Part shown: positions 1-64,000 of the stretch, piece by piece
Layout of the letters: the number at the start of each line of letters is the position of its first letter
Numbering within the stretch: position 1 is the stretch's first letter
From: Ulota crispa
Taxonomy: Eukaryota > Streptophyta > Bryopsida > Orthotrichales > Orthotrichaceae
Assembly (NCBI GenBank): GCA_963920765.1
Contig: OY987248.1
Coordinates: forward strand, 19,626,539 to 19,690,538
Reading direction: 5' to 3'
Length of the DNA: 64,000 bases
Notes under the pieces: model-generated
The model's input: the letters and a program-made list of their open reading frames with translations, nothing else
What the model was told of the DNA's origin: nothing
Databases searched by the model: none
Made by a program: the position numbers and the translations under genes

Positions 1-1498
1 AGAAAATTTATTTATGGTTGAGCGTTGAAACCTGTCTTCCTTTTTTTCTGTTTTTTTCTTTAGTATCGATCCAGAGGGTAAAGGGGGTGAAAAAAAAGCT
101 GCTGCTGGAACCCCAGGCACGTTTCTTGGCAACGGTGTTTCATAATGCAGTGTACTATCGCCTGAGTCAGTGGGGTGTCCAGTATCTACTGTAGTAGTAG
201 TGCTGCGGTGTATCAGGACTACTGTAGTAACTTAACTATTTGTACTTTCCCTGGGGAAATGGAAACAGTGCTTGCTTGAGTCAAATGGGGTCCTGCAACT
301 GCAAGGACTTGGTGTTCCTGTTCCCGGCTCAATTAGTGGTGGCTTGCTTGCTTGGGTCTTGGGATACTGTTTGCTTCCAGGATCCCTAAGAAACTGTAAG
401 TCCATCTTGCCTCGCACGCTTGTAACTCATTATCCCATTTTGGAATATTCCTTTGGATGCTTTATTTGAGCGTTTCTCTCATGAAATCCTCCTTGCTTGT
501 TTTAGTTTGTGATAAACTTTTCTACGAGCCCTCCAATGTCTCTCGAGGTTTGTTCCTTGATTAGACACTTCGAAGTCCTGTTTGCTTGAATGGTGAAGAG
601 ACTGCTAACTCGTCTGTGTGGAGGTTGTGGCAGAGCAGATGAAAAAAAACAGCGTTTTAGTAACATTATTTGTGCAAAGTCGTGACCGTTGGATGACAAC
701 AAAAGTGGATGAATGATCATTTTGTAGCCTCAGAAGGGGTACAGTACCATAAAAGGAAAGGATGTAGAGAGTGGCATTAGCAAAATGGTATTAGTCCACG
801 AAAGTATCTAATCTCTTTTTTTTAACACCTTGCAGAACATCATACTACTAAAATCACAGTGACCTCTTTAATATCACTACATGATATCTGTAATATCACA
901 TCTTCAGTCAATCTTGAACTTCACAACACAACAATTGTAATGGTGAAAGTGTAGCGTAGCAAGCCCTAAAAATTCATACGACTAAACTTACAAGACCCTG
1001 TGTAACATCATATCTCTACTCCTTGTGATATTATTGCATAAATATATTTAGAAGACTTAGTGAAATTCTTACTTTGCATTCTATTGAACATATGAAAATC
1101 CTAATAAACAACTAATGGTGAATGAGTAAATTAGCAAGCGCCAACCGCTAATACTGTTTATACTAGCAGTGTGAATGACCTTTTTGTTTGGAATTAGGAC
1201 CAAGATGAATCCTGCCTCTGGCAAGCTTGGGGTTTAGGGACATTTTATGCATCAGAGTCTGACTTTTTTGACAGTAGCCTGCATGCACCATGCACTGGTC
1301 ATGACTTTACTCAACTTCTCCCCCTCCCAGTTCTCTCTCGAGCCTCTAAGCTCATAAAACTTGCAGGTTCCAGTGTAAGATTGTTGCGGATTCCTCCCTT
1401 GATTGGCCCTCCTCTAGTTAGGTTATTTGATTTGTTTTTGTCTAGGGAACCCAACTGAAATCCTTTCTCTGCAAAAAAACGAACAATTTCCACTCATA
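1..1498. other. Gene-free stretch, nothing recognised
   Basis: The first ~720 bases are slightly richer in G+C than what follows. They contain a pyrimidine-rich tract ending in TTTAG near 40-63 that could pass for a splice acceptor, but no frame beyond it resembles a known protein. The remainder is AT-rich without a terminal repeat I could pair. An exon of a gene lying to the left cannot be excluded. Confidence 0.4.
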
Positions 1499-1812
1499 AG
1501 GTAGCCACACCCATAACCATCACTCTACCCATAACCATCACCTCTGAAATTTTGGAAAATATGTGGAAATAAATAAATGTAATGACAAGGATGTACAACT
1601 TGTGGACATAAAACCTTAGTGTTGGTTATGGGTGCAATGGCAGTTTGTTCTTTCAAAATTCACAACTTATTCTCACAATATCCAAATAATACATTCAAAA
1701 GTGCAAACTCATTATTTCTCTTTTGCTAATAGAATCTTATAATTTGCTAGATGTTTATTAATAATTATCATGTTCAAAACCCTTAGTATGATGGTTATGG
1801 GTGCTGCTACCT
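1499..1812. mobile_element. TA-flanked AGGTAG MITE, copy 1
   Basis: About 314 bp, bounded by AGGTAGCCACACCCATAACC on the left and a near reverse complement ending in CTACCT on the right. TA precedes the left end; the right flank has drifted to GA. The interior matches copies at 13973-14287 and 58698-58999, in opposite orientation. A TA target with short inverted ends suggests a non-autonomous Tc1/mariner-like element, but the ends do not match the classic Stowaway sequence, so the superfamily is inferred. Confidence 0.75.
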
Positions 1813-1926
1813 GACTAAGCATCGCCCTTGTGGGGAAAAAAAAAAGAATCTTTCTCATGACACTTGATTAGAAGAAAGTCTAAGAAAGAGGTAGGCATAC
1901 TCATTAGCATCCAATTCACTATTCGG

Positions 1927-2250
1927 AGAAGTTTATGGATACCCCTGAAGTTTGCCATATGTGTAAAGATATCCCTGGTTTTGCAGAAATTGCACAAATA
2001 CCTTTGGACCATAATTTTCAGAAGTTCGCTTTGTTATGCACGCTATTTCCTTTTATGACCAAGGTTAAAGCTAGGAGTGCAATAGAACAAAAAAGAAGCC
2101 ATGTGCACACAAAAAGTGACATGCACAATAGAAAAAACTCATGAAAACTATGGTCTAAAAATATTTGTGCAATTTTTGAAAACTAGGGGTATCTATACAA
2201 ATATGGTAAACTCTCGGGTAAACTTCAGAGGTGTCCATAAAATTTTCCCT
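1927..2250. repeat. Imperfect foldback repeat, copy 1
   Basis: The left side (GTTTATGGATACCCCTGAAG) and the right side (CTTCAGAGGTGTCCATAAAA) are imperfect reverse complements, and the pairing continues inward for ~60 bases. A related shorter foldback lies at 7273-7491. Open frames inside run on both strands and look accidental. Transposon class unknown. Confidence 0.6.
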
Positions 2251-2835
2251 TAACTATTTTGTGCTTTTGTATAAGTGATGTACATTTATGTTCTAGAATG
2301 TACTCCAAGACTATTACGTGGTATTGGGTACATTTGCCATAATCGTAAAAAATCAGTGTACCAACTTTGTATAGTGGCCTTTGCAAAGAAATGGATAAGA
2401 ATGTTCCAATCAAACAAATGGATGCAATCCAATTTGGTTCCACATAGAAGAAGTTGTGTCATTCTACTATTGCGATGCTTGGGTTAGGTCAATCTTTGTA
2501 AGAGAAATATTTGGATAATGTTAAGGTCCCACTCTTTTTTGTGTTTGGGTCCCGATAAAATGGAATGTTTGTTTACAATGAATGCTCGGATATGGTTACC
2601 ATTTTTCTCTTGTCTAAGACATTGACCTTATCCAAGCATTAGTGGTACTATTTTTTTTGGGTATGTAGGTCATATTTCTTACGTTTGGTACTGACTTTAA
2701 TGATTGTAACAATCACCTTAATAGTTGCTCAAAGTACAAATTTGTAAAATGTTTAACAAGTTTTCATGTCTTGCAAATAATTGAAGAACATCTTTGCAAG
2801 TAAAAGGAAAGTACAAGTACTTCAATTTTTCAAAC

Positions 2836-3085
2836 TTAACCCCTAAAGGATATGACCTTCCAAAAGTGTTGGTTGCATTGATACAAGGACCATTCACTAG
2901 TACTTGAAAAAATGACTTCATGACAAATGCCAAAAAATCCCAAAAAATCCTAAGTGAATGGTAGTATGTTTGTGGCTTGGTTTAAAATTTACAGCTCTAA
3001 TGGGATTCATGTGTTACCCCCAAGTACCCCCATCCGTATACAACACTAGAGAGCAAATACAATACAACAAAATCCTTTAGGGTAC
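2836..3085. mobile_element. TTAA element, group G, copy 1
   Basis: Starts TTAACCCCTAAAGGATATGA and ends near 3085 in ATCCTTTAGGGT followed by a damaged TTAA. About 250 bp. The body matches 38035-38319, including AAAAGTGTTG near the left end and CCCATCCGTATACAACAC near the right. It is a short non-autonomous member of the TTAA-flanked group discussed in the findings. Confidence 0.75.
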
Positions 3086-3446
3086 ATGTCCAAATTTTCA
3101 AAAGAAGTACTCCAAGAAATTAGCAATGTAGGAAGCCCATATTGTCTTTGTATTACATGTCAGAGAACAACTGCGAGGTCAAATAAAAATAGGATATAAA
3201 ATTCATGAATTTCAGTGTTGCACGCATAGCTTGTGAACTTGATGTGCGGACCATTTTTCATTTCATTTGTATCAATTTTTGTGTAAAATATAAAAATACC
3301 ATCATGCTTGCATTTCAACATAATTTATAACTATCATCCAGTATAAACCATAGTAGAAAATGTAACTTCCTCCTTTTTAAAACTGATGTTTAAAATAACA
3401 TGCTATTACATATAAAGACATGACTTGGATTCTCATATTTTCAAAT

Positions 3447-3868
3447 TTAATCCTTAAAGGACCAAGCAGCCCTTTGCAGCCAGTACAATATAGAGTATTT
3501 TTCTTGTATTTGGAGTGCATCCACACCTTCATTACATTTGAGATCAACAAAGAAGTTAGAATATAGATCAATCACTAGTAGAAAATTGTGTTAAAACCCA
3601 CGTTTTCATATCATGTAATTTTTGTTGAGTTCTTTGTTTCCAACGCATAGTTCCTTGTTTGTAATGCAAAATTTGCATTGGAAACAAGGAACTCAACAAA
3701 AACTACATGATATGAGAACGTGGGTTCCAACGCAATTTTCTACTAGTGAATATTGTTCTAGTGAGGAAGTCAAGATCTCAAATTTTAAAAAAATTGTTGG
3801 TAGCAAATGCCAATTATACAACAGCATACATAGTATGTATTATAATATCTCGGCCCTTTGAGGGTTAA
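3447..3868 (+). mobile_element. TTAA element, group B, copy 1 (interrupted)
   Basis: Begins TTAATCCTTAAAGGACCAAG and ends CCCTTTGAGGGTTAA. Without the CACTA foldback lodged in it at 3573-3748 and its 3-bp duplication, it is 243 bp, the same as the copy at 4179-4421. The copy at 21814-22053 shows the uninterrupted arrangement. Confidence 0.85.
3573..3748. mobile_element. CACTA foldback MITE nested in group B element
   Basis: A 176-bp near-perfect palindrome starting CACTAGTAGAAAATTG and ending CAATTTTCTACTAGTG. It is flanked by AAT on both sides (3570-3572 and 3749-3751). CACTA ends and a 3-bp duplication are the hallmarks of the CACTA/EnSpm superfamily. Removing the element plus one AAT restores the host repeat seen at 21814-22053. 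Confidence 0.92.
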
Positions 3869-4178
3869 GCACTCACTACCTTATTTTGGTGTCTTTTTAT
3901 AATCTTTTGTACGTGTATTGGACAATGGTTAAACACAGTATATAGCTAGGCAACATGTTTGCTATTATCAAAGCATTTTTCATTGCAAGAAGGCTTCTAT
4001 AGTGCCATGACCTAGGAACAACATAATTCTAACCACATCAGTTCAAATTACTTTTTGTTTTTCTATAGGAGCAATTTCTAGAACATGTTAAATTTTATTA
4101 CCATTATCATATACACAAGTATGTATAGGTGTTTTCATTTTTGTGGTTTTCTTGTACTCAGATGCGCTAACACATTAT

Positions 4179-4421
4179 TTAACCCTTAAACAATCAAGCA
4201 ACCAAAAGACATAGTATGCAAGCTACTATATAATTGGCATTTGCTATCAACAAAAAATTTTAATTTTGGGATTTCGTTTACCCCACTAGAACAACATTGA
4301 TCTATATTCTAACTTCTTTGTTGATCTCAAATGTAGTAAAAGTGTGGATGCATTCCAAATACAAGAAAAATACATTCTATTGTACTGCTTACTACGGGCT
4401 GCTCAAACGTTTAAGGATTAA
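4179..4421 (-). mobile_element. TTAA element, group B, copy 2
   Basis: A 243-bp copy in reverse orientation, starting TTAACCCTTAAACAATCAAG and ending CGTTTAAGGATTAA. Its body is the reverse complement of the copy at 3447-3868, including the TTTGAGATCAACAAAGAAGT block. No coding potential. Confidence 0.85.
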
Positions 4422-5095
4422 ACATGTGTAAAGTAGTTTGGATAGAAATGCTCTAACCAACTACAATGATTACTCATCCTTAAATATGTCATTTTATATA
4501 TAAGACTTCTTATGTCATGTTGTAAAGAAGAGTATCATATTTGAGTACCACAATATTCTTTGCAGTTTGCAAACAATGGTAGGAGTGAATACTTTGCATT
4601 TATTTTCTTTAGTGTTGCTTGTAGTAAGGCCTTGAAGTTCAAAAACATAATTGCTAAAGTTGATTTGCACCAATATTTGAGGAATCTATTAGCAATACTA
4701 GTGATGCATACATAGGCAAAGAATTGTTTTGTGCACCCAAAACTGAGCATGTTTGTACAATATAATAAATACATTCACCTCTCATCATCTTTCATGAAAA
4801 AATGATGGCAAATGAGCAAAGTATGATAACATAAAACTTTTCTAAGCATTATTTAGGTACTATTTATAAAACACCAAAGAACTCTTAGACCTTATGCCAA
4901 GCAGCTATAAGATTGTGCTTTTTGTTGAGATTCTTGAGGATGTTACTTGATTGCCTTTGCTATTAACTTGCCTCAAAAGTATTGTTAATATTTTTGTCAT
5001 AGAAGAAATCCAACCTATCTAAAATAGTAGTGCAAAATATGTTCAAAAAATTTCTTATAACATATTTCTTCTAGTTCACTATCCACTCAAAAAGG

Positions 5096-5325
5096 GGGAA
5101 TGCTATATTGTGAGCAGGGATCCATGAGCCGTGAGCAGCGAGCCTATATTTTTTGTCAATTTACTCAATTTCTCCTATAATCGTGTGCATAGGGCCCTAT
5201 GATTATGCATTTTATACTTTTATCTTTTAAAATATTTGCTTTTTTGAAAGTTCTTTCATTGATTTTGAGCTTGGCTCACGCTCATAGGCTCACCATTTTA
5301 AGCTCACAAAATAACGTTGTCCATA
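5096..5325. mobile_element. MITE, group V, copy 1
   Basis: Imperfect inverted ends: GGAATGCTATATTGTGAGCA on the left and TGTGAGC-containing sequence (reverse complement) on the right near GCTCACAAAATAACGTTGTC. A diverged copy sits at 60852-61108. Both contain GAGCAGGGATCCATGAGCC near the left end. Superfamily not determined. Confidence 0.6.
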
Positions 5326-5329
5326 TTGT

Positions 5330-7272
5330 GGCTTAAATGCATTGTATTACAAAATTAGTGCATACATAAAGCACAGAGTTGAGAAACAATAGACAAATTC
5401 AAAAAATTATGATTTGGGCAATGGATATGGTGAAGGTTTTATTGAGAGAATGGAAAAACCCATTGAATTCTAAGGATAATACATACCAAAAAATCAAAAA
5501 ATATTGCATGATATTGTCAACAAAAAAGTCATATTGTGGTGAGTTTAGAAAACGAGTAAAAAATATATCACATGAGGAAAATCTTTCAAATTTATTAACA
5601 CACTACATAAAAAGTGCACAAATTAATTTGTTAGGGACCAAATGATATTCTAGAATCTAAAGAATGTGAAAATGCATCCTAAAGTGAAATCTAGAGGAAC
5701 AATTTAATGATGATGTTTAGACATGTGTTTTAGACTTTAATCCATAAATTATATCTAGGGTTGGATCTACCATTGTATTCAAGAATTATTTTTAATAAAT
5801 TTGAAAGTTGTGATTCAAAGTTTAATCTATAATTTTTTAAATAATAAAAATTAACAATTTTCAAAAAAAAAAAAAAAAAAAATCATCAATTATGATGTCA
5901 TGCTCTATTTGTGGCGGTATTGAATATGTTTTTATCACACTTATTTTTTGAAGTTGTTTTTTAGGGATAATTTTTTGCATTGTGAAAGTTAGCTTCTTAA
6001 GGTGAAACAAACTTTTACTTTATAACGTATAGAACATGTGTCCATAAATTCTTTACCTTACAAATGTCATAAAACAACATAAGAAACTAATAACATATGC
6101 ATATGCATGAAACTTTTGAACATCTAGGCGGATAAACAAGCAAAGGTTTTTGCATTAGGTTTTTAGCTTGGCACTGAGTCCAACCTTTGAAACAAATGGC
6201 AACCTACTATTAAATTGACATCTAAGCAAATGCAAATGATTTTGTAAATTTTTAGACATTTGGATTTAGTTGCATGTTTTTATTGTCAATTCCATTAACA
6301 TGTTATTAATATTGCTAAACCTTGAGACCACTCTAGATTTTGTACAACTATTTGTACTTTTGACAATTTAGTTTTTTTAAAGAAAAGTTGTGTTAATTTT
6401 TGAATAGTTTCTAATCTTGCTTTGGATAGCATTGGTTATGTCAAAAGTGCAATGAGAAATGAGTTTCCAACCATTGTGACAAACAAGGTGTTGGCAACCA
6501 CCAACTCTTCAACAAAAGTTCACAAAACTAAATTACAAAGTGGTTGCAAAGTACCAAGTCCCTTTGAGCAAGTTTTCAAAAACCCAAATTAGTGATTGAC
6601 AAAAATTTCATGCTTAAACTTCTAGATTGAGATAATCTTGTGTCTTCATTGCAATGGATTCTAATTTGAGATATGGTGTTATCACAAATAACTAATAATT
6701 CCCTTATCAATATTTATTTGCATGTGAAGCCATAAAATTCTATAAGTATGTTAAATTCAACCATTTCATTTATGAAATGAAATTTAATAACATCTTGCAA
6801 GAGGGTTGGCAAGTTTCCAACCTTTTTTTGCAAGAATTTTACACTACTAGCTTGTTTTGAACACCATTTGCACCTATAATGGAAATGGTGATGTTTGTAA
6901 AACTTTCTAAGTTTAATTAAATTATGACATCATATGTTGTTCAATATACAATCTAAAACCATAAATGCAAGATTTGATGTTAAATTAATTTCAAGCAACA
7001 TAATAACAATTGTTATATGAAGTTCTTGAACAAGGTTTAATTTGTAGTACCAATATTCTAACCCCACAGTCCATTTTCCTAATGATAAACAAATCAAGCA
7101 CTATTCTTGTGCCTCCAAACTTTGAATTTTTCAACCATCTAAATCTTCCTTAGCCCTTTCAATAGTCAAGCGACAATTGAGCAATATCAATGATTCCAAA
7201 TGTGATTTTTGTAATCAACTCAAGTTGAATGTGACTTTTCTTAGCTGTAAAAATGTTGCATTGTAAATTTTC
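5330..7272. other. AT-rich gene-free stretch
   Basis: No gene, RNA or paired terminal repeat was recognised. A run of 20 A lies at 5863-5882 and might be a retroposed tail, but no matching duplication was found. An 88-codon open frame at 5379-5645 matches no family I know. Confidence 0.4.
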
Positions 7273-7491
7273 GGGAAAAGTTCATGGATATCCTTGAAGT
7301 TTGCAGTATTTTCATAGATAACCATGCTTTTTCAGAAATATCACAAATACCCTTGGACCAAAAAAATTAGACATGTTTTTTTATGCATGTCACTTGCTTC
7401 TCCTTTGTGCGCACACTACTTCTTTTTTGAAAAAAGCAAGAGTATCTATGAAAATATTGCAAATTTCAAGAGAAACTTATAATCTAAATCA
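7273..7491. repeat. Imperfect foldback repeat, copy 2
   Basis: The left side (GTTCATGGATATCCTTGAAG) and the right side (GAGTATCTATGAAAATATTG onwards) form an imperfect inverted repeat. Wording and arrangement match the foldback at 1927-2250, with a shorter centre. Confidence 0.5.
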
Positions 7492-8574
7492 TATTCATCT
7501 TTATTGGTAACAAAACAGAAACTCTAACCTTACAAACGTAATCCAAGATTTAAAACCTTGAGATTTGTTTCTGAACTCTTACCAAATTGTTTCTTTGAGT
7601 TGCTGTAATTGCGTTGTTATAGCGCTTCATATCAAAATATGAATAAAGGCATTAGGGATCAAATAAAAATCAATAATATTCACTAAGTAAATGGATTTGT
7701 TTGAATATTTTTCTTTTAATTTTCTCTTAGGTATTCCTTCATCCGAGTGTCACTATAATTAAATAATTGATACTATTGTTATGATAATTTTATTAAATCG
7801 TGTTATAAAATAGTGTTTGATATGAAAATAGTAAAATTATATGGAAAATTATTCTCTAATGTTATTTTTCTTTAAAATTGTCAAGTAGGAAAGAAAACAA
7901 AATTTGATATAAAAATTCAATTTTTAAGGATGAAGTTGATAATTATAGTCCATTTTTTAAAAGAAGTACGAGTTCTTATATCATTCTCACTATCTTCTAT
8001 GCTTTGATGTGAAACCATGGAAAAATAAATTTTCAACTCTTAATTGTCTCAAGGCGAGTAGCATTTTCCTCCACTTACATAGTTTCCACATTTTAATTTG
8101 CTTCATTAGTATAGAAATATTGAAACAAATCCCAATAGAAACTGTAAATACTTACAAAATAAGTCATTGGTTCTAAAAATGCAGCTCAGTTTACATGTTC
8201 TCTTAATATAAGTTCTAACACTAACTGTTCATAATTGGATATGATTAGCACTTATAGATAAAAGCCATCATTTCATATATTTGAAGGAACTAAGACATTG
8301 TAGTTTAACAAAAGAACCTATGGACTAGACTTGTAAACAGTCAAAGTTTCCTTTGAAAAGAAAGGACTAACGTTGCACTAGAGATTGGTTCATTTAAAAA
8401 TTCAATAACTGATAGAACTCTCTGAATGTTTGCTTCACAGCAAGGCTATTACAAGTTAGATCCATCTTTGAGGATTACCAATTGGTATTGTACAAACAAA
8501 GTTTCTTACACAAAAGCTTTCAAGAAGTATATCAATTATTTTAGTCTAAAGAACATTCCAAGTCTCACAAAAAC

Positions 8575-8870
8575 CTCCAAATTTGATTGGTTTAGAGTTG
8601 AAAGTTGGGATTTGAGAATTCACAACTTGCTTTAAGTCCCACTAAGTTCAGCAAAAGATGCATGCATGACAAGACATTTGGAAGTTTTTGGCACCAAAAA
8701 GGTAGAACTTAGTTAAAAAGTTGGATGGAACACATTGCTAGATCTAAAGGCTTCTCTATACTAATGACCAAGAACCCGTCCATGTTTATCTATTGATCAT
8801 GGCTTTAGGTCAAGACTAGTGACCAAGAACTAATTTTCTCATCCATTGGTCACCTCCAGTGTAAAGTGAA
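8575..8870. repeat. Dispersed repeat, group S, diverged copy
   Basis: Shares the block TTTGGAAGTTTTTGGCACCA and neighbouring sequence with 35486-35830 and 48480-48765. Ends are not well defined here. Confidence 0.4.
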
Positions 8871-9936
8871 CTTAAACCGGTCTCTTGGAGATTTAGTGAT
8901 TTATTCTACTATTTCCCTTGTTTTTTTCTTTTTTACTCTCTCTTCTCTCTTTTCTTCTTGTTTCTCAATAAAATTTTGACCATCCAGATTTCAAGAAAGA
9001 AAGGAGGTGATAGGTAACCGAGAAGATTGAAAATTTTAACTATTGAAACTTTAGTCAATAGTACATAGTGGAAAATACAAAGTAAATAACCATGCAATTA
9101 TTTAAATGTGTAGATAATGGAATTAGTATGGTATGTTTTTATAATAATACTAAATGTAAGAAAATATGATATAAAAAAAATTACTTGTTATGATAAACAT
9201 TTGAATAAATTTAATTATTGTGGTAAAACTAAAATTACCGCAACCCAATACATTTCTTGTAATAAGACAACATTTTAATAGTAAAAATTGTGCTCACAAG
9301 AATAAAAGTTACACTTACATTAGTAAAAATTATGCAAGAATAAAAAATGAGTAAAATAGCATTCTCAACAACAAATAGCATTAAAGCTTGACAAAAGCAA
9401 ACAAATCAAAAAAATTGGGATGGCTTGGTCAACCTAAAATAGTGGCTAGAGAACCCCTTGAGAGTGTCTCAACCCAAAATTTGAGTGACAATGAAATCTT
9501 ATCCACTTTATTACATGTAGGATTCCATGTCATTCTCTCATCCATTTTTGTCTTAGATCATTTTCCTTTTTTTCAACTAGTGTAAAGGGGATTTAGACCA
9601 GCCAGCTTTTCTCCTCCAATCATATTACAAAAATTGCCTTGGTCAATAGTGTAAATAGGCCCTAAGTTTGATTCCTCATGCAAATATTTTTGCATTAGAT
9701 ATTCAATTTTATTTAGTTTCATTTTTTGTCCTCTATTTGGTCATGTGTGATTGATTTATGAACACTTAACCTTATCCCTTCAAGTGTAAATGGACATTGG
9801 TGTCATATTCTTGTGACAATTATGGGCTCCTTAGATTTTGGAGATTTTGCATTAAGCGCTAAAAATAAACTCTCCAATAATTGAAGAGGACAAAATATAG
9901 CTCCAAGCTTGGATTAAATTGTTTTAGATTTTGTTT
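8871..9936. other. AT-rich gene-free stretch
   Basis: Low-complexity AT-rich sequence with a CT-rich patch near 8920-8965. No open frame longer than chance and no terminal repeats were recognised. Confidence 0.4.
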
Positions 9937-10868
9937 CTAACCCCTACATGACTGTTGTCCCTTTGGGAGACAAATGGGATTTTGGGCAGGTACCTACGGC
10001 CTCAATTTTTGTCCTAATTTTTTGAAACTTTTTTTGAAGATAAAAAAACACATTAGCTTTTGGGGAATATCATTTTTATTCCAATTGATGCCAGGGAGCA
10101 AAAGTTATGCCCAAATAAGCACAAATTTGGAGACTAGGGGCAGCAAAAAAAATTCTTATAAAAACTTGAAAAAAAAATTTAGTTTTTTTTTCTTATAGAT
10201 TATAACTTTTTCAACATCTGAAGCTTTGATTCATTCCATTTGGACTAGTTATGAGAAAGTTATGGACAATCTTGTTTTTTGGGCAACTCAAGCATCTTCT
10301 TGAAAAAAAAACTTATAAACTTCATTTTTGAATGCAATTTTAAAATTTTTTCAAAAAAAATTGTTGGAGAGGGTGAAGTTTGCTTTCTAGAACAATCTCA
10401 CCATTGGGATTATTGCATTTCAATTCCATTGCAAGGTTATTAGCAATTTAAGTTTTTGTTCAATCTCATACCTTCTTCTACCTAATGATTTTTTAAAGAA
10501 TGAAAATTAAGTTTTATTTATTTATTTAATTTTTCTCAAGATTCCCAACTCAACTTCCCACCATGCAAAAGTAGAATTCCAAACTCTGTGGTGCAAAAAT
10601 TTTAAGTTTAAAATGTTCAAAGTTAAAAAATCTAGTCAAGCAAGGTGCAAAAAAAGCTATTTTTTACATTTTAAATGCATATATCTTCCAATCTGTGCGG
10701 TCAAAGTTCTTGAGTTTTGTATGACACATTCTTATAGTAGTCTAGCACAAGATCCTATGGTCAGATATGCAAAATGCTTGATTTTCAAACTTTTTTACTC
10801 TTTGCCATAGAGGTGGCAGTTTTGAGTGTCTTTTGACAAAATAAAGGCCATGGTCCTTTAGGGGTTAA
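9937..10868 (+). mobile_element. TTAA element, group A, copy 1 (932 bp)
   Basis: Begins CTAACCCCTACATGACTGTT (first T of TTAA changed) and ends CCATGGTCCTTTAGGGGTTAA-like sequence. It has the same length as, and is very similar along its whole length to, the copy at 33674-34605. Near the left end a short stem (TGTCCC...GGGAGACA) precedes AAATGGGATTTTGGGCA, shared with group D. A short open frame starting at ATGGGATTTTGGGCA is present in both copies but overlaps terminal structure and matches no transposase, so the element is treated as non-coding. Confidence 0.9.
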
Positions 10869-10938
10869 AATACAAAGGTGAAGAGGTAACTCACCAAAGT
10901 TGGAATCTAGTATTGAGACATGCAAAAATGGGACATAA

Positions 10939-11460
10939 AAGTAGCTTCAATGGTAAAATTACATATGACAGTAATAAAAGGGGATAAGTGTTGGTTTAAT
11001 GGGCTATTGTGGGTAGGGTGTTGTATTTAGAGTGGAGGGACCAAACAACCCATTTGCATGTGAGTAACATGCTAGCACACATGACGGCTAACATAGCAAG
11101 CCGGCATTGGTGTGACTTGTTCTTTGACACAAGGGGGTTGACACAACAAGTTGGCACCAAGGAATTGATAAGATCCTTGACATAAGGGTGAGACCACTCT
11201 AGGGAGTTTCAAGAGACACTCCTAGTTCTTCCCTTTCCTTCCTCAATTAGGCCAATTATCCTCATGATGTTCTTGAAGGCACATTTTTGCTTCACTTGAT
11301 ATGCTCAATAACTAGTTGCAAAATACCACTTCAAATCTCTCTATTGATGCACATTTCAATTAAATGCATTGGTTACCAATTCCTTACAGGTCCTTTTTTT
11401 ATCTTGCCACCTCCATCTTAGTGATATAGGTCCTACATGAAGCAATCATTGAGATTGCTC
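10939..11460. mobile_element. PIF/Harbinger-like MITE, group R, copy 2
   Basis: About 522 bp with diverged inverted ends, AAGTAGCTTCAATGG on the left and TCATTGAGATTGCTC on the right, flanked by TAA on both sides. It corresponds to the better preserved copy at 33056-33637. A TAA duplication with GAGC-type ends fits PIF/Harbinger (Tourist-like) elements. Confidence 0.7.
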
Positions 11461-11827
11461 TAATGTGAACCACCCTAAACTAATTTAGTAACACAAATGC
11501 AAGGTACACTTTCCATTTTCTCCTTTTTTTTATTTATATATATATATAAGAGTTAGATGAACAAAATCCCTCCAATCCAATTAACCTAATGTTTGTTGTG
11601 ACACTATAAAATTCATGCCGGCTCTTTTAGATATCAAAGTAAAAATAATAAAAAGAAAAGAGGTGGGAGTTATTTCTCAATCTTTACTAGGACTTCATGA
11701 CTCATGAAACGCAATCCGTCATAACTGGCCAAAGTTTTACAAAAAAGCTTCACAAATTGTGGCGGCTTGATCTGCTTTAGTCCCCACCAGTGATCCCCAC
11801 CATGATTTTCATAATTGGCTCAAGTGT

Positions 11828-12765
11828 TTAACCCCTAAACGACCATTGTCCCTACGGGGTCAAATGGGATTTTGGGCATGTATCTATGGCTAAATTATTT
11901 TGCGTGATTTTTTGAAACTTTTATTGAAAATGGAGAATTCAAATATCTACATGAACATTGAATTTTTCCTTTATTCTAACAATTATTGAAGAAGTTATTC
12001 ATGAATTTCTAAAAACTTTCGAGATTGGGCAACCAAAAACTTTTTTTTAAATAACTTTTTTTCAAAATAAAAATCTGAAATTGGTTCCTTAGATTTATAT
12101 ATATGTGGGGAGCTTTGAATCATTCAATTTTGATTTACAAGTGAAAAGTTTTAGTTTGCGGGCAGGTATGGAACTCCCATACCTCCATTCCTTTTGCCTT
12201 TGGTACTTTACATTTTTGTTCTCTTTGTGAAATTTTTTTTTGACTTCTTCTTTTTCCAAGTTGTAGTGGACTAGGAGTCCTTGGTTTTGACCGTTTGAAT
12301 CAATGTAATTCATATTTCTCAATTTTACATAAATCCTCCAATTTTTGCTTAGTGTATATGCAAATTTCATGGCCTTACGGCATTGCAGGATTTTACAAAG
12401 TATGATTCACACCTCCAAAGCATTTGAAATTCTCCCACACATACGTAACTTGGTCTTGTACATGAGAAAAATAAACCTCAAGTTTGTGTAGAGCAAATTT
12501 TTTTTTTATCAATGGTCAAAGGCTTATGAAAATTTTGGGTAGTAAGGAAAAAAAAAAAAAATTCCACTTTGGATGTCAATAACTTTCTTCTCTACTTCCA
12601 AAATGACCTCATTTTTTCCCACAAGTACCTCTAGTAGTCTAGTGCAAGATCCTATGGTTGGATTTTCAAGAAAATAAATTGTTTATACCTCTCTACTCAT
12701 TCCCCCAAAAGTGACAATTTTTAGTGATTTTCACTAAAAAAAGGGCTTGATCCTTTGCGGGTTAA
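11828..12765 (+). mobile_element. TTAA element, group D, copy 1 (938 bp)
   Basis: Begins TTAACCCCTAAACGACCATT and ends TTGATCCTTTGCGGGTTAA. The left ~350 bp supplied, in sequence terms, the arms of the two long hairpin elements at 26297-26960 and 59982-60707. The right half matches 23780-24632 (reversed) and 52452-53400. No coding capacity was recognised. Confidence 0.88.
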
Positions 12766-12976
12766 AAGCACTGCAAAAATGTGCCACCTTTTTCAAAGAA
12801 CAACATTCCTAGAGATGAGTTTCTCTAACAACAGCTGAATTTATACTTGGGTTTCAAAATCACAGTCATACAAACTTTTCTTAGTCACTTTAGCTTTTTT
12901 GAGAAAGCTGCCAAGATTAGCCAACTTAACAACCATTTAAATTAAACCAAAAAACATATAATGATGGAATGTATTA

Positions 12977-13332
12977 GAGCATCTTCATCGCAAACGCAAA
13001 TCGTGACTGTCGCGAGAAGGGAGAATTTCTGAGCTCCACCACATCCATGCCAAAGTCTTTCTTGTGTTTCTGGGCATTGCTACAAGCTCCCGTCCACGCC
13101 ACTCTCTAAGTCTTTTGCGTTCACGTTACAACTCACAGGAGGACTCAAATATGTTGAGGCTCGTTCCAGCTCGTTTCCTTTCCCAGTGCTGGAGAGAAGA
13201 ATCATCGAAATAGAGTGAGTGCACTGTGGAAGAGCTCCCAAAAGGGCAAAGCTAGTTCGTGAAGTGGCTCACATGGTAGCTTTTGAATTCTCTGGTCGCG
13301 TTTGATGTTGCAGAAATGGGGTGGAGATGCCC
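12977..13332. mobile_element. PIF/Harbinger-like MITE, GC-richer
   Basis: Left end GAGCATCTTCATCGC, right end TGGAGATGCCC, flanked by TTA on both sides (12974-12976 and 13333-13335). At 356 bp it is much richer in G+C than the neighbouring DNA. The ends resemble the widespread GAGCATCTCC type. Confidence 0.75.
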
Positions 13333-13972
13333 TTACAATCATGTACCTTTCAGCAATAGCCTTCCAAAACCCATGACCTAAAGTTTTTCCTTTGTTGGCA
13401 CATACTTTAACTGGTTATAAGCTCTCAGCTAGAAAGGCTTTTAATTTAAGAAATAGGCTGGCTATTGGTAAATCTAAGCTTTGCCATCCACTAATTGTGG
13501 GAGTATCTCGCTCTTTATTGGATCATCGAATTATTTCCCCACTAAATTTAAGTTTAAATTAACTCTGGGACCCCCGAATGGATGACGTCATATTCCTCAA
13601 TCTTAATTTATATTCAACTCGTTTTTTAGGTTTGCAATTCACCCAAATGGCGGCCTATTGTGATAATAGAATGTTCGGGGACCCGGAAATTTTGGAAAGC
13701 TAAAACGGCCTGGCCAGTAAAGCTTGAAAATATTATTAGTTAGTATTGTCGTTGTTGCTTTTGTTGTGATTTTCCTTTTTCTTGGCAACTACCGGGAGAG
13801 TGTGAGATGGCATAATTAGTGTCCAGGTTGGAGGATTTTTCAAAAGGTAATGATGGTTTCGATCTATGAAGATTTCGAGTTTGTCAAACAGTAATTTGTT
13901 TTAAATTAGTGTGGCCCATAGTAAGTGCACTAAATACATGTCAATGAAGGTGCAGCAATCCACCGAGGGATA
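13333..13972. other. Gene-free stretch
   Basis: Mixed-composition DNA with no recognised gene or paired repeat. Confidence 0.4.
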
Positions 13973-14287
13973 AGGTAGCCACACCCAAAACCGTCAAACT
14001 AAGGGTTTTGAACATGATGACTAATGGTAAACATCTAACAAAATTATATGATCCTATTAGCAGCAGAAAAATAATAAGTTTGTACTTTCGAATGTATTAT
14101 TTGGATATTGTGAGAATAAATTATGAATTTTTAAAAAGCAAACTGCCATTGCATCCATAATCAACACTAGTGTTCCATATTCACATGTTATACATCCTTG
14201 TCATTACATCTACTTACTTCCACAGATTTTTCAAGATTTCAGAGGCAATGGTTATGGGTACAGTGATGGTTGTGGGTGTGGCTACCT
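13973..14287. mobile_element. TA-flanked AGGTAG MITE, copy 2
   Basis: A 315-bp element starting AGGTAGCCACACCCAAAACC and ending GGTTGTGGGTGTGGCTACCT, with TA on both sides. It is the best preserved of this group. Internal sequence is shared with 1499-1812 and 58698-58999. Confidence 0.85.
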
Positions 14288-14311
14288 TACTACTGGAAAT
14301 GGTGTTCCTAA

Positions 14312-14732
14312 GAGCATCCCCAATGCAGCCGTAATAGAATACTCCGTCATGTTGTCAAATCTGGTTTGATGGCGGGGCAAGAGGAGTGCAGGGGCATTTC
14401 TCAACTTGTCAACTCCCAATGCAAACACGTTATGGCACCCACTACACACAATTTTTTAATTGTTTATACCTTTTTAAGTGTTTATGTGAGGAGGTTCATG
14501 TCATAAACATCTGAAATTACGTCGGGTTAGAGAATAAGACACTCTAGAGTGGTATGCAAGACTCTCCAAAGAGTGCAAATATGCAAGGGGGGGGCTCTTG
14601 TGTGAGGAGCCCTGAAAAATGGAGTTGCAAGTAATTGTTGCATTGGAGCCTTGGATTTCACTCAAGCCTGGATTAAGTCTTTATATAGGCTTTTCCGTGC
14701 CTCTGTTATGACTAGATTGGGGATATATGCTC
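14312..14732. mobile_element. PIF/Harbinger-like MITE, group P, copy 3
   Basis: Left end GAGCATCCCCAATGCAGCC, right end TTGGGGATATATGCTC, flanked by TAA (14309-14311 and 14733-14735). At 421 bp it matches the tandem pair at 27491-28324, including the AGAGTCTTGCATACCACTCT region. Confidence 0.85.
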
Positions 14733-15273
14733 TAAGGTAGTCGGTTGTAAAAGCATTCAATCATTTTGAACCACCCATATAGATAGTAGAGAAATGGACA
14801 TGAGGTGGTTCTTAAATTGTCCTCTTACAACTAGTGAGTGCATGAAAGAAAAGGTGTTTTTAATTGCAAAAAGCCAAGCATTCTCTTTGCTTTCCCAAAT
14901 CTCTTCACAACTTACAAGCAGTGTTCTTTTTAGGGTTTGGCAAGAAAAGTCAAAGCCTGCGTGCCCTCTTGGAATTGGTGAGTTTTGCGAGGGACAAATC
15001 CACATTGGCTTAAATCTTGTCACGGACTTCAAAACTAGCCTCATGAGGCTCAATAAAAAACACTGCTTACAAGTGAACGGTTCTTGGAAGGCCTAGGATC
15101 ATAAATAGAGACTTATGACACATGCACTTTGAAAATTCATAAATAATTCAAAAATGCTTCAAAAAATATGAAACAACTTATGTTACATTCTGCATCTCTT
15201 TCTCTTTGTCTGAAAAATGAACTAAAAGTCCTCCCATGCACGGAAAACCATAAAAAGGGGAATGAGCCCTTAG

Positions 15274-16960
15274 AGCCCGTTTCCATGGGCTCACTGGAGC
15301 TCCAGTTTCCAGAGGGTATTGGACCCTGTCGGGAAGCTGCCTGGGGGCCTGGACCCTCCAGAGCTTTCCATGGGGAGATGGAAGGCCCAGCGTTTCATCA
15401 AAAAAGTTCCAAAGTTAATGTATTTCTTCAATCCAAAATTACCTGAGAATTACATAAAGCCTACTCATTGTATTATTTCCCAAATTGAGGCAGGAAAAAT
15501 GCTCGCTACAAAATTAATGAGAAAACTCAAACCCCTTCGGTCCCGAGGTTGTTGCAGAAGGAAAAATGCAACAATGTCACTTTTTGATATTTTATTCAAA
15601 ATTCAAAATAAAAATTCTGCTAAGAGTATTAACCATATAACACTGTAATACAGAACATACAACATTGTAATACAGAAGTAAAACAATGTGTAGAATTTTT
15701 CTTTTTGCCCATTTGACCACACAGATTAACCCTTTATAGACCACCAAACCATATTTTGGTTTACAAGAGTGGTATTTTGCCTATAGAGTAAGATTGCTCA
15801 ACAATTTGGAAATTGGTCTTGAAGAACGCTTGTGACCAAAAGAATTTTGCATCTAACCAAAAAAAACAATGGAATCGGGTATGTGAGTAGAAAAATAATG
15901 GTCTTCACACAACATGGCCTTAAACTACGTATATGTATTTGGTCAAAGAAGGAGCAAAGCAACAACATAATACATCAAACATCCAAGAAGAATGCCAAAT
16001 TTCAATTCTGCGGTCCAAAAAAGTTTCAAGTTGCTCAAGAAATACGCTTCTATTGTTTCTCTGTACAATAGTAGTATAATTGTAGTATTTGAAGATCTAT
16101 TCAAATGGTGGTATCAATTTATCTTCAAAAAAATTCATCCTACATTTAAGGTCAATTCTTGATTGTTTTCACCAATTGGATTTTCCATAGCATTTATCAA
16201 ATTTTTAGTAAAATTAATTTTGGGTAGTAAATAAAAAGGGGATTTAAACCCTTTTTGTTCACTTAACTACACCTTGTGATTGCTATTTTTATCCATTTTG
16301 TGTGAAACTAGTCTTATTGGAAAGGTGAGAAAGTCTCCTTTCTAGAAATATAAGGCTCTTTCTCAAGCAAAGCTTGTACAAAGCTATACGATCCAAAAGC
16401 ACATAAGCATGAAAAACTAGAGATTTTCCACCTACAATTCACTCAATCATTATAATATATCACCTCTAATGGTGGATCTTGTTGAAATCCTAATACTTTA
16501 CAATAAACAAGGTGTTCTTCCCATTTGTACAATTGGATTATTAAAATTGGATCCATATTTGAATCAATTACACATCCAAGTTTACTACCATGGTTCCTAG
16601 TAGATTTTGTGAAAATGTGTGTGGTCTTTAAAGGGTTAACCACCTAAAGTTCAAATTAAACTAATAACAAATAAAAATAATAAAAAAGAGCTCACATTGA
16701 GGAGTTGTAGACTTTTATCTTGGGTATAATGTAAATTAAATGTAACTAACATTGGTATGGTTTGTTAACCTACATGAATAAAATCCTAAAATTTCTGAAA
16801 AAGTAGGGGTCCAAGATAGGGTCCAGGCCCTCCAGCCTTGCAAAGCCACAAAAATAGGACCGAAGCCTAGACCCCAATCCTGGACCTCCAGCAAAGAGTA
16901 TGGTGCCATGGAAAAACATGGAGGGGTCCGGGATGCTGTCCAGTAGAGCCCATGGAAACT
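15274..16960. mobile_element. Probable Mutator-like element, itself interrupted
   Basis: Ends contain GTTTCCATGGGCTC and its reverse complement GAGCCCATGGAAAC. The exact 9-bp repeat AGCCCTTAG flanks the element (15265-15273 and 16961-16969), the length expected for Mutator-like elements; an 8-bp reading would suggest hAT. The arms are GC-rich (CCTGGACC/GGTCCAGG patches) and surround a 914-bp TTAA element at 15726-16639. No transposase was found. Confidence 0.7.
15726..16639. mobile_element. TTAA element, group F
   Basis: Begins TTAACCCTTTATAGACCACC and ends GTGGTCTTTAAAGGGTTAA, so the inverted ends run ~19 bp with few mismatches. At 914 bp it is close to the 900-940 bp of groups A, D, H and J but differs in internal sequence. 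It contains two short open frames (79 codons plus, 66 codons minus); neither shows recognisable transposase residues. Confidence 0.85.
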
Positions 16961-17151
16961 AGCCCTTAGATGGTTGGTTTTCGAGCCGACTACCTTATGC
17001 CAAAGAGGTTTTGAAAGTGCAACAACTGTCACAAATGCAAAGTACCCCTTACATCTGTTTTTGTAGAAGAGTCAAACAAGATCCTAAAATCAACCTTACA
17101 TTGTTTTGAGTATTTTGTTACTGAAAATATAAAAAATATAATTCTTGTGAA

Positions 17152-17361
17152 ATATCAAATAAACATCAAATAATCATCAAATAAACATCAAATAATCATC
17201 AAATAAACATCAAATATACATCAAATATATATCAAATATACATCAAATATACATCAAATATACATCAAATATACATCAAATATACATCAAATATACATCA
17301 AATATACATCAAACATACATCAAACATACATCAAATATACATTAAACATACATCAAATATA
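17152..17361 (+). repeat. 11-bp minisatellite (CATCAAATATA)n
   Basis: About 19 head-to-tail copies of an 11-bp unit. The first copies alternate between CATCAAATAAA and CATCAAATAAT, then CATCAAATATA dominates. It abuts the left arm of the foldback at 17362-17872. Spacers of constant unit sequence rule out a CRISPR array. Confidence 0.93.
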
Positions 17362-17872
17362 CTCCTATATTCTTTGAAATACCAAACGCATCCCTAGTTT
17401 TGTGTAAGAATATCAATTATACTCATAGTTTTGTGTAAGAACATTCATTATACCTTTAGTTATCTTTGATAATATCATAAATAACCCTAGTTTTTGTGTG
17501 CTTCTTTTTTGTAAATTTTGTAAATGCTAAGATGACAATGGAAATTACAAAAAAAAATGCAAATTGAATGCAAGTAAGAATTTGAAGGCATGCTCTTCAA
17601 GCTTCATATAGGGTTTTTGCATATAACTCTATTGTGGCCAAAGTCATTCCATCATCTGCATTGTAGATTATGTTGTCATCCCAGTATTTACAAAAATTTG
17701 CACTAAAGATGCACAAAAAAATTAGGAATATTTATGATATTCTCAAAAATAATTAGGGTTATAATTGATACTCTTACACAAAACCAAAGGTATAATCAAT
17801 ATTTCAAATAATACAGGGGTGATATTTCAAAATAACTGAGGAGCATTTTTTATTTTTTCCCTTTTGTTAATC
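17362..17872. repeat. Imperfect AT-rich foldback
   Basis: Left arm motifs GTTTTGTGTAAGAATATCAA and GATAATATCATAAATAACCC pair with ATTGATACTCTTACACAAAA and GGAATATTTATGATATTCTC in the right arm. The centre is unique AT-rich sequence. Similar in style to the foldbacks at 1927 and 7273 but not closely identical. Confidence 0.6.
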
Positions 17873-19053
17873 ATCTTCCCGATGGATGTTTACCCCTGTA
17901 GAGGTTAACAAAATTGATTCTTTTCACTAAATTTGCAAATTCAAGACTTTTAGAAATTGTTGGGTGAACTTACACATAAGAGCACACGCAAAAAGTAATT
18001 TCAAGTATGGGTATGTCCATAATATGACCACTATTCTTGGATAGCCACCTAGATGTTGAATAGTTGGTTACCTGCAAATAGAACATTTAGTAGTTTCAAG
18101 AACTTGTCCTAAGCTTACATACAATCACATATGTGTGGACATTGTGTCTCTTCTTGCCATAATTTATACTCTGCATTTGATCCTTCACCATAATCTCCCC
18201 AAATGCGGTTGAAATTGTGATGGCAACTTATGCAATATTTGTTATGATCAATGAAATTCCATGTTTTCAACTCCATTATTAACATCAAAAACATTTTATT
18301 TACCATTCAAAAAAATAAAACAAAATAAAAATCTCGTTGTACTATATGAATTCCTTCTTCTCTTGTAGAGACGTTCAGTTTTCACAGTCTAAAAGAAGAT
18401 GAGTTTTAAAGGGTGTATATCAACTTATCAAGAAATGCTATGGTGGCTATGGATGCCGTATATGCCTAAATTTGGACTATTCAAAATTAAGAAATAACAA
18501 TCAAAGAGTAGAACATGAGGAAATCTCTTGATGTTGTGCATATAATAAATATAAATTATGAGGTGATCTTTGCAAATCATGGAAAACTTTTATAAAATAT
18601 TGGGAAAATTGTATATAACATTGGGAGGTTTTAGCAAAACACAGGAAGATATGTGCAAAACATGTAGTGATTCATGTCCCTCAACATTGAGAAAAAAAAG
18701 AAAAAAAAACGCACACAAAACCCATAATTACTTAAAAGAATCCGAACCTTATCATAAATGGAATATGGCTTGAAGAAGCTAACATCAACTTTTTAAATAT
18801 TTCAAGGATAGCTACAACATAAACTATTTTAATGGGTTCAAATATGAAATCCAATCACTTATACAGAAAGTTGCTTTGGAGTTGAAACTTTTTTCACATT
18901 TTAAGATGATGAATGTTACCCTTACATGAAGTTGTATGGTCCTTTGAATGAAAATGAGCATTAGCGCATTTAATTTTGTCAACCATTGTATGAAGTAAGT
19001 TGTGTAACAAGAGGTCAAACATAATTGCCTCAAAAGCTCTCACATCGTCTTCC
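17873..19053. other. Gene-free stretch
   Basis: AT-rich sequence in which I see no gene, RNA or paired termini. A degenerate GAGGTTAA near 17911 may be the relic of another TTAA element, but no partner end was located. Confidence 0.4.
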
Positions 19054-19944
19054 TTAATCCCTAAAGGATCCGACAACAATTTTTTGCAGCATAGCAATAT
19101 TGAGTAGGCTAGTACTTAGCAATAATAAATATATTTTCACACAAAATTTAGGACATGTGTGCCTAAGGAGTAGTTTTCCAATATAACACTTTTCAAACCA
19201 TTTTGATTTTTTTTATGATAATGATAAAATATATACTTTTGTTTGCTTATTGAGCAGCACAGGTACATTTATTTACATTGCATCTAAAATCTTTGGATCT
19301 TGCTCAAAGGTTGAGGGATAAAGCTACTTGCTTATCAAACCTTGACCCAATTTCATTCCTTAAAGCAATTGTTTTTGCTTATTGCCCTTTACTTCAACTC
19401 AAGTGGAAGTGACCATGTGTTGATCAAGCTTGTCAAAGCTAAAAATTTTGCCCAATTGCCTTTTTATTTTTCCTTATCTCTAAATCTAAATAAATCTAAA
19501 CCTCCACTACTCACATTTTGAAAATATTTTTGTATGTGGAAGCTAAAAGTTGTTGAAAAAACAACTTTGTATGAGAATTTTCTTGAAGCTAATTTCTATA
19601 CTTAATTTTAAACAAGTTCTCCAATTGAAATGTTATGAAAAAAAGTAGGCACATGGCTAGTTCTATTAAAAATTTCAACCCAGAAAATCACAAGAAAAAA
19701 ACAAAATTGGCTAGTGCAAAAGTCTTCTCAAATTATAGCTGCCCAAATTTTGAATGCCCCCCCCCAAATCTCATTTCAAACCCTATAATCTCACAAACCA
19801 AATATCTTTCATAAAAAATCTACTACTGGATCCTAAGATAAAATGCACCAAATGTCATTTCTTATTTCTTTTTTTGCATTTGCTACCAAAAACGAGTCAA
19901 TCTAAATGTTTTTTGCCAGTAGTAAAAAAAACTATAGGGGTTAA
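19054..19944 (-). mobile_element. TTAA element, group H, copy 1
   Basis: Begins TTAATCCCTAAAGGATCCGA and ends AAAACTATAGGGGTTAA; 891 bp. It is the reverse-orientation relative of 30452-31362; shared blocks include GTAATAAATATATT-type sequence near one end and a run of C followed by AAAT near the other. No coding potential recognised. Confidence 0.8.
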
Positions 19945-20534
19945 CCCATTGCCAATGTTTTACAACTCCCCAAAACTCCCCATTACCCCCATTACCCCTA
20001 AGTAACTTGCCTTAAAATCTCATATGACATTACACCTTACTAGGTAACGTGTACAGGACAAGTTTTGTGTTGGAATAATTATCTTTGTGATTTTTGAGTG
20101 GCAACATTTCTTCTTGCCCCACATATACAACAAAATAATCAACATGGTCTTGTTTTGTAATAATTTATATTATGGGTTGTTTGTTTATCACAAGATATTT
20201 AAAATTTATTATTTACACCAAAAGTTTAGAACTTTCTATTACAAAACATTAGGTGTAAAGTATTGGATTTATATCCATCACAAAAAATTCAAAATTCAAG
20301 GAGGGGAGAGGGAGAGGAAGCGACATATATGGATAAGGAAGGTGAAAAGATATCTAAGAAGTCACCACTTGTGCAATTACAGGGCTAACAAGGCATATTA
20401 TCAATTATAAAACAACACACATACTGACATACAAACATATAAATACATGACTTACTCATACAAGTTATCAATCATACAGATTTCAACCATTTTTGTTGGA
20501 TTCTAATGTGACAAATTCCAACGTTTGTTTATTT

Positions 20535-20762
20535 TTCTAGATAAGTCTGCGTTTTAGACCTTCGCATCTTTTTAATGGGTAATTTTCCATAAAAAAGAGA
20601 CAACTTTTGTATAGTTTGTAATTCTTTGGAAAAGTCAGATTGTTTTTTATTTGTTTTTTTTCGAAGTTTCAAAATAATGGCTTTTTGTTTTTGAGTAAGT
20701 TTTTTGGTCGGCCAAACATTTTCTGAAATTTGACGACAAGTTTTAAATCTTGATGCAGGCAT
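20535..20762 (-). pseudogene. rps4 fragment of mitochondrial origin
   Basis: The minus-strand frame reads MPASRFKTCRQISENVW, later KKQSDFSKELQTIQKLSLFY and GKLPIKKM. This is the N-terminal segment of the plant mitochondrial small-subunit protein S4. Only ~76 codons are present of a protein normally about 190 residues or longer; similarity ends after TQTYLEK, so the S4 RNA-binding domain is absent. The wording is closer to the seedless-plant form than to the flowering-plant form (which has RKLSLFYGDLPI and RNRELTIIQRR). There is no transit peptide or evident promoter, so I regard it as a dead nuclear copy rather than a transferred gene. Confidence 0.85.
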
Positions 20763-20790
20763 ATGATGTTTCATTTGTTTTTTTAGCCAT

Positions 20791-20861
20791 TGCGTATAAC
20801 GGGAATCAAACCCATATCTCTTGCTTGGAAGGCAGATAATTTACCTTTAATCTATATCCGC
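20791..20861 (-). pseudogene. tRNA-Gly(UCC)-like mitochondrial relic
   Basis: The minus strand reads GCGGATATAG at the 5' end and TATACGCA at the 3' end; the T arm contains GGGTTTGATTCCC. The anticodon loop CTTCCAA gives UCC, glycine. The anticodon stem seems to have lost one base (CTGC against GCAAG) and the acceptor stem has one mismatch, so folding would be poor. It lies 28 bases before the rps4 fragment. Confidence 0.75.
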
Positions 20862-21813
20862 CTAATTTTTTTTTTAAATTTCTTCTCGCTTTTTTTTTTT
20901 TCAATCTCCATTTACATAGCAAATTAATATTAGGTTGATTATTGGTTCTTTACGAGAAAATTGTAGATTTCAAGGAGCATTGACTACAAGGGAGGAGTGT
21001 CAATTTGGACATTTTTTGTCATTTGGACGTGATGATCTGGACATTTTTTGTCACTACGGATGTTTTTTTTGTCATTTTGGACACATTTGGTCAATTTGGA
21101 CGTGTCAATCTGGAAACATTTTCTTGAAGCGCGCGGCAATAGAAACTTTTCCTTAATGGTCCCAATGAAAATAATTATGCTAATCTGAGCGCAGATCAGA
21201 GGTTGCCTAACAGCTAGGAAACCTCATGGCAAAAAATTTAATACTGTTTTAAAATAACATAACTTACATGGACGGATTGTCAAGTAAATTTCAAAATACA
21301 TCATTCACGTGCACAAGTTCTAGGATAATTAAGTTTCATTGGACAAAGTTTGAAGGTTAATCATTTTTCAGAAGCAAAAAAAAACACCTTTCAAGAGTTG
21401 AAAATTTAATTTTTTACAATCACTCAGGTTTATTTCTATAGAATTTTAAGACAACGTACCTGTCAAAACTAGCTTGATGGTATTATAATCAAATTTCAGA
21501 ACTCAATTTGAAACAATACCGTTTTCTAGGTGATCAACATCCTTTATACAAATTCATTTTGCTTGATAATCTGGCAATCTCATAGTCATATTGTACTGTA
21601 CACAAACTGTTAGAAAGTTGTTAGCAATGCAAATTTCTATGCAAGAGATTTAAAAAACATTTAACTTTGGTATTGTAATGTAATGGCTCACTCAAAGAAT
21701 ATAAAAAAGCACAAGATGAGTTCTTTGGTTATGTATGGATTGACAAGTATAAATAGAGCTACTCCAACAACTGGTTGATAGCAATAGTATTTGTAGACAT
21801 CTTCTCAATGCTT
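20862..21813. other. Gene-free stretch with GTCCAAATTGAC-type repeats
   Basis: Between ~20997 and 21130 short phrases such as GGACATTTTTTGTCA and TCAATTTGGACGTGTC recur irregularly. Reverse-complement versions (GACACGT, CCAAATTGAC) recur at ~35355-35475, so this is a dispersed repeat with internal sub-repeats. The remainder shows nothing recognisable. Confidence 0.45.
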
Positions 21814-22053
21814 TTAACCCTTAAAGGATCAAGGAGCCCTTTGTGGCCAATACAATATTTGGTATTTTCTTGTATTTGGAATGCATCCACACCTTTATTA
21901 CATTTGAGATCAACAAAGAAGTTAGAACATAAATCATTGCAGTTCTAGTGAGCTAGTCAAGATCCCAAATTAAATTTTTTTATTGGTAGCAAATGCCAAT
22001 TATACAACAGCATATATACTATGTAATACGTAAAGCGGTCCTTTAAGGGTTAA
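21814..22053 (+). mobile_element. TTAA element, group B, copy 3 (uninterrupted)
   Basis: A 240-bp copy beginning TTAACCCTTAAAGGATCAAG and ending CGGTCCTTTAAGGGTTAA. It serves as the reference that shows where the CACTA foldback and the Helitron entered the copies at 3447 and 53783. Confidence 0.9.
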
Positions 22054-22740
22054 ATCAATGGAAAAAACAGCATTCAAAAACTACAATTTACAGCAAGATA
22101 CATATTTTGAAGAATCTATAGTAATCTATAATAGAAAAATCGTTCTAGCTAAAATAAGGTAATCTTGAGTTTACAAGACAACACATCAAAGCATTGGATC
22201 GTAATCGATATATGGTAAGTTTAGAATTCTGGTCTAGTTCACTCTTTTATTAATTGATGTTTTCAAGGATTTATACAAAATGGATCATAGAACCAAGAAA
22301 TTTTGCAAACGCTACTTCTATGTAAGGGGATATTTTGTGTTTATCTATTAATGACCAACTGCTTGTTCCATGGATAATTTGGACAAGTCTAAAGTTTTCG
22401 AATTGAAATTATAGCTTTAGATCAATAACATTGCTCAATATTTCCAAATTATCCAAAAATGACAAAAAAAAAATTGTTTCCAAAATCTTGTCCCCGCAAC
22501 ATTCTAAATAATGCTGACCTTATATTTTGTATAACGTGTTCTTCGTTAAATTGGGAAAAAAATATTCCCAAAATGTATTTTTGGAATACCAAATTTTGCA
22601 TCTGCAAGTTTTTTTCTTATAAGATATTTCATCATTGATGTAAGGTCTTGAAGAAATCATCATAATATTCATTCCAAATCATCTATAAATTTTTGAAATT
22701 GAAAAATTCAAAAGTCTCAATATGTAAGCTTTTTTCCGAT
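22054..22740. other. AT-rich gene-free stretch
   Basis: No gene or paired repeat recognised. Confidence 0.4.
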
Positions 22741-23672
22741 TTAACCCCTAAAGCAATAAGCTCAATTTTTCACAATACCGCTCCAAAACTGCCATGTCTA
22801 GTACAAGTAGCAAATTTTAGAACAAAAAACTTTTTTTGACAAATGTAGCCATAAGATCTTGTATTGCACTAGTATCAAAAGACGTGGAAAAAAAATCCAT
22901 GAGTTTTCACCATGTAGATTGTTAGATATTTGAGTTTGAATTGACAAAAAGTCATTTTTGTCTCTGCAAAAATTTAGGCAGCTGCACTTCACGAGGTCAT
23001 ATTTGTATGAAAAACTTCCAAAATGATTGTAATTTTTTGGATTTGTTCTCCAAAGCAAGTTGGGTACACACTTAAAAAATTTCAAATCATTTGGAATTGT
23101 AAAACAAATGGAAAAAAAAATAGTAAGTAAAAAAAAGTAGAGAATGATTCCAACCACTAGTTTGTTAAGAACTTAATTATGGAAAAGAAAAATTCCAATC
23201 CCAATGGTTGTAATGTTGTAATAAATAGTCTACATCTTTTGGATTTGGTCTTTTTCTAAAATATTGAAAATTGAGTAAAATAAAGGACTTCAAAGTTTAT
23301 TTTAGAGTAGAGAATCCACAACTGCCTGCAAACTGAATCTCCTCATAACTTTCATCTCATTTATAAAAATGGAAAATTTCAAAGCTTCACAAGTATATAA
23401 AAATCTAAAGAACCAATTTCAAAAAACAAGATTCAAAAAATGTTATTTTCAAAAAAGTTTTTGGCTGCCCGCCAAGCAAAGAAATCTACATCTCATGCAA
23501 TAACTTTTGAACCATGAAGTCAAAAGTTATAGAAATTGTTGGGCCTTAAAGCTACTCTTTAGACACATCATGTGTGAAAATTTCAAAGAAAAGAAATGAA
23601 AACCCCATTGGTGATGAGCTGCCCAAAATTGCTATGTTGCCAAAAAAGGGTGCTTGGTGCTTTAGGGGTTAA
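22741..23672 (-). mobile_element. TTAA element, group J (932 bp)
   Basis: Begins TTAACCCCTAAAGCAATAAG and ends TTGGTGCTTTAGGGGTTAA. It is a distant relative of group D: the stretch around 23345-23470 (CTCATAACTTTCATCTCAT, then CTTCACAAGTATATAAAAAT) corresponds to the reverse complement of the left half of group D. No coding region recognised. Confidence 0.85.
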
Positions 23673-23779
23673 TGAATAATGCCTTTATTGTAGTTGCAAC
23701 AATACTAGTACAAAAAGTAATGTAAGAAACTAGAGCATTTTTATACACCTTGATATTTCTTCAAACTGATATCTAGTTT

Positions 23780-24632
23780 TTAACCCCTAAAGGACCAAGC
23801 CCTTTTTTTTGCCACTTTTGGGGGAATGAGTAGAAAAGTAGGATTTTTTTTTGAAAATCCAACTATAGGATCTTGCCCTAGACTATGGGAGGTACTTTTG
23901 GGAAAAAAAGAAACTCATTCTAGATGTAGAGGAGTGAGATATTGACAACTGAAGTGACAAAAAAAATTCCCTTGCTACCCAAAAATTTCAGAAGCCTTTG
24001 ACTACTATTATAGCAAAAAAATTGCTTTATGCAAAGTTGAGATTTAATTGCTCCATGTAGTCTGTTAGGTATATGTTGGAGAGTTTTCAGATTTATTGAA
24101 AGTGTACAACATACTTTAAAAAATCTTTGAGTACCAAAAGGTCATGAAATTTGCAAATACACTAGGCAAAATTGGATGTTTTATGTGAAATCCAATAATT
24201 CAAATCACATGTTCTTAGCTCACTATAACTTGGGAAAAAAAATAATCAAAAAAAAAATTCTCAAACCGCTTAAAAAAGCAAAGCACCAAATTTTACAAGG
24301 GGCAAAAGGAATGGAGGTACATGAGTCCCCCAAGATGGGCACCTTCCACTCCACTCCCCTTTGCCCAAGTGTCCACACCTTGTGCCCCTTTGGAGTCAAC
24401 ACCCACTTACAAAGAAAATGCCATACCTAAGCTACGCCTTCTTGCCTAGTTTCAAAAAAATCTTGATAACTTCTTCATCAAATGTTGGAATGAAGAAAAA
24501 TTTAGATGCCCTCATAGGTCTTGGAATTCCTACCTTCAATAAAAGTTTCAAAAAATTACACAAAGTAAGCTATAGGTACATGCCCAAAATCTATTTGTCC
24601 ACCCAAGCAATAGTTGGGACTTTAGGGATTAA
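23780..24632 (-). mobile_element. TTAA element, group D, copy 2
   Basis: Begins TTAACCCCTAAAGGACCAAG and ends GGGACTTTAGGGATTAA; 853 bp in reverse orientation relative to 11828-12765. It shares AACTTCTTCATCAAATGTTGGAATG-type sequence at the right and the ATCTTGC...TAGACTATGGGAGGTAC region at the left. Confidence 0.85.
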
Positions 24633-24964
24633 ACAACATGCTCAACCCCAAGGGCTCGGCGTTCACAAAATGTCTCTTTGTGCAAAAGTACTACTTCCTT
24701 GTGGTAGCCTTTGCAACAATTCTTCACTTTAGTTCAATGCTAGTCATTCATTGTACTTATTTGCAACTTCTAAATCTTCCATGCTTGCTTGCAATGCGCA
24801 CATAAAAAACTTGATTTTTTTAAATTCTTGCCCAAGTCCCCAAATGATTTCTGCCATGGTTATTTCTTTAGTATTATTGGTCATGTAAGCACGCACGGCC
24901 TCTATATTTGCTTCTTATTCTTTTTGGATTCTTAGAGGTGATCCAAGGGACTTCAAAATGTTGT
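24633..24964. other. Gene-free stretch
   Basis: About 330 bases between two TTAA elements, nothing recognised. Confidence 0.4.
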
Positions 24965-25401
24965 TTAATCCTTAAACATCAATGAGAGCATTATTTGTCC
25001 AACATATGACAAAACCACACTATATTGGATGAGAAAACAAAATTTCATCCATTTTTAATATTAAAAGTGATCATGGAGACATGGTCTATCATGGAAGGCA
25101 AAAAAATAACCATAATGAATGCACTCAAATTTTTAGGTAACCTAAATTGTGAGAAGATTCACAATTATGGTGTTAGGTCCTATATTGTCCTTCTTTCAAT
25201 TTTCACAAAGACAACATGTAATATTGACTTATGCAACTTTTGAAACTAAACAAAAAATGTGTGGACACTTGCCACACACTTGTAACAGCAACCACAGTGA
25301 CAAGCCTAGTATTTGAGGGTTAGGTGCCCTTAGCACCCCAACTATAAAAAAAAACACTAAAATGGGGCGCAACTCACGCCCCTGGGGCGTTGAGGGGTTA
25401 A
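24965..25401. mobile_element. TTAA element, group C
   Basis: Begins TTAATCCTTAAACATCAATG and ends GGGGCGTTGAGGGGTTAA; 437 bp. Its final TTAA is the first TTAA of the next element, giving the palindrome GGGGTTAACCCC. The end-to-end match is weaker than in other groups, so this call is less certain. Confidence 0.6.
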
Positions 25402-26300
25402 CCCCTAAAGGACCATGGCCTTCATTTTGTCAAAGGACACTCAAAATTGCCACTTCTATGGCAAAGAGTAAAAAAGTTTGAAAATTGGTATTTTTGCATA
25501 TCTGATGGTTGGATCTTGTACTAGACTAGTATGAAAATGTGTCATACAAAACTCAAGAACTTTGACCGCACAGATTGGAAGATACTTGCATTCAAAGTTT
25601 AAAAAACAAGGTTTTTTGCACCTTGCATGATTATATTTTTAACTATGAACTTTTTTTACTTAAATTTTTTGCACCATAGAGTTTGGAACTTTATTTTTTT
25701 GTGGTGGGAAGTTGAGTTGGGAATCTTGGGAAAAAAATTAAAACAAAAAATACTTGATTTTCATACTTAAAAAAACATTAGGTAGAAGAAGGTATAAAAT
25801 TGAATAAAAACTTAAATTGTTAATAACCATGCAATGGAATTGAAACGCAATAACCCAATGGTGAGATTGTTCTAGAAAGCAAACTTTACCCTTTTCAACA
25901 ATTTTTTTTGAAAAAATGTTAAACTTGCATTCAAAAATGAAGTTTATAAGTTATTTTTCAAGAAGGTGCTTGAAGTTCCCAAAAAACAAGATTGTCCATA
26001 ACTTTCTCATAAGTAGTGCAAATGGAATGAGTCAAAGCTTCAAATGTAGAAAAAGATATAATCTATGATAAAAAAAAATTGAAAAAATTTTCAAATTTTT
26101 GTAAAATAACATTTTGCTGCCAAGACTCCCCAAATTTGTGCTTATTTGGGCATAACTTTTTCTCCCTAGCATTAAGTGGAATAAAAATTAGATTCCCCAA
26201 AAGCTAATGTGTTTTCCTATCTTCAAAAAAAGTTTCAAAATATCAAAACAAAAAATTGCCCAAAATCCCATTTGTCCTTTGTAGGGACAATGGTCCTTAA
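25398..26300 (-). mobile_element. TTAA element, group A, copy 3
   Basis: Begins TTAACCCCTAAAGGACCATG; 903 bp, the reverse of the copies at 9937 and 33674. The right end reads GACAATGGTCC then TTAA, lacking the TTTAGGGG present in intact ends. It shares TTAA with neighbours on both sides. Confidence 0.88.
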
Positions 26301-26960
26301 CCCCTAAATGACCACTTGTCCCTATGAGGGACAAATGGGATTTTGGGCATGTACTTACGGCTAAACTACTTTGTGTAATTTTTTTAAACTTTTATGGAAG
26401 ATGGGGAATTCAAAGATCTGTGTGGGCGTCTAACTTTTTCCTCATTCCGACATTTATTGAAGAAGTTAAAAATGAACTTATGAGAATTTTAGATCGGTGG
26501 GCAGCCCAAAAACTTCATTAAAATTTGCATTGTTTTAAAATAAAAGTTTGAGATTAGTTCTTTAGACTTACGTAAATGTGGGAAGCTTTGAATTATTCAA
26601 TTCTAATTGATAAGATAAAAGTTATGAGAAGTTTTAGTTTCTCATAACTTTCATCTCATCAATTATAATTGAATGATTAAAAGCTTCCCACATATACGTA
26701 AGTCTAAAGAACTAACCTCAAACTTTTATTTTTTTTTAAATGAAAATTTTAAAGAAGTTTTTGGGCTGCTCGCCAAACTAAAATTCTCATAGATTCATCT
26801 TTAACTTTTTCAATAAATGTCGAGTTAGGTGCTCACACAGATATTTGAATTCCCCATCTTCTATAAAAGTTTCAAAAAATTACACAAAGTAGTCTAGCCA
26901 TAAGTACATGCCCAAAATCCCTTTTGTTCCCCGTAGGGACAAGTGGTCCTTTAGGGTTAA
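26297..26960. mobile_element. Long hairpin TTAA element, group D-derived, copy 1
   Basis: Begins TTAACCCCTAAATGACCACT and ends AAGTGGTCCTTTAGGGTTAA. The whole 664 bp is one inverted repeat with arms of ~325 bp and a loop of only a few bases near 26628. Each arm equals the left ~325 bp of group D (compare 11828-12150). A transcript across it would fold into a very long double strand. Confidence 0.92.
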
Positions 26961-27487
26961 GGGTCAAGTTAATAACCCAATGAAACTTGAGTCTGGTGTT
27001 GAGGAGACTTGCACAGCTGGGACGTACGACCGTAGTGTGAACTGGCCCTGAGCCTAGTTGATCTTAATTGAGCCTAATTAATCTGATAACCGTAAATGCC
27101 ACCACTGCAGAGGATTTTGGCATAATTAGTGGCATAGAATTTCTGGAGGAAGAATGGATCAGGGCAGGGGTGCATGTGTATGGAAGGGGCCATTTATTCA
27201 TGGGATTACAGGTTTGATTACGAGATTGTATGGAAGAATTTTGAAATTAGTACCCCCTAAACCCAGAATGTCACCTTTAGAGAGGGTTACTACTTACTAC
27301 TTACTACAATAGTAATACCTATAGCTAATGTTGTAGATCATGTCAATCTGAACCACCCTGGGCTGCATTGAAGCACCCAGGAAGTATTTACCCCCAATTC
27401 TTTAAATGCACTACTTTAACTTTATGGAATTGAAGCCGGCTCTCTCGTCTGTAGTACTGTAGAGTGTAGAGTCCCGTGTCTTCATAT
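26961..27487. other. Gene-free stretch
   Basis: Less AT-rich DNA with no gene recognised; (TACTTAC)-like short repeats around 27290-27305. Confidence 0.4.
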
Positions 27488-27490
27488 TAA

Positions 27491-27902
27491 GAGCATCCCT
27501 AGTGTAGCTGTAAGCACTGAATTTTTTTTACAGTTATGCCCGAGCTTGAGTGAAAATCATTGCTCCAATGCAACATTTACTTGCAGTTGTATTTTCTAAG
27601 GTTCCCCATGCAGGAACCTCTCTCTTGCATATTTGCACTATTTGGAGAGTCTTGCATATCACTCTAGAGTGTCTGATTCTCATACCCTGACACAATTTCA
27701 GATGTTTCTGAAATGAATCTCCTCACATAAACACTTCAAAAAGGCATAAATAATTAAGAAAAATGTGTTTAGTGAGTGTCATAACTTGTTTGCATTGGGG
27801 GATGGGAGGTTGGGAAATGGCTCTAATCTATAATTGAACCGCAGTCAGAGCCGGTCTAATAGGGTTTTCTGTGCCAGTATTCCGGCTACATTGGGGATGC
27901 TC
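27491..27902. mobile_element. PIF/Harbinger-like MITE, group P, copy 1
   Basis: Left end GAGCATCCCTAGTGTAGC, right end GGCTACATTGGGGATGCTC, flanked by TAA at 27488-27490 and 27903-27905. It stands head to tail with copy 2, sharing the middle TAA. Confidence 0.9.
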
Positions 27903-27905
27903 TAA

Positions 27906-28324
27906 GAGCATCCCCAATCCAGCCGTAACACTGGCAAGAAAAAGCTTGTAAAGCATGTTAAAACAAGGCTTAAGCAAAAACATGGGCTCCAATGCAAGAG
28001 TTACTTGCAACTGCATTTTTCAGGGCTCCCCACATAAGAGCCCCTCCCCTGCATATTTGCACTCTTTGGAGAGTCTTGCATACCACTCTAGAGTGTCTAA
28101 TTCTCTGACCCTAACTTAATTTAAGATGTTTTTGACATGAATCTCTTCACATAAACACTTAAAAAGACATAAATAATTATAAAATAGTGTTTAGTGAGTG
28201 CCATAAAGTGTGTGCATTGGAGGTTGGAGAGCTGGAAAATGGCCTTGCCTTGAAATTGGCACGTAGTTGGGCACTGTCTAAGAGCTTTTCCAGAGTCTAG
28301 GTTAAGGCTGGATTGGAGATGCTC
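27906..28324. mobile_element. PIF/Harbinger-like MITE, group P, copy 2
   Basis: Left end GAGCATCCCCAATCCAGCC, right end GGCTGGATTGGAGATGCTC, flanked by TAA at 27903-27905 and 28325-28327. Clearly related to copy 1 over its full 419 bp but differing at many positions, so the pair is not a recent duplication. Confidence 0.9.
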
Positions 28325-28373
28325 TAATCAAGCTAGGTAATGATACCCTACTTCTTGTGGCAACAAAACTCAG

Positions 28374-28875
28374 GACATCCTCAATGCACCCTGCATAAAG
28401 GCCCGGTATATCACTCTTGATCTATTAATAGAAAATAGTTCATCACATAAGAATTATATTATTTGAAGGGTATGAAATTCTTCATTCTAAAAACTAGATA
28501 AAATTTTGGTTTGGCCATTGCGTGACTTAGATATATCACATTAAATGTTAGCAAACTTCCAAAAAACTTAAAGGCCTCTCCAAATCAAGCCTAAACAATG
28601 AAATTTTAGTAAGGGGTCCATACTATTGTGGTCCCCTTTACTAAAATTTCCTTATTTTGGCTTGATTTGAAGAGGTCTCTAAGTTTTTTGGAAGTTAGCT
28701 AACATTTGATGTGATATATCTAAGTCATGCAATGGCCAAACCAAAATTTTATTGAGTTTTTATAACAAAAATTATCATACCCTTCAAATGATATAATTTT
28801 TATGTGATGAAATATCTGCTGTTAAGAAATCAAGAGTGGTATAGTGGGCCTTATGGTGGGTGGATTGAGGATGAC
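28374..28875. mobile_element. Long foldback element
   Basis: Near-perfect inverted repeat of ~500 bp: GACATCCTCAATGCACCC on the left pairs with sequence ending GGTGGGTGGATTGAGGATG on the right. The arms meet around 28620-28650 (GGGGTCCATA...TGGTCCCC). Its ends are of the CATCCTCAA type, perhaps PIF- or hAT-like; no clear target duplication was found. Confidence 0.8.
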
Positions 28876-28878
28876 TTC

Positions 28879-29211
28879 ATTACAATGAATATTGCATTTA
28901 GGTTGCCTTCACAATTAGGTTGCTTTACCTTGGAAAGTTATCTCATGAAAGTTACCTCGTAACTCATCACTTGGCCACTTGGAAGCGCATGTAACTATCT
29001 AAAAACTTGGATTGGTTTGCAACTTGGACGCTATCATTTTTATTTATTTATATTTATTTCCTGTAGCTTCATTGTAGTTGCCATGCCCTTTAATAAATTT
29101 TTATTGTAATAATTGTTAATGAAAATTATTGTAGCAATAGTATATATTAAAATAGTGTAAAATGTCAAGAAATTAGTAAAGGGAAACCTAAATGCAATAT
29201 TCAATGTAGTG
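28879..29211. mobile_element. MITE, group X, copy 1
   Basis: Left sequence AATGAATATTGCATTTAGG pairs with CCTAAATGCAATATTCA on the right. A related element at 48806-49272 has the same ends and internal GAGGTAACTTTC/GAAAGTTACCTC block but carries a CACTA foldback. Confidence 0.7.
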
Positions 29212-29348
29212 TGTTACTCTATGGTGTAGGAGAGCAATTGTAGTCAAAAAGTTTTCATTTTTCATTTTTTTCCTTTACACAATTGAGTGAGGCTTCATTG
29301 CTGAGGTAAAATTTTAACACTTTGATAAAAAGACATGGAGGAGACACA

Positions 29349-29829
29349 TCTGTACTACTTAGTGAGAGGATTTTGATTCACATCCTTTTCCAAAACTTTC
29401 TAGAATGTTTTAGGTGTAAGTTGAAGCATTATAGGACTGCCTTAGATATAGAACACCAAGCATCCTCCAACCATATTTTTTTCCAAAATCTTCAAGAAAC
29501 TTTGGTGGAAGTTGAAGCAATCAAGGATAACCCAAGTATAATATACCAAACACCCTCCAATCATGTGTTAGAAAACCAACATAATGCCAAGCGCCTCTTA
29601 GCAAAAGTATAAAATAGTAGCATTGTGATTAAGGCACTTACTATTTTTTATTTTAAAAATGAACCAAATGGTAATGCATCAAGATTAAATTTTGAACTAG
29701 TTGTGAGATATGAATTTTTTTGTGTAGTACATCAAGATTAGATTTTAAACCAATTCATTTAATTCTATAAAACTAAATTTTGCATTACCTATACATGTCT
29801 AGCTCGCCCAAAGCGTGTGCCCATACTAG
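29349..29829 (+). mobile_element. Non-autonomous Helitron, copy 1
   Basis: Starts TCTGTACTACTTAGTGAG after an A and ends CATACTAG before a T, the A|T target typical of Helitrons. A decayed hairpin (CGCCCAAAGCG) lies ~15 bases before the end. The 481-bp body aligns with 53851-54353, including TGGTGGAAGTTGAAG-type and AATGCCAAGC blocks. It encodes no Rep-helicase. The 96-codon frame inside (29322-29612) is not conserved as a protein in the other copy. Confidence 0.88.
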
Positions 29830-30451
29830 TAGACTATGAGATAAGAGTTAGTACAAGCCCCAAAACAACAACCTAAGCAACATAGGAGCACACTAAAACT
29901 TACGTTGGGCTTGCTGACTCTAACAAAGGCGAGATTGAATTTGGAAAATTTGAATTTACTTTTGGATTTAAAAACCTTGATTAAGTACAAGTCAAGGAAC
30001 CTTGAAAAGGAATGAAAATGCCCAATTCCAAAATACGGACTGATTTTTTAAAGTTTTATCCTTGTTATGAAATTGCGGATCTATTTTACCCTGGCCCTTA
30101 AACAAGGAGTAAAAGGCATTTAATTCAAAGTGAGTTTAATGTAATCCAGCAACATGCACCACCAAAGCATTGGCATTGCCACACATGAAACTAAAGGGAG
30201 TCCACGCAGCCAAAACAAAAAAACAAAAAACAAAAAGCTTTATGAAGGTACGATATTGTCCACAGTGTGGGCTGGATTTTCATTTTCATTTTTTCAATGT
30301 TGGTTTTGGGTATATGTAGATTATCAATGGTCACTTGTGTCCACCTAGAGGTATGTATAAACTTGGGACGTTAAAGACAAGGCCATAAAGAATACTCTAG
30401 GTTTCCATAAATGTAAAAGATTTGTCATTTTGTGCAATCTTGAAAGAGTGA
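29830..30451. other. Gene-free stretch
   Basis: No gene or paired terminal repeat recognised. Confidence 0.4.
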
Positions 30452-31362
30452 TTAACCCCTAAAGTTTTTTTTAGATAATGTTTCACCAAAAACACATTCA
30501 GAATGAGTCTTTTTATAGTAAAGGCAAGAAACAATTAAAAATGAAATCTTGGTGCAATTTATTGTAGGATCAAGTAGTAAAATTATTTCATTATATAATC
30601 TTAAATAGATAAAAGATATATAGATTGTGAGATTATAAGGTTTGAAGTAAGATAAATGTTCTTTTGGGGGGGCATTCAAATTTTGGGTAGCTCTAATTTA
30701 AGGAGGTTTTCGCACCAATGAATTTTACTAGTTTTTATTGTACTTTTCTAAATTTCCTTTTAGAACTAATTGTATTCATTAAAAAAATTGTCATAGCAAT
30801 TTGAATTGGGGAACGCATACTAAAAACTAGAATGGCAAACTAGCTTCAAGAAAATTCTCATGCAAAGTTGTTTTTCCAACAATTTTTAGCTTCCACATAC
30901 AATGATCTTTTCAAAATGTGAACAATGGAGCTTTAGGTTTTAGCTCATTTTAAAGGAAGACAAAAAAAAAATGTTGCTTTGACAAGCTTGATCAACATAG
31001 GGCCACTTCTAACAAAGGTGAAATAAAGGTCAGTAAGCAAATGTTATTGCTTTCATGGAATGAGGTTGAGTCAAATGTGGCAAGGGAATATCTTAGCCCC
31101 TCAAATTTTGGGCAAGATCCCAAAATTTTAACTGTAGTGTAAATATATGTACCTGTGTTGCCCCTTGAGCAAACAAAATTACATATTCCATCATAACTTC
31201 TTTATTTACAATTGAAATAGTTTGAAAAATGTTGCATTGGAAAGTTACTCCTTGGAAACACATCCTCTAAAATTATGTGAGAATATATTTATTACTTTAT
31301 AAGAACTATCTTGCCCAAAATTATTGTGTTGCCAAAATTGCGACTTGGACCTTTGGGGTTAA
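30452..31362 (+). mobile_element. TTAA element, group H, copy 2
   Basis: Begins TTAACCCCTAAAGTTTTTTT and ends CTTGGACCTTTGGGGTTAA; 911 bp. Relative of 19054-19944 in opposite orientation. Its last TTAA is shared with the element that follows. Confidence 0.82.
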
Positions 31363-31902
31363 CCCCTAAAGGCCCAACGGGGTAAGGCCAAAATATAGAT
31401 GTGTTGTAAAATGATACTTTTGTAACTTTGATGAAGTTTGATTCAAAAGAGAAAATAAAAATCATAATTTTTAGTAATTATCCATATGGTCAAACACTCA
31501 AAAAAAGTTTTAAATTTTTATGTAACAAATTTAGAAGCATTTACCATTTAATATTCACCAAAATTACAAATTTTATTCATAGATTTCAAATTTTGGTATG
31601 ATTGGTTAAAAATAGACATTCTAACCTAAACTTTGGAAATGCAATCTTTTGAAAGGAGAGAACATCATTAGTTTCCCAAAATAGTAAGTTTTACAACACT
31701 AACAAATATTGAAGTGTCTTGTTTTTGAAAAATTCTCCTTGGCGGAGTCTAACTTGGATTGACATGGTTCAAGTTAAATTGAAAAGTTAACTTGATTTTC
31801 TATCACAAAAAAATATATTTTTGGAAAATAAAAATTTAGTCTTTGAAGCCCAAAAAAATGGATAGCCATTAGAAAATGGTTGATTGGACGCTTAGGGGTT
31901 AA
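31359..31902. mobile_element. TTAA element, group I
   Basis: Begins TTAACCCCTAAAGGCCCAAC and ends GATTGGACGCTTAGGGGTTAA-like sequence; 544 bp. Only copy of its internal sequence in the window. Confidence 0.78.
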
Positions 31903-32562
31903 ATCATGATACCTAAACAATTTTTTTATCTCAAGGTTGAGTTTAATATTGTACTTATCAATATTTAGCAATGAAATCCAAAACAAGTTATTTAAAACTC
32001 TTTCACATGTTGTCCATGAGTTAAGAATAAATGGTTCTTCTAAATATATATTTCCCCTTAACGTTTTATTCATGTTAGATTCTAGTTGAGGCGGTTTTTC
32101 AAATGATCTTTTTTACCTGGCTCTCTTTTTTAAGTTGATTTTAAAGAGCTGCGTTCTAAACTAGAAAGGTTTTTTTTAGGGTGAAACATGTTTTCACTCT
32201 TTGAATAATTGGGTATTTTAGAAATACTTTTTGGAATCTATACTAAACTAATACTACAAAACAAACTGAAGAATCTAAAAATAGGTGGATGGACAGAAAA
32301 GAAAATATTACTCATACGCAAGGGATCATTTTGCATTCACTCAACATTAAAATTATGAGCTCGTAACACTTAGAGATAATGGTGGGGCAATCTACAAACA
32401 AGCTTGTATCCAAAGTGTGTGTCCTGCTGCATCTAGGTTTTGAATATATATTTATTGTTGGAATTCCAAAAAAACTGATATAAAATTTGAAAAACTACTG
32501 AACCAACTTTGATCTCTTGTAACCTTTGCACATAATATTTGAATACCTGGTTTACACTTTAT
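31903..32562. other. AT-rich gene-free stretch
   Basis: Nothing recognised. Short open frames on the minus strand at the left edge overlap the preceding transposon and appear accidental. Confidence 0.4.
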
Positions 32563-32750
32563 TTAACCCTTGCTACCAACAGGAAGTTTTATAAATTTGG
32601 GATTTCAGATAGCTCACTAGAACCGCATTGATTTATATTCCCACTTCTTTGTTAATCTCAAATGTAATAAAGGTGTGAAATCATTCCAAATACAAAAAAA
32701 ATCTTGTGTTATACTAGTTGCAGCGGCACACTCAGACATTTAAGGGTTAA
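32563..32750 (-). mobile_element. TTAA element, group B, copy 4 (deleted)
   Basis: Begins TTAACCCTTGCTACCAACAG and ends GACATTTAAGGGTTAA; 188 bp because part of the left region has been lost compared with the 240-bp copies. Retains the TTGTTAATCTCAAATGTAAT block. Confidence 0.8.
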
Positions 32751-33055
32751 TCATATCTAGAACTTCCCCTTTGTAACTACAAAAACACGCTTCACTCACA
32801 TATAATGATAGCTATCAAGGAAACTTGTGAGGTAATAGATCAAACAATTTTAGGGAAGTTATTTTTAAACTTTGAAATGCAATAAGGTATTCCGTTACAA
32901 TAAATTTTTAGAACAAGTACATTTCTCAATTTTAGAGAAGTATCAATACACAAGCATATGTTTTGTGCAAGCTAGTTGAGCGTGGTTATTGCAACATATC
33001 CTAAAGTTCTAGAAGTTCCTAGAAAGAGCATGGATGGAGGAAACTATCCCCCTTA

Positions 33056-33637
33056 GAGCAACCTCAATGGTCACCTTGCAAATGAAAGTAATAAAAGAGT
33101 TTAGTGGTTTGTTTAATGGACTCTTGTAAGTAGTGAGTTGTATTATGAGTGAAGAGATCCAATGCCTTTGAATAATCTAGTAACACAAAAAGAGGGCTAA
33201 CACAAGAACTGGCACCTTGTGTAATTTAATGACTGACACAAGCTCGGCAAAAATCACAAAAGTGGCACACTCTCTAACATAATCTTTAATATTTATGGAG
33301 TGGGGTCACTTCAAAAATTAGCGGAGAATTGACATGCTATCATCCCACATGGAATGGGGTCACTTCAAGAATTTGTAGGAGAATGAGGACACTCTAGGGA
33401 TTTGCTCTTCCTTTTTTTTCAAATAGGCTTAATTGTCATCATGACAATGTTGACTACACCTTTTTGCTTCACTTGACGTGCACAATAACCAGTTGCAAAA
33501 TAATGCTTCAAAATTCTCTTTTGATGTGCACTCTAACTAGATGAGTTGAATATTATTTCTATTGGATTTCTTTTTTTTTCTTGTCTCCTCCATTTTACTA
33601 ATACAAGACCCACATAACAAGACCATTGAGGCTGCTC
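33056..33637. mobile_element. PIF/Harbinger-like MITE, group R, copy 1
   Basis: Left end GAGCAACCTCAATGGTC, right end GACCATTGAGGCTGCTC, flanked by TTA on both sides (33053-33055 and 33638-33640); 582 bp. Related to 10939-11460. Confidence 0.88.
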
Positions 33638-33673
33638 TTAGTACTATATAGATGTTTGATCTACCACCACCTC

Positions 33674-34605
33674 TTAACCCCTAAAGAACCATTGTCCCTT
33701 CAGGGGACAAATGGGATTTTGGGCAAGTACTTACGGCCTCAATTTTGGTCTTAATTTTTTAAAACTTTTTTTGAAGATAGAAAAACACATTAGCTTTTGG
33801 GGAATATCATTTTTATTCCAATTGATGCCAGGGAGCAAAAGTTATGCCCAAATAAGCACAAATTTGGAGACTAGGGGCAGCAAAAAAAATTCTTATAAAA
33901 ACTTGAAAAGAAAAATTTATTATTTTTTTCTCATAGATTATATCTTTATCTACTTCTGGAGCATTGATTCATTCCATTTGGACTAGTTATGAGAAAGTTA
34001 TGGACAATCTTGTTTTTTGGGCAACTCAATCATCTTCTTGAAAAAAAAACTTATAAACTTCATTTTTGAATGTAACTTTAACATTTTTTCAAAAAAAATT
34101 GTTGGAGAGGGTGAAGTTTGCTTTCTAGAACAATCTCACCATTGGGATTATTGCGTTTCAGTTCCATTGCAGGGTTATTAGCAATTTAAGTTTTTGTTCA
34201 ATCTCCTACCTTCTTCTACCTAATGTATTTTTAAAGAATGAAAATTAAGTATTCTTTTTTGAGATTTTTTCTCAAGATTCCCAACTCAACTTCCCACCAT
34301 GCAAAAGTAGAATTCCAAACTTTGTGGTGCAAAAATTTTAAGTTTAAAATGTTCAAAGTTAAAAAATCTAATTTAGCAAGGTGCAAAAAAAAATTGTTTT
34401 TTACTTTTTAAATGCAAATATCTTCCAATCTGTGCGGTCAAAGTTCTTGAGTTTTGTATGACACATTCTTATAATAGTCTAGCACAAGATCTTACAATCA
34501 GATATGCAAAATGCTTGATTTTCAAACTTTTTTACTCTTTGGCATAGAGGTGGCAATTTTGAGTGTCTTCTGACAAAATAAAGGTCATAGTCCTTTAGGG
34601 GTTAA
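33674..34605 (+). mobile_element. TTAA element, group A, copy 2 (932 bp)
   Basis: Begins TTAACCCCTAAAGAACCATT and ends GTCATAGTCCTTTAGGGGTTAA-like sequence. Same length as and very similar to 9937-10868. Both ends are intact, making this the best reference for the group. The left subterminal stem is TTGTCCC...GGGGACAA, followed by ATGGGATTTTGGGCA. Confidence 0.93.
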
Positions 34606-35485
34606 GTGCCTCCAATGTGATTTTCCCGGAAAGTTAAACAAAAGCAATAGCATGATAAACATATGCCTAATCCAAACAATAAGAATTTGGAAACTTATAA
34701 ACTCAACGAATTCCACAACTTGCTTATTTGAATCAAAGAAAAATATGCTCAGAGTTTTTTATATGCAAACTCGTTGCAACGCTATGGAGTCCAGAATTTT
34801 CAAAATCTAGGGTGTCACTTAAATTAAAATAAGAATTTAAAATTCAAATTCCATGTAGCTGTAGTACACAAATTATTTTCCTTGGTATCTCATTTTGAAT
34901 AGAGCACGACTTCTTCACACCAGTTTGTCTTAATTGCTATGAAAACGTGACATGTCTTTAGTACTTGTTTTTGAAGTAGGGTTTTAATCACAATCTTTCA
35001 CCACCACAAAATAGCAACTTGGTGGTAAAGTTTTTGTAATGCAAACATCCTTCACACTTTCTTCACCTAGAATACATAGTTGCAAAATTTCCTTGGAATT
35101 TGGAATTTTGGACATTTGAGTCACACTATTTGAGTTGATATTTATACACTATAACTCATAGTATACTAAATAAAAAAATTATAACAAATAACGTTACTAG
35201 TGCTTCTTACAAATTCTCATGTATCTTGAATTAGTGCAAGCTAGCATTATTAGTGCAAGGCACAATGATCAAAACATTTTGTGTAGTTCTAGCCACACAA
35301 AAAGATGGATTTCTCACATTATTGTACAATAAGCTACAAGAAAATAGTGTACAAATTGGCATGTCCAAATAAATTAAACTTGCCTAAATTGACAAAAGAG
35401 TGACCAAGTTGACAATCAAACGTCCAAATTGACACGTCTGAATCTACAAAAAATGACTAAATTGGCAGCATTTTCTTATAGCAGA
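34606..35485. other. Gene-free stretch
   Basis: AT-rich. At ~35355-35475 short phrases such as CCAAATTGACACGTC recur and match, reversed, the sub-repeats near 20997-21130. Confidence 0.45.
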
Positions 35486-35830
35486 GGGGTTGTTCACACT
35501 ATATCCCACGTCCCAAGTCTCAATGAAATCTGAGAATTTGATTGGTGTAAAGCTAAAACTTGGGACTTGGCATTTCACATTTCATCAAAAGTCCCACATT
35601 TGGGTTGCTTACATGACAACACTTTTTGGAAGTTTTGGTGCCAAATATGGTGGGACTTCACTTGAGGTTTGAGTTTGCCATTTTGCTAGACCCAACTTTC
35701 AACCCAAGTCCCATCAATGCTTTTGCATAAAATATTAATGGCTTTCTTTAGTACTCCATTTTCCTTTAATAACCGAACTAAGTTGGGATTTGACATTGTG
35801 GTGGGACCTACATGGATGGGACGTGGGACA
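35486..35830. repeat. Dispersed repeat, group S, copy 1
   Basis: Contains an inner inverted pair, TCCCACGTCCCA on the left and TGGGACGTGGGA on the right, ~310 bases apart. The body (TTTTTGGAAGTTTTGGTGCC) is shared with 48480-48765 and, more distantly, 8575-8870. Probably a MITE; superfamily unclear. Confidence 0.6.
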
Positions 35831-36856
35831 TACAAAATTTAGTAGAATGGATAATTATATATATGTATAAGAATACAATTTATTGCATGGCAATCCTTCT
35901 ACCACAATCCTTTTACCACATGGATAAGTAAACATGCATGGATAAAAAATTTTGAGTGAAAACCTGAGTGAGAAAAAATGTATGGATAAAAAATTGTATG
36001 AGCAAAAAAAAGTGCGGTTAAATAAATAAAAATGAACTTGCATAGCTAAAAAACTAAAATACATATTAAAAAAAATTTCATGAATAACTAAAATTTGTGT
36101 AGGTAAAAAATAAATACTAATTTTTTTGCGTGAGAAAAAAGTTATGTTCCTTTTATTTGCGTGGGTAAAAAAAACTATGGGTATAGAACAAAAAATGCTT
36201 TACTCTAAGGGAATGTTTTGTAAACAAAAACAAATATTTTATTGCATGGATAAAGTTTGAAATTGGAGTGCGCGTATGAAAAGTAAAAATTATTTTCTTG
36301 CAGGAGAATTTTTTGTGTAATTAGGTTTAAAATTATTTTGCATCCCATCAGACCAACGAGTACCTAGACTATTTTATATATATATAGTATGTTATATATA
36401 TAAAAATATAAATAAAAGCATCAAAGATGTAAAATTTGCATTTGATTACATTTGGCAGAGTTCTCTCTAGCCACTTGTGAGAGCTAATTATGAGAATCAC
36501 TCTTGAAGATCTCTGCTCCACAAGAAACATCATGGCTCTGAGGGATTGGTCGTGAACTCATAATGCATGGTCGCAAAACTTGAATCGAGTCAAGGCAACG
36601 AGAGGCAGGGGGGTGGGGGGGGTGACTGCAGGGGAGAGAGAGCCAAATAGAATGGGGCGGAAACTGATGATACTGCTACAGTGCTGCTGTGAAGGCCTGG
36701 CATAAAAGCAAAGCCCAGGGACAAAGCAAAGCAGATGCGGCGAGAGCCATAATGGGTCTCCAGGGCGGGGGGGGGGGGAGGGGCAGGTTTTTTTTTTTTT
36801 TTTTTTTTTTTCTCATTTTACAAAGGTAGAGCAACCCGCACCCACCAATGCAAGTA
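35831..36856. other. Gene-free stretch with homopolymer tracts
   Basis: Left part AT-rich with (TA)n near 36375-36400. Right part GC-rich with G runs at ~36609-36621 and 36767-36778 and a run of 24 T at 36788-36811. The G runs could form quadruplexes; the runs are also places where assembly length is unreliable. Confidence 0.6.
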
Positions 36857-37230
36857 AGGTAGGTGCACCCATAAGCGTGGAAATAAGGGTTTTGGAGTAG
36901 GTAAAATAATTGATTAGCTTTGAAAAAAATATTGTAAGTTAGGAAATGGAAATCAAAAATATTGGTATCAAATTTAAGGTTCCAACTGCAAGCATTTGTT
37001 CACAAAGATTTTTCAAAGTCCAAAATCACTAAAATTGTAAGGATCATGTGTAAGAGATGCTAAAAACAAGGCTTGTTGGTTCTTAAATAGTGAGATGGGT
37101 ACTCAAAACCGTCATGAAGTCACCCACAACCATCACTTTGTCACCCATGAATATCACTTAAGTATCCATAAGCACTCTGACTATGTCAGTGACTCCCATG
37201 GGGACATCACGCCCATGGATGCGGTTACCT
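36857..37230. mobile_element. TA-flanked AGGTAG element, copy 4 (divergent)
   Basis: Begins AGGTAGGTGCACCCATAAGC and ends GATGCGGTTACCT, with TA before and after. The right third holds irregular repeats of TCACCCA-CAACCATCAC type phrases. The match between the two ends is partial, so the boundaries are less secure than for 13973-14287. Confidence 0.55.
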
Positions 37231-37232
37231 TA

Positions 37233-38034
37233 GGTAAGGGCATCTCTTGCATCACGCTTTGTAACACTTGGATAAATGAGATTTCACGGGGAGAAGGACG
37301 TGAACCTTCACGGCAAGGTTTGAAGGTCTCCTACAACCTTGAAACCTTCCCAACCTGCACCTGCGTTACAACAAATCGTACGGGTACACCTGGTTGTGGA
37401 GTGGGGTTGTGAGTGAACAGTGTTTGCCACGGACCATGAAGGGGGCTTGGAGAAAGTTGAAATCTGATGAGTATGTGGCTCAACCTAAAGGCCCCGCAAC
37501 CTGCACAAGGACGTGTCAAGTGTTGTTGGGGACTTGAATCGTAAAAGCCGTTATGGGTTGAACGCAAAGGGATGTTCTAACATGCTGCATGAGATGCTTT
37601 AAGAAAAAAATGAACCAAATTAGAGAGAATCGTTGACATGTGGATGTTCATCCAAAATCTATACTAATATTAGTAAACTTCATCTAAATTTTGACAAATT
37701 TGGTGTTAGTTTAGGGGTGGATTTGACAATTTCATTCATTTTTTCGCCATATTTTTTCAGAGTTCCGGTAGCCAGTGCCCATCTGAGGTAAGATTTAAGC
37801 AAATTTTTGCCAGAAAAGAGAACCCTGAGGGGGGGCATAAATACGCCATAATAGGAATAATAATAACATGAATTCAAGGAGTGTTGGCAGCATTATGAGC
37901 GACTGCTGCATGATCAGTATCGTAACGTGCACAACAACGCCAGTTCTCACACTTGAACCAGCGGCAGCAACCACCGTGGCAGGCCAGGCCAGGCGAGGTC
38001 GAGCGAGAGAAAGAGAGAGAACGGGTGGGTAAGC
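37233..38034. other. Gene-free stretch
   Basis: Moderately GC-rich around 37260-37500. No protein family or RNA recognised in any frame. Confidence 0.4.
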
Positions 38035-38319
38035 TTAACCCCTACAGGATGTTGCCTACCAAAAGTGTTGTATGTATTTGTATGAGAACCATTTAGTACT
38101 TGAAAAAAGTATTTTACAACAAATATCAAAAATTTCTCAAAAAATCCTAGTTGATCAGTATTATGTTTCTGACTTGGCTTGAAATTTACAACTCTAATGG
38201 AATTCACGTGCTATCCAAATACCCCATCCGTATACAACACGGGAGTCCGTATTCAACACGGGAGTCCGTATACAACACGAGAGTCCGTATACAAAACAGT
38301 AACATCCTTTAGGGGTTAA
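38035..38319. mobile_element. TTAA element, group G, copy 2
   Basis: Begins TTAACCCCTACAGGATGTTG and ends AACATCCTTTAGGGGTTAA; 285 bp. Longer than copy 1 because an ~18-bp unit near the right end is repeated about four times (see 38226-38297). Confidence 0.88.
38226..38297 (+). repeat. Short tandem repeat inside a TTAA element
   Basis: About four copies of an 18-bp unit of the form CCGTATACAACACGGGAGT with small changes. The single-copy state is seen in the related element at 2836-3085, so the expansion happened inside the transposon. Confidence 0.85.
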
Positions 38320-38731
38320 ACTTAGAGGTACAAGCCAGGGTTTCTTTTTGGGCAATTTAAGGCCCAATTGCCTAAAAAAAAAAGTGAGCTTCACTCCTAT
38401 AGAAAAAAATTGGGAAAAAAAATTCAAAAAATAACAGATTGTAATAACAAAAAATTGCATTGCAGCCTAGGTTTTCATAAAACTCTCATCAAATTGAAAA
38501 GTGATGCCATTATTTTAAAATTATGAGGTATTATCTAATCCAATTCCATGTAATAATTAAGTAATGCCAATGGTTATTTGAATGTTTTCAAAAAAAGTCA
38601 ATGAATACTTTTTGCTTGCAAAAAATATCTCATGATGCTACAAAAATCTATGCGTAGGGGCCACCTTCAACTCCAACTAAAATAGGGATGGAACCCGCAA
38701 GCTACAAATCATTTTCAAATAATGCCACACA

Positions 38732-39113
38732 AGGTGGAAGCACCCATAACTGATAACGCTAGTAGGGGGTGCTATTTCCACCATGAGTAAGGATAGGTGC
38801 TTTGGAATGCATTTTTCTAACTTTTTAAAGGTTGGGGCCACTTAAGTCATGCCACATGTCCCAAAGTGAGGTAGGAGGTAATGAGCTGAAATTAGTTTGG
38901 CTAGTATCGAAATTGCATACATCTAGACACTCGCAATGGGTGTAGAACATTTTTTTACTCCCAAATTCATAGTAATTTCAGTTTTGCAAATAAAATTATG
39001 AAAAATTTGCACCCCAGTATTTCTTATCTTCCTACATGGGAAAAACATTTTTTTGGCCTCTTTGAAGTTTTCTGCAGAATCGCTTAAGTTATCGGTTATG
39101 GGTGCTTCCACCT
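38732..39113. mobile_element. AGGTGG-ended MITE related to the AGGTAG group
   Basis: Left end AGGTGGAAGCACCCATAACT, right end (reverse complement) AGGTGGAAGCACCCATAACC; the inverted repeat extends about 26 bp. TA follows the right end; the left flank is CA. The GCACCCATAA motif ties it to the AGGTAG elements. Confidence 0.75.
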
Positions 39114-42100
39114 TAGGCATTGATCAGAAAACCAAAAAAAAACCCTGGTACAAGCGCACTCTAGAGCTTTGAATTGCCCTCCTGTACCAGCATTTGAGGC
39201 TCGCTCTCTTTCTGGCACCGGACATCGTCAGAGCGCCTGACTCGCTAGTAGTAGTATTAGCACTAGCAGCACTAGCTCCCGGCCTACCTGGCTTGCTGCC
39301 TAGCAAGCATAGAGTAGCCCTGGAGCGGCGCAGACGAGCTCAAACTCAGGCTCAGGCTTAGCAGATGAGGCGTTCATAAACCCCCAACGTTTGCGCCTGC
39401 TTGCGTGACGCCCATCTCAAGATTTTGGCCTCTGCGGGTCGCGGGTCCTTGCACGCGGCGGCCTAGTCCCTCTCCGCCGCCGTAGCACGTGAATGATCAA
39501 CACAGCCTACTACTATTACTACTACTCCTGCAGCTGTGTTGCACTTAAACCCCCCGTCTTACACCTTGGATTCGGCTCCTTTCAACGTCACATCTTGCGC
39601 AGGATTCATCCGCATTCAAGATCCTCAATTATTGACGCACTTGTGTGTTGCACTGCTCGCAACAGAAGCGCTTGCACTCCCTGCTCACTGCTCAGCCCTG
39701 CTGGACGTGGTAGTCTATTAACAGTACCTGCCAAAGGAATGAACCAACATATCTGAGAGCTGATGCGGACCAATTCTACATTTGAGCACTTGCTGGTGAG
39801 TTCATTTAACTCAGTGCTTGCTTGAGATCAACGGAGTATATTTGCATGTATCACCAGCAGTCTGACACACAAGTCAAGACAAAGGAGTAATCCAGGTGGC
39901 ACTCGATTTTGAATACCACATTTCTGGCGTGCCAATGACCATTAGTAGTGGTAGTGGTAGAAAGGAAGAGCTAACCTTGACATATGCAGTTTTGTGAGAG
40001 AGTAGTGAGAATATATAAATGTATTCATACGTATTTTTTTATGGTTTGACTCAAGAGAAAGCAAGGGAGTGACAGTAGGGTTGAAGGAGAAATTGTGGCG
40101 TGTGACCAACGACCAACTGATAGTGGTGGTGGGGGTGGTCTGACTCAAAGCCCACTGTAGAAATATTTTGCGCAGACACAGAGGAATCTTAGATTTAGGT
40201 AACCAGAGCAATGAGATGGGGACCAGCAAGGAAACCTGATCGCCGGTCCGTCGATCAAGCGGCTAGTTGCCAGCTAAGCCTGCAAGTAGCTGCTGACACA
40301 GGTTGGACGGTGGTTAGACCTGTTGCAATAACTCTCTACAGTATTGCGAGCCCTAGCCTGGCCTAAGCTGCTGACCCAGGTTTGAGGGCTGCGTGTCCTA
40401 ACAACAATTGTGCCGAATATTGCTGCCAAAAACATTCGGGGAGTGAAAAGGTTCTCATGCCCATTGAGGCGCGATATCCGCGTCGGTGAAGCAAGCCAGG
40501 CGTCCACTTGATGGCCGGGCCAACATCACCCACGCCCTGGCGAGAGTAAGGCGCAGGCTTGAAACCCACGGAGTTCCTGCTACTCCTGCATTCATGTACT
40601 ACGCTACGACTGTTGCATGGCAGTCGTGTAGTGTGGTGTACTGACTGAACTTGATCGGTAGTGTGTACAGAAGCTAGGGGCCAACACGACTTTTCAACGC
40701 TATAGACATCCCTTCGTGATGAAAATAAAAAAACAACATGTGTGACGGTGACAAAGGGGAATTATCACCCCAGCGTACCAACGATCTCACCAGTTAGTAG
40801 ATTCCTGCACAGATCTCCTCGTTCTCTTAACACTTATCATGGTATACTTACAGTAAGTATTCTGTACTCGTGTTAATGGTTTCTGCAGACCCAGCAGCAG
40901 CAACTACCAATCTAGAAAATCACAAGGACTCTCGTCTACCACTGAGTGCTACTAGGTACTGCGATTACACACATACAACCATCACTTGATGGGGAGCATT
41001 AAACAAAAGAATTATAGTACGCACATGATCATTCATTCATTCATTCCAAGTGGGGGGACGTCAATTGATCCGGTAGACAAAATTTCAGTGAGAAGGTTTA
41101 TAAAATATGTGCTAACACACACTCAAAGCTGGGGAAAGTCCACATGAGTCTACAATCATCATCCTATGTGCGCCAGCAGCAGCGAGGGAGAGCAGGTGGG
41201 AAAACTCAACACTGGCCGGCTCTACAACAGAAAAGCCGGACAGGAGAATAAAAGAGGGGCTTAGAAAATGTCTTGTCCCAAAGGCAGTCAGTAGTATGAG
41301 TACAGATGAGCAAAGTGGCTCAGTTGCGGGTCCAAGTCGTTGTTGTTGGAAATACTGCAACATCCTATGCACCACCGGGCAACTGCGAGAGAGATGTCCA
41401 CTTTGACTGAGCTGGAAATCTGCCACTTCGGGGAAGAGCTCCAAGAGCTGATCAGAGAGTGCATACAAGTAGGAAGAAAGCCTGCAGGTAGAAGAAGACA
41501 TGAACTAATTGGCAGCAAGGCGCGGAGGCGGGCTGCTGCAAGCCAGCAGGCACCTCCAGAGGCTCAAAATTTGGATCCAAAGGGGGATCCAGCTCGGGCT
41601 TTGGTTCAGGTAGGCAACCAAAGGGGGGATGGGAATAATGACGACGTTGCAACCAAGGCTGTGATATCCTCCTTGGAATAAACAAGGTTGCCGCAGGTGG
41701 TGGAAAGTATTGTCGGAAGTGGTAGCCTCTCATCAAGTCGTAGCATAGGCTACTGATCCCCTACCACAATGGGATCATATCAGATTTTTGTACTGGTTTT
41801 CACAGGGGGGGGGAGGATGAAAATGAAGCCGCAATCTGTACGCACTCACTGCCTGTATACTCAGCCGGCAGGTAGTAAGCTTCACCAACGACATTCTCAC
41901 TGGAAGGGTCATCTCGCAGCTCTGAGACTCATCCAGATCCTGCAGGCCGGCCCAACATGATGATGGTGAATACAAACGTTGCAATACAGCAACTTCAACC
42001 ACACTTTTTCTCCTCATTTTGCAAGCTAACCCAACCGACCGACTAACCCCCAGCAACTACTTTACTCTCATCATCATAATCATCCCAACCACAATCAAAC

Positions 42101-42292
42101 TCGGTTATGAGCAGGACAGGACGCTCTCCGCTTCCAGAGACTGCAGTAATAATACCGCATTCTGCTTATTTTATCTAGTAATTGCTAATGCATGACATTG
42201 AATGATGAACCCTAAATTAACAATCTGAATCTCGCCCTAATTGACGCAACTACACGAGAACAATCTCACTGTCACTGCAGACAGGTAACTAG
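39114..42292. other. GC-rich region downstream of the GRF gene
   Basis: This stretch lies 3' of the GRF stop codon and must contain its 3' untranslated region and polyadenylation site, which I cannot place: no clear AATAAA was seen on the minus strand close to the stop. Open frames of up to 129 codons occur on both strands (for example 41112-41501) but are low-complexity or overlap each other, and none resembles a known family. The raised G+C continues to about 39.1 kb, far beyond a usual 3' UTR, so an unrecognised non-coding transcript is possible. Confidence 0.45.
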
Positions 42293-43520
42293 CTAAAAGA
42301 GGTGAGCCGGCCCAGAGGCCGGGATCTGAGAAGCAGAATTCTCCGACAGCAGAGCAGCAGAGGCTGCAGGGACCACAGGAAAGACAGAATTACGAGGGCT
42401 GCTGGCGCTGCTAGTGCTAGTGCTAGAATCCGAATGGGAAGCAAAAGTTAGCTTGTGAAGGACGTCGACAGGGGAAGCGGGCATGTAATCGCCGAGGGAG
42501 GAATCCTGAACTTTTTTCTGGTGGTGAGACTCGAGCCATTCAGCACCTGATTCGAGAGCGCCAGCAGCAGTAGCAGTAGTAGTAGTAGCAGTAGCAGTAG
42601 TACTGTGAGCGACGACGACGACGACGTTACCCGACGACGACGACTGCAGAACCTCAGCCAGAGGGCCGCCGACAGAGGAGGGCTCCCACGGAATGGGGTC
42701 CCAAGCTTCATCGTGAGAGTGGTGCTCCTCGTGGTCGGGGTCCTGGCTGCTATTGTAATGAACCGGATGGACGACGGTGGTAGTCCCAACCCCGAGCCCC
42801 GTTGGACACTGAGATTCATCACCCGCCCTGGACATGGAGAGCTTCAAGGGTGAGAGAGATAACTTGCCTCGGGAAGGGCTGCCGCCGCTGCTCTGCGAGT
42901 TGAAGTCCCCGGACGGAGCGGCAGTGGTGGGGATGGAGATCGACAGCTGCGTGTTGTTGCTGGTGTGGTTGCTCTGAGCACCCCCTCGGGTGGCCCCGCC
43001 CCCCGCGTTGTTGTTGCTCGTAGCGCGGTCCGAGTCTTCCACGTCGGAGCCCCACGCCAGCGCGCTCGGGTCGGCGCGGGAGCGCGGCCAGTCGTCGAAG
43101 AAGTGCCGCAGCGGCTGCCCTTCGCTGGAATCGCGCCCGCCCACGCTCGTGGTCTCCACCCCGCCATAGCCGTTGCTCAGGAACGAGTGTTGTTGCTGCG
43201 ACGCCGCCATTGCGGCCAGGTTCACCTGGCTGGTCTCCGGCATGAGCCCGAACTCCTGCCCCAGCAAGCCTCCCATCTGGGGACTGGTGTAGCTCAGGAG
43301 GGAGCTGTTGCCGCTCCCCTTCGGCTGCGGGCTCGGGGTCACTTTGGACGAAGTCATTGACTGCCACGATTTGTTCATGGTGGTGTTCAGTCGGGACAAG
43401 TTGCTCAGCGACTGCGCTTCCTGGCTCAGCCCGCGCGTGCTGCCCGAAGCCTCGGAGAACAGGATCTGCTCCGGGTTCATGCCCATCTCCGACTTCACCG
43501 TCATGCCGTTCATGTTGTAC
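42293..43520 (-). CDS. GRF: GRF exon 4, C-terminal region
   Basis: Acceptor GACGCAG|GTACAACATG completes R-Y-N-M. It codes for the last 408 residues with FFD, TQL and GGPL motifs separated by Ser-, Asn- and Thr-rich linkers. Overlapping frames of up to 251 codons in other frames are GC-driven shadows. Confidence 0.93.
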
Positions 43521-45865
43521 CTGCGTCAAAACACATCCAGCCATGCATTTCCATCGAGTCAATATCACATGCAACGTTTAACTCCATGGTCTCGTAACCG
43601 GCAGACAGCATATGCAAACCAAAAGTACGAACACTGACACGCGGAAAGAAAGTCCATGCCTGCAGAATGATATTCTATACATGTACTACATTAATCACAT
43701 CAACGCATTGGGAGGGAGGGGGGTACCAGAAAACGGCGACCATTTTATACTAGAAACACTGGAATTGATTCAACCCAAGTGTGCCAGAGATGCATCGTAG
43801 GTAACGCATAGAAAATTGACATTAATGAAGGAAGGTCCTGAACGTGGGAAAACGGATGGCAGCCGTGGCAATTTACATGTGCGCACATGCGCACTAATGT
43901 AGCAGTTAAAAAAAATAGGGTCAATGCTAGTACGAATGGGGTCACGTGAAAGGTGGTACCTGTAATCTTTGCTGGTCAGACCCGAGGTGCCGGTCGCAGA
44001 GGAGAGTCCGGGCAGCTGGAACTGGCCCGACGAGGCCGCCGGCGACGACCCGCCGGACAAGGCTCCGGAGCCGCCCGGGCTGTTGTAGCCCATGCCACCA
44101 CCGCCCAGGTTCGTGGTGGATTGCGAGTTTCCGGACAGAATGGACGGCCTTAGGTTGCTGTGCGTCAAGCTGGAGCCTGGCGTGGGCGTGGACGTCCGAG
44201 ACGCGCCGACGGCGATGGCTGGCTGCGGTCCTGACGACGTCGCGGAGCCGGACTGCGAGGCCGACGACGTCTGGCCTTCTGCTGGCCTGCGGGATCGGTG
44301 ACGCCCGCGGTGCATGTGGCGCTCACAGTACTTCTGATCAGGCACCACGTCACGAGCGCATCGCCACTTCTTTCCGTCGGTTCGCCGGCAACGGCCTGGC
44401 TCTGGATCCGTATTATTGGGGACGCCCAAGTGGAAGGAACCCCAGCCAACTGCATGACCCAAAACACAACAATCAGAAACCTAACATAACAAATATAAAC
44501 ATAAACCAAATCAAAACGACACATCGGCACTTCATGCTTCATTCCAATTACAACTAGCTGGAGCAGTCATCGATTTCGCCTGGAAATACTAGGGACTTAC
44601 AGTTGGTAGCATGGTTGCTGGCGAGCCCATTCATGGTGGCAACACTCCTGCGGATGGGATTCAAAAGCTCACTGGGCACATTGACCCCGGCCATCATGTA
44701 CTTGAATATGAGCGCTTGGTGCTCCAATTCTGCCCACTGACCAGTGGTGAAGGGAGCGCGGGCTCCACTGACGGGATTGTGTCCCGATTGACCCATGGGG
44801 TTCATGCTTTCTCGACCCATCGACAGACCACCGCCTGCAGGCACACACACACACATACACCGTCCGGAAGTCAATTCCACATATATCAACACCGAAGCAT
44901 CAACACCTCCTAGAATTGCCATCACCGCACTCCAGCTACGTACTGGCGGTGATGGAGCAGTCAGTCGCCAGTGCTACACTACGATGCCCACGGATGCCTG
45001 AGTAGCCCATGTATGTCAAACTTCACTAGGACGGTAACATTGAAGAAGTCCATGTAGAATAACATGTCAAACAGAACCTAAAAACAACCCATTGTTTGCA
45101 AGCCTAGACGTCAACCGCAGGTCGGTCGGAATGCAGTAACAGCATGTCGACGGCGATCGAGGCTAAGATACCAGAGAACCAAAAGCAGCACTTTTGTTGA
45201 GATTATCGCTCACTCACAACTTGAGCTTCGAGTAAACAAACTTGACCACTGTTATCTACGCACGTAACCGATCAGGGGATCACTGTCCGAACACTGGGAA
45301 CTCCGGTGTTCATATCCTGACAGCTTATGAGGAGTAGTACGTAGACACTAAATGGGAAAGAGACGAAGACGACGCAAAGGAGAAACTGGTTCCGAGAGAG
45401 TTTACCCGAAGGCTTATTGTGGTGGTACGCGGAGGACTGCAGGTGGTGATAAGAGAGGGGTCCTCGACCGCCACCGCCGCCCTGAGCTCCGGAGTAGGCA
45501 GAGGCCGAGACCAGGGAATCTTGTCTGAGGAGGCGGGCATCGGAGACCACATTACCGTGGTCGTTGCCAAGGAGCGAGCCGTCGCTGGCACACGAGTTGG
45601 TCGGGGAGCAGCCCAGCCTGCCGTCGCTCACCATGCTGGAGCTGAGCACCATTGTGCCGCTGGGGCTGCCGTTCATGTGCATCTTCAGATCCGACTGGCG
45701 GTGGAACGAGTCCGTGCGCGCCATTTTGAGCGGGCCCCCGCCGCCGCCGTTGCCCCGCCGGTCCTCCAGGTCCATCTCCGACGCTGATCTGCACGGCTTC
45801 AATCCCAGATTGTTGTTGGGCGATAGCGAACCCGGCGAGTTGGGTGAGCTCATAGTTTGGTGCAT
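42293..45865 (-). CDS. GRF: Growth-regulating factor (GRF) transcription factor
   Basis: Plant-specific nuclear transcription factor; GRFs pair with GIF co-activators through QLQ and bind DNA through WRC to promote cell proliferation in growing organs. Coding exons on the minus strand: 45865-45406, 44834-44601, 44449-43960 and 43520-42293, with GT-AG introns of 571, 151 and 439 bp; phases agree and give 803 residues ending in TAG. QLQ lies at residues ~181-217 ([19 protein letters not shown]). WRC lies at ~246-289, with Cys252, Cys262, Cys273 and His276 in the expected C-X9-C-X10-C-X2-H spacing. C-terminal motifs are FFDDWP (~535), TQLSISIP (~585) and GGPLAEVL (~679). The start is the first ATG in frame after a stop at 46121-46123; a second ATG four codons on (45853) has the better -3 base. 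The protein is longer than most flowering-plant GRFs because of Ser/Gly/Thr-rich stretches. The usual miR396 site over WRC is poorly matched. Family assignment is firm; exact start and UTRs are inferred. Confidence 0.95.
42553..42624. repeat. Trinucleotide tract within GRF exon 4
   Basis: Plus strand shows runs of AGCAGT/AGTAGT and then (GAC)n. On the coding strand these give the [21 protein letters not shown] segment. The repeat stays in frame by virtue of its 3-bp unit, so its length may vary between individuals. Confidence 0.85.
43960..44449 (-). CDS. GRF: GRF exon 3, WRC domain
   Basis: Acceptor CATGCAG|TTGGCTGG, donor TTACAG|GTACCA. Opens with GWGSFHLG and [17 protein letters not shown], followed by the remaining zinc ligands and the basic RHRSRRPAE end. 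The exon finishes in KDY, with the Arg codon split across the intron, as in other GRFs where KDYRY follows WRC at a distance. Confidence 0.95.
44601..44834 (-). CDS. GRF: GRF exon 2, QLQ domain
   Basis: Acceptor CCTGCAG|GCGGTGG, donor CCAACT|GTAAGT. Codes for residues 154-231 plus one base and contains the complete QLQ domain, the GIF-binding surface. Conserved residues of the family visible: [25 protein letters not shown]. Confidence 0.95.
45406..45865 (-). CDS. GRF: GRF exon 1 (coding part)
   Basis: Encodes residues 1-153 plus one base. It is low-complexity (GGGGG near residue 40, Ser-rich) without a named domain. The donor is TTCGG|GTAAAC. The leader upstream is GC-rich with GA/CT tracts. 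Confidence 0.85.
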
Positions 45866-47700
45866 TGACTTGCGACTCGCGTGCGTGGTAACTCCGGTCT
45901 CTCGCTCTCTAGCTCTCGCTCTCACTATCTCTTCACCCCACCACGGTCCGTCCAAGCCCGTGCACACGCTGCCCAAATCCAACAAGCTCGCCACTTCGCC
46001 GTGGCCCTGTGGGAGTCGCCACAGAGCTGAGGGGGGAGTCCATCGGGCGCACCAGTCTAGAGAGTGCCGATTACCGAAGCTCAACGATCCTGGAGCTTCC
46101 CACCCAGTTCTCTGATCCACTTAACCCCGATCCTTGCAGCTCAGGAGGTGGACCGACCACACGGCGATCTAGCTCGCGTCCCGTTCTCAGTGTAGTCGCC
46201 GTCTCCCCAACCTGTGCACTTTGTCCAGCGCGCGCTTCACCCCTTGCGTAGCTCAGCTGCCCTGCAATCCCCGTCGAAGAGCACGCACCGAACAGGCTGA
46301 CACATGTAACGATGGATGCGTGTCGACACCCCCCGATTGATTCCCCCACACACGCACAACTCCGGCACTTCACTAACGACTACAAAACACCGGTAACCGC
46401 TCGAAGCTCTTCCCCTTCACTTTCTGATCCCTGCTAGCTGCATCCCCAACAACACCTGCACCCCAGTGTCCACTTTCAAAACCCTTGCGTCTGTCCCTTT
46501 CAAAACTCTCACCTTCAGCCCCCAGCTCCTATAGAGACACCCGGCTACACACAAAGCACTACGCACAAACAATGCTCTCTATCTCTCTCCGCCACCGTCG
46601 TCCACACCCTCCCTTAGGCAGTCAGTGAGCTCAACAGGCGACGGTAACTGAAGCCTACCTCTCGAAACGCACACTCATCAACATCAAAATGCACCCCCAA
46701 ACTGAGATATTCCCCCGGGCCCAGCCAGCACCCACAGGGCTTCACTATCCCCACCAGTAACTACTAACTGTTCTCCTAAGGCACCGAATCAATCATCCGC
46801 AAGCCTCTACTAGATCACACTCATAATCATCATCAATGTGCGCGTTATCTTGCCCTCTCCGGAGCACCTGGGTCCCAAAACGAGCAACTAAGCAGTAGTA
46901 GTAGTAGCAGTAGTAATAGTAGCGGACGTAAGTCAGTAGTAACTTAGCAGCAGTACGAGTGACGAGCAACAGAACAAGCAAACGACAGGAGGATTGCGCT
47001 CTTCCAACCCAAAGCTTTTCTAGCGCGACCAACTTTTCAGTGTCTTTGTTGTTTGCCTTTCAGCACCCCCCAAAGGCAGGCAGGCAGGCGGAGTGGCGGC
47101 ACAAACCTCCTAAAGCACTACCAATACTGCAGACGAGGACGGCGGAAAGCTCAGCATTGGCTCGGTGCGGAGCGATGCGTGCTCCTGCTGCTCGCAAGGC
47201 CGTCCCCACCTCCCTCACCCCCGGATTTCTAGATAATATGCTCCCACCCCCGCGCCTCTCACAACTGGTCGCTGTTCCAGTTCCTGCTGTGGTTGCGGTA
47301 GCAGTTGCGGTTGTGGTTGCTGTTCAGGCTCCGCAAGCAGCCGCCTTGAGCACCCCCATGCTCACAACAGCACTGCTACTACTAAAGCCTCTCTCTCTGT
47401 CTCTCTCTAGAAACCAGCAAGCAAGGCCAGTTCTGAACTTTTCTGTGCACGCATTCCGCTCCGGCATTCCTCTGCAACAGCAGCATCAGCAGCAACAGCT
47501 TAGAGCGTCCCCTCAGCTGCCAGTGTAAGAAAAGGCAGTTTCCCCTTGGCCGGGCCCCGCTTGCTCCACTTTGTAGCGGCCCCCTCTTTCCAGCTTCGCT
47601 CGCGCTCTCTCGCTCGAGTCTCGCCCCCGCGCGCTGCAACCGACACATCCATACCATACGTAGATCTCTACGAGTATGGCTCTACCACGGTCGGGGCCTC
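45866..47700 (-). promoter_or_regulatory. Probable GRF leader and promoter region
   Basis: GC-rich sequence upstream of the start codon. It holds GA-type tracts on the coding strand (45900-45925, 46571-46590, 47390-47410), common in plant 5' leaders, and a CAG/CAA-rich patch at 47470-47505. The transcription start is not identifiable. Plus-strand open frames here (for example 46959-47528) are low-complexity and not supported as genes. Confidence 0.5.
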
Positions 47701-48479
47701 GCTGCCCTTTTTCCCCCTCCCGTCGTACCACCCTATTTTTTTCCTTTTTCACCCTTCGGTACAACTCCCCAGGGGTTGCTTTTTGATTAATTGTTTTTGA
47801 TTGATTATACTTTTGGTTCACTAGTTGGGGCTGGGTGGTACCCTTGTTATTGGGGGTTGTGTGGTAATGGGGGATGGTGGAACTACAGAATTTGTTTGGT
47901 GATGTTTGTGGGGGGCTCACACATGTGAGAAGCTGTATTAATATTGGAAAAATCTTTCGGTAGGTTTGCTTTTATGTTCATAATATAGCCCCCCACACCC
48001 TGTACTGCTGCTGCGGTGCTGCCCCTCCCCCTCTGTAGATGCTACCTTTTCTGTTGTAGAGGATAGAGGGTAGAGGTGGAGGTAGAGGTGGGGGTAGAAG
48101 TGTAGCTTTGGGGTGCACATTGGGAATGTGCTGAAGTACCATGGGGGCCGATGGAATGATTGCGTGGAGAAAACGAGTGATGCCAATTGCTCTTGATGAA
48201 TGGGGCTGTGTATGTGAGCTTTGGGGTTTCTGGAAAGGTTACTAAAACCTTCTGCTCTTCTAGCTCTCTCTCTCCATGACGTGGATATGTTACCACATAA
48301 GTCTAATTCTCCTTGATGAGTGATGATTCATGTCCATATAGTACTTTCAGGATGCTTAGGAGGACTCTTGGGTTTTATGGGATGAAATTAAACACGGCTA
48401 GTTTGAATAGCAATTTACTGCTCAACTTTGCCCCAAACCAAAAAGCCTTTGTACGTAGGAGTTTTGTGCAGAAAGTGAG
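47701..48479. other. Gene-free stretch upstream of the GRF region
   Basis: Transition from GC-rich to AT-rich DNA, with GT-rich and GGTAGAGGTGG-type short repeats around 48060-48100. Nothing recognised. Confidence 0.4.
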
Positions 48480-48765
48480 GGGGCGGTTCACACTATGTTT
48501 CAAGTCCCATGTTCGTTGTTGCTCACATGGTAGTATTTTTTGGAAGTTTTGGTGCCAAAGAAAGTGGGATTTCACTCAAGATTTGGGTCAGCCATTTTGT
48601 TGAACCCAACTTTCAGCCCGTATCTTGTCAATACTTTTGCATATAACATTCAGAACTTCCTTTTTAGAAATGTTTTTGTTTTTAATAGCCCAACTAAGAT
48701 GGGATCTGGCATTGCAATGAGACTTACAAAGGTGAGACGAGGAAAGGAGTATGAAATGCCTCTGC
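48480..48765. repeat. Dispersed repeat, group S, copy 2
   Basis: Shares GGTTCACACTAT, the TTTTTGGAAGTTTTGGTGCC block, GCCATTTTG and the following ~150 bases with 35486-35830. The internal left part is shorter. Ends uncertain. Confidence 0.55.
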
Positions 48766-48805
48766 GTATGTGATTCCTCCCTTGAACTGTTGTAGCTAGC
48801 ATGGT

Positions 48806-49272
48806 CTACATTAAATATTGCATTTAGATTGCCCCCACAATAATTTCTCAACATTTTACACTATATAAATATGTACTCATACTAAGTTAAATTTCATTAA
48901 GAATTACTACAATAAACACAAAATGACAAGACTTGACAGTAACTACAACGTTGTAAAAAAATTAACTAATTATCACTAGAAGAAAAATGGCAATAAACAA
49001 TTAAGTAATTTAGTTGTTGTGCAATTATTGTGACCATATGTGACCATATAACAATTATGAAATGACTACATATGGTCACAATATCTGCACAACAACTAAA
49101 TTACTTAGTTGTTTATTGCCATTTTTTTCTAGTATATGTCTAGGTTGTAAATCATATAAAATTGTAGTATTTGGAGAATTGCATGGGCCTTCAATTGGCC
49201 AAATAATGAGTCACGAGGTAACTTTCTAAGGTAAAGGCGGGTAATGCAACCTAAATGCACTGTTGAGTGTAG
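48806..49272. mobile_element. MITE, group X, copy 2 (interrupted)
   Basis: CTACATTAAATATTGCATTTAG on the left, truncated here to its first bases, pairs imperfectly with CTAAATGCACTGTTGAGTGTAG on the right. The interior is split by the CACTA foldback at 48974-49134. Related to 28879-29211. Confidence 0.65.
48974..49134. mobile_element. CACTA foldback MITE
   Basis: Begins CACTAGAAGAAAAATGGCAA and ends TTTTTTTCTAGTA (last base of the expected TAGTG changed). The ~50-bp arms are nearly perfect. Flanked by TAT on both sides (48971-48973 and 49135-49137), the 3-bp duplication of CACTA elements. Confidence 0.9.
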
Positions 49273-49797
49273 GAGATATTTGAACTTCACACTATTAGAA
49301 ATAGTGTTTGGAAACCAGATGAACAGAACCGGCTGCAGCCACTTTGCTGCACAATAACCACAAATTAGAAATGCCAAAGTGCCCACCTTTTGGCATCTTT
49401 ACTGGAAGAAAGAGAAAGCAGGTGAAAGTATTTTAAAAAAAGTGAAAGTGAAAGTGAAAGTTAGAGGCTGGCCTTATCACATCAGGGTGTCCTTTGCTTT
49501 GACTGGCTTTGCATTAGGCGGACTTTTTTCTTGTTTATCTCAGTGATAACTCTGAGCTGGAAGACTGAACGGGCTGGCAAGCCTGGCATTGCAAAGACAT
49601 GGATTAGACTCCAGACACCATAATTACTCTGATTGACAAACCTGTACATGTAAGCTTATTAACTTACCTCTCAATTCTGCCCTCATGTCTTGATTGTATA
49701 CACTTTAAAATACAATTGTATTCACGTATGGTCGTATGGTACACGAGGGCAGCGTTGGAGAATTGGACCATAAAAATGATGAGTTTCTCTTAACCCT
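49273..49797. other. Gene-free stretch
   Basis: Contains a small AGTGAA(A) tandem run near 49440-49460. No gene recognised. Confidence 0.4.
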
Positions 49798-50028
49798 TTA
49801 ACCCCTGAAGGGCCCTTGGGCTTGGAGTTACGGTATCAAATACGGTCGCAACCAATATTCAGGAGTTTGAATCAGTTGGAAATTAAGTGTTACAATCATA
49901 CATATTAAAGTGTTGTATGATGGTGGGTGCATAATTTTTTTTGAAAAATTCTCGGAGCAGCTCAAATACATCTATACATATGGTCATATATACAACTGCA
50001 AAGGGCGTTCGGACCCTTCAGGGGTTAA
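49798..50028 (+). mobile_element. TTAA element, group K, copy 1
   Basis: Begins TTAACCCCTGAAGGGCCCTT and ends CGGACCCTTCAGGGGTTAA; 231 bp with good inverted ends. Relative of 56774-56995. Confidence 0.88.
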
Positions 50029-52451
50029 GGTCTAGTTGAGCACTTTTTGGTTGATTTAAACACATTATCATTGGTAGTCAAAGTTTGACAATGAATTTGG
50101 TTATGGATGAAAGGGGATGGGTGTGGGGAATTTGGAAATGAATGTAATGAGACAAATTTCATGAAGATCCATGCTAGCATGTGGTGTAGGGGTTGAAAAA
50201 ATTGCATGCATGCAGGCAGGCTAAAAAATACGCAAATTATTAGAGAAAGAAAACCCTAAATGCAAAAGAGAATGGCATTTATACTAACAAACACAAGTTT
50301 GGGGAATGATATGTTGGAGTTCCATATGGTTCTTGATGGTAACATTTGAGAAACTTGGTCCTATAAGAAGAAAAAAGAATTCCTTAGTAGGAAACACAAT
50401 GACAAAGGTAGCTTGTTGTATGCATGCTCACTTCACCATATGCAGATAGAGAGATCTATTATAACTTGCAACAAAGGAACCCTCGATTGCCACCAAATTT
50501 ATTGTGAAGGTCCAAACATCAAATCCCATTCCAATGGTACAGTCAAATCTTCATCACAAATCATGATTAGGTATTTTTCATATATATTTGAGTTTAGAAC
50601 AGGAAACCCTCTTGCTCACCCCCCCAAATCAACCACATACCTTAAAGGGTTGAAAGACAACCAAAAGTTTATATTTGTCCATATGTCCAATTCTTTTACT
50701 ATGGCTTCTTCACAAAAAGACAATCTTACTTGTGCATATTTATACAATTAAACTTTTTATCAAGATTCTTCTATCATTGAATTAAGTACAAAGTTTTTGT
50801 GTTTACTTGATTTAGCAAATTAGTTAACAGATCTCGATCAATGAAGTCAATAAAAATAAGCAACAACGTTGTAAGAGGGTTTTTGTAATCTTGAATTTAG
50901 AGACAAAAACATTTGTTAAGCTCTTGGTAGCTCTTGGTAAACATTGAAGTAAGGGCCATATTGATGGCAAATTAGATTTTTTTAAAATTCAGATATCCTC
51001 TATCTTATACCCTCTATTGATGTTTCCAATTAGACCAGAGCGTATTGGTGCATTGGCTTATGTTTAGAGTAAAGGTTTATACAAATTCTCAGATATTCAT
51101 AAGAATTTACTGATTTGTCATTGCACAATCTCCTAACTTTTGGTGTAAAGGCAAAATTTAAATCAATCTATTTATCAACCATGCTATATATTTTCACTTA
51201 ATGCAACCACAGCTGCATTCACCAATTAAGTCTAGTGCATAAATTGATCATCTGTTCATCCATTTACTATTTAAGCCCTTTGTCTATCAATCTTTCAATC
51301 CATTGCAAAAACAATTAAGTGACTTATCAATTGACTGATTTGTTACTCAAAATTCTAATCAATTTATTGATCCCTAAGGGCCAACACCAAGAGACTGCAT
51401 CCAAAGTAAATTGAATTTGGAATCTTCTTAAATTCACTATTCATTTCAAAGTTGGAGGTTTAGCCCATAATATATTAATAAATTAGTTTGAAGTATAAGG
51501 CCCACACATGTGAGACTAGTGCCAAGGCTCCTTGTTACACAAATATCTAATAAGGATTGTCTTCTTTCTTAGAATTATGTTCATAAGGGCCTTTATTGCA
51601 AACATTGACTCAAAACGACTATTGGATTAGGATGATTAAGATGATGCTATGTAGAGACTTGGAGCTTTGTAAGAATTAATTAATGAGCCTCTAAGAAATT
51701 TTGCCTTTCATCACTAGCCACATGTTTTACAATCAAGTGAAAGCATATATTACAATTTGTGTTGATTGTGATTAGTTCAAGAAATTAGTACTTGTGATTC
51801 ACTAGATTAACAAGTCATAGTTTTTGTTCAAAACAAATTCCAACTTTTTTTCATTTTTTTTGAAATAGAGGCATTTTTATTGGAAGGAGTATTAGAGAGT
51901 TAGTGGACATGTTCTTCCAAAATTTCACATAGTTTGATCATTTTTTGAACTTGTAATGTATAGTCACAATAATCATTTTTTAGGAAACCACATAAGAGGC
52001 ACACGTGTCTTTGGAATTGCTAATGACATCTTCTTACATAAGTACATTAGATGCCTTTCTTTAGTTCATACTTTTAATAGGTTCTTTTATATTGATTGGC
52101 AATAGCACTTTTTATCCTTTCAAGCAAAAGAAGGATGTGAGTCATTAGTCACATATATTAGCAATCACTTAGATATTTCTAATTAGTATCAATACATATG
52201 TTTTGTGTTTGCACAAATATATTTTGATTACAATACATAAATATATGTGAAGCGTAATTTGGAAAGGCTCCACTAGTCATAACAATGGGAGCTACCCTTG
52301 ACCCACCATTAAATAGCTTGTTTGTATAATGAAATGTGAAGAATAACTTTGTAAAATTAAAGAACAACAAGGATATACTCACTCATGTAATATATAAACA
52401 CATTTGATATCCTATAATAATTACAAAGAGCTTGTTTTTTCTGAGATTAGT
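50029..52451. other. Long AT-rich gene-free stretch
   Basis: About 2.4 kb without a recognised gene, RNA or paired repeat. A 112-codon open frame at 50413-50751 has no family features. Confidence 0.4.
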
Positions 52452-53400
52452 TTAACCCCTAAAGGATCATTGTCCCTTTGGGGGACAAATGGGATTTTGG
52501 GCATGTACCTCTCCACCTAACTATTTTTTGTGATGTTTTGAAACTTTTATTGAAGATGGGGAATTCAAAGATCTGCGTGAGCATTTAACTTTTTCTTCAT
52601 TCCAACATTTATTGAAGAAGTTATGCATGAATAACTGAAAAACAAGGGAGAATCAAGCAACCAAAAAAAACTGTCTTTTTTTTAAAATAAACATTTGAAA
52701 TTGGTTCTTTAGATTTTTGTATATGTGGGAATCTTTGAGTTATTCAATTTTGATAGATGAGATGAAAGTTATGAAAAGTTGAAGTTTGCAGGTAGGTATG
52801 GGACTCCCAAACCTCCATTCCTTTTCCTCCTTGTAGAACTTGTTGCTTTACTTTTTTGAGCACTTTGTATATTTGTTTTTTGACTCTTTTTTTTGCAAGT
52901 TGTAGTAGACTAAGATTCCTTTGTTTTCACCATTTGGATCAAGGTAATTCAAATTTCTAAATTTTAAACAAATCCTCCAATTTTGCCTAGTGTATTTGCA
53001 AAATTCTAGACCTTCTGGCATTGCAGGATTTTACAAAGTATGATCCACATGTCCAGTTCGTTTGAAAATTCTCCCACACATACCTAACTTGGTTTTGGAC
53101 ATGAATAAAAAAGTCCTCAACTTTGAGTAGAGTCATTTTTTTGACATATCAGTGGTCAAAGGCTTTTGAAAATTTTGGACAAGAAAGAAATTTTTTTCTT
53201 CACTTTGGATGTAATTATCTCGCTCCTCAACATTTAAATTCAATTGATTTTTTCCCAACAAGTACCTCCCATAGTTTAGGCCAAGATCCTACAGTTAGAT
53301 TTTCCAAAAAAAAGTTTTTTTTTACTATTCTACTCACTCCCAAAAAGTGACAATTTTCACTGAAATTCACAGAAAAAAGACCGCGGTCCTTTAGGGTCAA
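52452..53400 (+). mobile_element. TTAA element, group D, copy 3
   Basis: Begins TTAACCCCTAAAGGATCATT and ends CGCGGTCCTTTAGGGTCAA, the final TTAA altered to TCAA; 949 bp. Closely follows 11828-12765 along its length, including ATGGGACTCCC and CATTGCAGGATTTTACAAAG. Confidence 0.88.
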
Positions 53401-53782
53401 TTACTTATAGTAGATAACCTCATTGCACTTTATATTTTTTACTTTAATTCTTATAATTCAAGTTCCGCATTAGTAGAAACCATTTGAACGTTAAAACAAA
53501 CATTGCAATACCTTGCAAAAAGAAAGTCGAGACTCAAGAAATGGTTTTAATAACGTATATATCTCCTTTACCCTTTCAAAGCTTTGTAGAAAGTAATTGG
53601 CTTCAATTCTCCACAACGAAACTCCCGGAATTTATTATGACTGTTTCTAGATACAATTCACCAAACACACTCCTGTAACCACAAATTTCACATTCAAATA
53701 TAAATATTTGAGTTGCAGACTAAGATATACAAGGCCCAAAACTAAAAACTTGTGTATAAACTCAAATTTCCATCATTTAAGT
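53401..53782. other. Gene-free stretch
   Basis: Nothing recognised. Confidence 0.4.
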
Positions 53783-54475
53783 TTAACTCCTAAACGTCTG
53801 AAAGGCCACACCTTTACTACACTTGAGATCAACAATCAACTTGGAATATATCTATATTATTAAGTGGGAGGATTTCCCTCAGTGCTCTCTTTTCTAGAAC
53901 TTTCTAGAACTTTTTGTTGTAAGTTGAAGCAAGAAAGGAAGTCCAAGATATAAAACACCATGCAAGTACCCTCCAATCATATCCCTTTTCAAAATTTTCT
54001 AAAACTTTTTGGTGGAAGTTGAAATAATGAGTCATGCTTCAAATTTAAAACACCAAATGCCCTCCAACGGTGTGCTAGAAATCAATCAAATGCCAAGCAC
54101 CCCTTGGCAAAATAATAAAGAGTGGGATTGTAATGAAAGCAATTAGTGTGTTTGGTCTCAAGAAAGGACCAAAATGATGATGCATCAAGGTTAGGTTCTA
54201 GACTAGTTGTGAGATATTGATTTTTTGTAAAGTACATCAAGATTATATTCTAGACCAATTGATTTGTGAGATATCAAATTCTCGTAAAGTTGAATGTTGT
54301 GTCACCCATACATATCCAACTCGTGCAAAGCCTGTGCACGTAACTTATACTAGTATAGATATATCAATGCAATTCTAATGAGCTATTTGAGATCCCAAAT
54401 TAAAGCTTCTTGTCAGTAACAAATGCCAATTATGTGACAACATATCTTCTATCCCATGGGACCTTGAGGGGTTAG
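53783..54475 (+). mobile_element. TTAA element, group B, copy 5 (interrupted)
   Basis: Begins TTAACTCCTAAACGTCTGAA and ends GACCTTGAGGGGTTAG (last TTAA decayed). It carries a 503-bp Helitron at 53851-54353; without it the element is about 190 bp and lines up with 21814-22053, with a deletion near the left end. Confidence 0.82.
53851..54353 (+). mobile_element. Non-autonomous Helitron, copy 2
   Basis: Starts TCTATATTATTAAGTGGG after A and ends TTATACTAG before T. A clear 3' hairpin, CGTGCA-AAGCCTG-TGCACG, stands ~12 bases before the CTAG end. All are Helitron hallmarks. It sits inside a group B element, and removal restores the continuous sequence of that repeat. Relative of 29349-29829. Confidence 0.93.
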
Positions 54476-56773
54476 CTTCAACACTTTACTTGTGTCAAAA
54501 AACAATCAATGAATCAAGATCAAACATAGTTATTATTTCAAATTCGAATGACAAAATAGCGTATCTGTGTATTACAAATGTTTATGGCTGGAATTTACAA
54601 AATTAAAATTTATCAGAGGGTAACAAATGCCAAGAGTGTGAACAAACTACAGTAGTTGGACTTTTTGTTTTTTAGAACGTTTGAATGTTTAGTTTATTTC
54701 ACCAATAATGAGCGCTAATAATGAGTTGGGTTGGGTGATATACACACACTCTCAATTATGTCCCTCCTCCTTTGGGGGATGCATCTCCCCAGTCCCCACT
54801 AGTGCCAATGCACTCCCCTTGAATTTTTTGGTGTCTTTTTTGGGGACGTCATTGTTTCCAACTCTCCACGTTGCAAAACAATGACCGGCAATGGGAGAGG
54901 GCTGCTTTCATGGTAGAGGTACGGGTATAGGACCCATATCTCCGCTACCTCGGGCTCAGTAAATTTAGTTGCAATGGACAAAGTTTCATTGTTTTCAATG
55001 CACATGAGTAGAGGGGTTTTGTTTGTTGGGTGAAAGAGACCACGCTCTACTAGCAGTGGTGATTCACACCACCCTCCCAACCCAAAATTGGGTTTTTTTT
55101 ACAATAGCAAATTAATTGACTAGGTATGAGGCGCAAAAGAAGATGCAAAGAGTAATACAATGGAACAGCTGGAACCTCTCTAATTGAACACAACTAGGAC
55201 CAGGTAGGACATGCGTTTTAGACATGTTAGGTAGACTTTAGTACAACAATACATTATTTTTATTTATCTTATGTGGACATTATTACAGCAATCCATTTAC
55301 CTTACGGAGGCTATTCACTTGAGTAATGTGCTTTTTGTTAGGCTCTAAGCTTACTTAATCATACTTTTTTAGATAAAACCTACAAGGATTTTGTCTTTTT
55401 GCCTTTGGGACTCCACACATGATTAATTTCATAAGTTTTAAAAAAAGATTTAAGAAAATAATAGGTGAGTGTTGAGTGTAGAAGTGAGGCCACTGGGACC
55501 CGAGATGTTTTATGAAAATTAGTTAATATCAATGATATGTATCATCCATCACCGTCCACCCAACTTGGTATAATCTCATAGTAGCTTGGAAATTGTATAG
55601 TGTGACACCATAAACTAGCAAAATCTCCTACTGTGGCCAAACTCTTGGGTAGTGTTATTTTCATTGCTCTTTACGTTGACCTGCCCCAAAATCTATATGT
55701 CACCTCTTGATTTAGCATGATGGGATGAATGCCTTGACTGATAGCATAATTTCTGTTGGATCTTTATAAATTTATTGTGTCACTTAGTTAATTTAATCTA
55801 AATTAAATGTTAAAATTGGAGCAACTAGTGCTAGGGTGGCCAATTCTTTGCACTTTTAATGTAAAATGTCAAATAGTTACCTTTTTTGAATGATGATGAT
55901 TTTCTTTTGGCAAACAATTATTCCAATATGTTTTTGGAACTTTTTTCAAAACATCTCCTTGCATATAGTTACGAAGAGTTTTAATTATTTGAGGGGTGCT
56001 CTGAATAGTTAATATGATTGTTAAGTCTTTGTTAGCTTATGCTGTCTCATACTATAGTTCCATACCGTGTCCCAATTCCAAGGTCCCTCACTTACAAAAG
56101 TCCCAGGTCACTTAGAAAACGCCCACGTGGCAGCAATTTTAGAACTTTTGCAACCGAAAAACAATGTGAAATTTGCAAAAGATGCTTCATGAAATACATT
56201 CAAATGCTTCTTCCTTCCTTCCTTTTTTTTCATATTATTGGCTTGCTGATTTGTTCATTTCTTTAGTTATTCTTTGAAATATGGGGCTTGAATTAATTGT
56301 TGAGGATTCTGCTTAGGGGAAGGGGCCGCCCATAAGTATTCAAGTAGGGGGTGAGTGGTACCAGAAAGGGAAGGGAATACTACTCACGCCCACTTGCCCA
56401 TGCACCCCCCTTGCACTGGGAATTCCAAGTCAAAGTCCCCTCCCCCAGGCCAGGCCGGGAGGACTATTACTGGGGGCAGGACAAGCTAATCAGATCCATG
56501 TCCTTGCTGGATCAAGTGATCTCCGGATCATGGCCTTGTCTCACGGCCTTCGACCTTGTGACGTCACCCTTTGCTACTCTCCCTCTACTCCTCCCCTCTG
56601 TTCCCACTTCCCCCCCCCCCCCCTCATTTCATCACAAAAATCAAACCCAAAAAAAATCTTGAGAGATAAAATTAAAAAAATCTAAAAAAACTCTTAAAAA
56701 ATATAAGAGAAAACGGAAAAATAAACTTTAAGAAAAAACCGAATAAAAGTTTAAGAAAAAACTGAAAAAATGT
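54476..56773. other. Gene-free stretch with a GC-rich island
   Basis: Mostly AT-rich, with two GC-richer patches: ~54770-55080 and ~56310-56630. The second contains GTGACGTCAC, a palindromic bZIP-type site, and a run of C at 56611-56624. Neither patch gives a recognisable protein. From 56640 to 56773 an A-rich irregular tandem repeat (unit of the form GTTTAAGAAAAAACTG) leads into the next element. Confidence 0.45.
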
Positions 56774-56995
56774 TTAACCCTTGAAGGGCCCTTGGGCTCT
56801 GGAGCTACAGTACCAAATATGGTTGCAATCAATATTCAGAAGTTTGAATCAACTGAAAATTAAGTGTTACAACCATACATATTGAAGGGTTGCATGATGG
56901 TGGGTGCATAAAAAAACTAAAAAGCCTTCAAAGCAGCTCAAATATGTCGACCATACACAAGGCTGCAAAGGGTTTTCGTGACGTTCAGAGGTTAA
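56774..56995 (+). mobile_element. TTAA element, group K, copy 2
   Basis: Begins TTAACCCTTGAAGGGCCCTT and ends GTGACGTTCAGAGGTTAA; 222 bp. It is inserted into one unit of an A-rich tandem repeat, and removing it with one TTAA leaves the repeat in perfect register. Confidence 0.92.
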
Positions 56996-57122
56996 GAAAA
57001 AACTGAACAACTTTAAGAAGTAACTGAAAAAAAAAAAAAAAAAAAAAAAACATGCTTAATTCCCTCTTGTATGGTTCTTTTGACTCAAGAAATGTTTCTT
57101 GTGTGGATGTGTTGAATGTTAA

Positions 57123-57891
57123 GGAGCATCTCCAACCTTACTTGATGCGGTGAGAAAGGATTCTTTTTCTTGGCGCGTATGTGTGTTTATATATTTATAT
57201 TTATATATATACATATATATACGTATATATTATTTATTTATTTGTTTGTTTATTGCCTAAACCTTGTTTCAATCTAGTACTCACTACCATTATATTCATA
57301 AATTTGGATGAGAAAGGGAATGAAATTGTCAAATTCCTCCCTCAGCAAGCACCAACTTTGCCAAAATATAGGTGAAAGTAATGAACATTAGTATATATTA
57401 TGAATGAACTTGCACACATTGTTGATTCTATTCAAGTTTATTCAATTTGTTCTTACCGTACACTAGAAGAAAAAAGTGTCCTAAACGACTGGTTGTACAA
57501 TTATTCAATTTGAGTCGTTTAGGACATTGCGGTTGTTTAGGACTAGTTGTTATTGCACGCTTTCTTTTAGTGATACTTGCATTCTTAGGTGCACGTTGCT
57601 CTATCCAAATCAAATTATTCTAAGAAAAACCATAAGTCAAGAAATTACATCTATTCTTGAAAAGCCCTCATAATTCTTGTTTCCCACCTTTACTCTTCAA
57701 ATGTGCCCCATAGATAATAATTTGGCCATTCACCATGGGGAATATAGGATAAAACTCATTAAACTTAGGATAAATAGTGTTTTGAAGGACCATTGCTTGA
57801 CTGAAGTGCCTTGAAAATATTTTGAAGGGCCGGGAGCATTTATAATCCATGCTTGAAATGTGCATGGCGGTGCCAAATCAGAGATGCTCTA
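57123..57891. mobile_element. PIF/Harbinger-like element with nested CACTA
   Basis: Left end GGAGCATCTCCAACC, right end AGAGATGCTC, with TAA on both sides (57120-57122 and 57892-57894). Long for a MITE (769 bp); part of the length is the CACTA insertion at 57461-57572 and (TA)n near 57190-57235. End similarity is short, so moderate confidence. Confidence 0.55.
57461..57572. mobile_element. CACTA foldback MITE, small
   Basis: Begins CACTAGAAGAAAAAAGTGTC and ends GCTTTCTTTTAGTG; 112 bp with GTCCTAAACGACT-type inverted pieces. Flanks GTA and ATA differ by one base, compatible with a decayed 3-bp duplication. The first bases match the CACTA foldback at 48974. Confidence 0.75.
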
Positions 57892-58245
57892 AGATTGATA
57901 AGGATGTCTTATAATTGCAATTTATGCTTTTCTTTCTTTTTTTTCTTTTTTTTGGTTTAATATCTAGTTTCTCGTCATTTTTGTCTTTTGTGGCGGTTTG
58001 TTGTTCTATGGAAAATAAGTTGTTGTAAATCATTGAAATAATTTTAACTTAGAATTGGAGCAATTACCAGTATAGAAAATGAGGCATCTTTGTGGTATAC
58101 TTACAAATGTCTACTAGATATTTAATCCCTAAAGCCCAAGGGGTGTTTTCACCAGAAACTATCAAAATTTGTGTTTTTTCAATATGTTGTTGTGGATTTT
58201 AGTTTGAAAATTATTTTTGAAACTTCAATCATACAAAATTATAGT

Positions 58246-58474
58246 AAAACATTTTAGTATTGAAAAAGCCCCCTTGGGGGAAAAACTAGGGTTGTCTTGA
58301 GACGTCAGTCATCGTATAATCAAATGAATACAGAATACACAAAATGAAAAAAACCCCTTAATAGGGGAAAAATCCGGAAATCCGGTGAGGGAAGAAAACC
58401 GGATGACTCAACTAGAGCTCATGTGCAAAAGGAGGTGCAAAGTGGCTCGGTGGCACAAAACATTTTAGTATTGA
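58246..58474. mobile_element. 193-bp insertion with 18-bp target duplication
   Basis: The sequence AAAACATTTTAGTATTGA occurs exactly at 58246-58263 and 58457-58474. Between them lie 193 bases bounded by AAAAGCCCCCTTGGGGG and CTCGGTGGCAC. A duplication this long points to target-primed retroposition, for example a SINE or short LINE tail. I see no convincing A and B boxes, so the class is open. Confidence 0.65.
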
Positions 58475-58697
58475 GTGCAAAAAATTTGAGCCCATTTTAC
58501 CACACAGATTGAAAGATTATAGCATTCAAAATTTGTGAAAAAGTTTTTTTGTCCCTACCTAAATAGGTCAACAGACTTTGAGCCTTTTTGGAGTCAAATT
58601 TTTGGTCAGTATGAATTAAAGTTTTTTTCCACTAATATCTAAATCTTGTTAGATACACTAATGAAAAGTTTCAAGAGCAAATTGTGAATCTAGCTTA

Positions 58698-58999
58698 AGG
58701 TAGGAGCACCCATAAACATCAAACTAAGGGTTTTGAACATGATGACGATTAATAAACAACTAGCAAATTATAGGAACAGAAAAAAATGAGTTTGCACTTT
58801 CAGATGTATTATTTGGATATTGTAAGAATAAATTATGAATTTTTAAAGAGCAAACTGTCATTGCACCCATAACCACTTTTAAGAATTCATGTTTGCATGT
58901 TGTACATTCTTGTCATTACATCTATTAACTTCCACAGATTTTCCAAGATTTCAAAAGTGACAATTATGGGGACACTGACGCTTACAAGTGCTCCTACCT
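58698..58999. mobile_element. TA-flanked AGGTAG MITE, copy 3
   Basis: Begins AGGTAGGAGCACCCATAAAC and ends CTTACAAGTGCTCCTACCT with TA on both sides; 302 bp, nested in the group L element. Interior as in 1499-1812 and 13973-14287. Confidence 0.85.
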
Positions 59000-59952
59000 T
59001 ACTCTAAATTTTTGTGCAGTATAAGGAGGTTAAGTGAACTGGCAATACATTAATCATTCTTTCATGATTTCTTGTGCACAAAGGACATCTTTTATTTGAA
59101 ATCTGAATGGTGAAAAGTTAAGGAGAAACATTTGGAATGTTTGAAAAAAAAAAATCAAGAGCTCTGGATTTATAAATTGAAAGATGATAGGCCCTAGGGT
59201 TAGAGGAAAACAATTTTTCTTGAAACTGCCCAAACATAATTAACAAAGTTTGACTCCCTTTAGAATGTGATGTGAGACCTCTATTTATTTATTTATTTGA
59301 CAGTTGTGCACCATGTCTTTTCAGTTACATGCTTGCCAAATTTCAAAAGTTGATGAGAGTATTAGCATAAGATTCTCCAAAGATGCCCAAGCTGCCCAAA
59401 TTCTTTTGGGTAGCATAACTTTTGAACTAAGCATCCAATTGGGGAAAAATTTATATTTCCACTTGGGGGATATATATCTATACACCTTGTGTAACAATTT
59501 TGAGAACATCCAATCAAAATTGACTCCATATGACCCTACCCAAGTTCTCAAGTGGTTGTTGAACGGACACTTGGGCCTTTAGGAGTTAAAGTTGCTAGAT
59601 TGTTGCTTTCTACTACCCTTATTTTTTAAGCATTTTAGGTTTTTGTACACTTCTATGTATATGAGTTCTCAAAGTACATATGTTTTGAGGCAGTTGTGTA
59701 ATATACATACAACTCATAATAATAATAATCTTGAAGGATGTACTCTGTTTTGTATGTCAACACTTTGAAACAAAAGTCATTACTTTTTCATAAATGTTAT
59801 ATTTGGAATATATGATACATGGTTTATTGAAGTACTCTTTCCACATTCTACATGTCTATAAGTAGTTTGAACTTCTAAAGCCTTTCTTTTATTACCTCTA
59901 AGGTCTTTTGTGTAGAGATATGTAATCTATTGCACCATACTAAAGAGCACAT

Positions 59953-60714
59953 TTAACCCTTAAACATCTGAGCGTGCTAGTTTAACCCCTAAAGGACCAA
60001 TTGTCCCCTCAGGGGACAAATGGGATTTTGGGCAAGTACCTATGGCTAAACTACTTTGCATGATTTTTTGAAACTTTTATGGAAGATGGGGAATTCAAAT
60101 ATCTACGTGTGCATCTAACTCTTACTTCATTCTGACATTTATTGAAGAAGTTAAAAATGAATTTTTGGGAAAAGGTCCAAATGGAGCAGCCCAAAAATTT
60201 CTCAAAATTTGTATTAAAAATAAATAAAAATATGAAATAGGTTCTTTAGACTTATTTATAGGTGAGGAGCTTTGAATCATTCAATTTTCATAGATGAAAT
60301 GAAAGTTATAAGAAGTTTTTGTTTGTAGGTAGGTATGGTTTCTCTCAAAATCACACCTACCCGCAAACAAAAACTTCTTATAACTTTCATTTCATCTATG
60401 AAAATTGAATGATTCAAAGCTCCTCACCTATAAATAAGTCTAAAGAACCTATTTCATATTTTTATTTATTTTTAATACAAATTTTGAGAAATTTTTGGGC
60501 TGCCCCATTTGGACCTTTTCCCAAAAATTCATTTTTAACTTCTTTAATAAATGTCAGAATGAAGTAAAAGTTAGATGCCCACGTAGATACTTGAATTCCC
60601 CATCTTCCATAAAAGTTTCAAAAAATCATGCAGAGTAGTTTAGCCATATGTACCTGCCCAAAATCCCATTTGTCCCCCAAAAGGGGGCTTGGTCCTTTAG
60701 GGGTTAAGGGTTAA
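59953..60714. mobile_element. TTAA element, group B remnant around a hairpin
   Basis: Left piece TTAACCCTTAAACATCTGAG (59953-59981) and right piece GGGTTAA (60708-60714) are the two ends of a group B element; nearly all of its body is missing. The hairpin element at 59982-60707 occupies the middle. Confidence 0.6.
59982..60707. mobile_element. Long hairpin TTAA element, group D-derived, copy 2
   Basis: Begins TTAACCCCTAAAGGACCAAT and ends TTGGTCCTTTAGGGGTTAA. The 726 bp form one inverted repeat with arms of ~350 bp and a loop of ~17 bases around 60344. The arms match the left part of group D and are almost perfectly complementary to each other. Confidence 0.93.
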
Positions 60715-60851
60715 GCAATAAAGAAGACAAGGTGTCTTCTATTTTCTTGTTTGACCTTTGAGCTATACATTTACTCACATCAATAATAATATATCTCAAT
60801 AGACCATTTTTGATACAAAACTGCCACAAAAACTAATTAGGTTCTTCTTGG

Positions 60852-61108
60852 CAAATGTTATTTTATGAGCAGGGATCCATGAGCCATTAGCAATGAGCTA
60901 AGATTTTGTCAAAATAATAAATTCCACCTATACTCATGTATATAGGGTCCTATAATTGTGCATTTTGAACTATCATCTCTTGAAAATCTATCTAGTTTTT
61001 AAGTTATTCCATTGGTTTTGAATTGATAATTTCTTCTTGCTCACAAAATCTTGAATCCCTTCTCATGGCGCACCATTTTACGCTCACCAAATAGCATTGT
61101 CTAATCTT
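60852..61108. mobile_element. MITE, group V, copy 2
   Basis: Matches 5096-5325: TTATGAGCAGGGATCCATGA near the left end, TATAGGGTCCTATAATTGTG in the middle, and GCTCACCAAATAGCATTGTC at the right. Left and right ends are imperfect inverted repeats. Confidence 0.6.
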
Positions 61109-62310
61109 GTAAGTGACCATCAAAATTTGAACTTTTCTCTTAATTTCTATAGTTTTTTTAATTATCAAAACTCAAAAATAAGATTCAAACTTTTTTCCAC
61201 TTTAAGAATCAACCTTTGAATTCTAATCATCACTTCAAAAAAAATCAAAATGCCTTTTCTAAACGGGAAAGAAATACATATTATGTTCCTAGAATACATA
61301 TATTGATAATGGTTTTAGTATCCTCAAGCTAAGAGCAAAATGCTTTACTTGCATATACTTAAAAATTTAACATGTAAATAAGCAATACCCGTGTAATATA
61401 AAAAAAACTTGTACGGTTTATGCACCTAAACATCCAAATTTTATTTTAGAATTTAATCATAAGATCATAATATTTATTATTTGTGATATTAAAATAACAA
61501 ATATTAGAGTAAATGCATGTTATTTGATGGTGCTGCATTGTCTAAATATAAACTTCAACTATAAATCTAATCAAGAGTTCACGAGTATTGACACATGTAG
61601 GTGAGTTTATTTGGTAGGATAAATGGCACTATTGAGTGATGTTTTTGATGTGTTTTACATGGGTTTTTCTTTTTTTAGTTGCAGAAAAGCTCAATTCTAT
61701 ACTTTTATCAGGTGAACATACATGTATTGCAAATGGAAAATTCAATAAATCATCATGGGTAAAAGATTCTAATCATCAGTTGCAATCTTCTTTGATTGAT
61801 GCATATTTCAATAAATAAAAAATAAAATGTGTAGGTCACAAAGATAGATATGATGACACATTTGGATTCAAGAGGTATATCTAAAAATTATTCATCATTT
61901 TACTCTATTTTGGAGTACATTTGATTTAGACCCATGGAATTTTAATGAATTGATCAGCAACTTCTTCAATTTATTTGAAATTTCATTTTATAAAATTTGG
62001 ATGTTGCTGCTTCGTTCCTTATTTGGTTTACCAAATAAATTTCTACTTAAGTTCAAAAGTAGTTAACATTGTAACTTGAATATTCAATTTCTATGCTTGC
62101 ATTTGTTTATTCTTCCTTAAAACTAACAAGTACCTAGCAAAAAAAATTGCGCTAAATTGATAATATGATATGTTGGACAAATTGTGCTTTTGAATTGACT
62201 ACTAGTATAGAAAAACACTTGCTTTCAACAATGAAGTGTGAATATCAAAATGATTAAGTGAGTATTGCAATTGGTAATTTGTATTATCAATGTACATATG
62301 TACCTTCAAG
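61109..62310. other. AT-rich gene-free stretch
   Basis: No gene or paired repeat recognised. A 60-codon open frame at 61636-61818 shows no family feature. Confidence 0.4.
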
Positions 62311-63852
62311 TTAACCTTTAAAGGACTGCTGCTTTTACTTTGTCAAAAGACACTTAAAACTGCCATTTTCATGGCAAAGAGTAAAAGTTTGAATTGATCT
62401 TTTTGCCTATCTAACCGTAGGATCTTGTATTAGATTATTATACAAATGTGCAAAAAAGAATTCAAAAACTCTGACCACAAATATTGTAAGATATTTGCGT
62501 TTTAAGTGTAAAAAACAAACTTTTGTGCACCTTACATGATTAGATTATTTGACTATGAAATTTTTTAACTTAAAATTTTTGCACCACAAAGCTTGGAATT
62601 TTCAATCTTTATGTTGGAAAATTGAGTTGAGAGTCTTTAGAAAATAATTAAAGTAATAAATATTTCATTTTAATTCTTAAAAAAATTAGGCAGAAGAAGG
62701 TACAAGATTGAGCAAAAACTAAAATTGTTAATAACACTGCAATAGAATTGAAACACAATAATCCCAATGGTGAGATGGTTCTAGCAAGTAAAATTCACCC
62801 TTTCTAACATTTTTTTCTGAAAAAATGTTACACTTGCATTTAAAAACAAACTTTATAAGTTATTTTTTCAGGAAAATGCTTAACCCCTAAATGCTTGCGG
62901 CACCAAATTTTGGTGTTTGCAAAATTATGAGGTTCAGTAAACCTAACTAAGCTGCTATTTTTAGTATTTTGCATTTTGGATTTATAATTTGTGAAGTCTA
63001 ATTTTAGGATTAGCAATTTGATTTTGAAAATGATCAATTATCAGTTTTTTATTCAAGCTTTTGTGCAAGGGTCTTGACTTTCTCTAGTGTTAAGAGCTCT
63101 TGGAAATGAGCCTCAAATACACTAGATCTTGGAAAAAAATTTAGACAAAAAATTCATTTGAAAAAATTGTAGAAGAGATTTTGAAAAGCTATGAAGTGAT
63201 TGGAGTTATGTATGTTATTTCCTTTAACCTTATATTTGTTTGATGGTCAATTTTTTTAGATCCAACATGTGAAAAGAGGATTCAAAGGCTTCAAGTCATT
63301 TTTGTAGTTTTAACACCCACATGATCAAACATAATAATCTTTCAATCCATTAATGATATTGTTGTGTTTTCTTTTCTTGTGTGACCTCTAACATATCTAG
63401 TTTGAATTTATACGATTACAATACAAAAAAAACTTGACACAGCTTATTAAATGTTGCCTTTTTGTTCAATTTGAAGCAAATTCCTAAAAGCCCAAAAAGG
63501 CCTCAGGCATTTAGAGGTTAAATTGCCCAAAAATAGGATTGTCTATAACTTTCTCATAACTAGTCCAAATGGAATATATCAAAGCCTCAGATGTAGACAA
63601 AAGTATAATCTATGATGGGGAAAAATCAATTTTGTGTAAAAAAATTGCTGCCTAGACTCCCCAAATTTGTGCTTATTTGGGCATAACTTTTGCTCCCGGG
63701 CATAGATTGGAATAAAAATGATATTTCCCAAAAGTTAATGTGTTTTTGTATCTTCAAAAAAAATCAAAAAAATCAGAACAAAAATTGAGGCCGTAGGTAC
63801 CTCCCCAAAATCCCATTTGTCCCCATAGGGACAACAATCCTTTAGGGGTTAA
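62311..63852 (-). mobile_element. TTAA element, group A, copy 4 (interrupted)
   Basis: Begins TTAACCTTTAAAGGACTGCT and ends CAATCCTTTAGGGGTTAA. Without the nested element at 62880-63521 (counting one TTAA) it is 904 bp, matching the 903-bp copy at 25398-26300 in the same orientation. Confidence 0.9.
62880..63521. mobile_element. TTAA element, group O, nested in group A copy 4
   Basis: Begins TTAACCCCTAAATGCTTGCG and ends CCTCAGGCATTTAGAGGTTAA-like sequence; 642 bp. The surrounding group A sequence continues uninterrupted once this element and one TTAA are taken away. Single copy in the window. Confidence 0.88.
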
Positions 63853-64000
63853 GACATGACATTCAACACTTATATATCACAAAAGATTTACTTTTGCACA
63901 CAATATGCCATAACAAAATTGGTGAACCACACAACAAGGAGCTATGTAGTTTGGTCTTGCTTCCAACATATTATCGGAAGCTTTTTCTTCTTAATAATGA
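63853..64000. other. Window edge, nothing recognised
   Basis: About 150 bases of AT-rich DNA after the last TTAA element. Confidence 0.4.

What the first reader, a model, noticed from the sequence alone, without database searches (positions are those of the whole stretch)
2836..63852. Swarm of piggyBac-like (TTAA) non-autonomous elements in a plant genome
About 27 elements in about a dozen sequence groups begin TTAA-CCC and end GGG-TTAA with inverted ends of ~15-20 bp (CCCCTAAAGGACC type). Together they make up roughly a quarter of the window. Seen directly: the ends, their pairing, and two restorable empty sites. Established: a TTAA target duplication with CCC/GGG termini defines piggyBac. 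Inference: a plant lineage in which piggyBac-type MITEs became a main genome component, which is unusual as this superfamily is not among those routinely described in seed plants.
Basis: partly seen in the sequence, partly recalled or inferred. Interest (0 to 1): 0.88.

Follow-up and report, generated by a model that had tools for sequence, protein, structure and literature searches.

The report
Dense TTAA-flanked miniature transposons in plant DNA
About a quarter of this stretch of plant DNA consists of non-coding jumping elements whose ends and target sites resemble the piggyBac type, a type that surveys of land plants mostly leave out, although the enzyme that moved them is not in the stretch.

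Summary
Twenty-six elements (188-1542 bp, about 13 groups) with the shared end CCCCTAAAGGACC, bounded by TTAA, cover 26.4% of the window, or 23.1% without doubtful ones and foreign inserts. Found by the inner motif alone, 21 of 24 ends have TTAA outside; 46 of 905 oriented TTAA sites carry the end against 0.6 expected. One nested insertion has three empty paralogous sites, though these read TTGA. Six-frame Pfam scans found no transposase; the host gene was found as positive control. The host is a plant (QLQ+WRC gene) of undetermined lineage; no genome is held. The ends fit piggyBac-type MITEs (TTAA, CCC at 39 of 52 ends) better than Kolobok (RR...YY), Harbinger or mariner. But the strict CC[C/T]T motif is met at 13 of 52 ends, TIRs of 12-19 bp occur in 11 of 26 elements, and no autonomous partner could be sought, so membership is unproven. 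"Main genome component" rests on one window. A 2022 land-plant classification and a 207-genome MITE survey leave piggyBac out; other papers do name it for plants.

The parts
2836..3087 (+). TTAA element, group E; right site decayed to ACAT
3447..3868 (+). TTAA element, group C, carrying a nested CACTA-like MITE at 3573-3748
4179..4421 (-). TTAA element, group C
9937..10868 (+). TTAA element, group A (left site CTAA); 93.7% identical to the copy at 33674
11828..12765 (+). TTAA element, group B
15726..16639 (.). TTAA element, single in window; TIR 18 bp
19054..19944 (+). TTAA element, group D
21814..22053 (+). TTAA element, group C; free of the CACTA-like insertion of 3447-3868
22741..23672 (.). 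TTAA element; interior partly shared with groups B and P
23780..24632 (-). TTAA element, group B
24965..25401 (.). possible TTAA element, not in the count of 26; strong right end, left end doubtful (7 of 13 bases)
25398..26300 (-). TTAA element, group A; TIR at the 26300 end truncated; shares a TTAA with the next element
26297..26960 (.). TTAA element, group P, inverted-repeat (foldback) type, arms 85% alike
30452..31362 (-). TTAA element, group D; shares a TTAA with the next element
31359..31902 (.). TTAA element, single
32563..32750 (-). TTAA element, group C; weak left end (5 of 13)
33674..34605 (+). TTAA element, group A
38035..38319 (+). TTAA element, group E
49798..50028 (+). TTAA element, group F
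52452..53401 (+). TTAA element, group B; right TTAA lost (CAAT)
53783..54475 (+). TTAA element, group C ends, carrying about 450 bp of another repeat (53889-54337); right site TTAG
56774..56995 (+). TTAA element, group F
58122..59589 (.). doubtful: TTAA-bounded segment (9 of 13 end bases) holding another repeat (58698-59003)
59953..60714 (.). doubtful: outer TIR-like ends (about 40 bp in all) around the element at 59982
59982..60707 (.). TTAA element, group P, inverted repeat with arms 94% alike; folds as one hairpin
62311..63852 (-). TTAA element, group A, split by the next element
62880..63521 (.). TTAA element nested in a group A copy; three empty paralogous sites

Best explanation
These are non-autonomous cut-and-paste DNA transposons (MITEs and somewhat larger derivatives) of about 13 groups. 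They share a short terminal recognition sequence, CCCCTAAAGGACC, and inserted at TTAA, duplicating it. Inferred: a TTAA-specific transposase, most likely of the piggyBac superfamily, bound the shared ends in trans, cut the element out and joined it to staggered TTAA cuts; new groups arose when unrelated DNA, or an inverted copy of one half, became trapped between competent ends. Shown: ends, TTAA sites, one empty-site case, nesting, no Pfam-detectable coding relics, divergence between copies. Inferred: the transposase, its family, the age and the mode of group formation.
For: End profile at TTAA sites 46 against 0.6 expected; 21 of 24 motif-found ends have TTAA; flanks outside TTAA nearly uninformative; three empty paralogs for 62880-63521; copies within groups 70-94% identical, K2P 0.07-0.39; no transposase or reverse transcriptase match in six frames of 54.4 kb, where the same method finds QLQ and WRC in the gene region. 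39 of 52 ends start CCC, as described for piggyBac (passages of PMC10813416; PMC2872659); Kolobok ends are RR...YY (passages of PMC9587614) and 1 of 52 ends, a truncated one, starts RR.
Against: No autonomous copy or transposase relic in the window. Half of the ends (26 of 52) start CCCC, and the strict CC[C/T]T is met at 13 of 52; TIRs of 12-19 bp occur in 11 of 26 elements. The three empty paralogs read TTGA, not TTAA, so a base must have changed in the host copy before insertion or in the others. Only 1 of 26 flank joins gave an accepted empty site. Only 15 of 26 elements meet a rule adapted from Repbase (first 11 bases, <=1 mismatch to one consensus, better end; rule from PMC4455052), so more than one transposase is possible.
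Confidence: 0.65

Rival explanations
1. The same kind of TTAA elements, but moved by a transposase of another superfamily: a Sola3-like one or an undescribed plant lineage that converged on TTAA and C-rich ends.
For: Sola (Physcomitrella Sola1, also Capsicum) stands in a 2022 land-plant classification beside the five superfamilies that the 207-genome MITE survey uses (PMC9033089 table passage; PMC12550479); no transposase in the window to say otherwise; half of the ends are CCCC rather than CCCT. That Sola3 targets TTAA is recalled, not from a call.
Against: CCC ends with TTAA are the published piggyBac pattern; Sola2 sites are AWWT-type (passage of PMC3627910); Sola3 ends could not be checked.
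Confidence: 0.23
2. Kolobok-type elements, which also duplicate TTAA.
For: TTAA sites.
Against: Kolobok ends are 5'-RR...YY-3' and the plants named for it are a chlorophyte and rhodophytes (PMC9587614 passages); 1 of 52 ends here starts RR, a truncated one.
Confidence: 0.04
3. Ordinary plant MITEs of the Tc1/mariner (TA) or PIF/Harbinger (TTA/TAA) kind whose sites only look like TTAA.
For: TTAA contains TA, TTA and TAA; these superfamilies are among the five used for plant MITEs (PMC12550479 passages).
Against: The outermost T at -4 is present in 21 of 24 ends found without asking for it, and the ends are symmetric with a 4-bp site.
Confidence: 0.05
4. Chance or host palindromes in AT-rich DNA.
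For: 453 TTAA sites in the window.
Against: 46 ends against 0.6 expected; copies align over full length up to 94% identity; empty sites.
Confidence: 0.01

Closest known systems
piggyBac/TTAA MITEs, e.g. coral CMITEs (PMC2872659, passages)
   Same: TTAA duplication, short C-rich TIR, no coding capacity, several groups, elements that abut one another
   Different: Plant host; half of the ends CCCC rather than CC[C/T]T; no autonomous piggyBac seen here
piggyBac superfamily transposons (PMC10813416, passages)
   Same: TTAA site, CCC as first TIR bases, short TIR
   Different: No transposase found; that paper's elements are from animals
Kolobok (PMC9587614, passages)
   Same: TTAA site
   Different: Ends RR...YY in Kolobok, mostly YY...RR here
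Sola (PMC9033089 table passage; PMC3627910 passage)
   Same: AT-rich 4-bp site; reported from a moss and from Capsicum
   Different: Sola2 sites are AWWT; ends of Sola3 not checked
Plant Tourist and Stowaway MITEs (PMC12550479, PMC10004981 passages)
   Same: Non-coding, TIR, TSD, multi-copy
   Different: 3-bp or 2-bp site instead of 4-bp TTAA

Membership tests
piggyBac/TTAA MITE | TTAA 4-bp target duplication | tested here: met
   21 of 24 motif-found ends; 22 of 26 elements exact on both sides, list chosen partly by TTAA; three empty paralogs with a single 4-mer, reading TTGA, for 1 of 26 elements
piggyBac/TTAA MITE | first TIR bases CCC | tested here: met
   39 of 52 ends
piggyBac/TTAA MITE | TIR of 12-19 bp | tested here: inconclusive
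   11 of 26 elements within 12-19 bp, 17 of 26 within 9-26, 8 shorter, 1 of >=60
piggyBac/TTAA MITE | strict terminal motif CC[C/T]T | tested here: inconclusive
   13 of 52 ends; 26 of 52 start CCCC
piggyBac superfamily | DDD transposase (Pfam PF13843, accession recalled) between such ends | not testable with these tools
   none in the six-frame scans of the window; no genome held
piggyBac superfamily | C-terminal Cys-rich finger | not testable with these tools
   no transposase available
piggyBac superfamily | seamless excision | not testable with these tools
   needs orthologous empty sites or an assay
Kolobok | ends 5'-RR...YY-3' | tested here: not met
   RR at 1 of 52 ends, a truncated one
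Tc1/mariner | TA site only, outer bases free | tested here: not met
   T at -4 in 21 of 24 ends
PIF/Harbinger | 3-bp TTA/TAA site | tested here: not met
   4-bp TTAA outside 21 of 24 ends, both strands pooled
Sola3 | TTAA site and its own termini and transposase | not tested
   termini not found in the passages seen; definition recalled
MITE | no coding capacity, TIR, TSD, several copies | tested here: met
   20 of 26 elements are in multi-copy groups within the window, 6 are single
MITE | length up to 800 bp (range used by PMC12550479) | tested here: inconclusive
   14 of 26 are <=800 bp, 12 longer, some because of nested inserts

The most novel reading that the evidence does not exclude
A land-plant lineage carries a large, long-lived swarm of TTAA-specific elements driven by a transposase lineage not yet described in land plants (a plant piggyBac clade or a separate superfamily). 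Such elements may have been overlooked elsewhere because MITE pipelines that know only five superfamilies would file TTAA copies under TA or TTA/TAA.
Probability: 0.35. Interest if true: 0.72.

Novelty: new member of a known kind. Interest (0 to 1): 0.5.

Why it matters
A land-plant TE classification lists six TIR superfamilies without piggyBac (PMC9033089), and a survey of 207 plant genomes put its MITEs into five superfamilies plus Micron, with mean genome shares of 0.7-2.2% (PMC12550479). A window with 23-26% TTAA elements does not fit that picture easily (one window, and elements longer than that survey's 800-bp limit are included). It suggests a lineage-specific expansion, a local cluster, or mis-filing of TTAA elements, since TTAA contains TA and TTA/TAA. 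It gives a concrete probe (TTAA+CCCCTAAAGGACC) for finding the autonomous partner and for asking when TTAA transposons entered land plants.

Tried and rejected
Whole-genome search for a piggyBac transposase: no genome held. Transposase relics in six frames: none, with best chance-level matches TAN E 0.076 and RRM_4 E 0.11 outside the gene and four matches at E 0.14-0.26 in the gene region besides WRC and QLQ. Exact scan of viral contigs with the end sequence: 0 matches. Literature search for end sequences as text: 0 papers. A second TTAA empty site by joined flanks: only 62880-63521 passed; the rows for 25398, 26297 and 31359 matched their own neighbourhood and were not counted, the two rows for 56774 (69.8%, own neighbourhood; 78.6% over 42 columns) were not taken as empty sites, and a 39-column match of the 62880 join to 38383-38345 was not counted. 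Kolobok, mariner, Harbinger and chance were set aside for the reasons given under rivals. Ends 17908 (-), 49790 (+) and 63310 (+) were left out of the element list. Two papers listed for piggyBac gave nothing of use: one holds only 'piggybacking' (PMC10619864), one showed no plant piggyBac in the passages seen (PMC5791352). Host lineage: not resolved.
Full report
What was checked. The window is 64,000 bases with no N, GC 0.29-0.41 per 4 kb except 0.52-0.56 at 40-48 kb. That stretch holds a plant growth-regulating-factor gene on the minus strand: of four ORFs scanned, one has WRC (E 1.2e-21), one QLQ (E 8.6e-14) and two nothing. A tRNA-Gly(TCC) lies at 20791-20861. That WRC and QLQ together mean a land plant or a close alga is recalled knowledge. 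The lineage was not resolved and no genome is held.

The ends are real. Of 905 oriented TTAA sites, 46 carry the end profile at score >=5 where 0.6 are expected (the profile was trained on 32 of the window's own ends). Searching only for CCCCTAAAGGACC with up to two mismatches, without asking for TTAA, gives 24 hits: 21 preceded by TTAA, one CTAA, one TTAA displaced by a deletion, one lost. Around 48 exact-TTAA ends the 20 outer positions carry at most 0.23 bit, while 12 of 13 inner positions carry 0.5 bit or more. The outer T speaks against a TA site (mariner) and the symmetric four bases against a three-base site (Harbinger).

The elements are real copies. Self-comparison shows relatives bounded by these sites: group A (four copies, 81-94% identity), B (three, 70-79%), C (four measured, 73-85%, and a fifth with an insertion), D (two, 73%), E (two, 76%), F (two, 80%), P (two inverted-repeat elements, 79%). 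Pairwise K2P is 0.07-0.39; that most insertions are old is inference without a calibrated rate. Twenty-six elements by hand list cover 16,904 bp, 26.4%, or 31% outside the gene region. Leaving out two doubtful ones and two foreign inserts gives 14,775 bp, 23.1%. Four of the 26 have an altered site on one side; 24965-25401 is a possible 27th.

Insertion is shown once directly. Joining the flanks of 62880-63521 around one TTAA gives a sequence that aligns across the junction, with one or two gap positions, to three other copies of group A (83-85% identity over 197-200 columns; 10391-10195, 34129-33931, 25871-26069). The three empty copies read TTGA at the site, so the host copy had changed to TTAA first, or the others changed later. 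The other 25 joins gave no empty-site match that I accept. Two pairs of neighbouring elements share one TTAA, as expected if the TTAA at an element's end is itself a target (inference). A group C copy (3447-3868) is interrupted by a CACTA-like MITE (ends CACTAGTAGAAAA, AAT duplication) which the copy at 21814-22053 lacks.

No recognisable coding relics. Six-frame translations of 1-38400 and 48001-64000 (84 frames, X at stops) gave no Pfam match better than E 0.076, and none to a transposase or reverse transcriptase. The same method applied to 38301-48100 (18 frames) found WRC (1e-20) and QLQ (1.2e-12) and otherwise only matches at E 0.14-0.26, so it works. Very decayed relics could still escape HMMER's filters, and only Pfam was used.

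Which superfamily. Published marks, from passages only: piggyBac/TTAA MITEs have 12-19 bp TIRs with CC[C/T]T and TTAA (PMC2872659); a large number of piggyBac elements begin CCC, with TTAA sites in nearly all (PMC10813416); Kolobok also duplicates TTAA but ends RR...YY (PMC9587614). Here 39 of 52 ends start CCC, 13 fit CC[C/T]T, 26 start CCCC, 1 starts RR; TIRs fall within 12-19 bp in 11 of 26 elements. This favours piggyBac and disfavours Kolobok, but the strict motif is a minority and the transposase is missing. Sola3 is recalled as TTAA-specific; its ends were not in the passages seen. I therefore say 'works like piggyBac-type TTAA MITEs' with good confidence, and 'is piggyBac' at about two in three. 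The confidence was lowered by 0.01 after the TIR-length recount.

How it compares with plants. A 2022 classification lists Tc1-Mariner, hAT, Sola, MuDR-Foldback, PIF-Harbinger and CACTA for land plants (PMC9033089, table passage). A survey of 207 plant genomes uses five superfamilies plus Micron and its main text has no 'TTAA' or 'piggyBac' (PMC12550479). Against strong novelty: a review names PiggyBac among seven angiosperm MITE superfamilies (PMC10004981), another lists it for plants (PMC10794571), a third says piggyBac has been isolated from insects, fungi and plants (PMC10813416), and a fern repeat table has 1230 PiggyBac-labelled repeats, 0.00% (PMC6890710). Ten searches of the held library listed no paper that by its title, abstract start or the passages I opened describes such a swarm in a land plant. 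Several lists were capped (for instance 25 of 88, 25 of 28, 30 of 40 and 25 of 462 papers), no paper was read whole, and subscription papers are mostly not held.

Anatomy worth noting. The two P elements are inverted repeats (arms 85% and 94% alike); the one at 59982-60707 folds as one hairpin at -561 kcal/mol against a mean of -149 for 20 shuffles, a possible source of small RNAs (inference). Groups A, B and P share about 100 bp next to one end but differ inside, which suggests that new groups formed by capture or inverted duplication between competent ends (inference).

Noticed in passing
42293-46120 (minus strand): Growth-regulating-factor gene with QLQ and WRC domains in GC-rich exons within AT-rich surroundings; no listed TTAA element lies between 38401 and 48300, but only 19 of 453 TTAA sites lie there.
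   Followed up: partly
3573-3748: CACTA-like foldback MITE (ends CACTAGTAGAAAA, AAT duplication) nested in a TTAA element; the related copy at 21814-22053 is empty.
   Followed up: partly
1483-1812, 13973-14303, 58698-59003: Three copies of another repeat with AGGTAGCCACACCC-type inverted ends, not TTAA.
   Followed up: no
14388-14724, 27544-27821, 27910-28248: Three copies of a repeat near GAGCATCCCCAAT-type sequence, resembling Tourist-like MITEs (recalled).
   Followed up: no
28376-28873: 498-bp inverted repeat, 86% self-complementary, without TTAA at its ends.
   Followed up: no
17154-17362: 19-copy tandem array of an 11-bp unit, ATCAAATATAC.
   Followed up: no
59953-60714: Apart from the nested element, only about 40 bp remain between two matching ends (CCCTTAAAC), as if a minimal element had been hit by another in its own terminal TTAA.
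   Followed up: partly
ends of the TTAA elements: The end sequence CCCCTAAAGG contains CCCTAAA, the plant telomere unit (recalled); probably coincidence.
   Followed up: no
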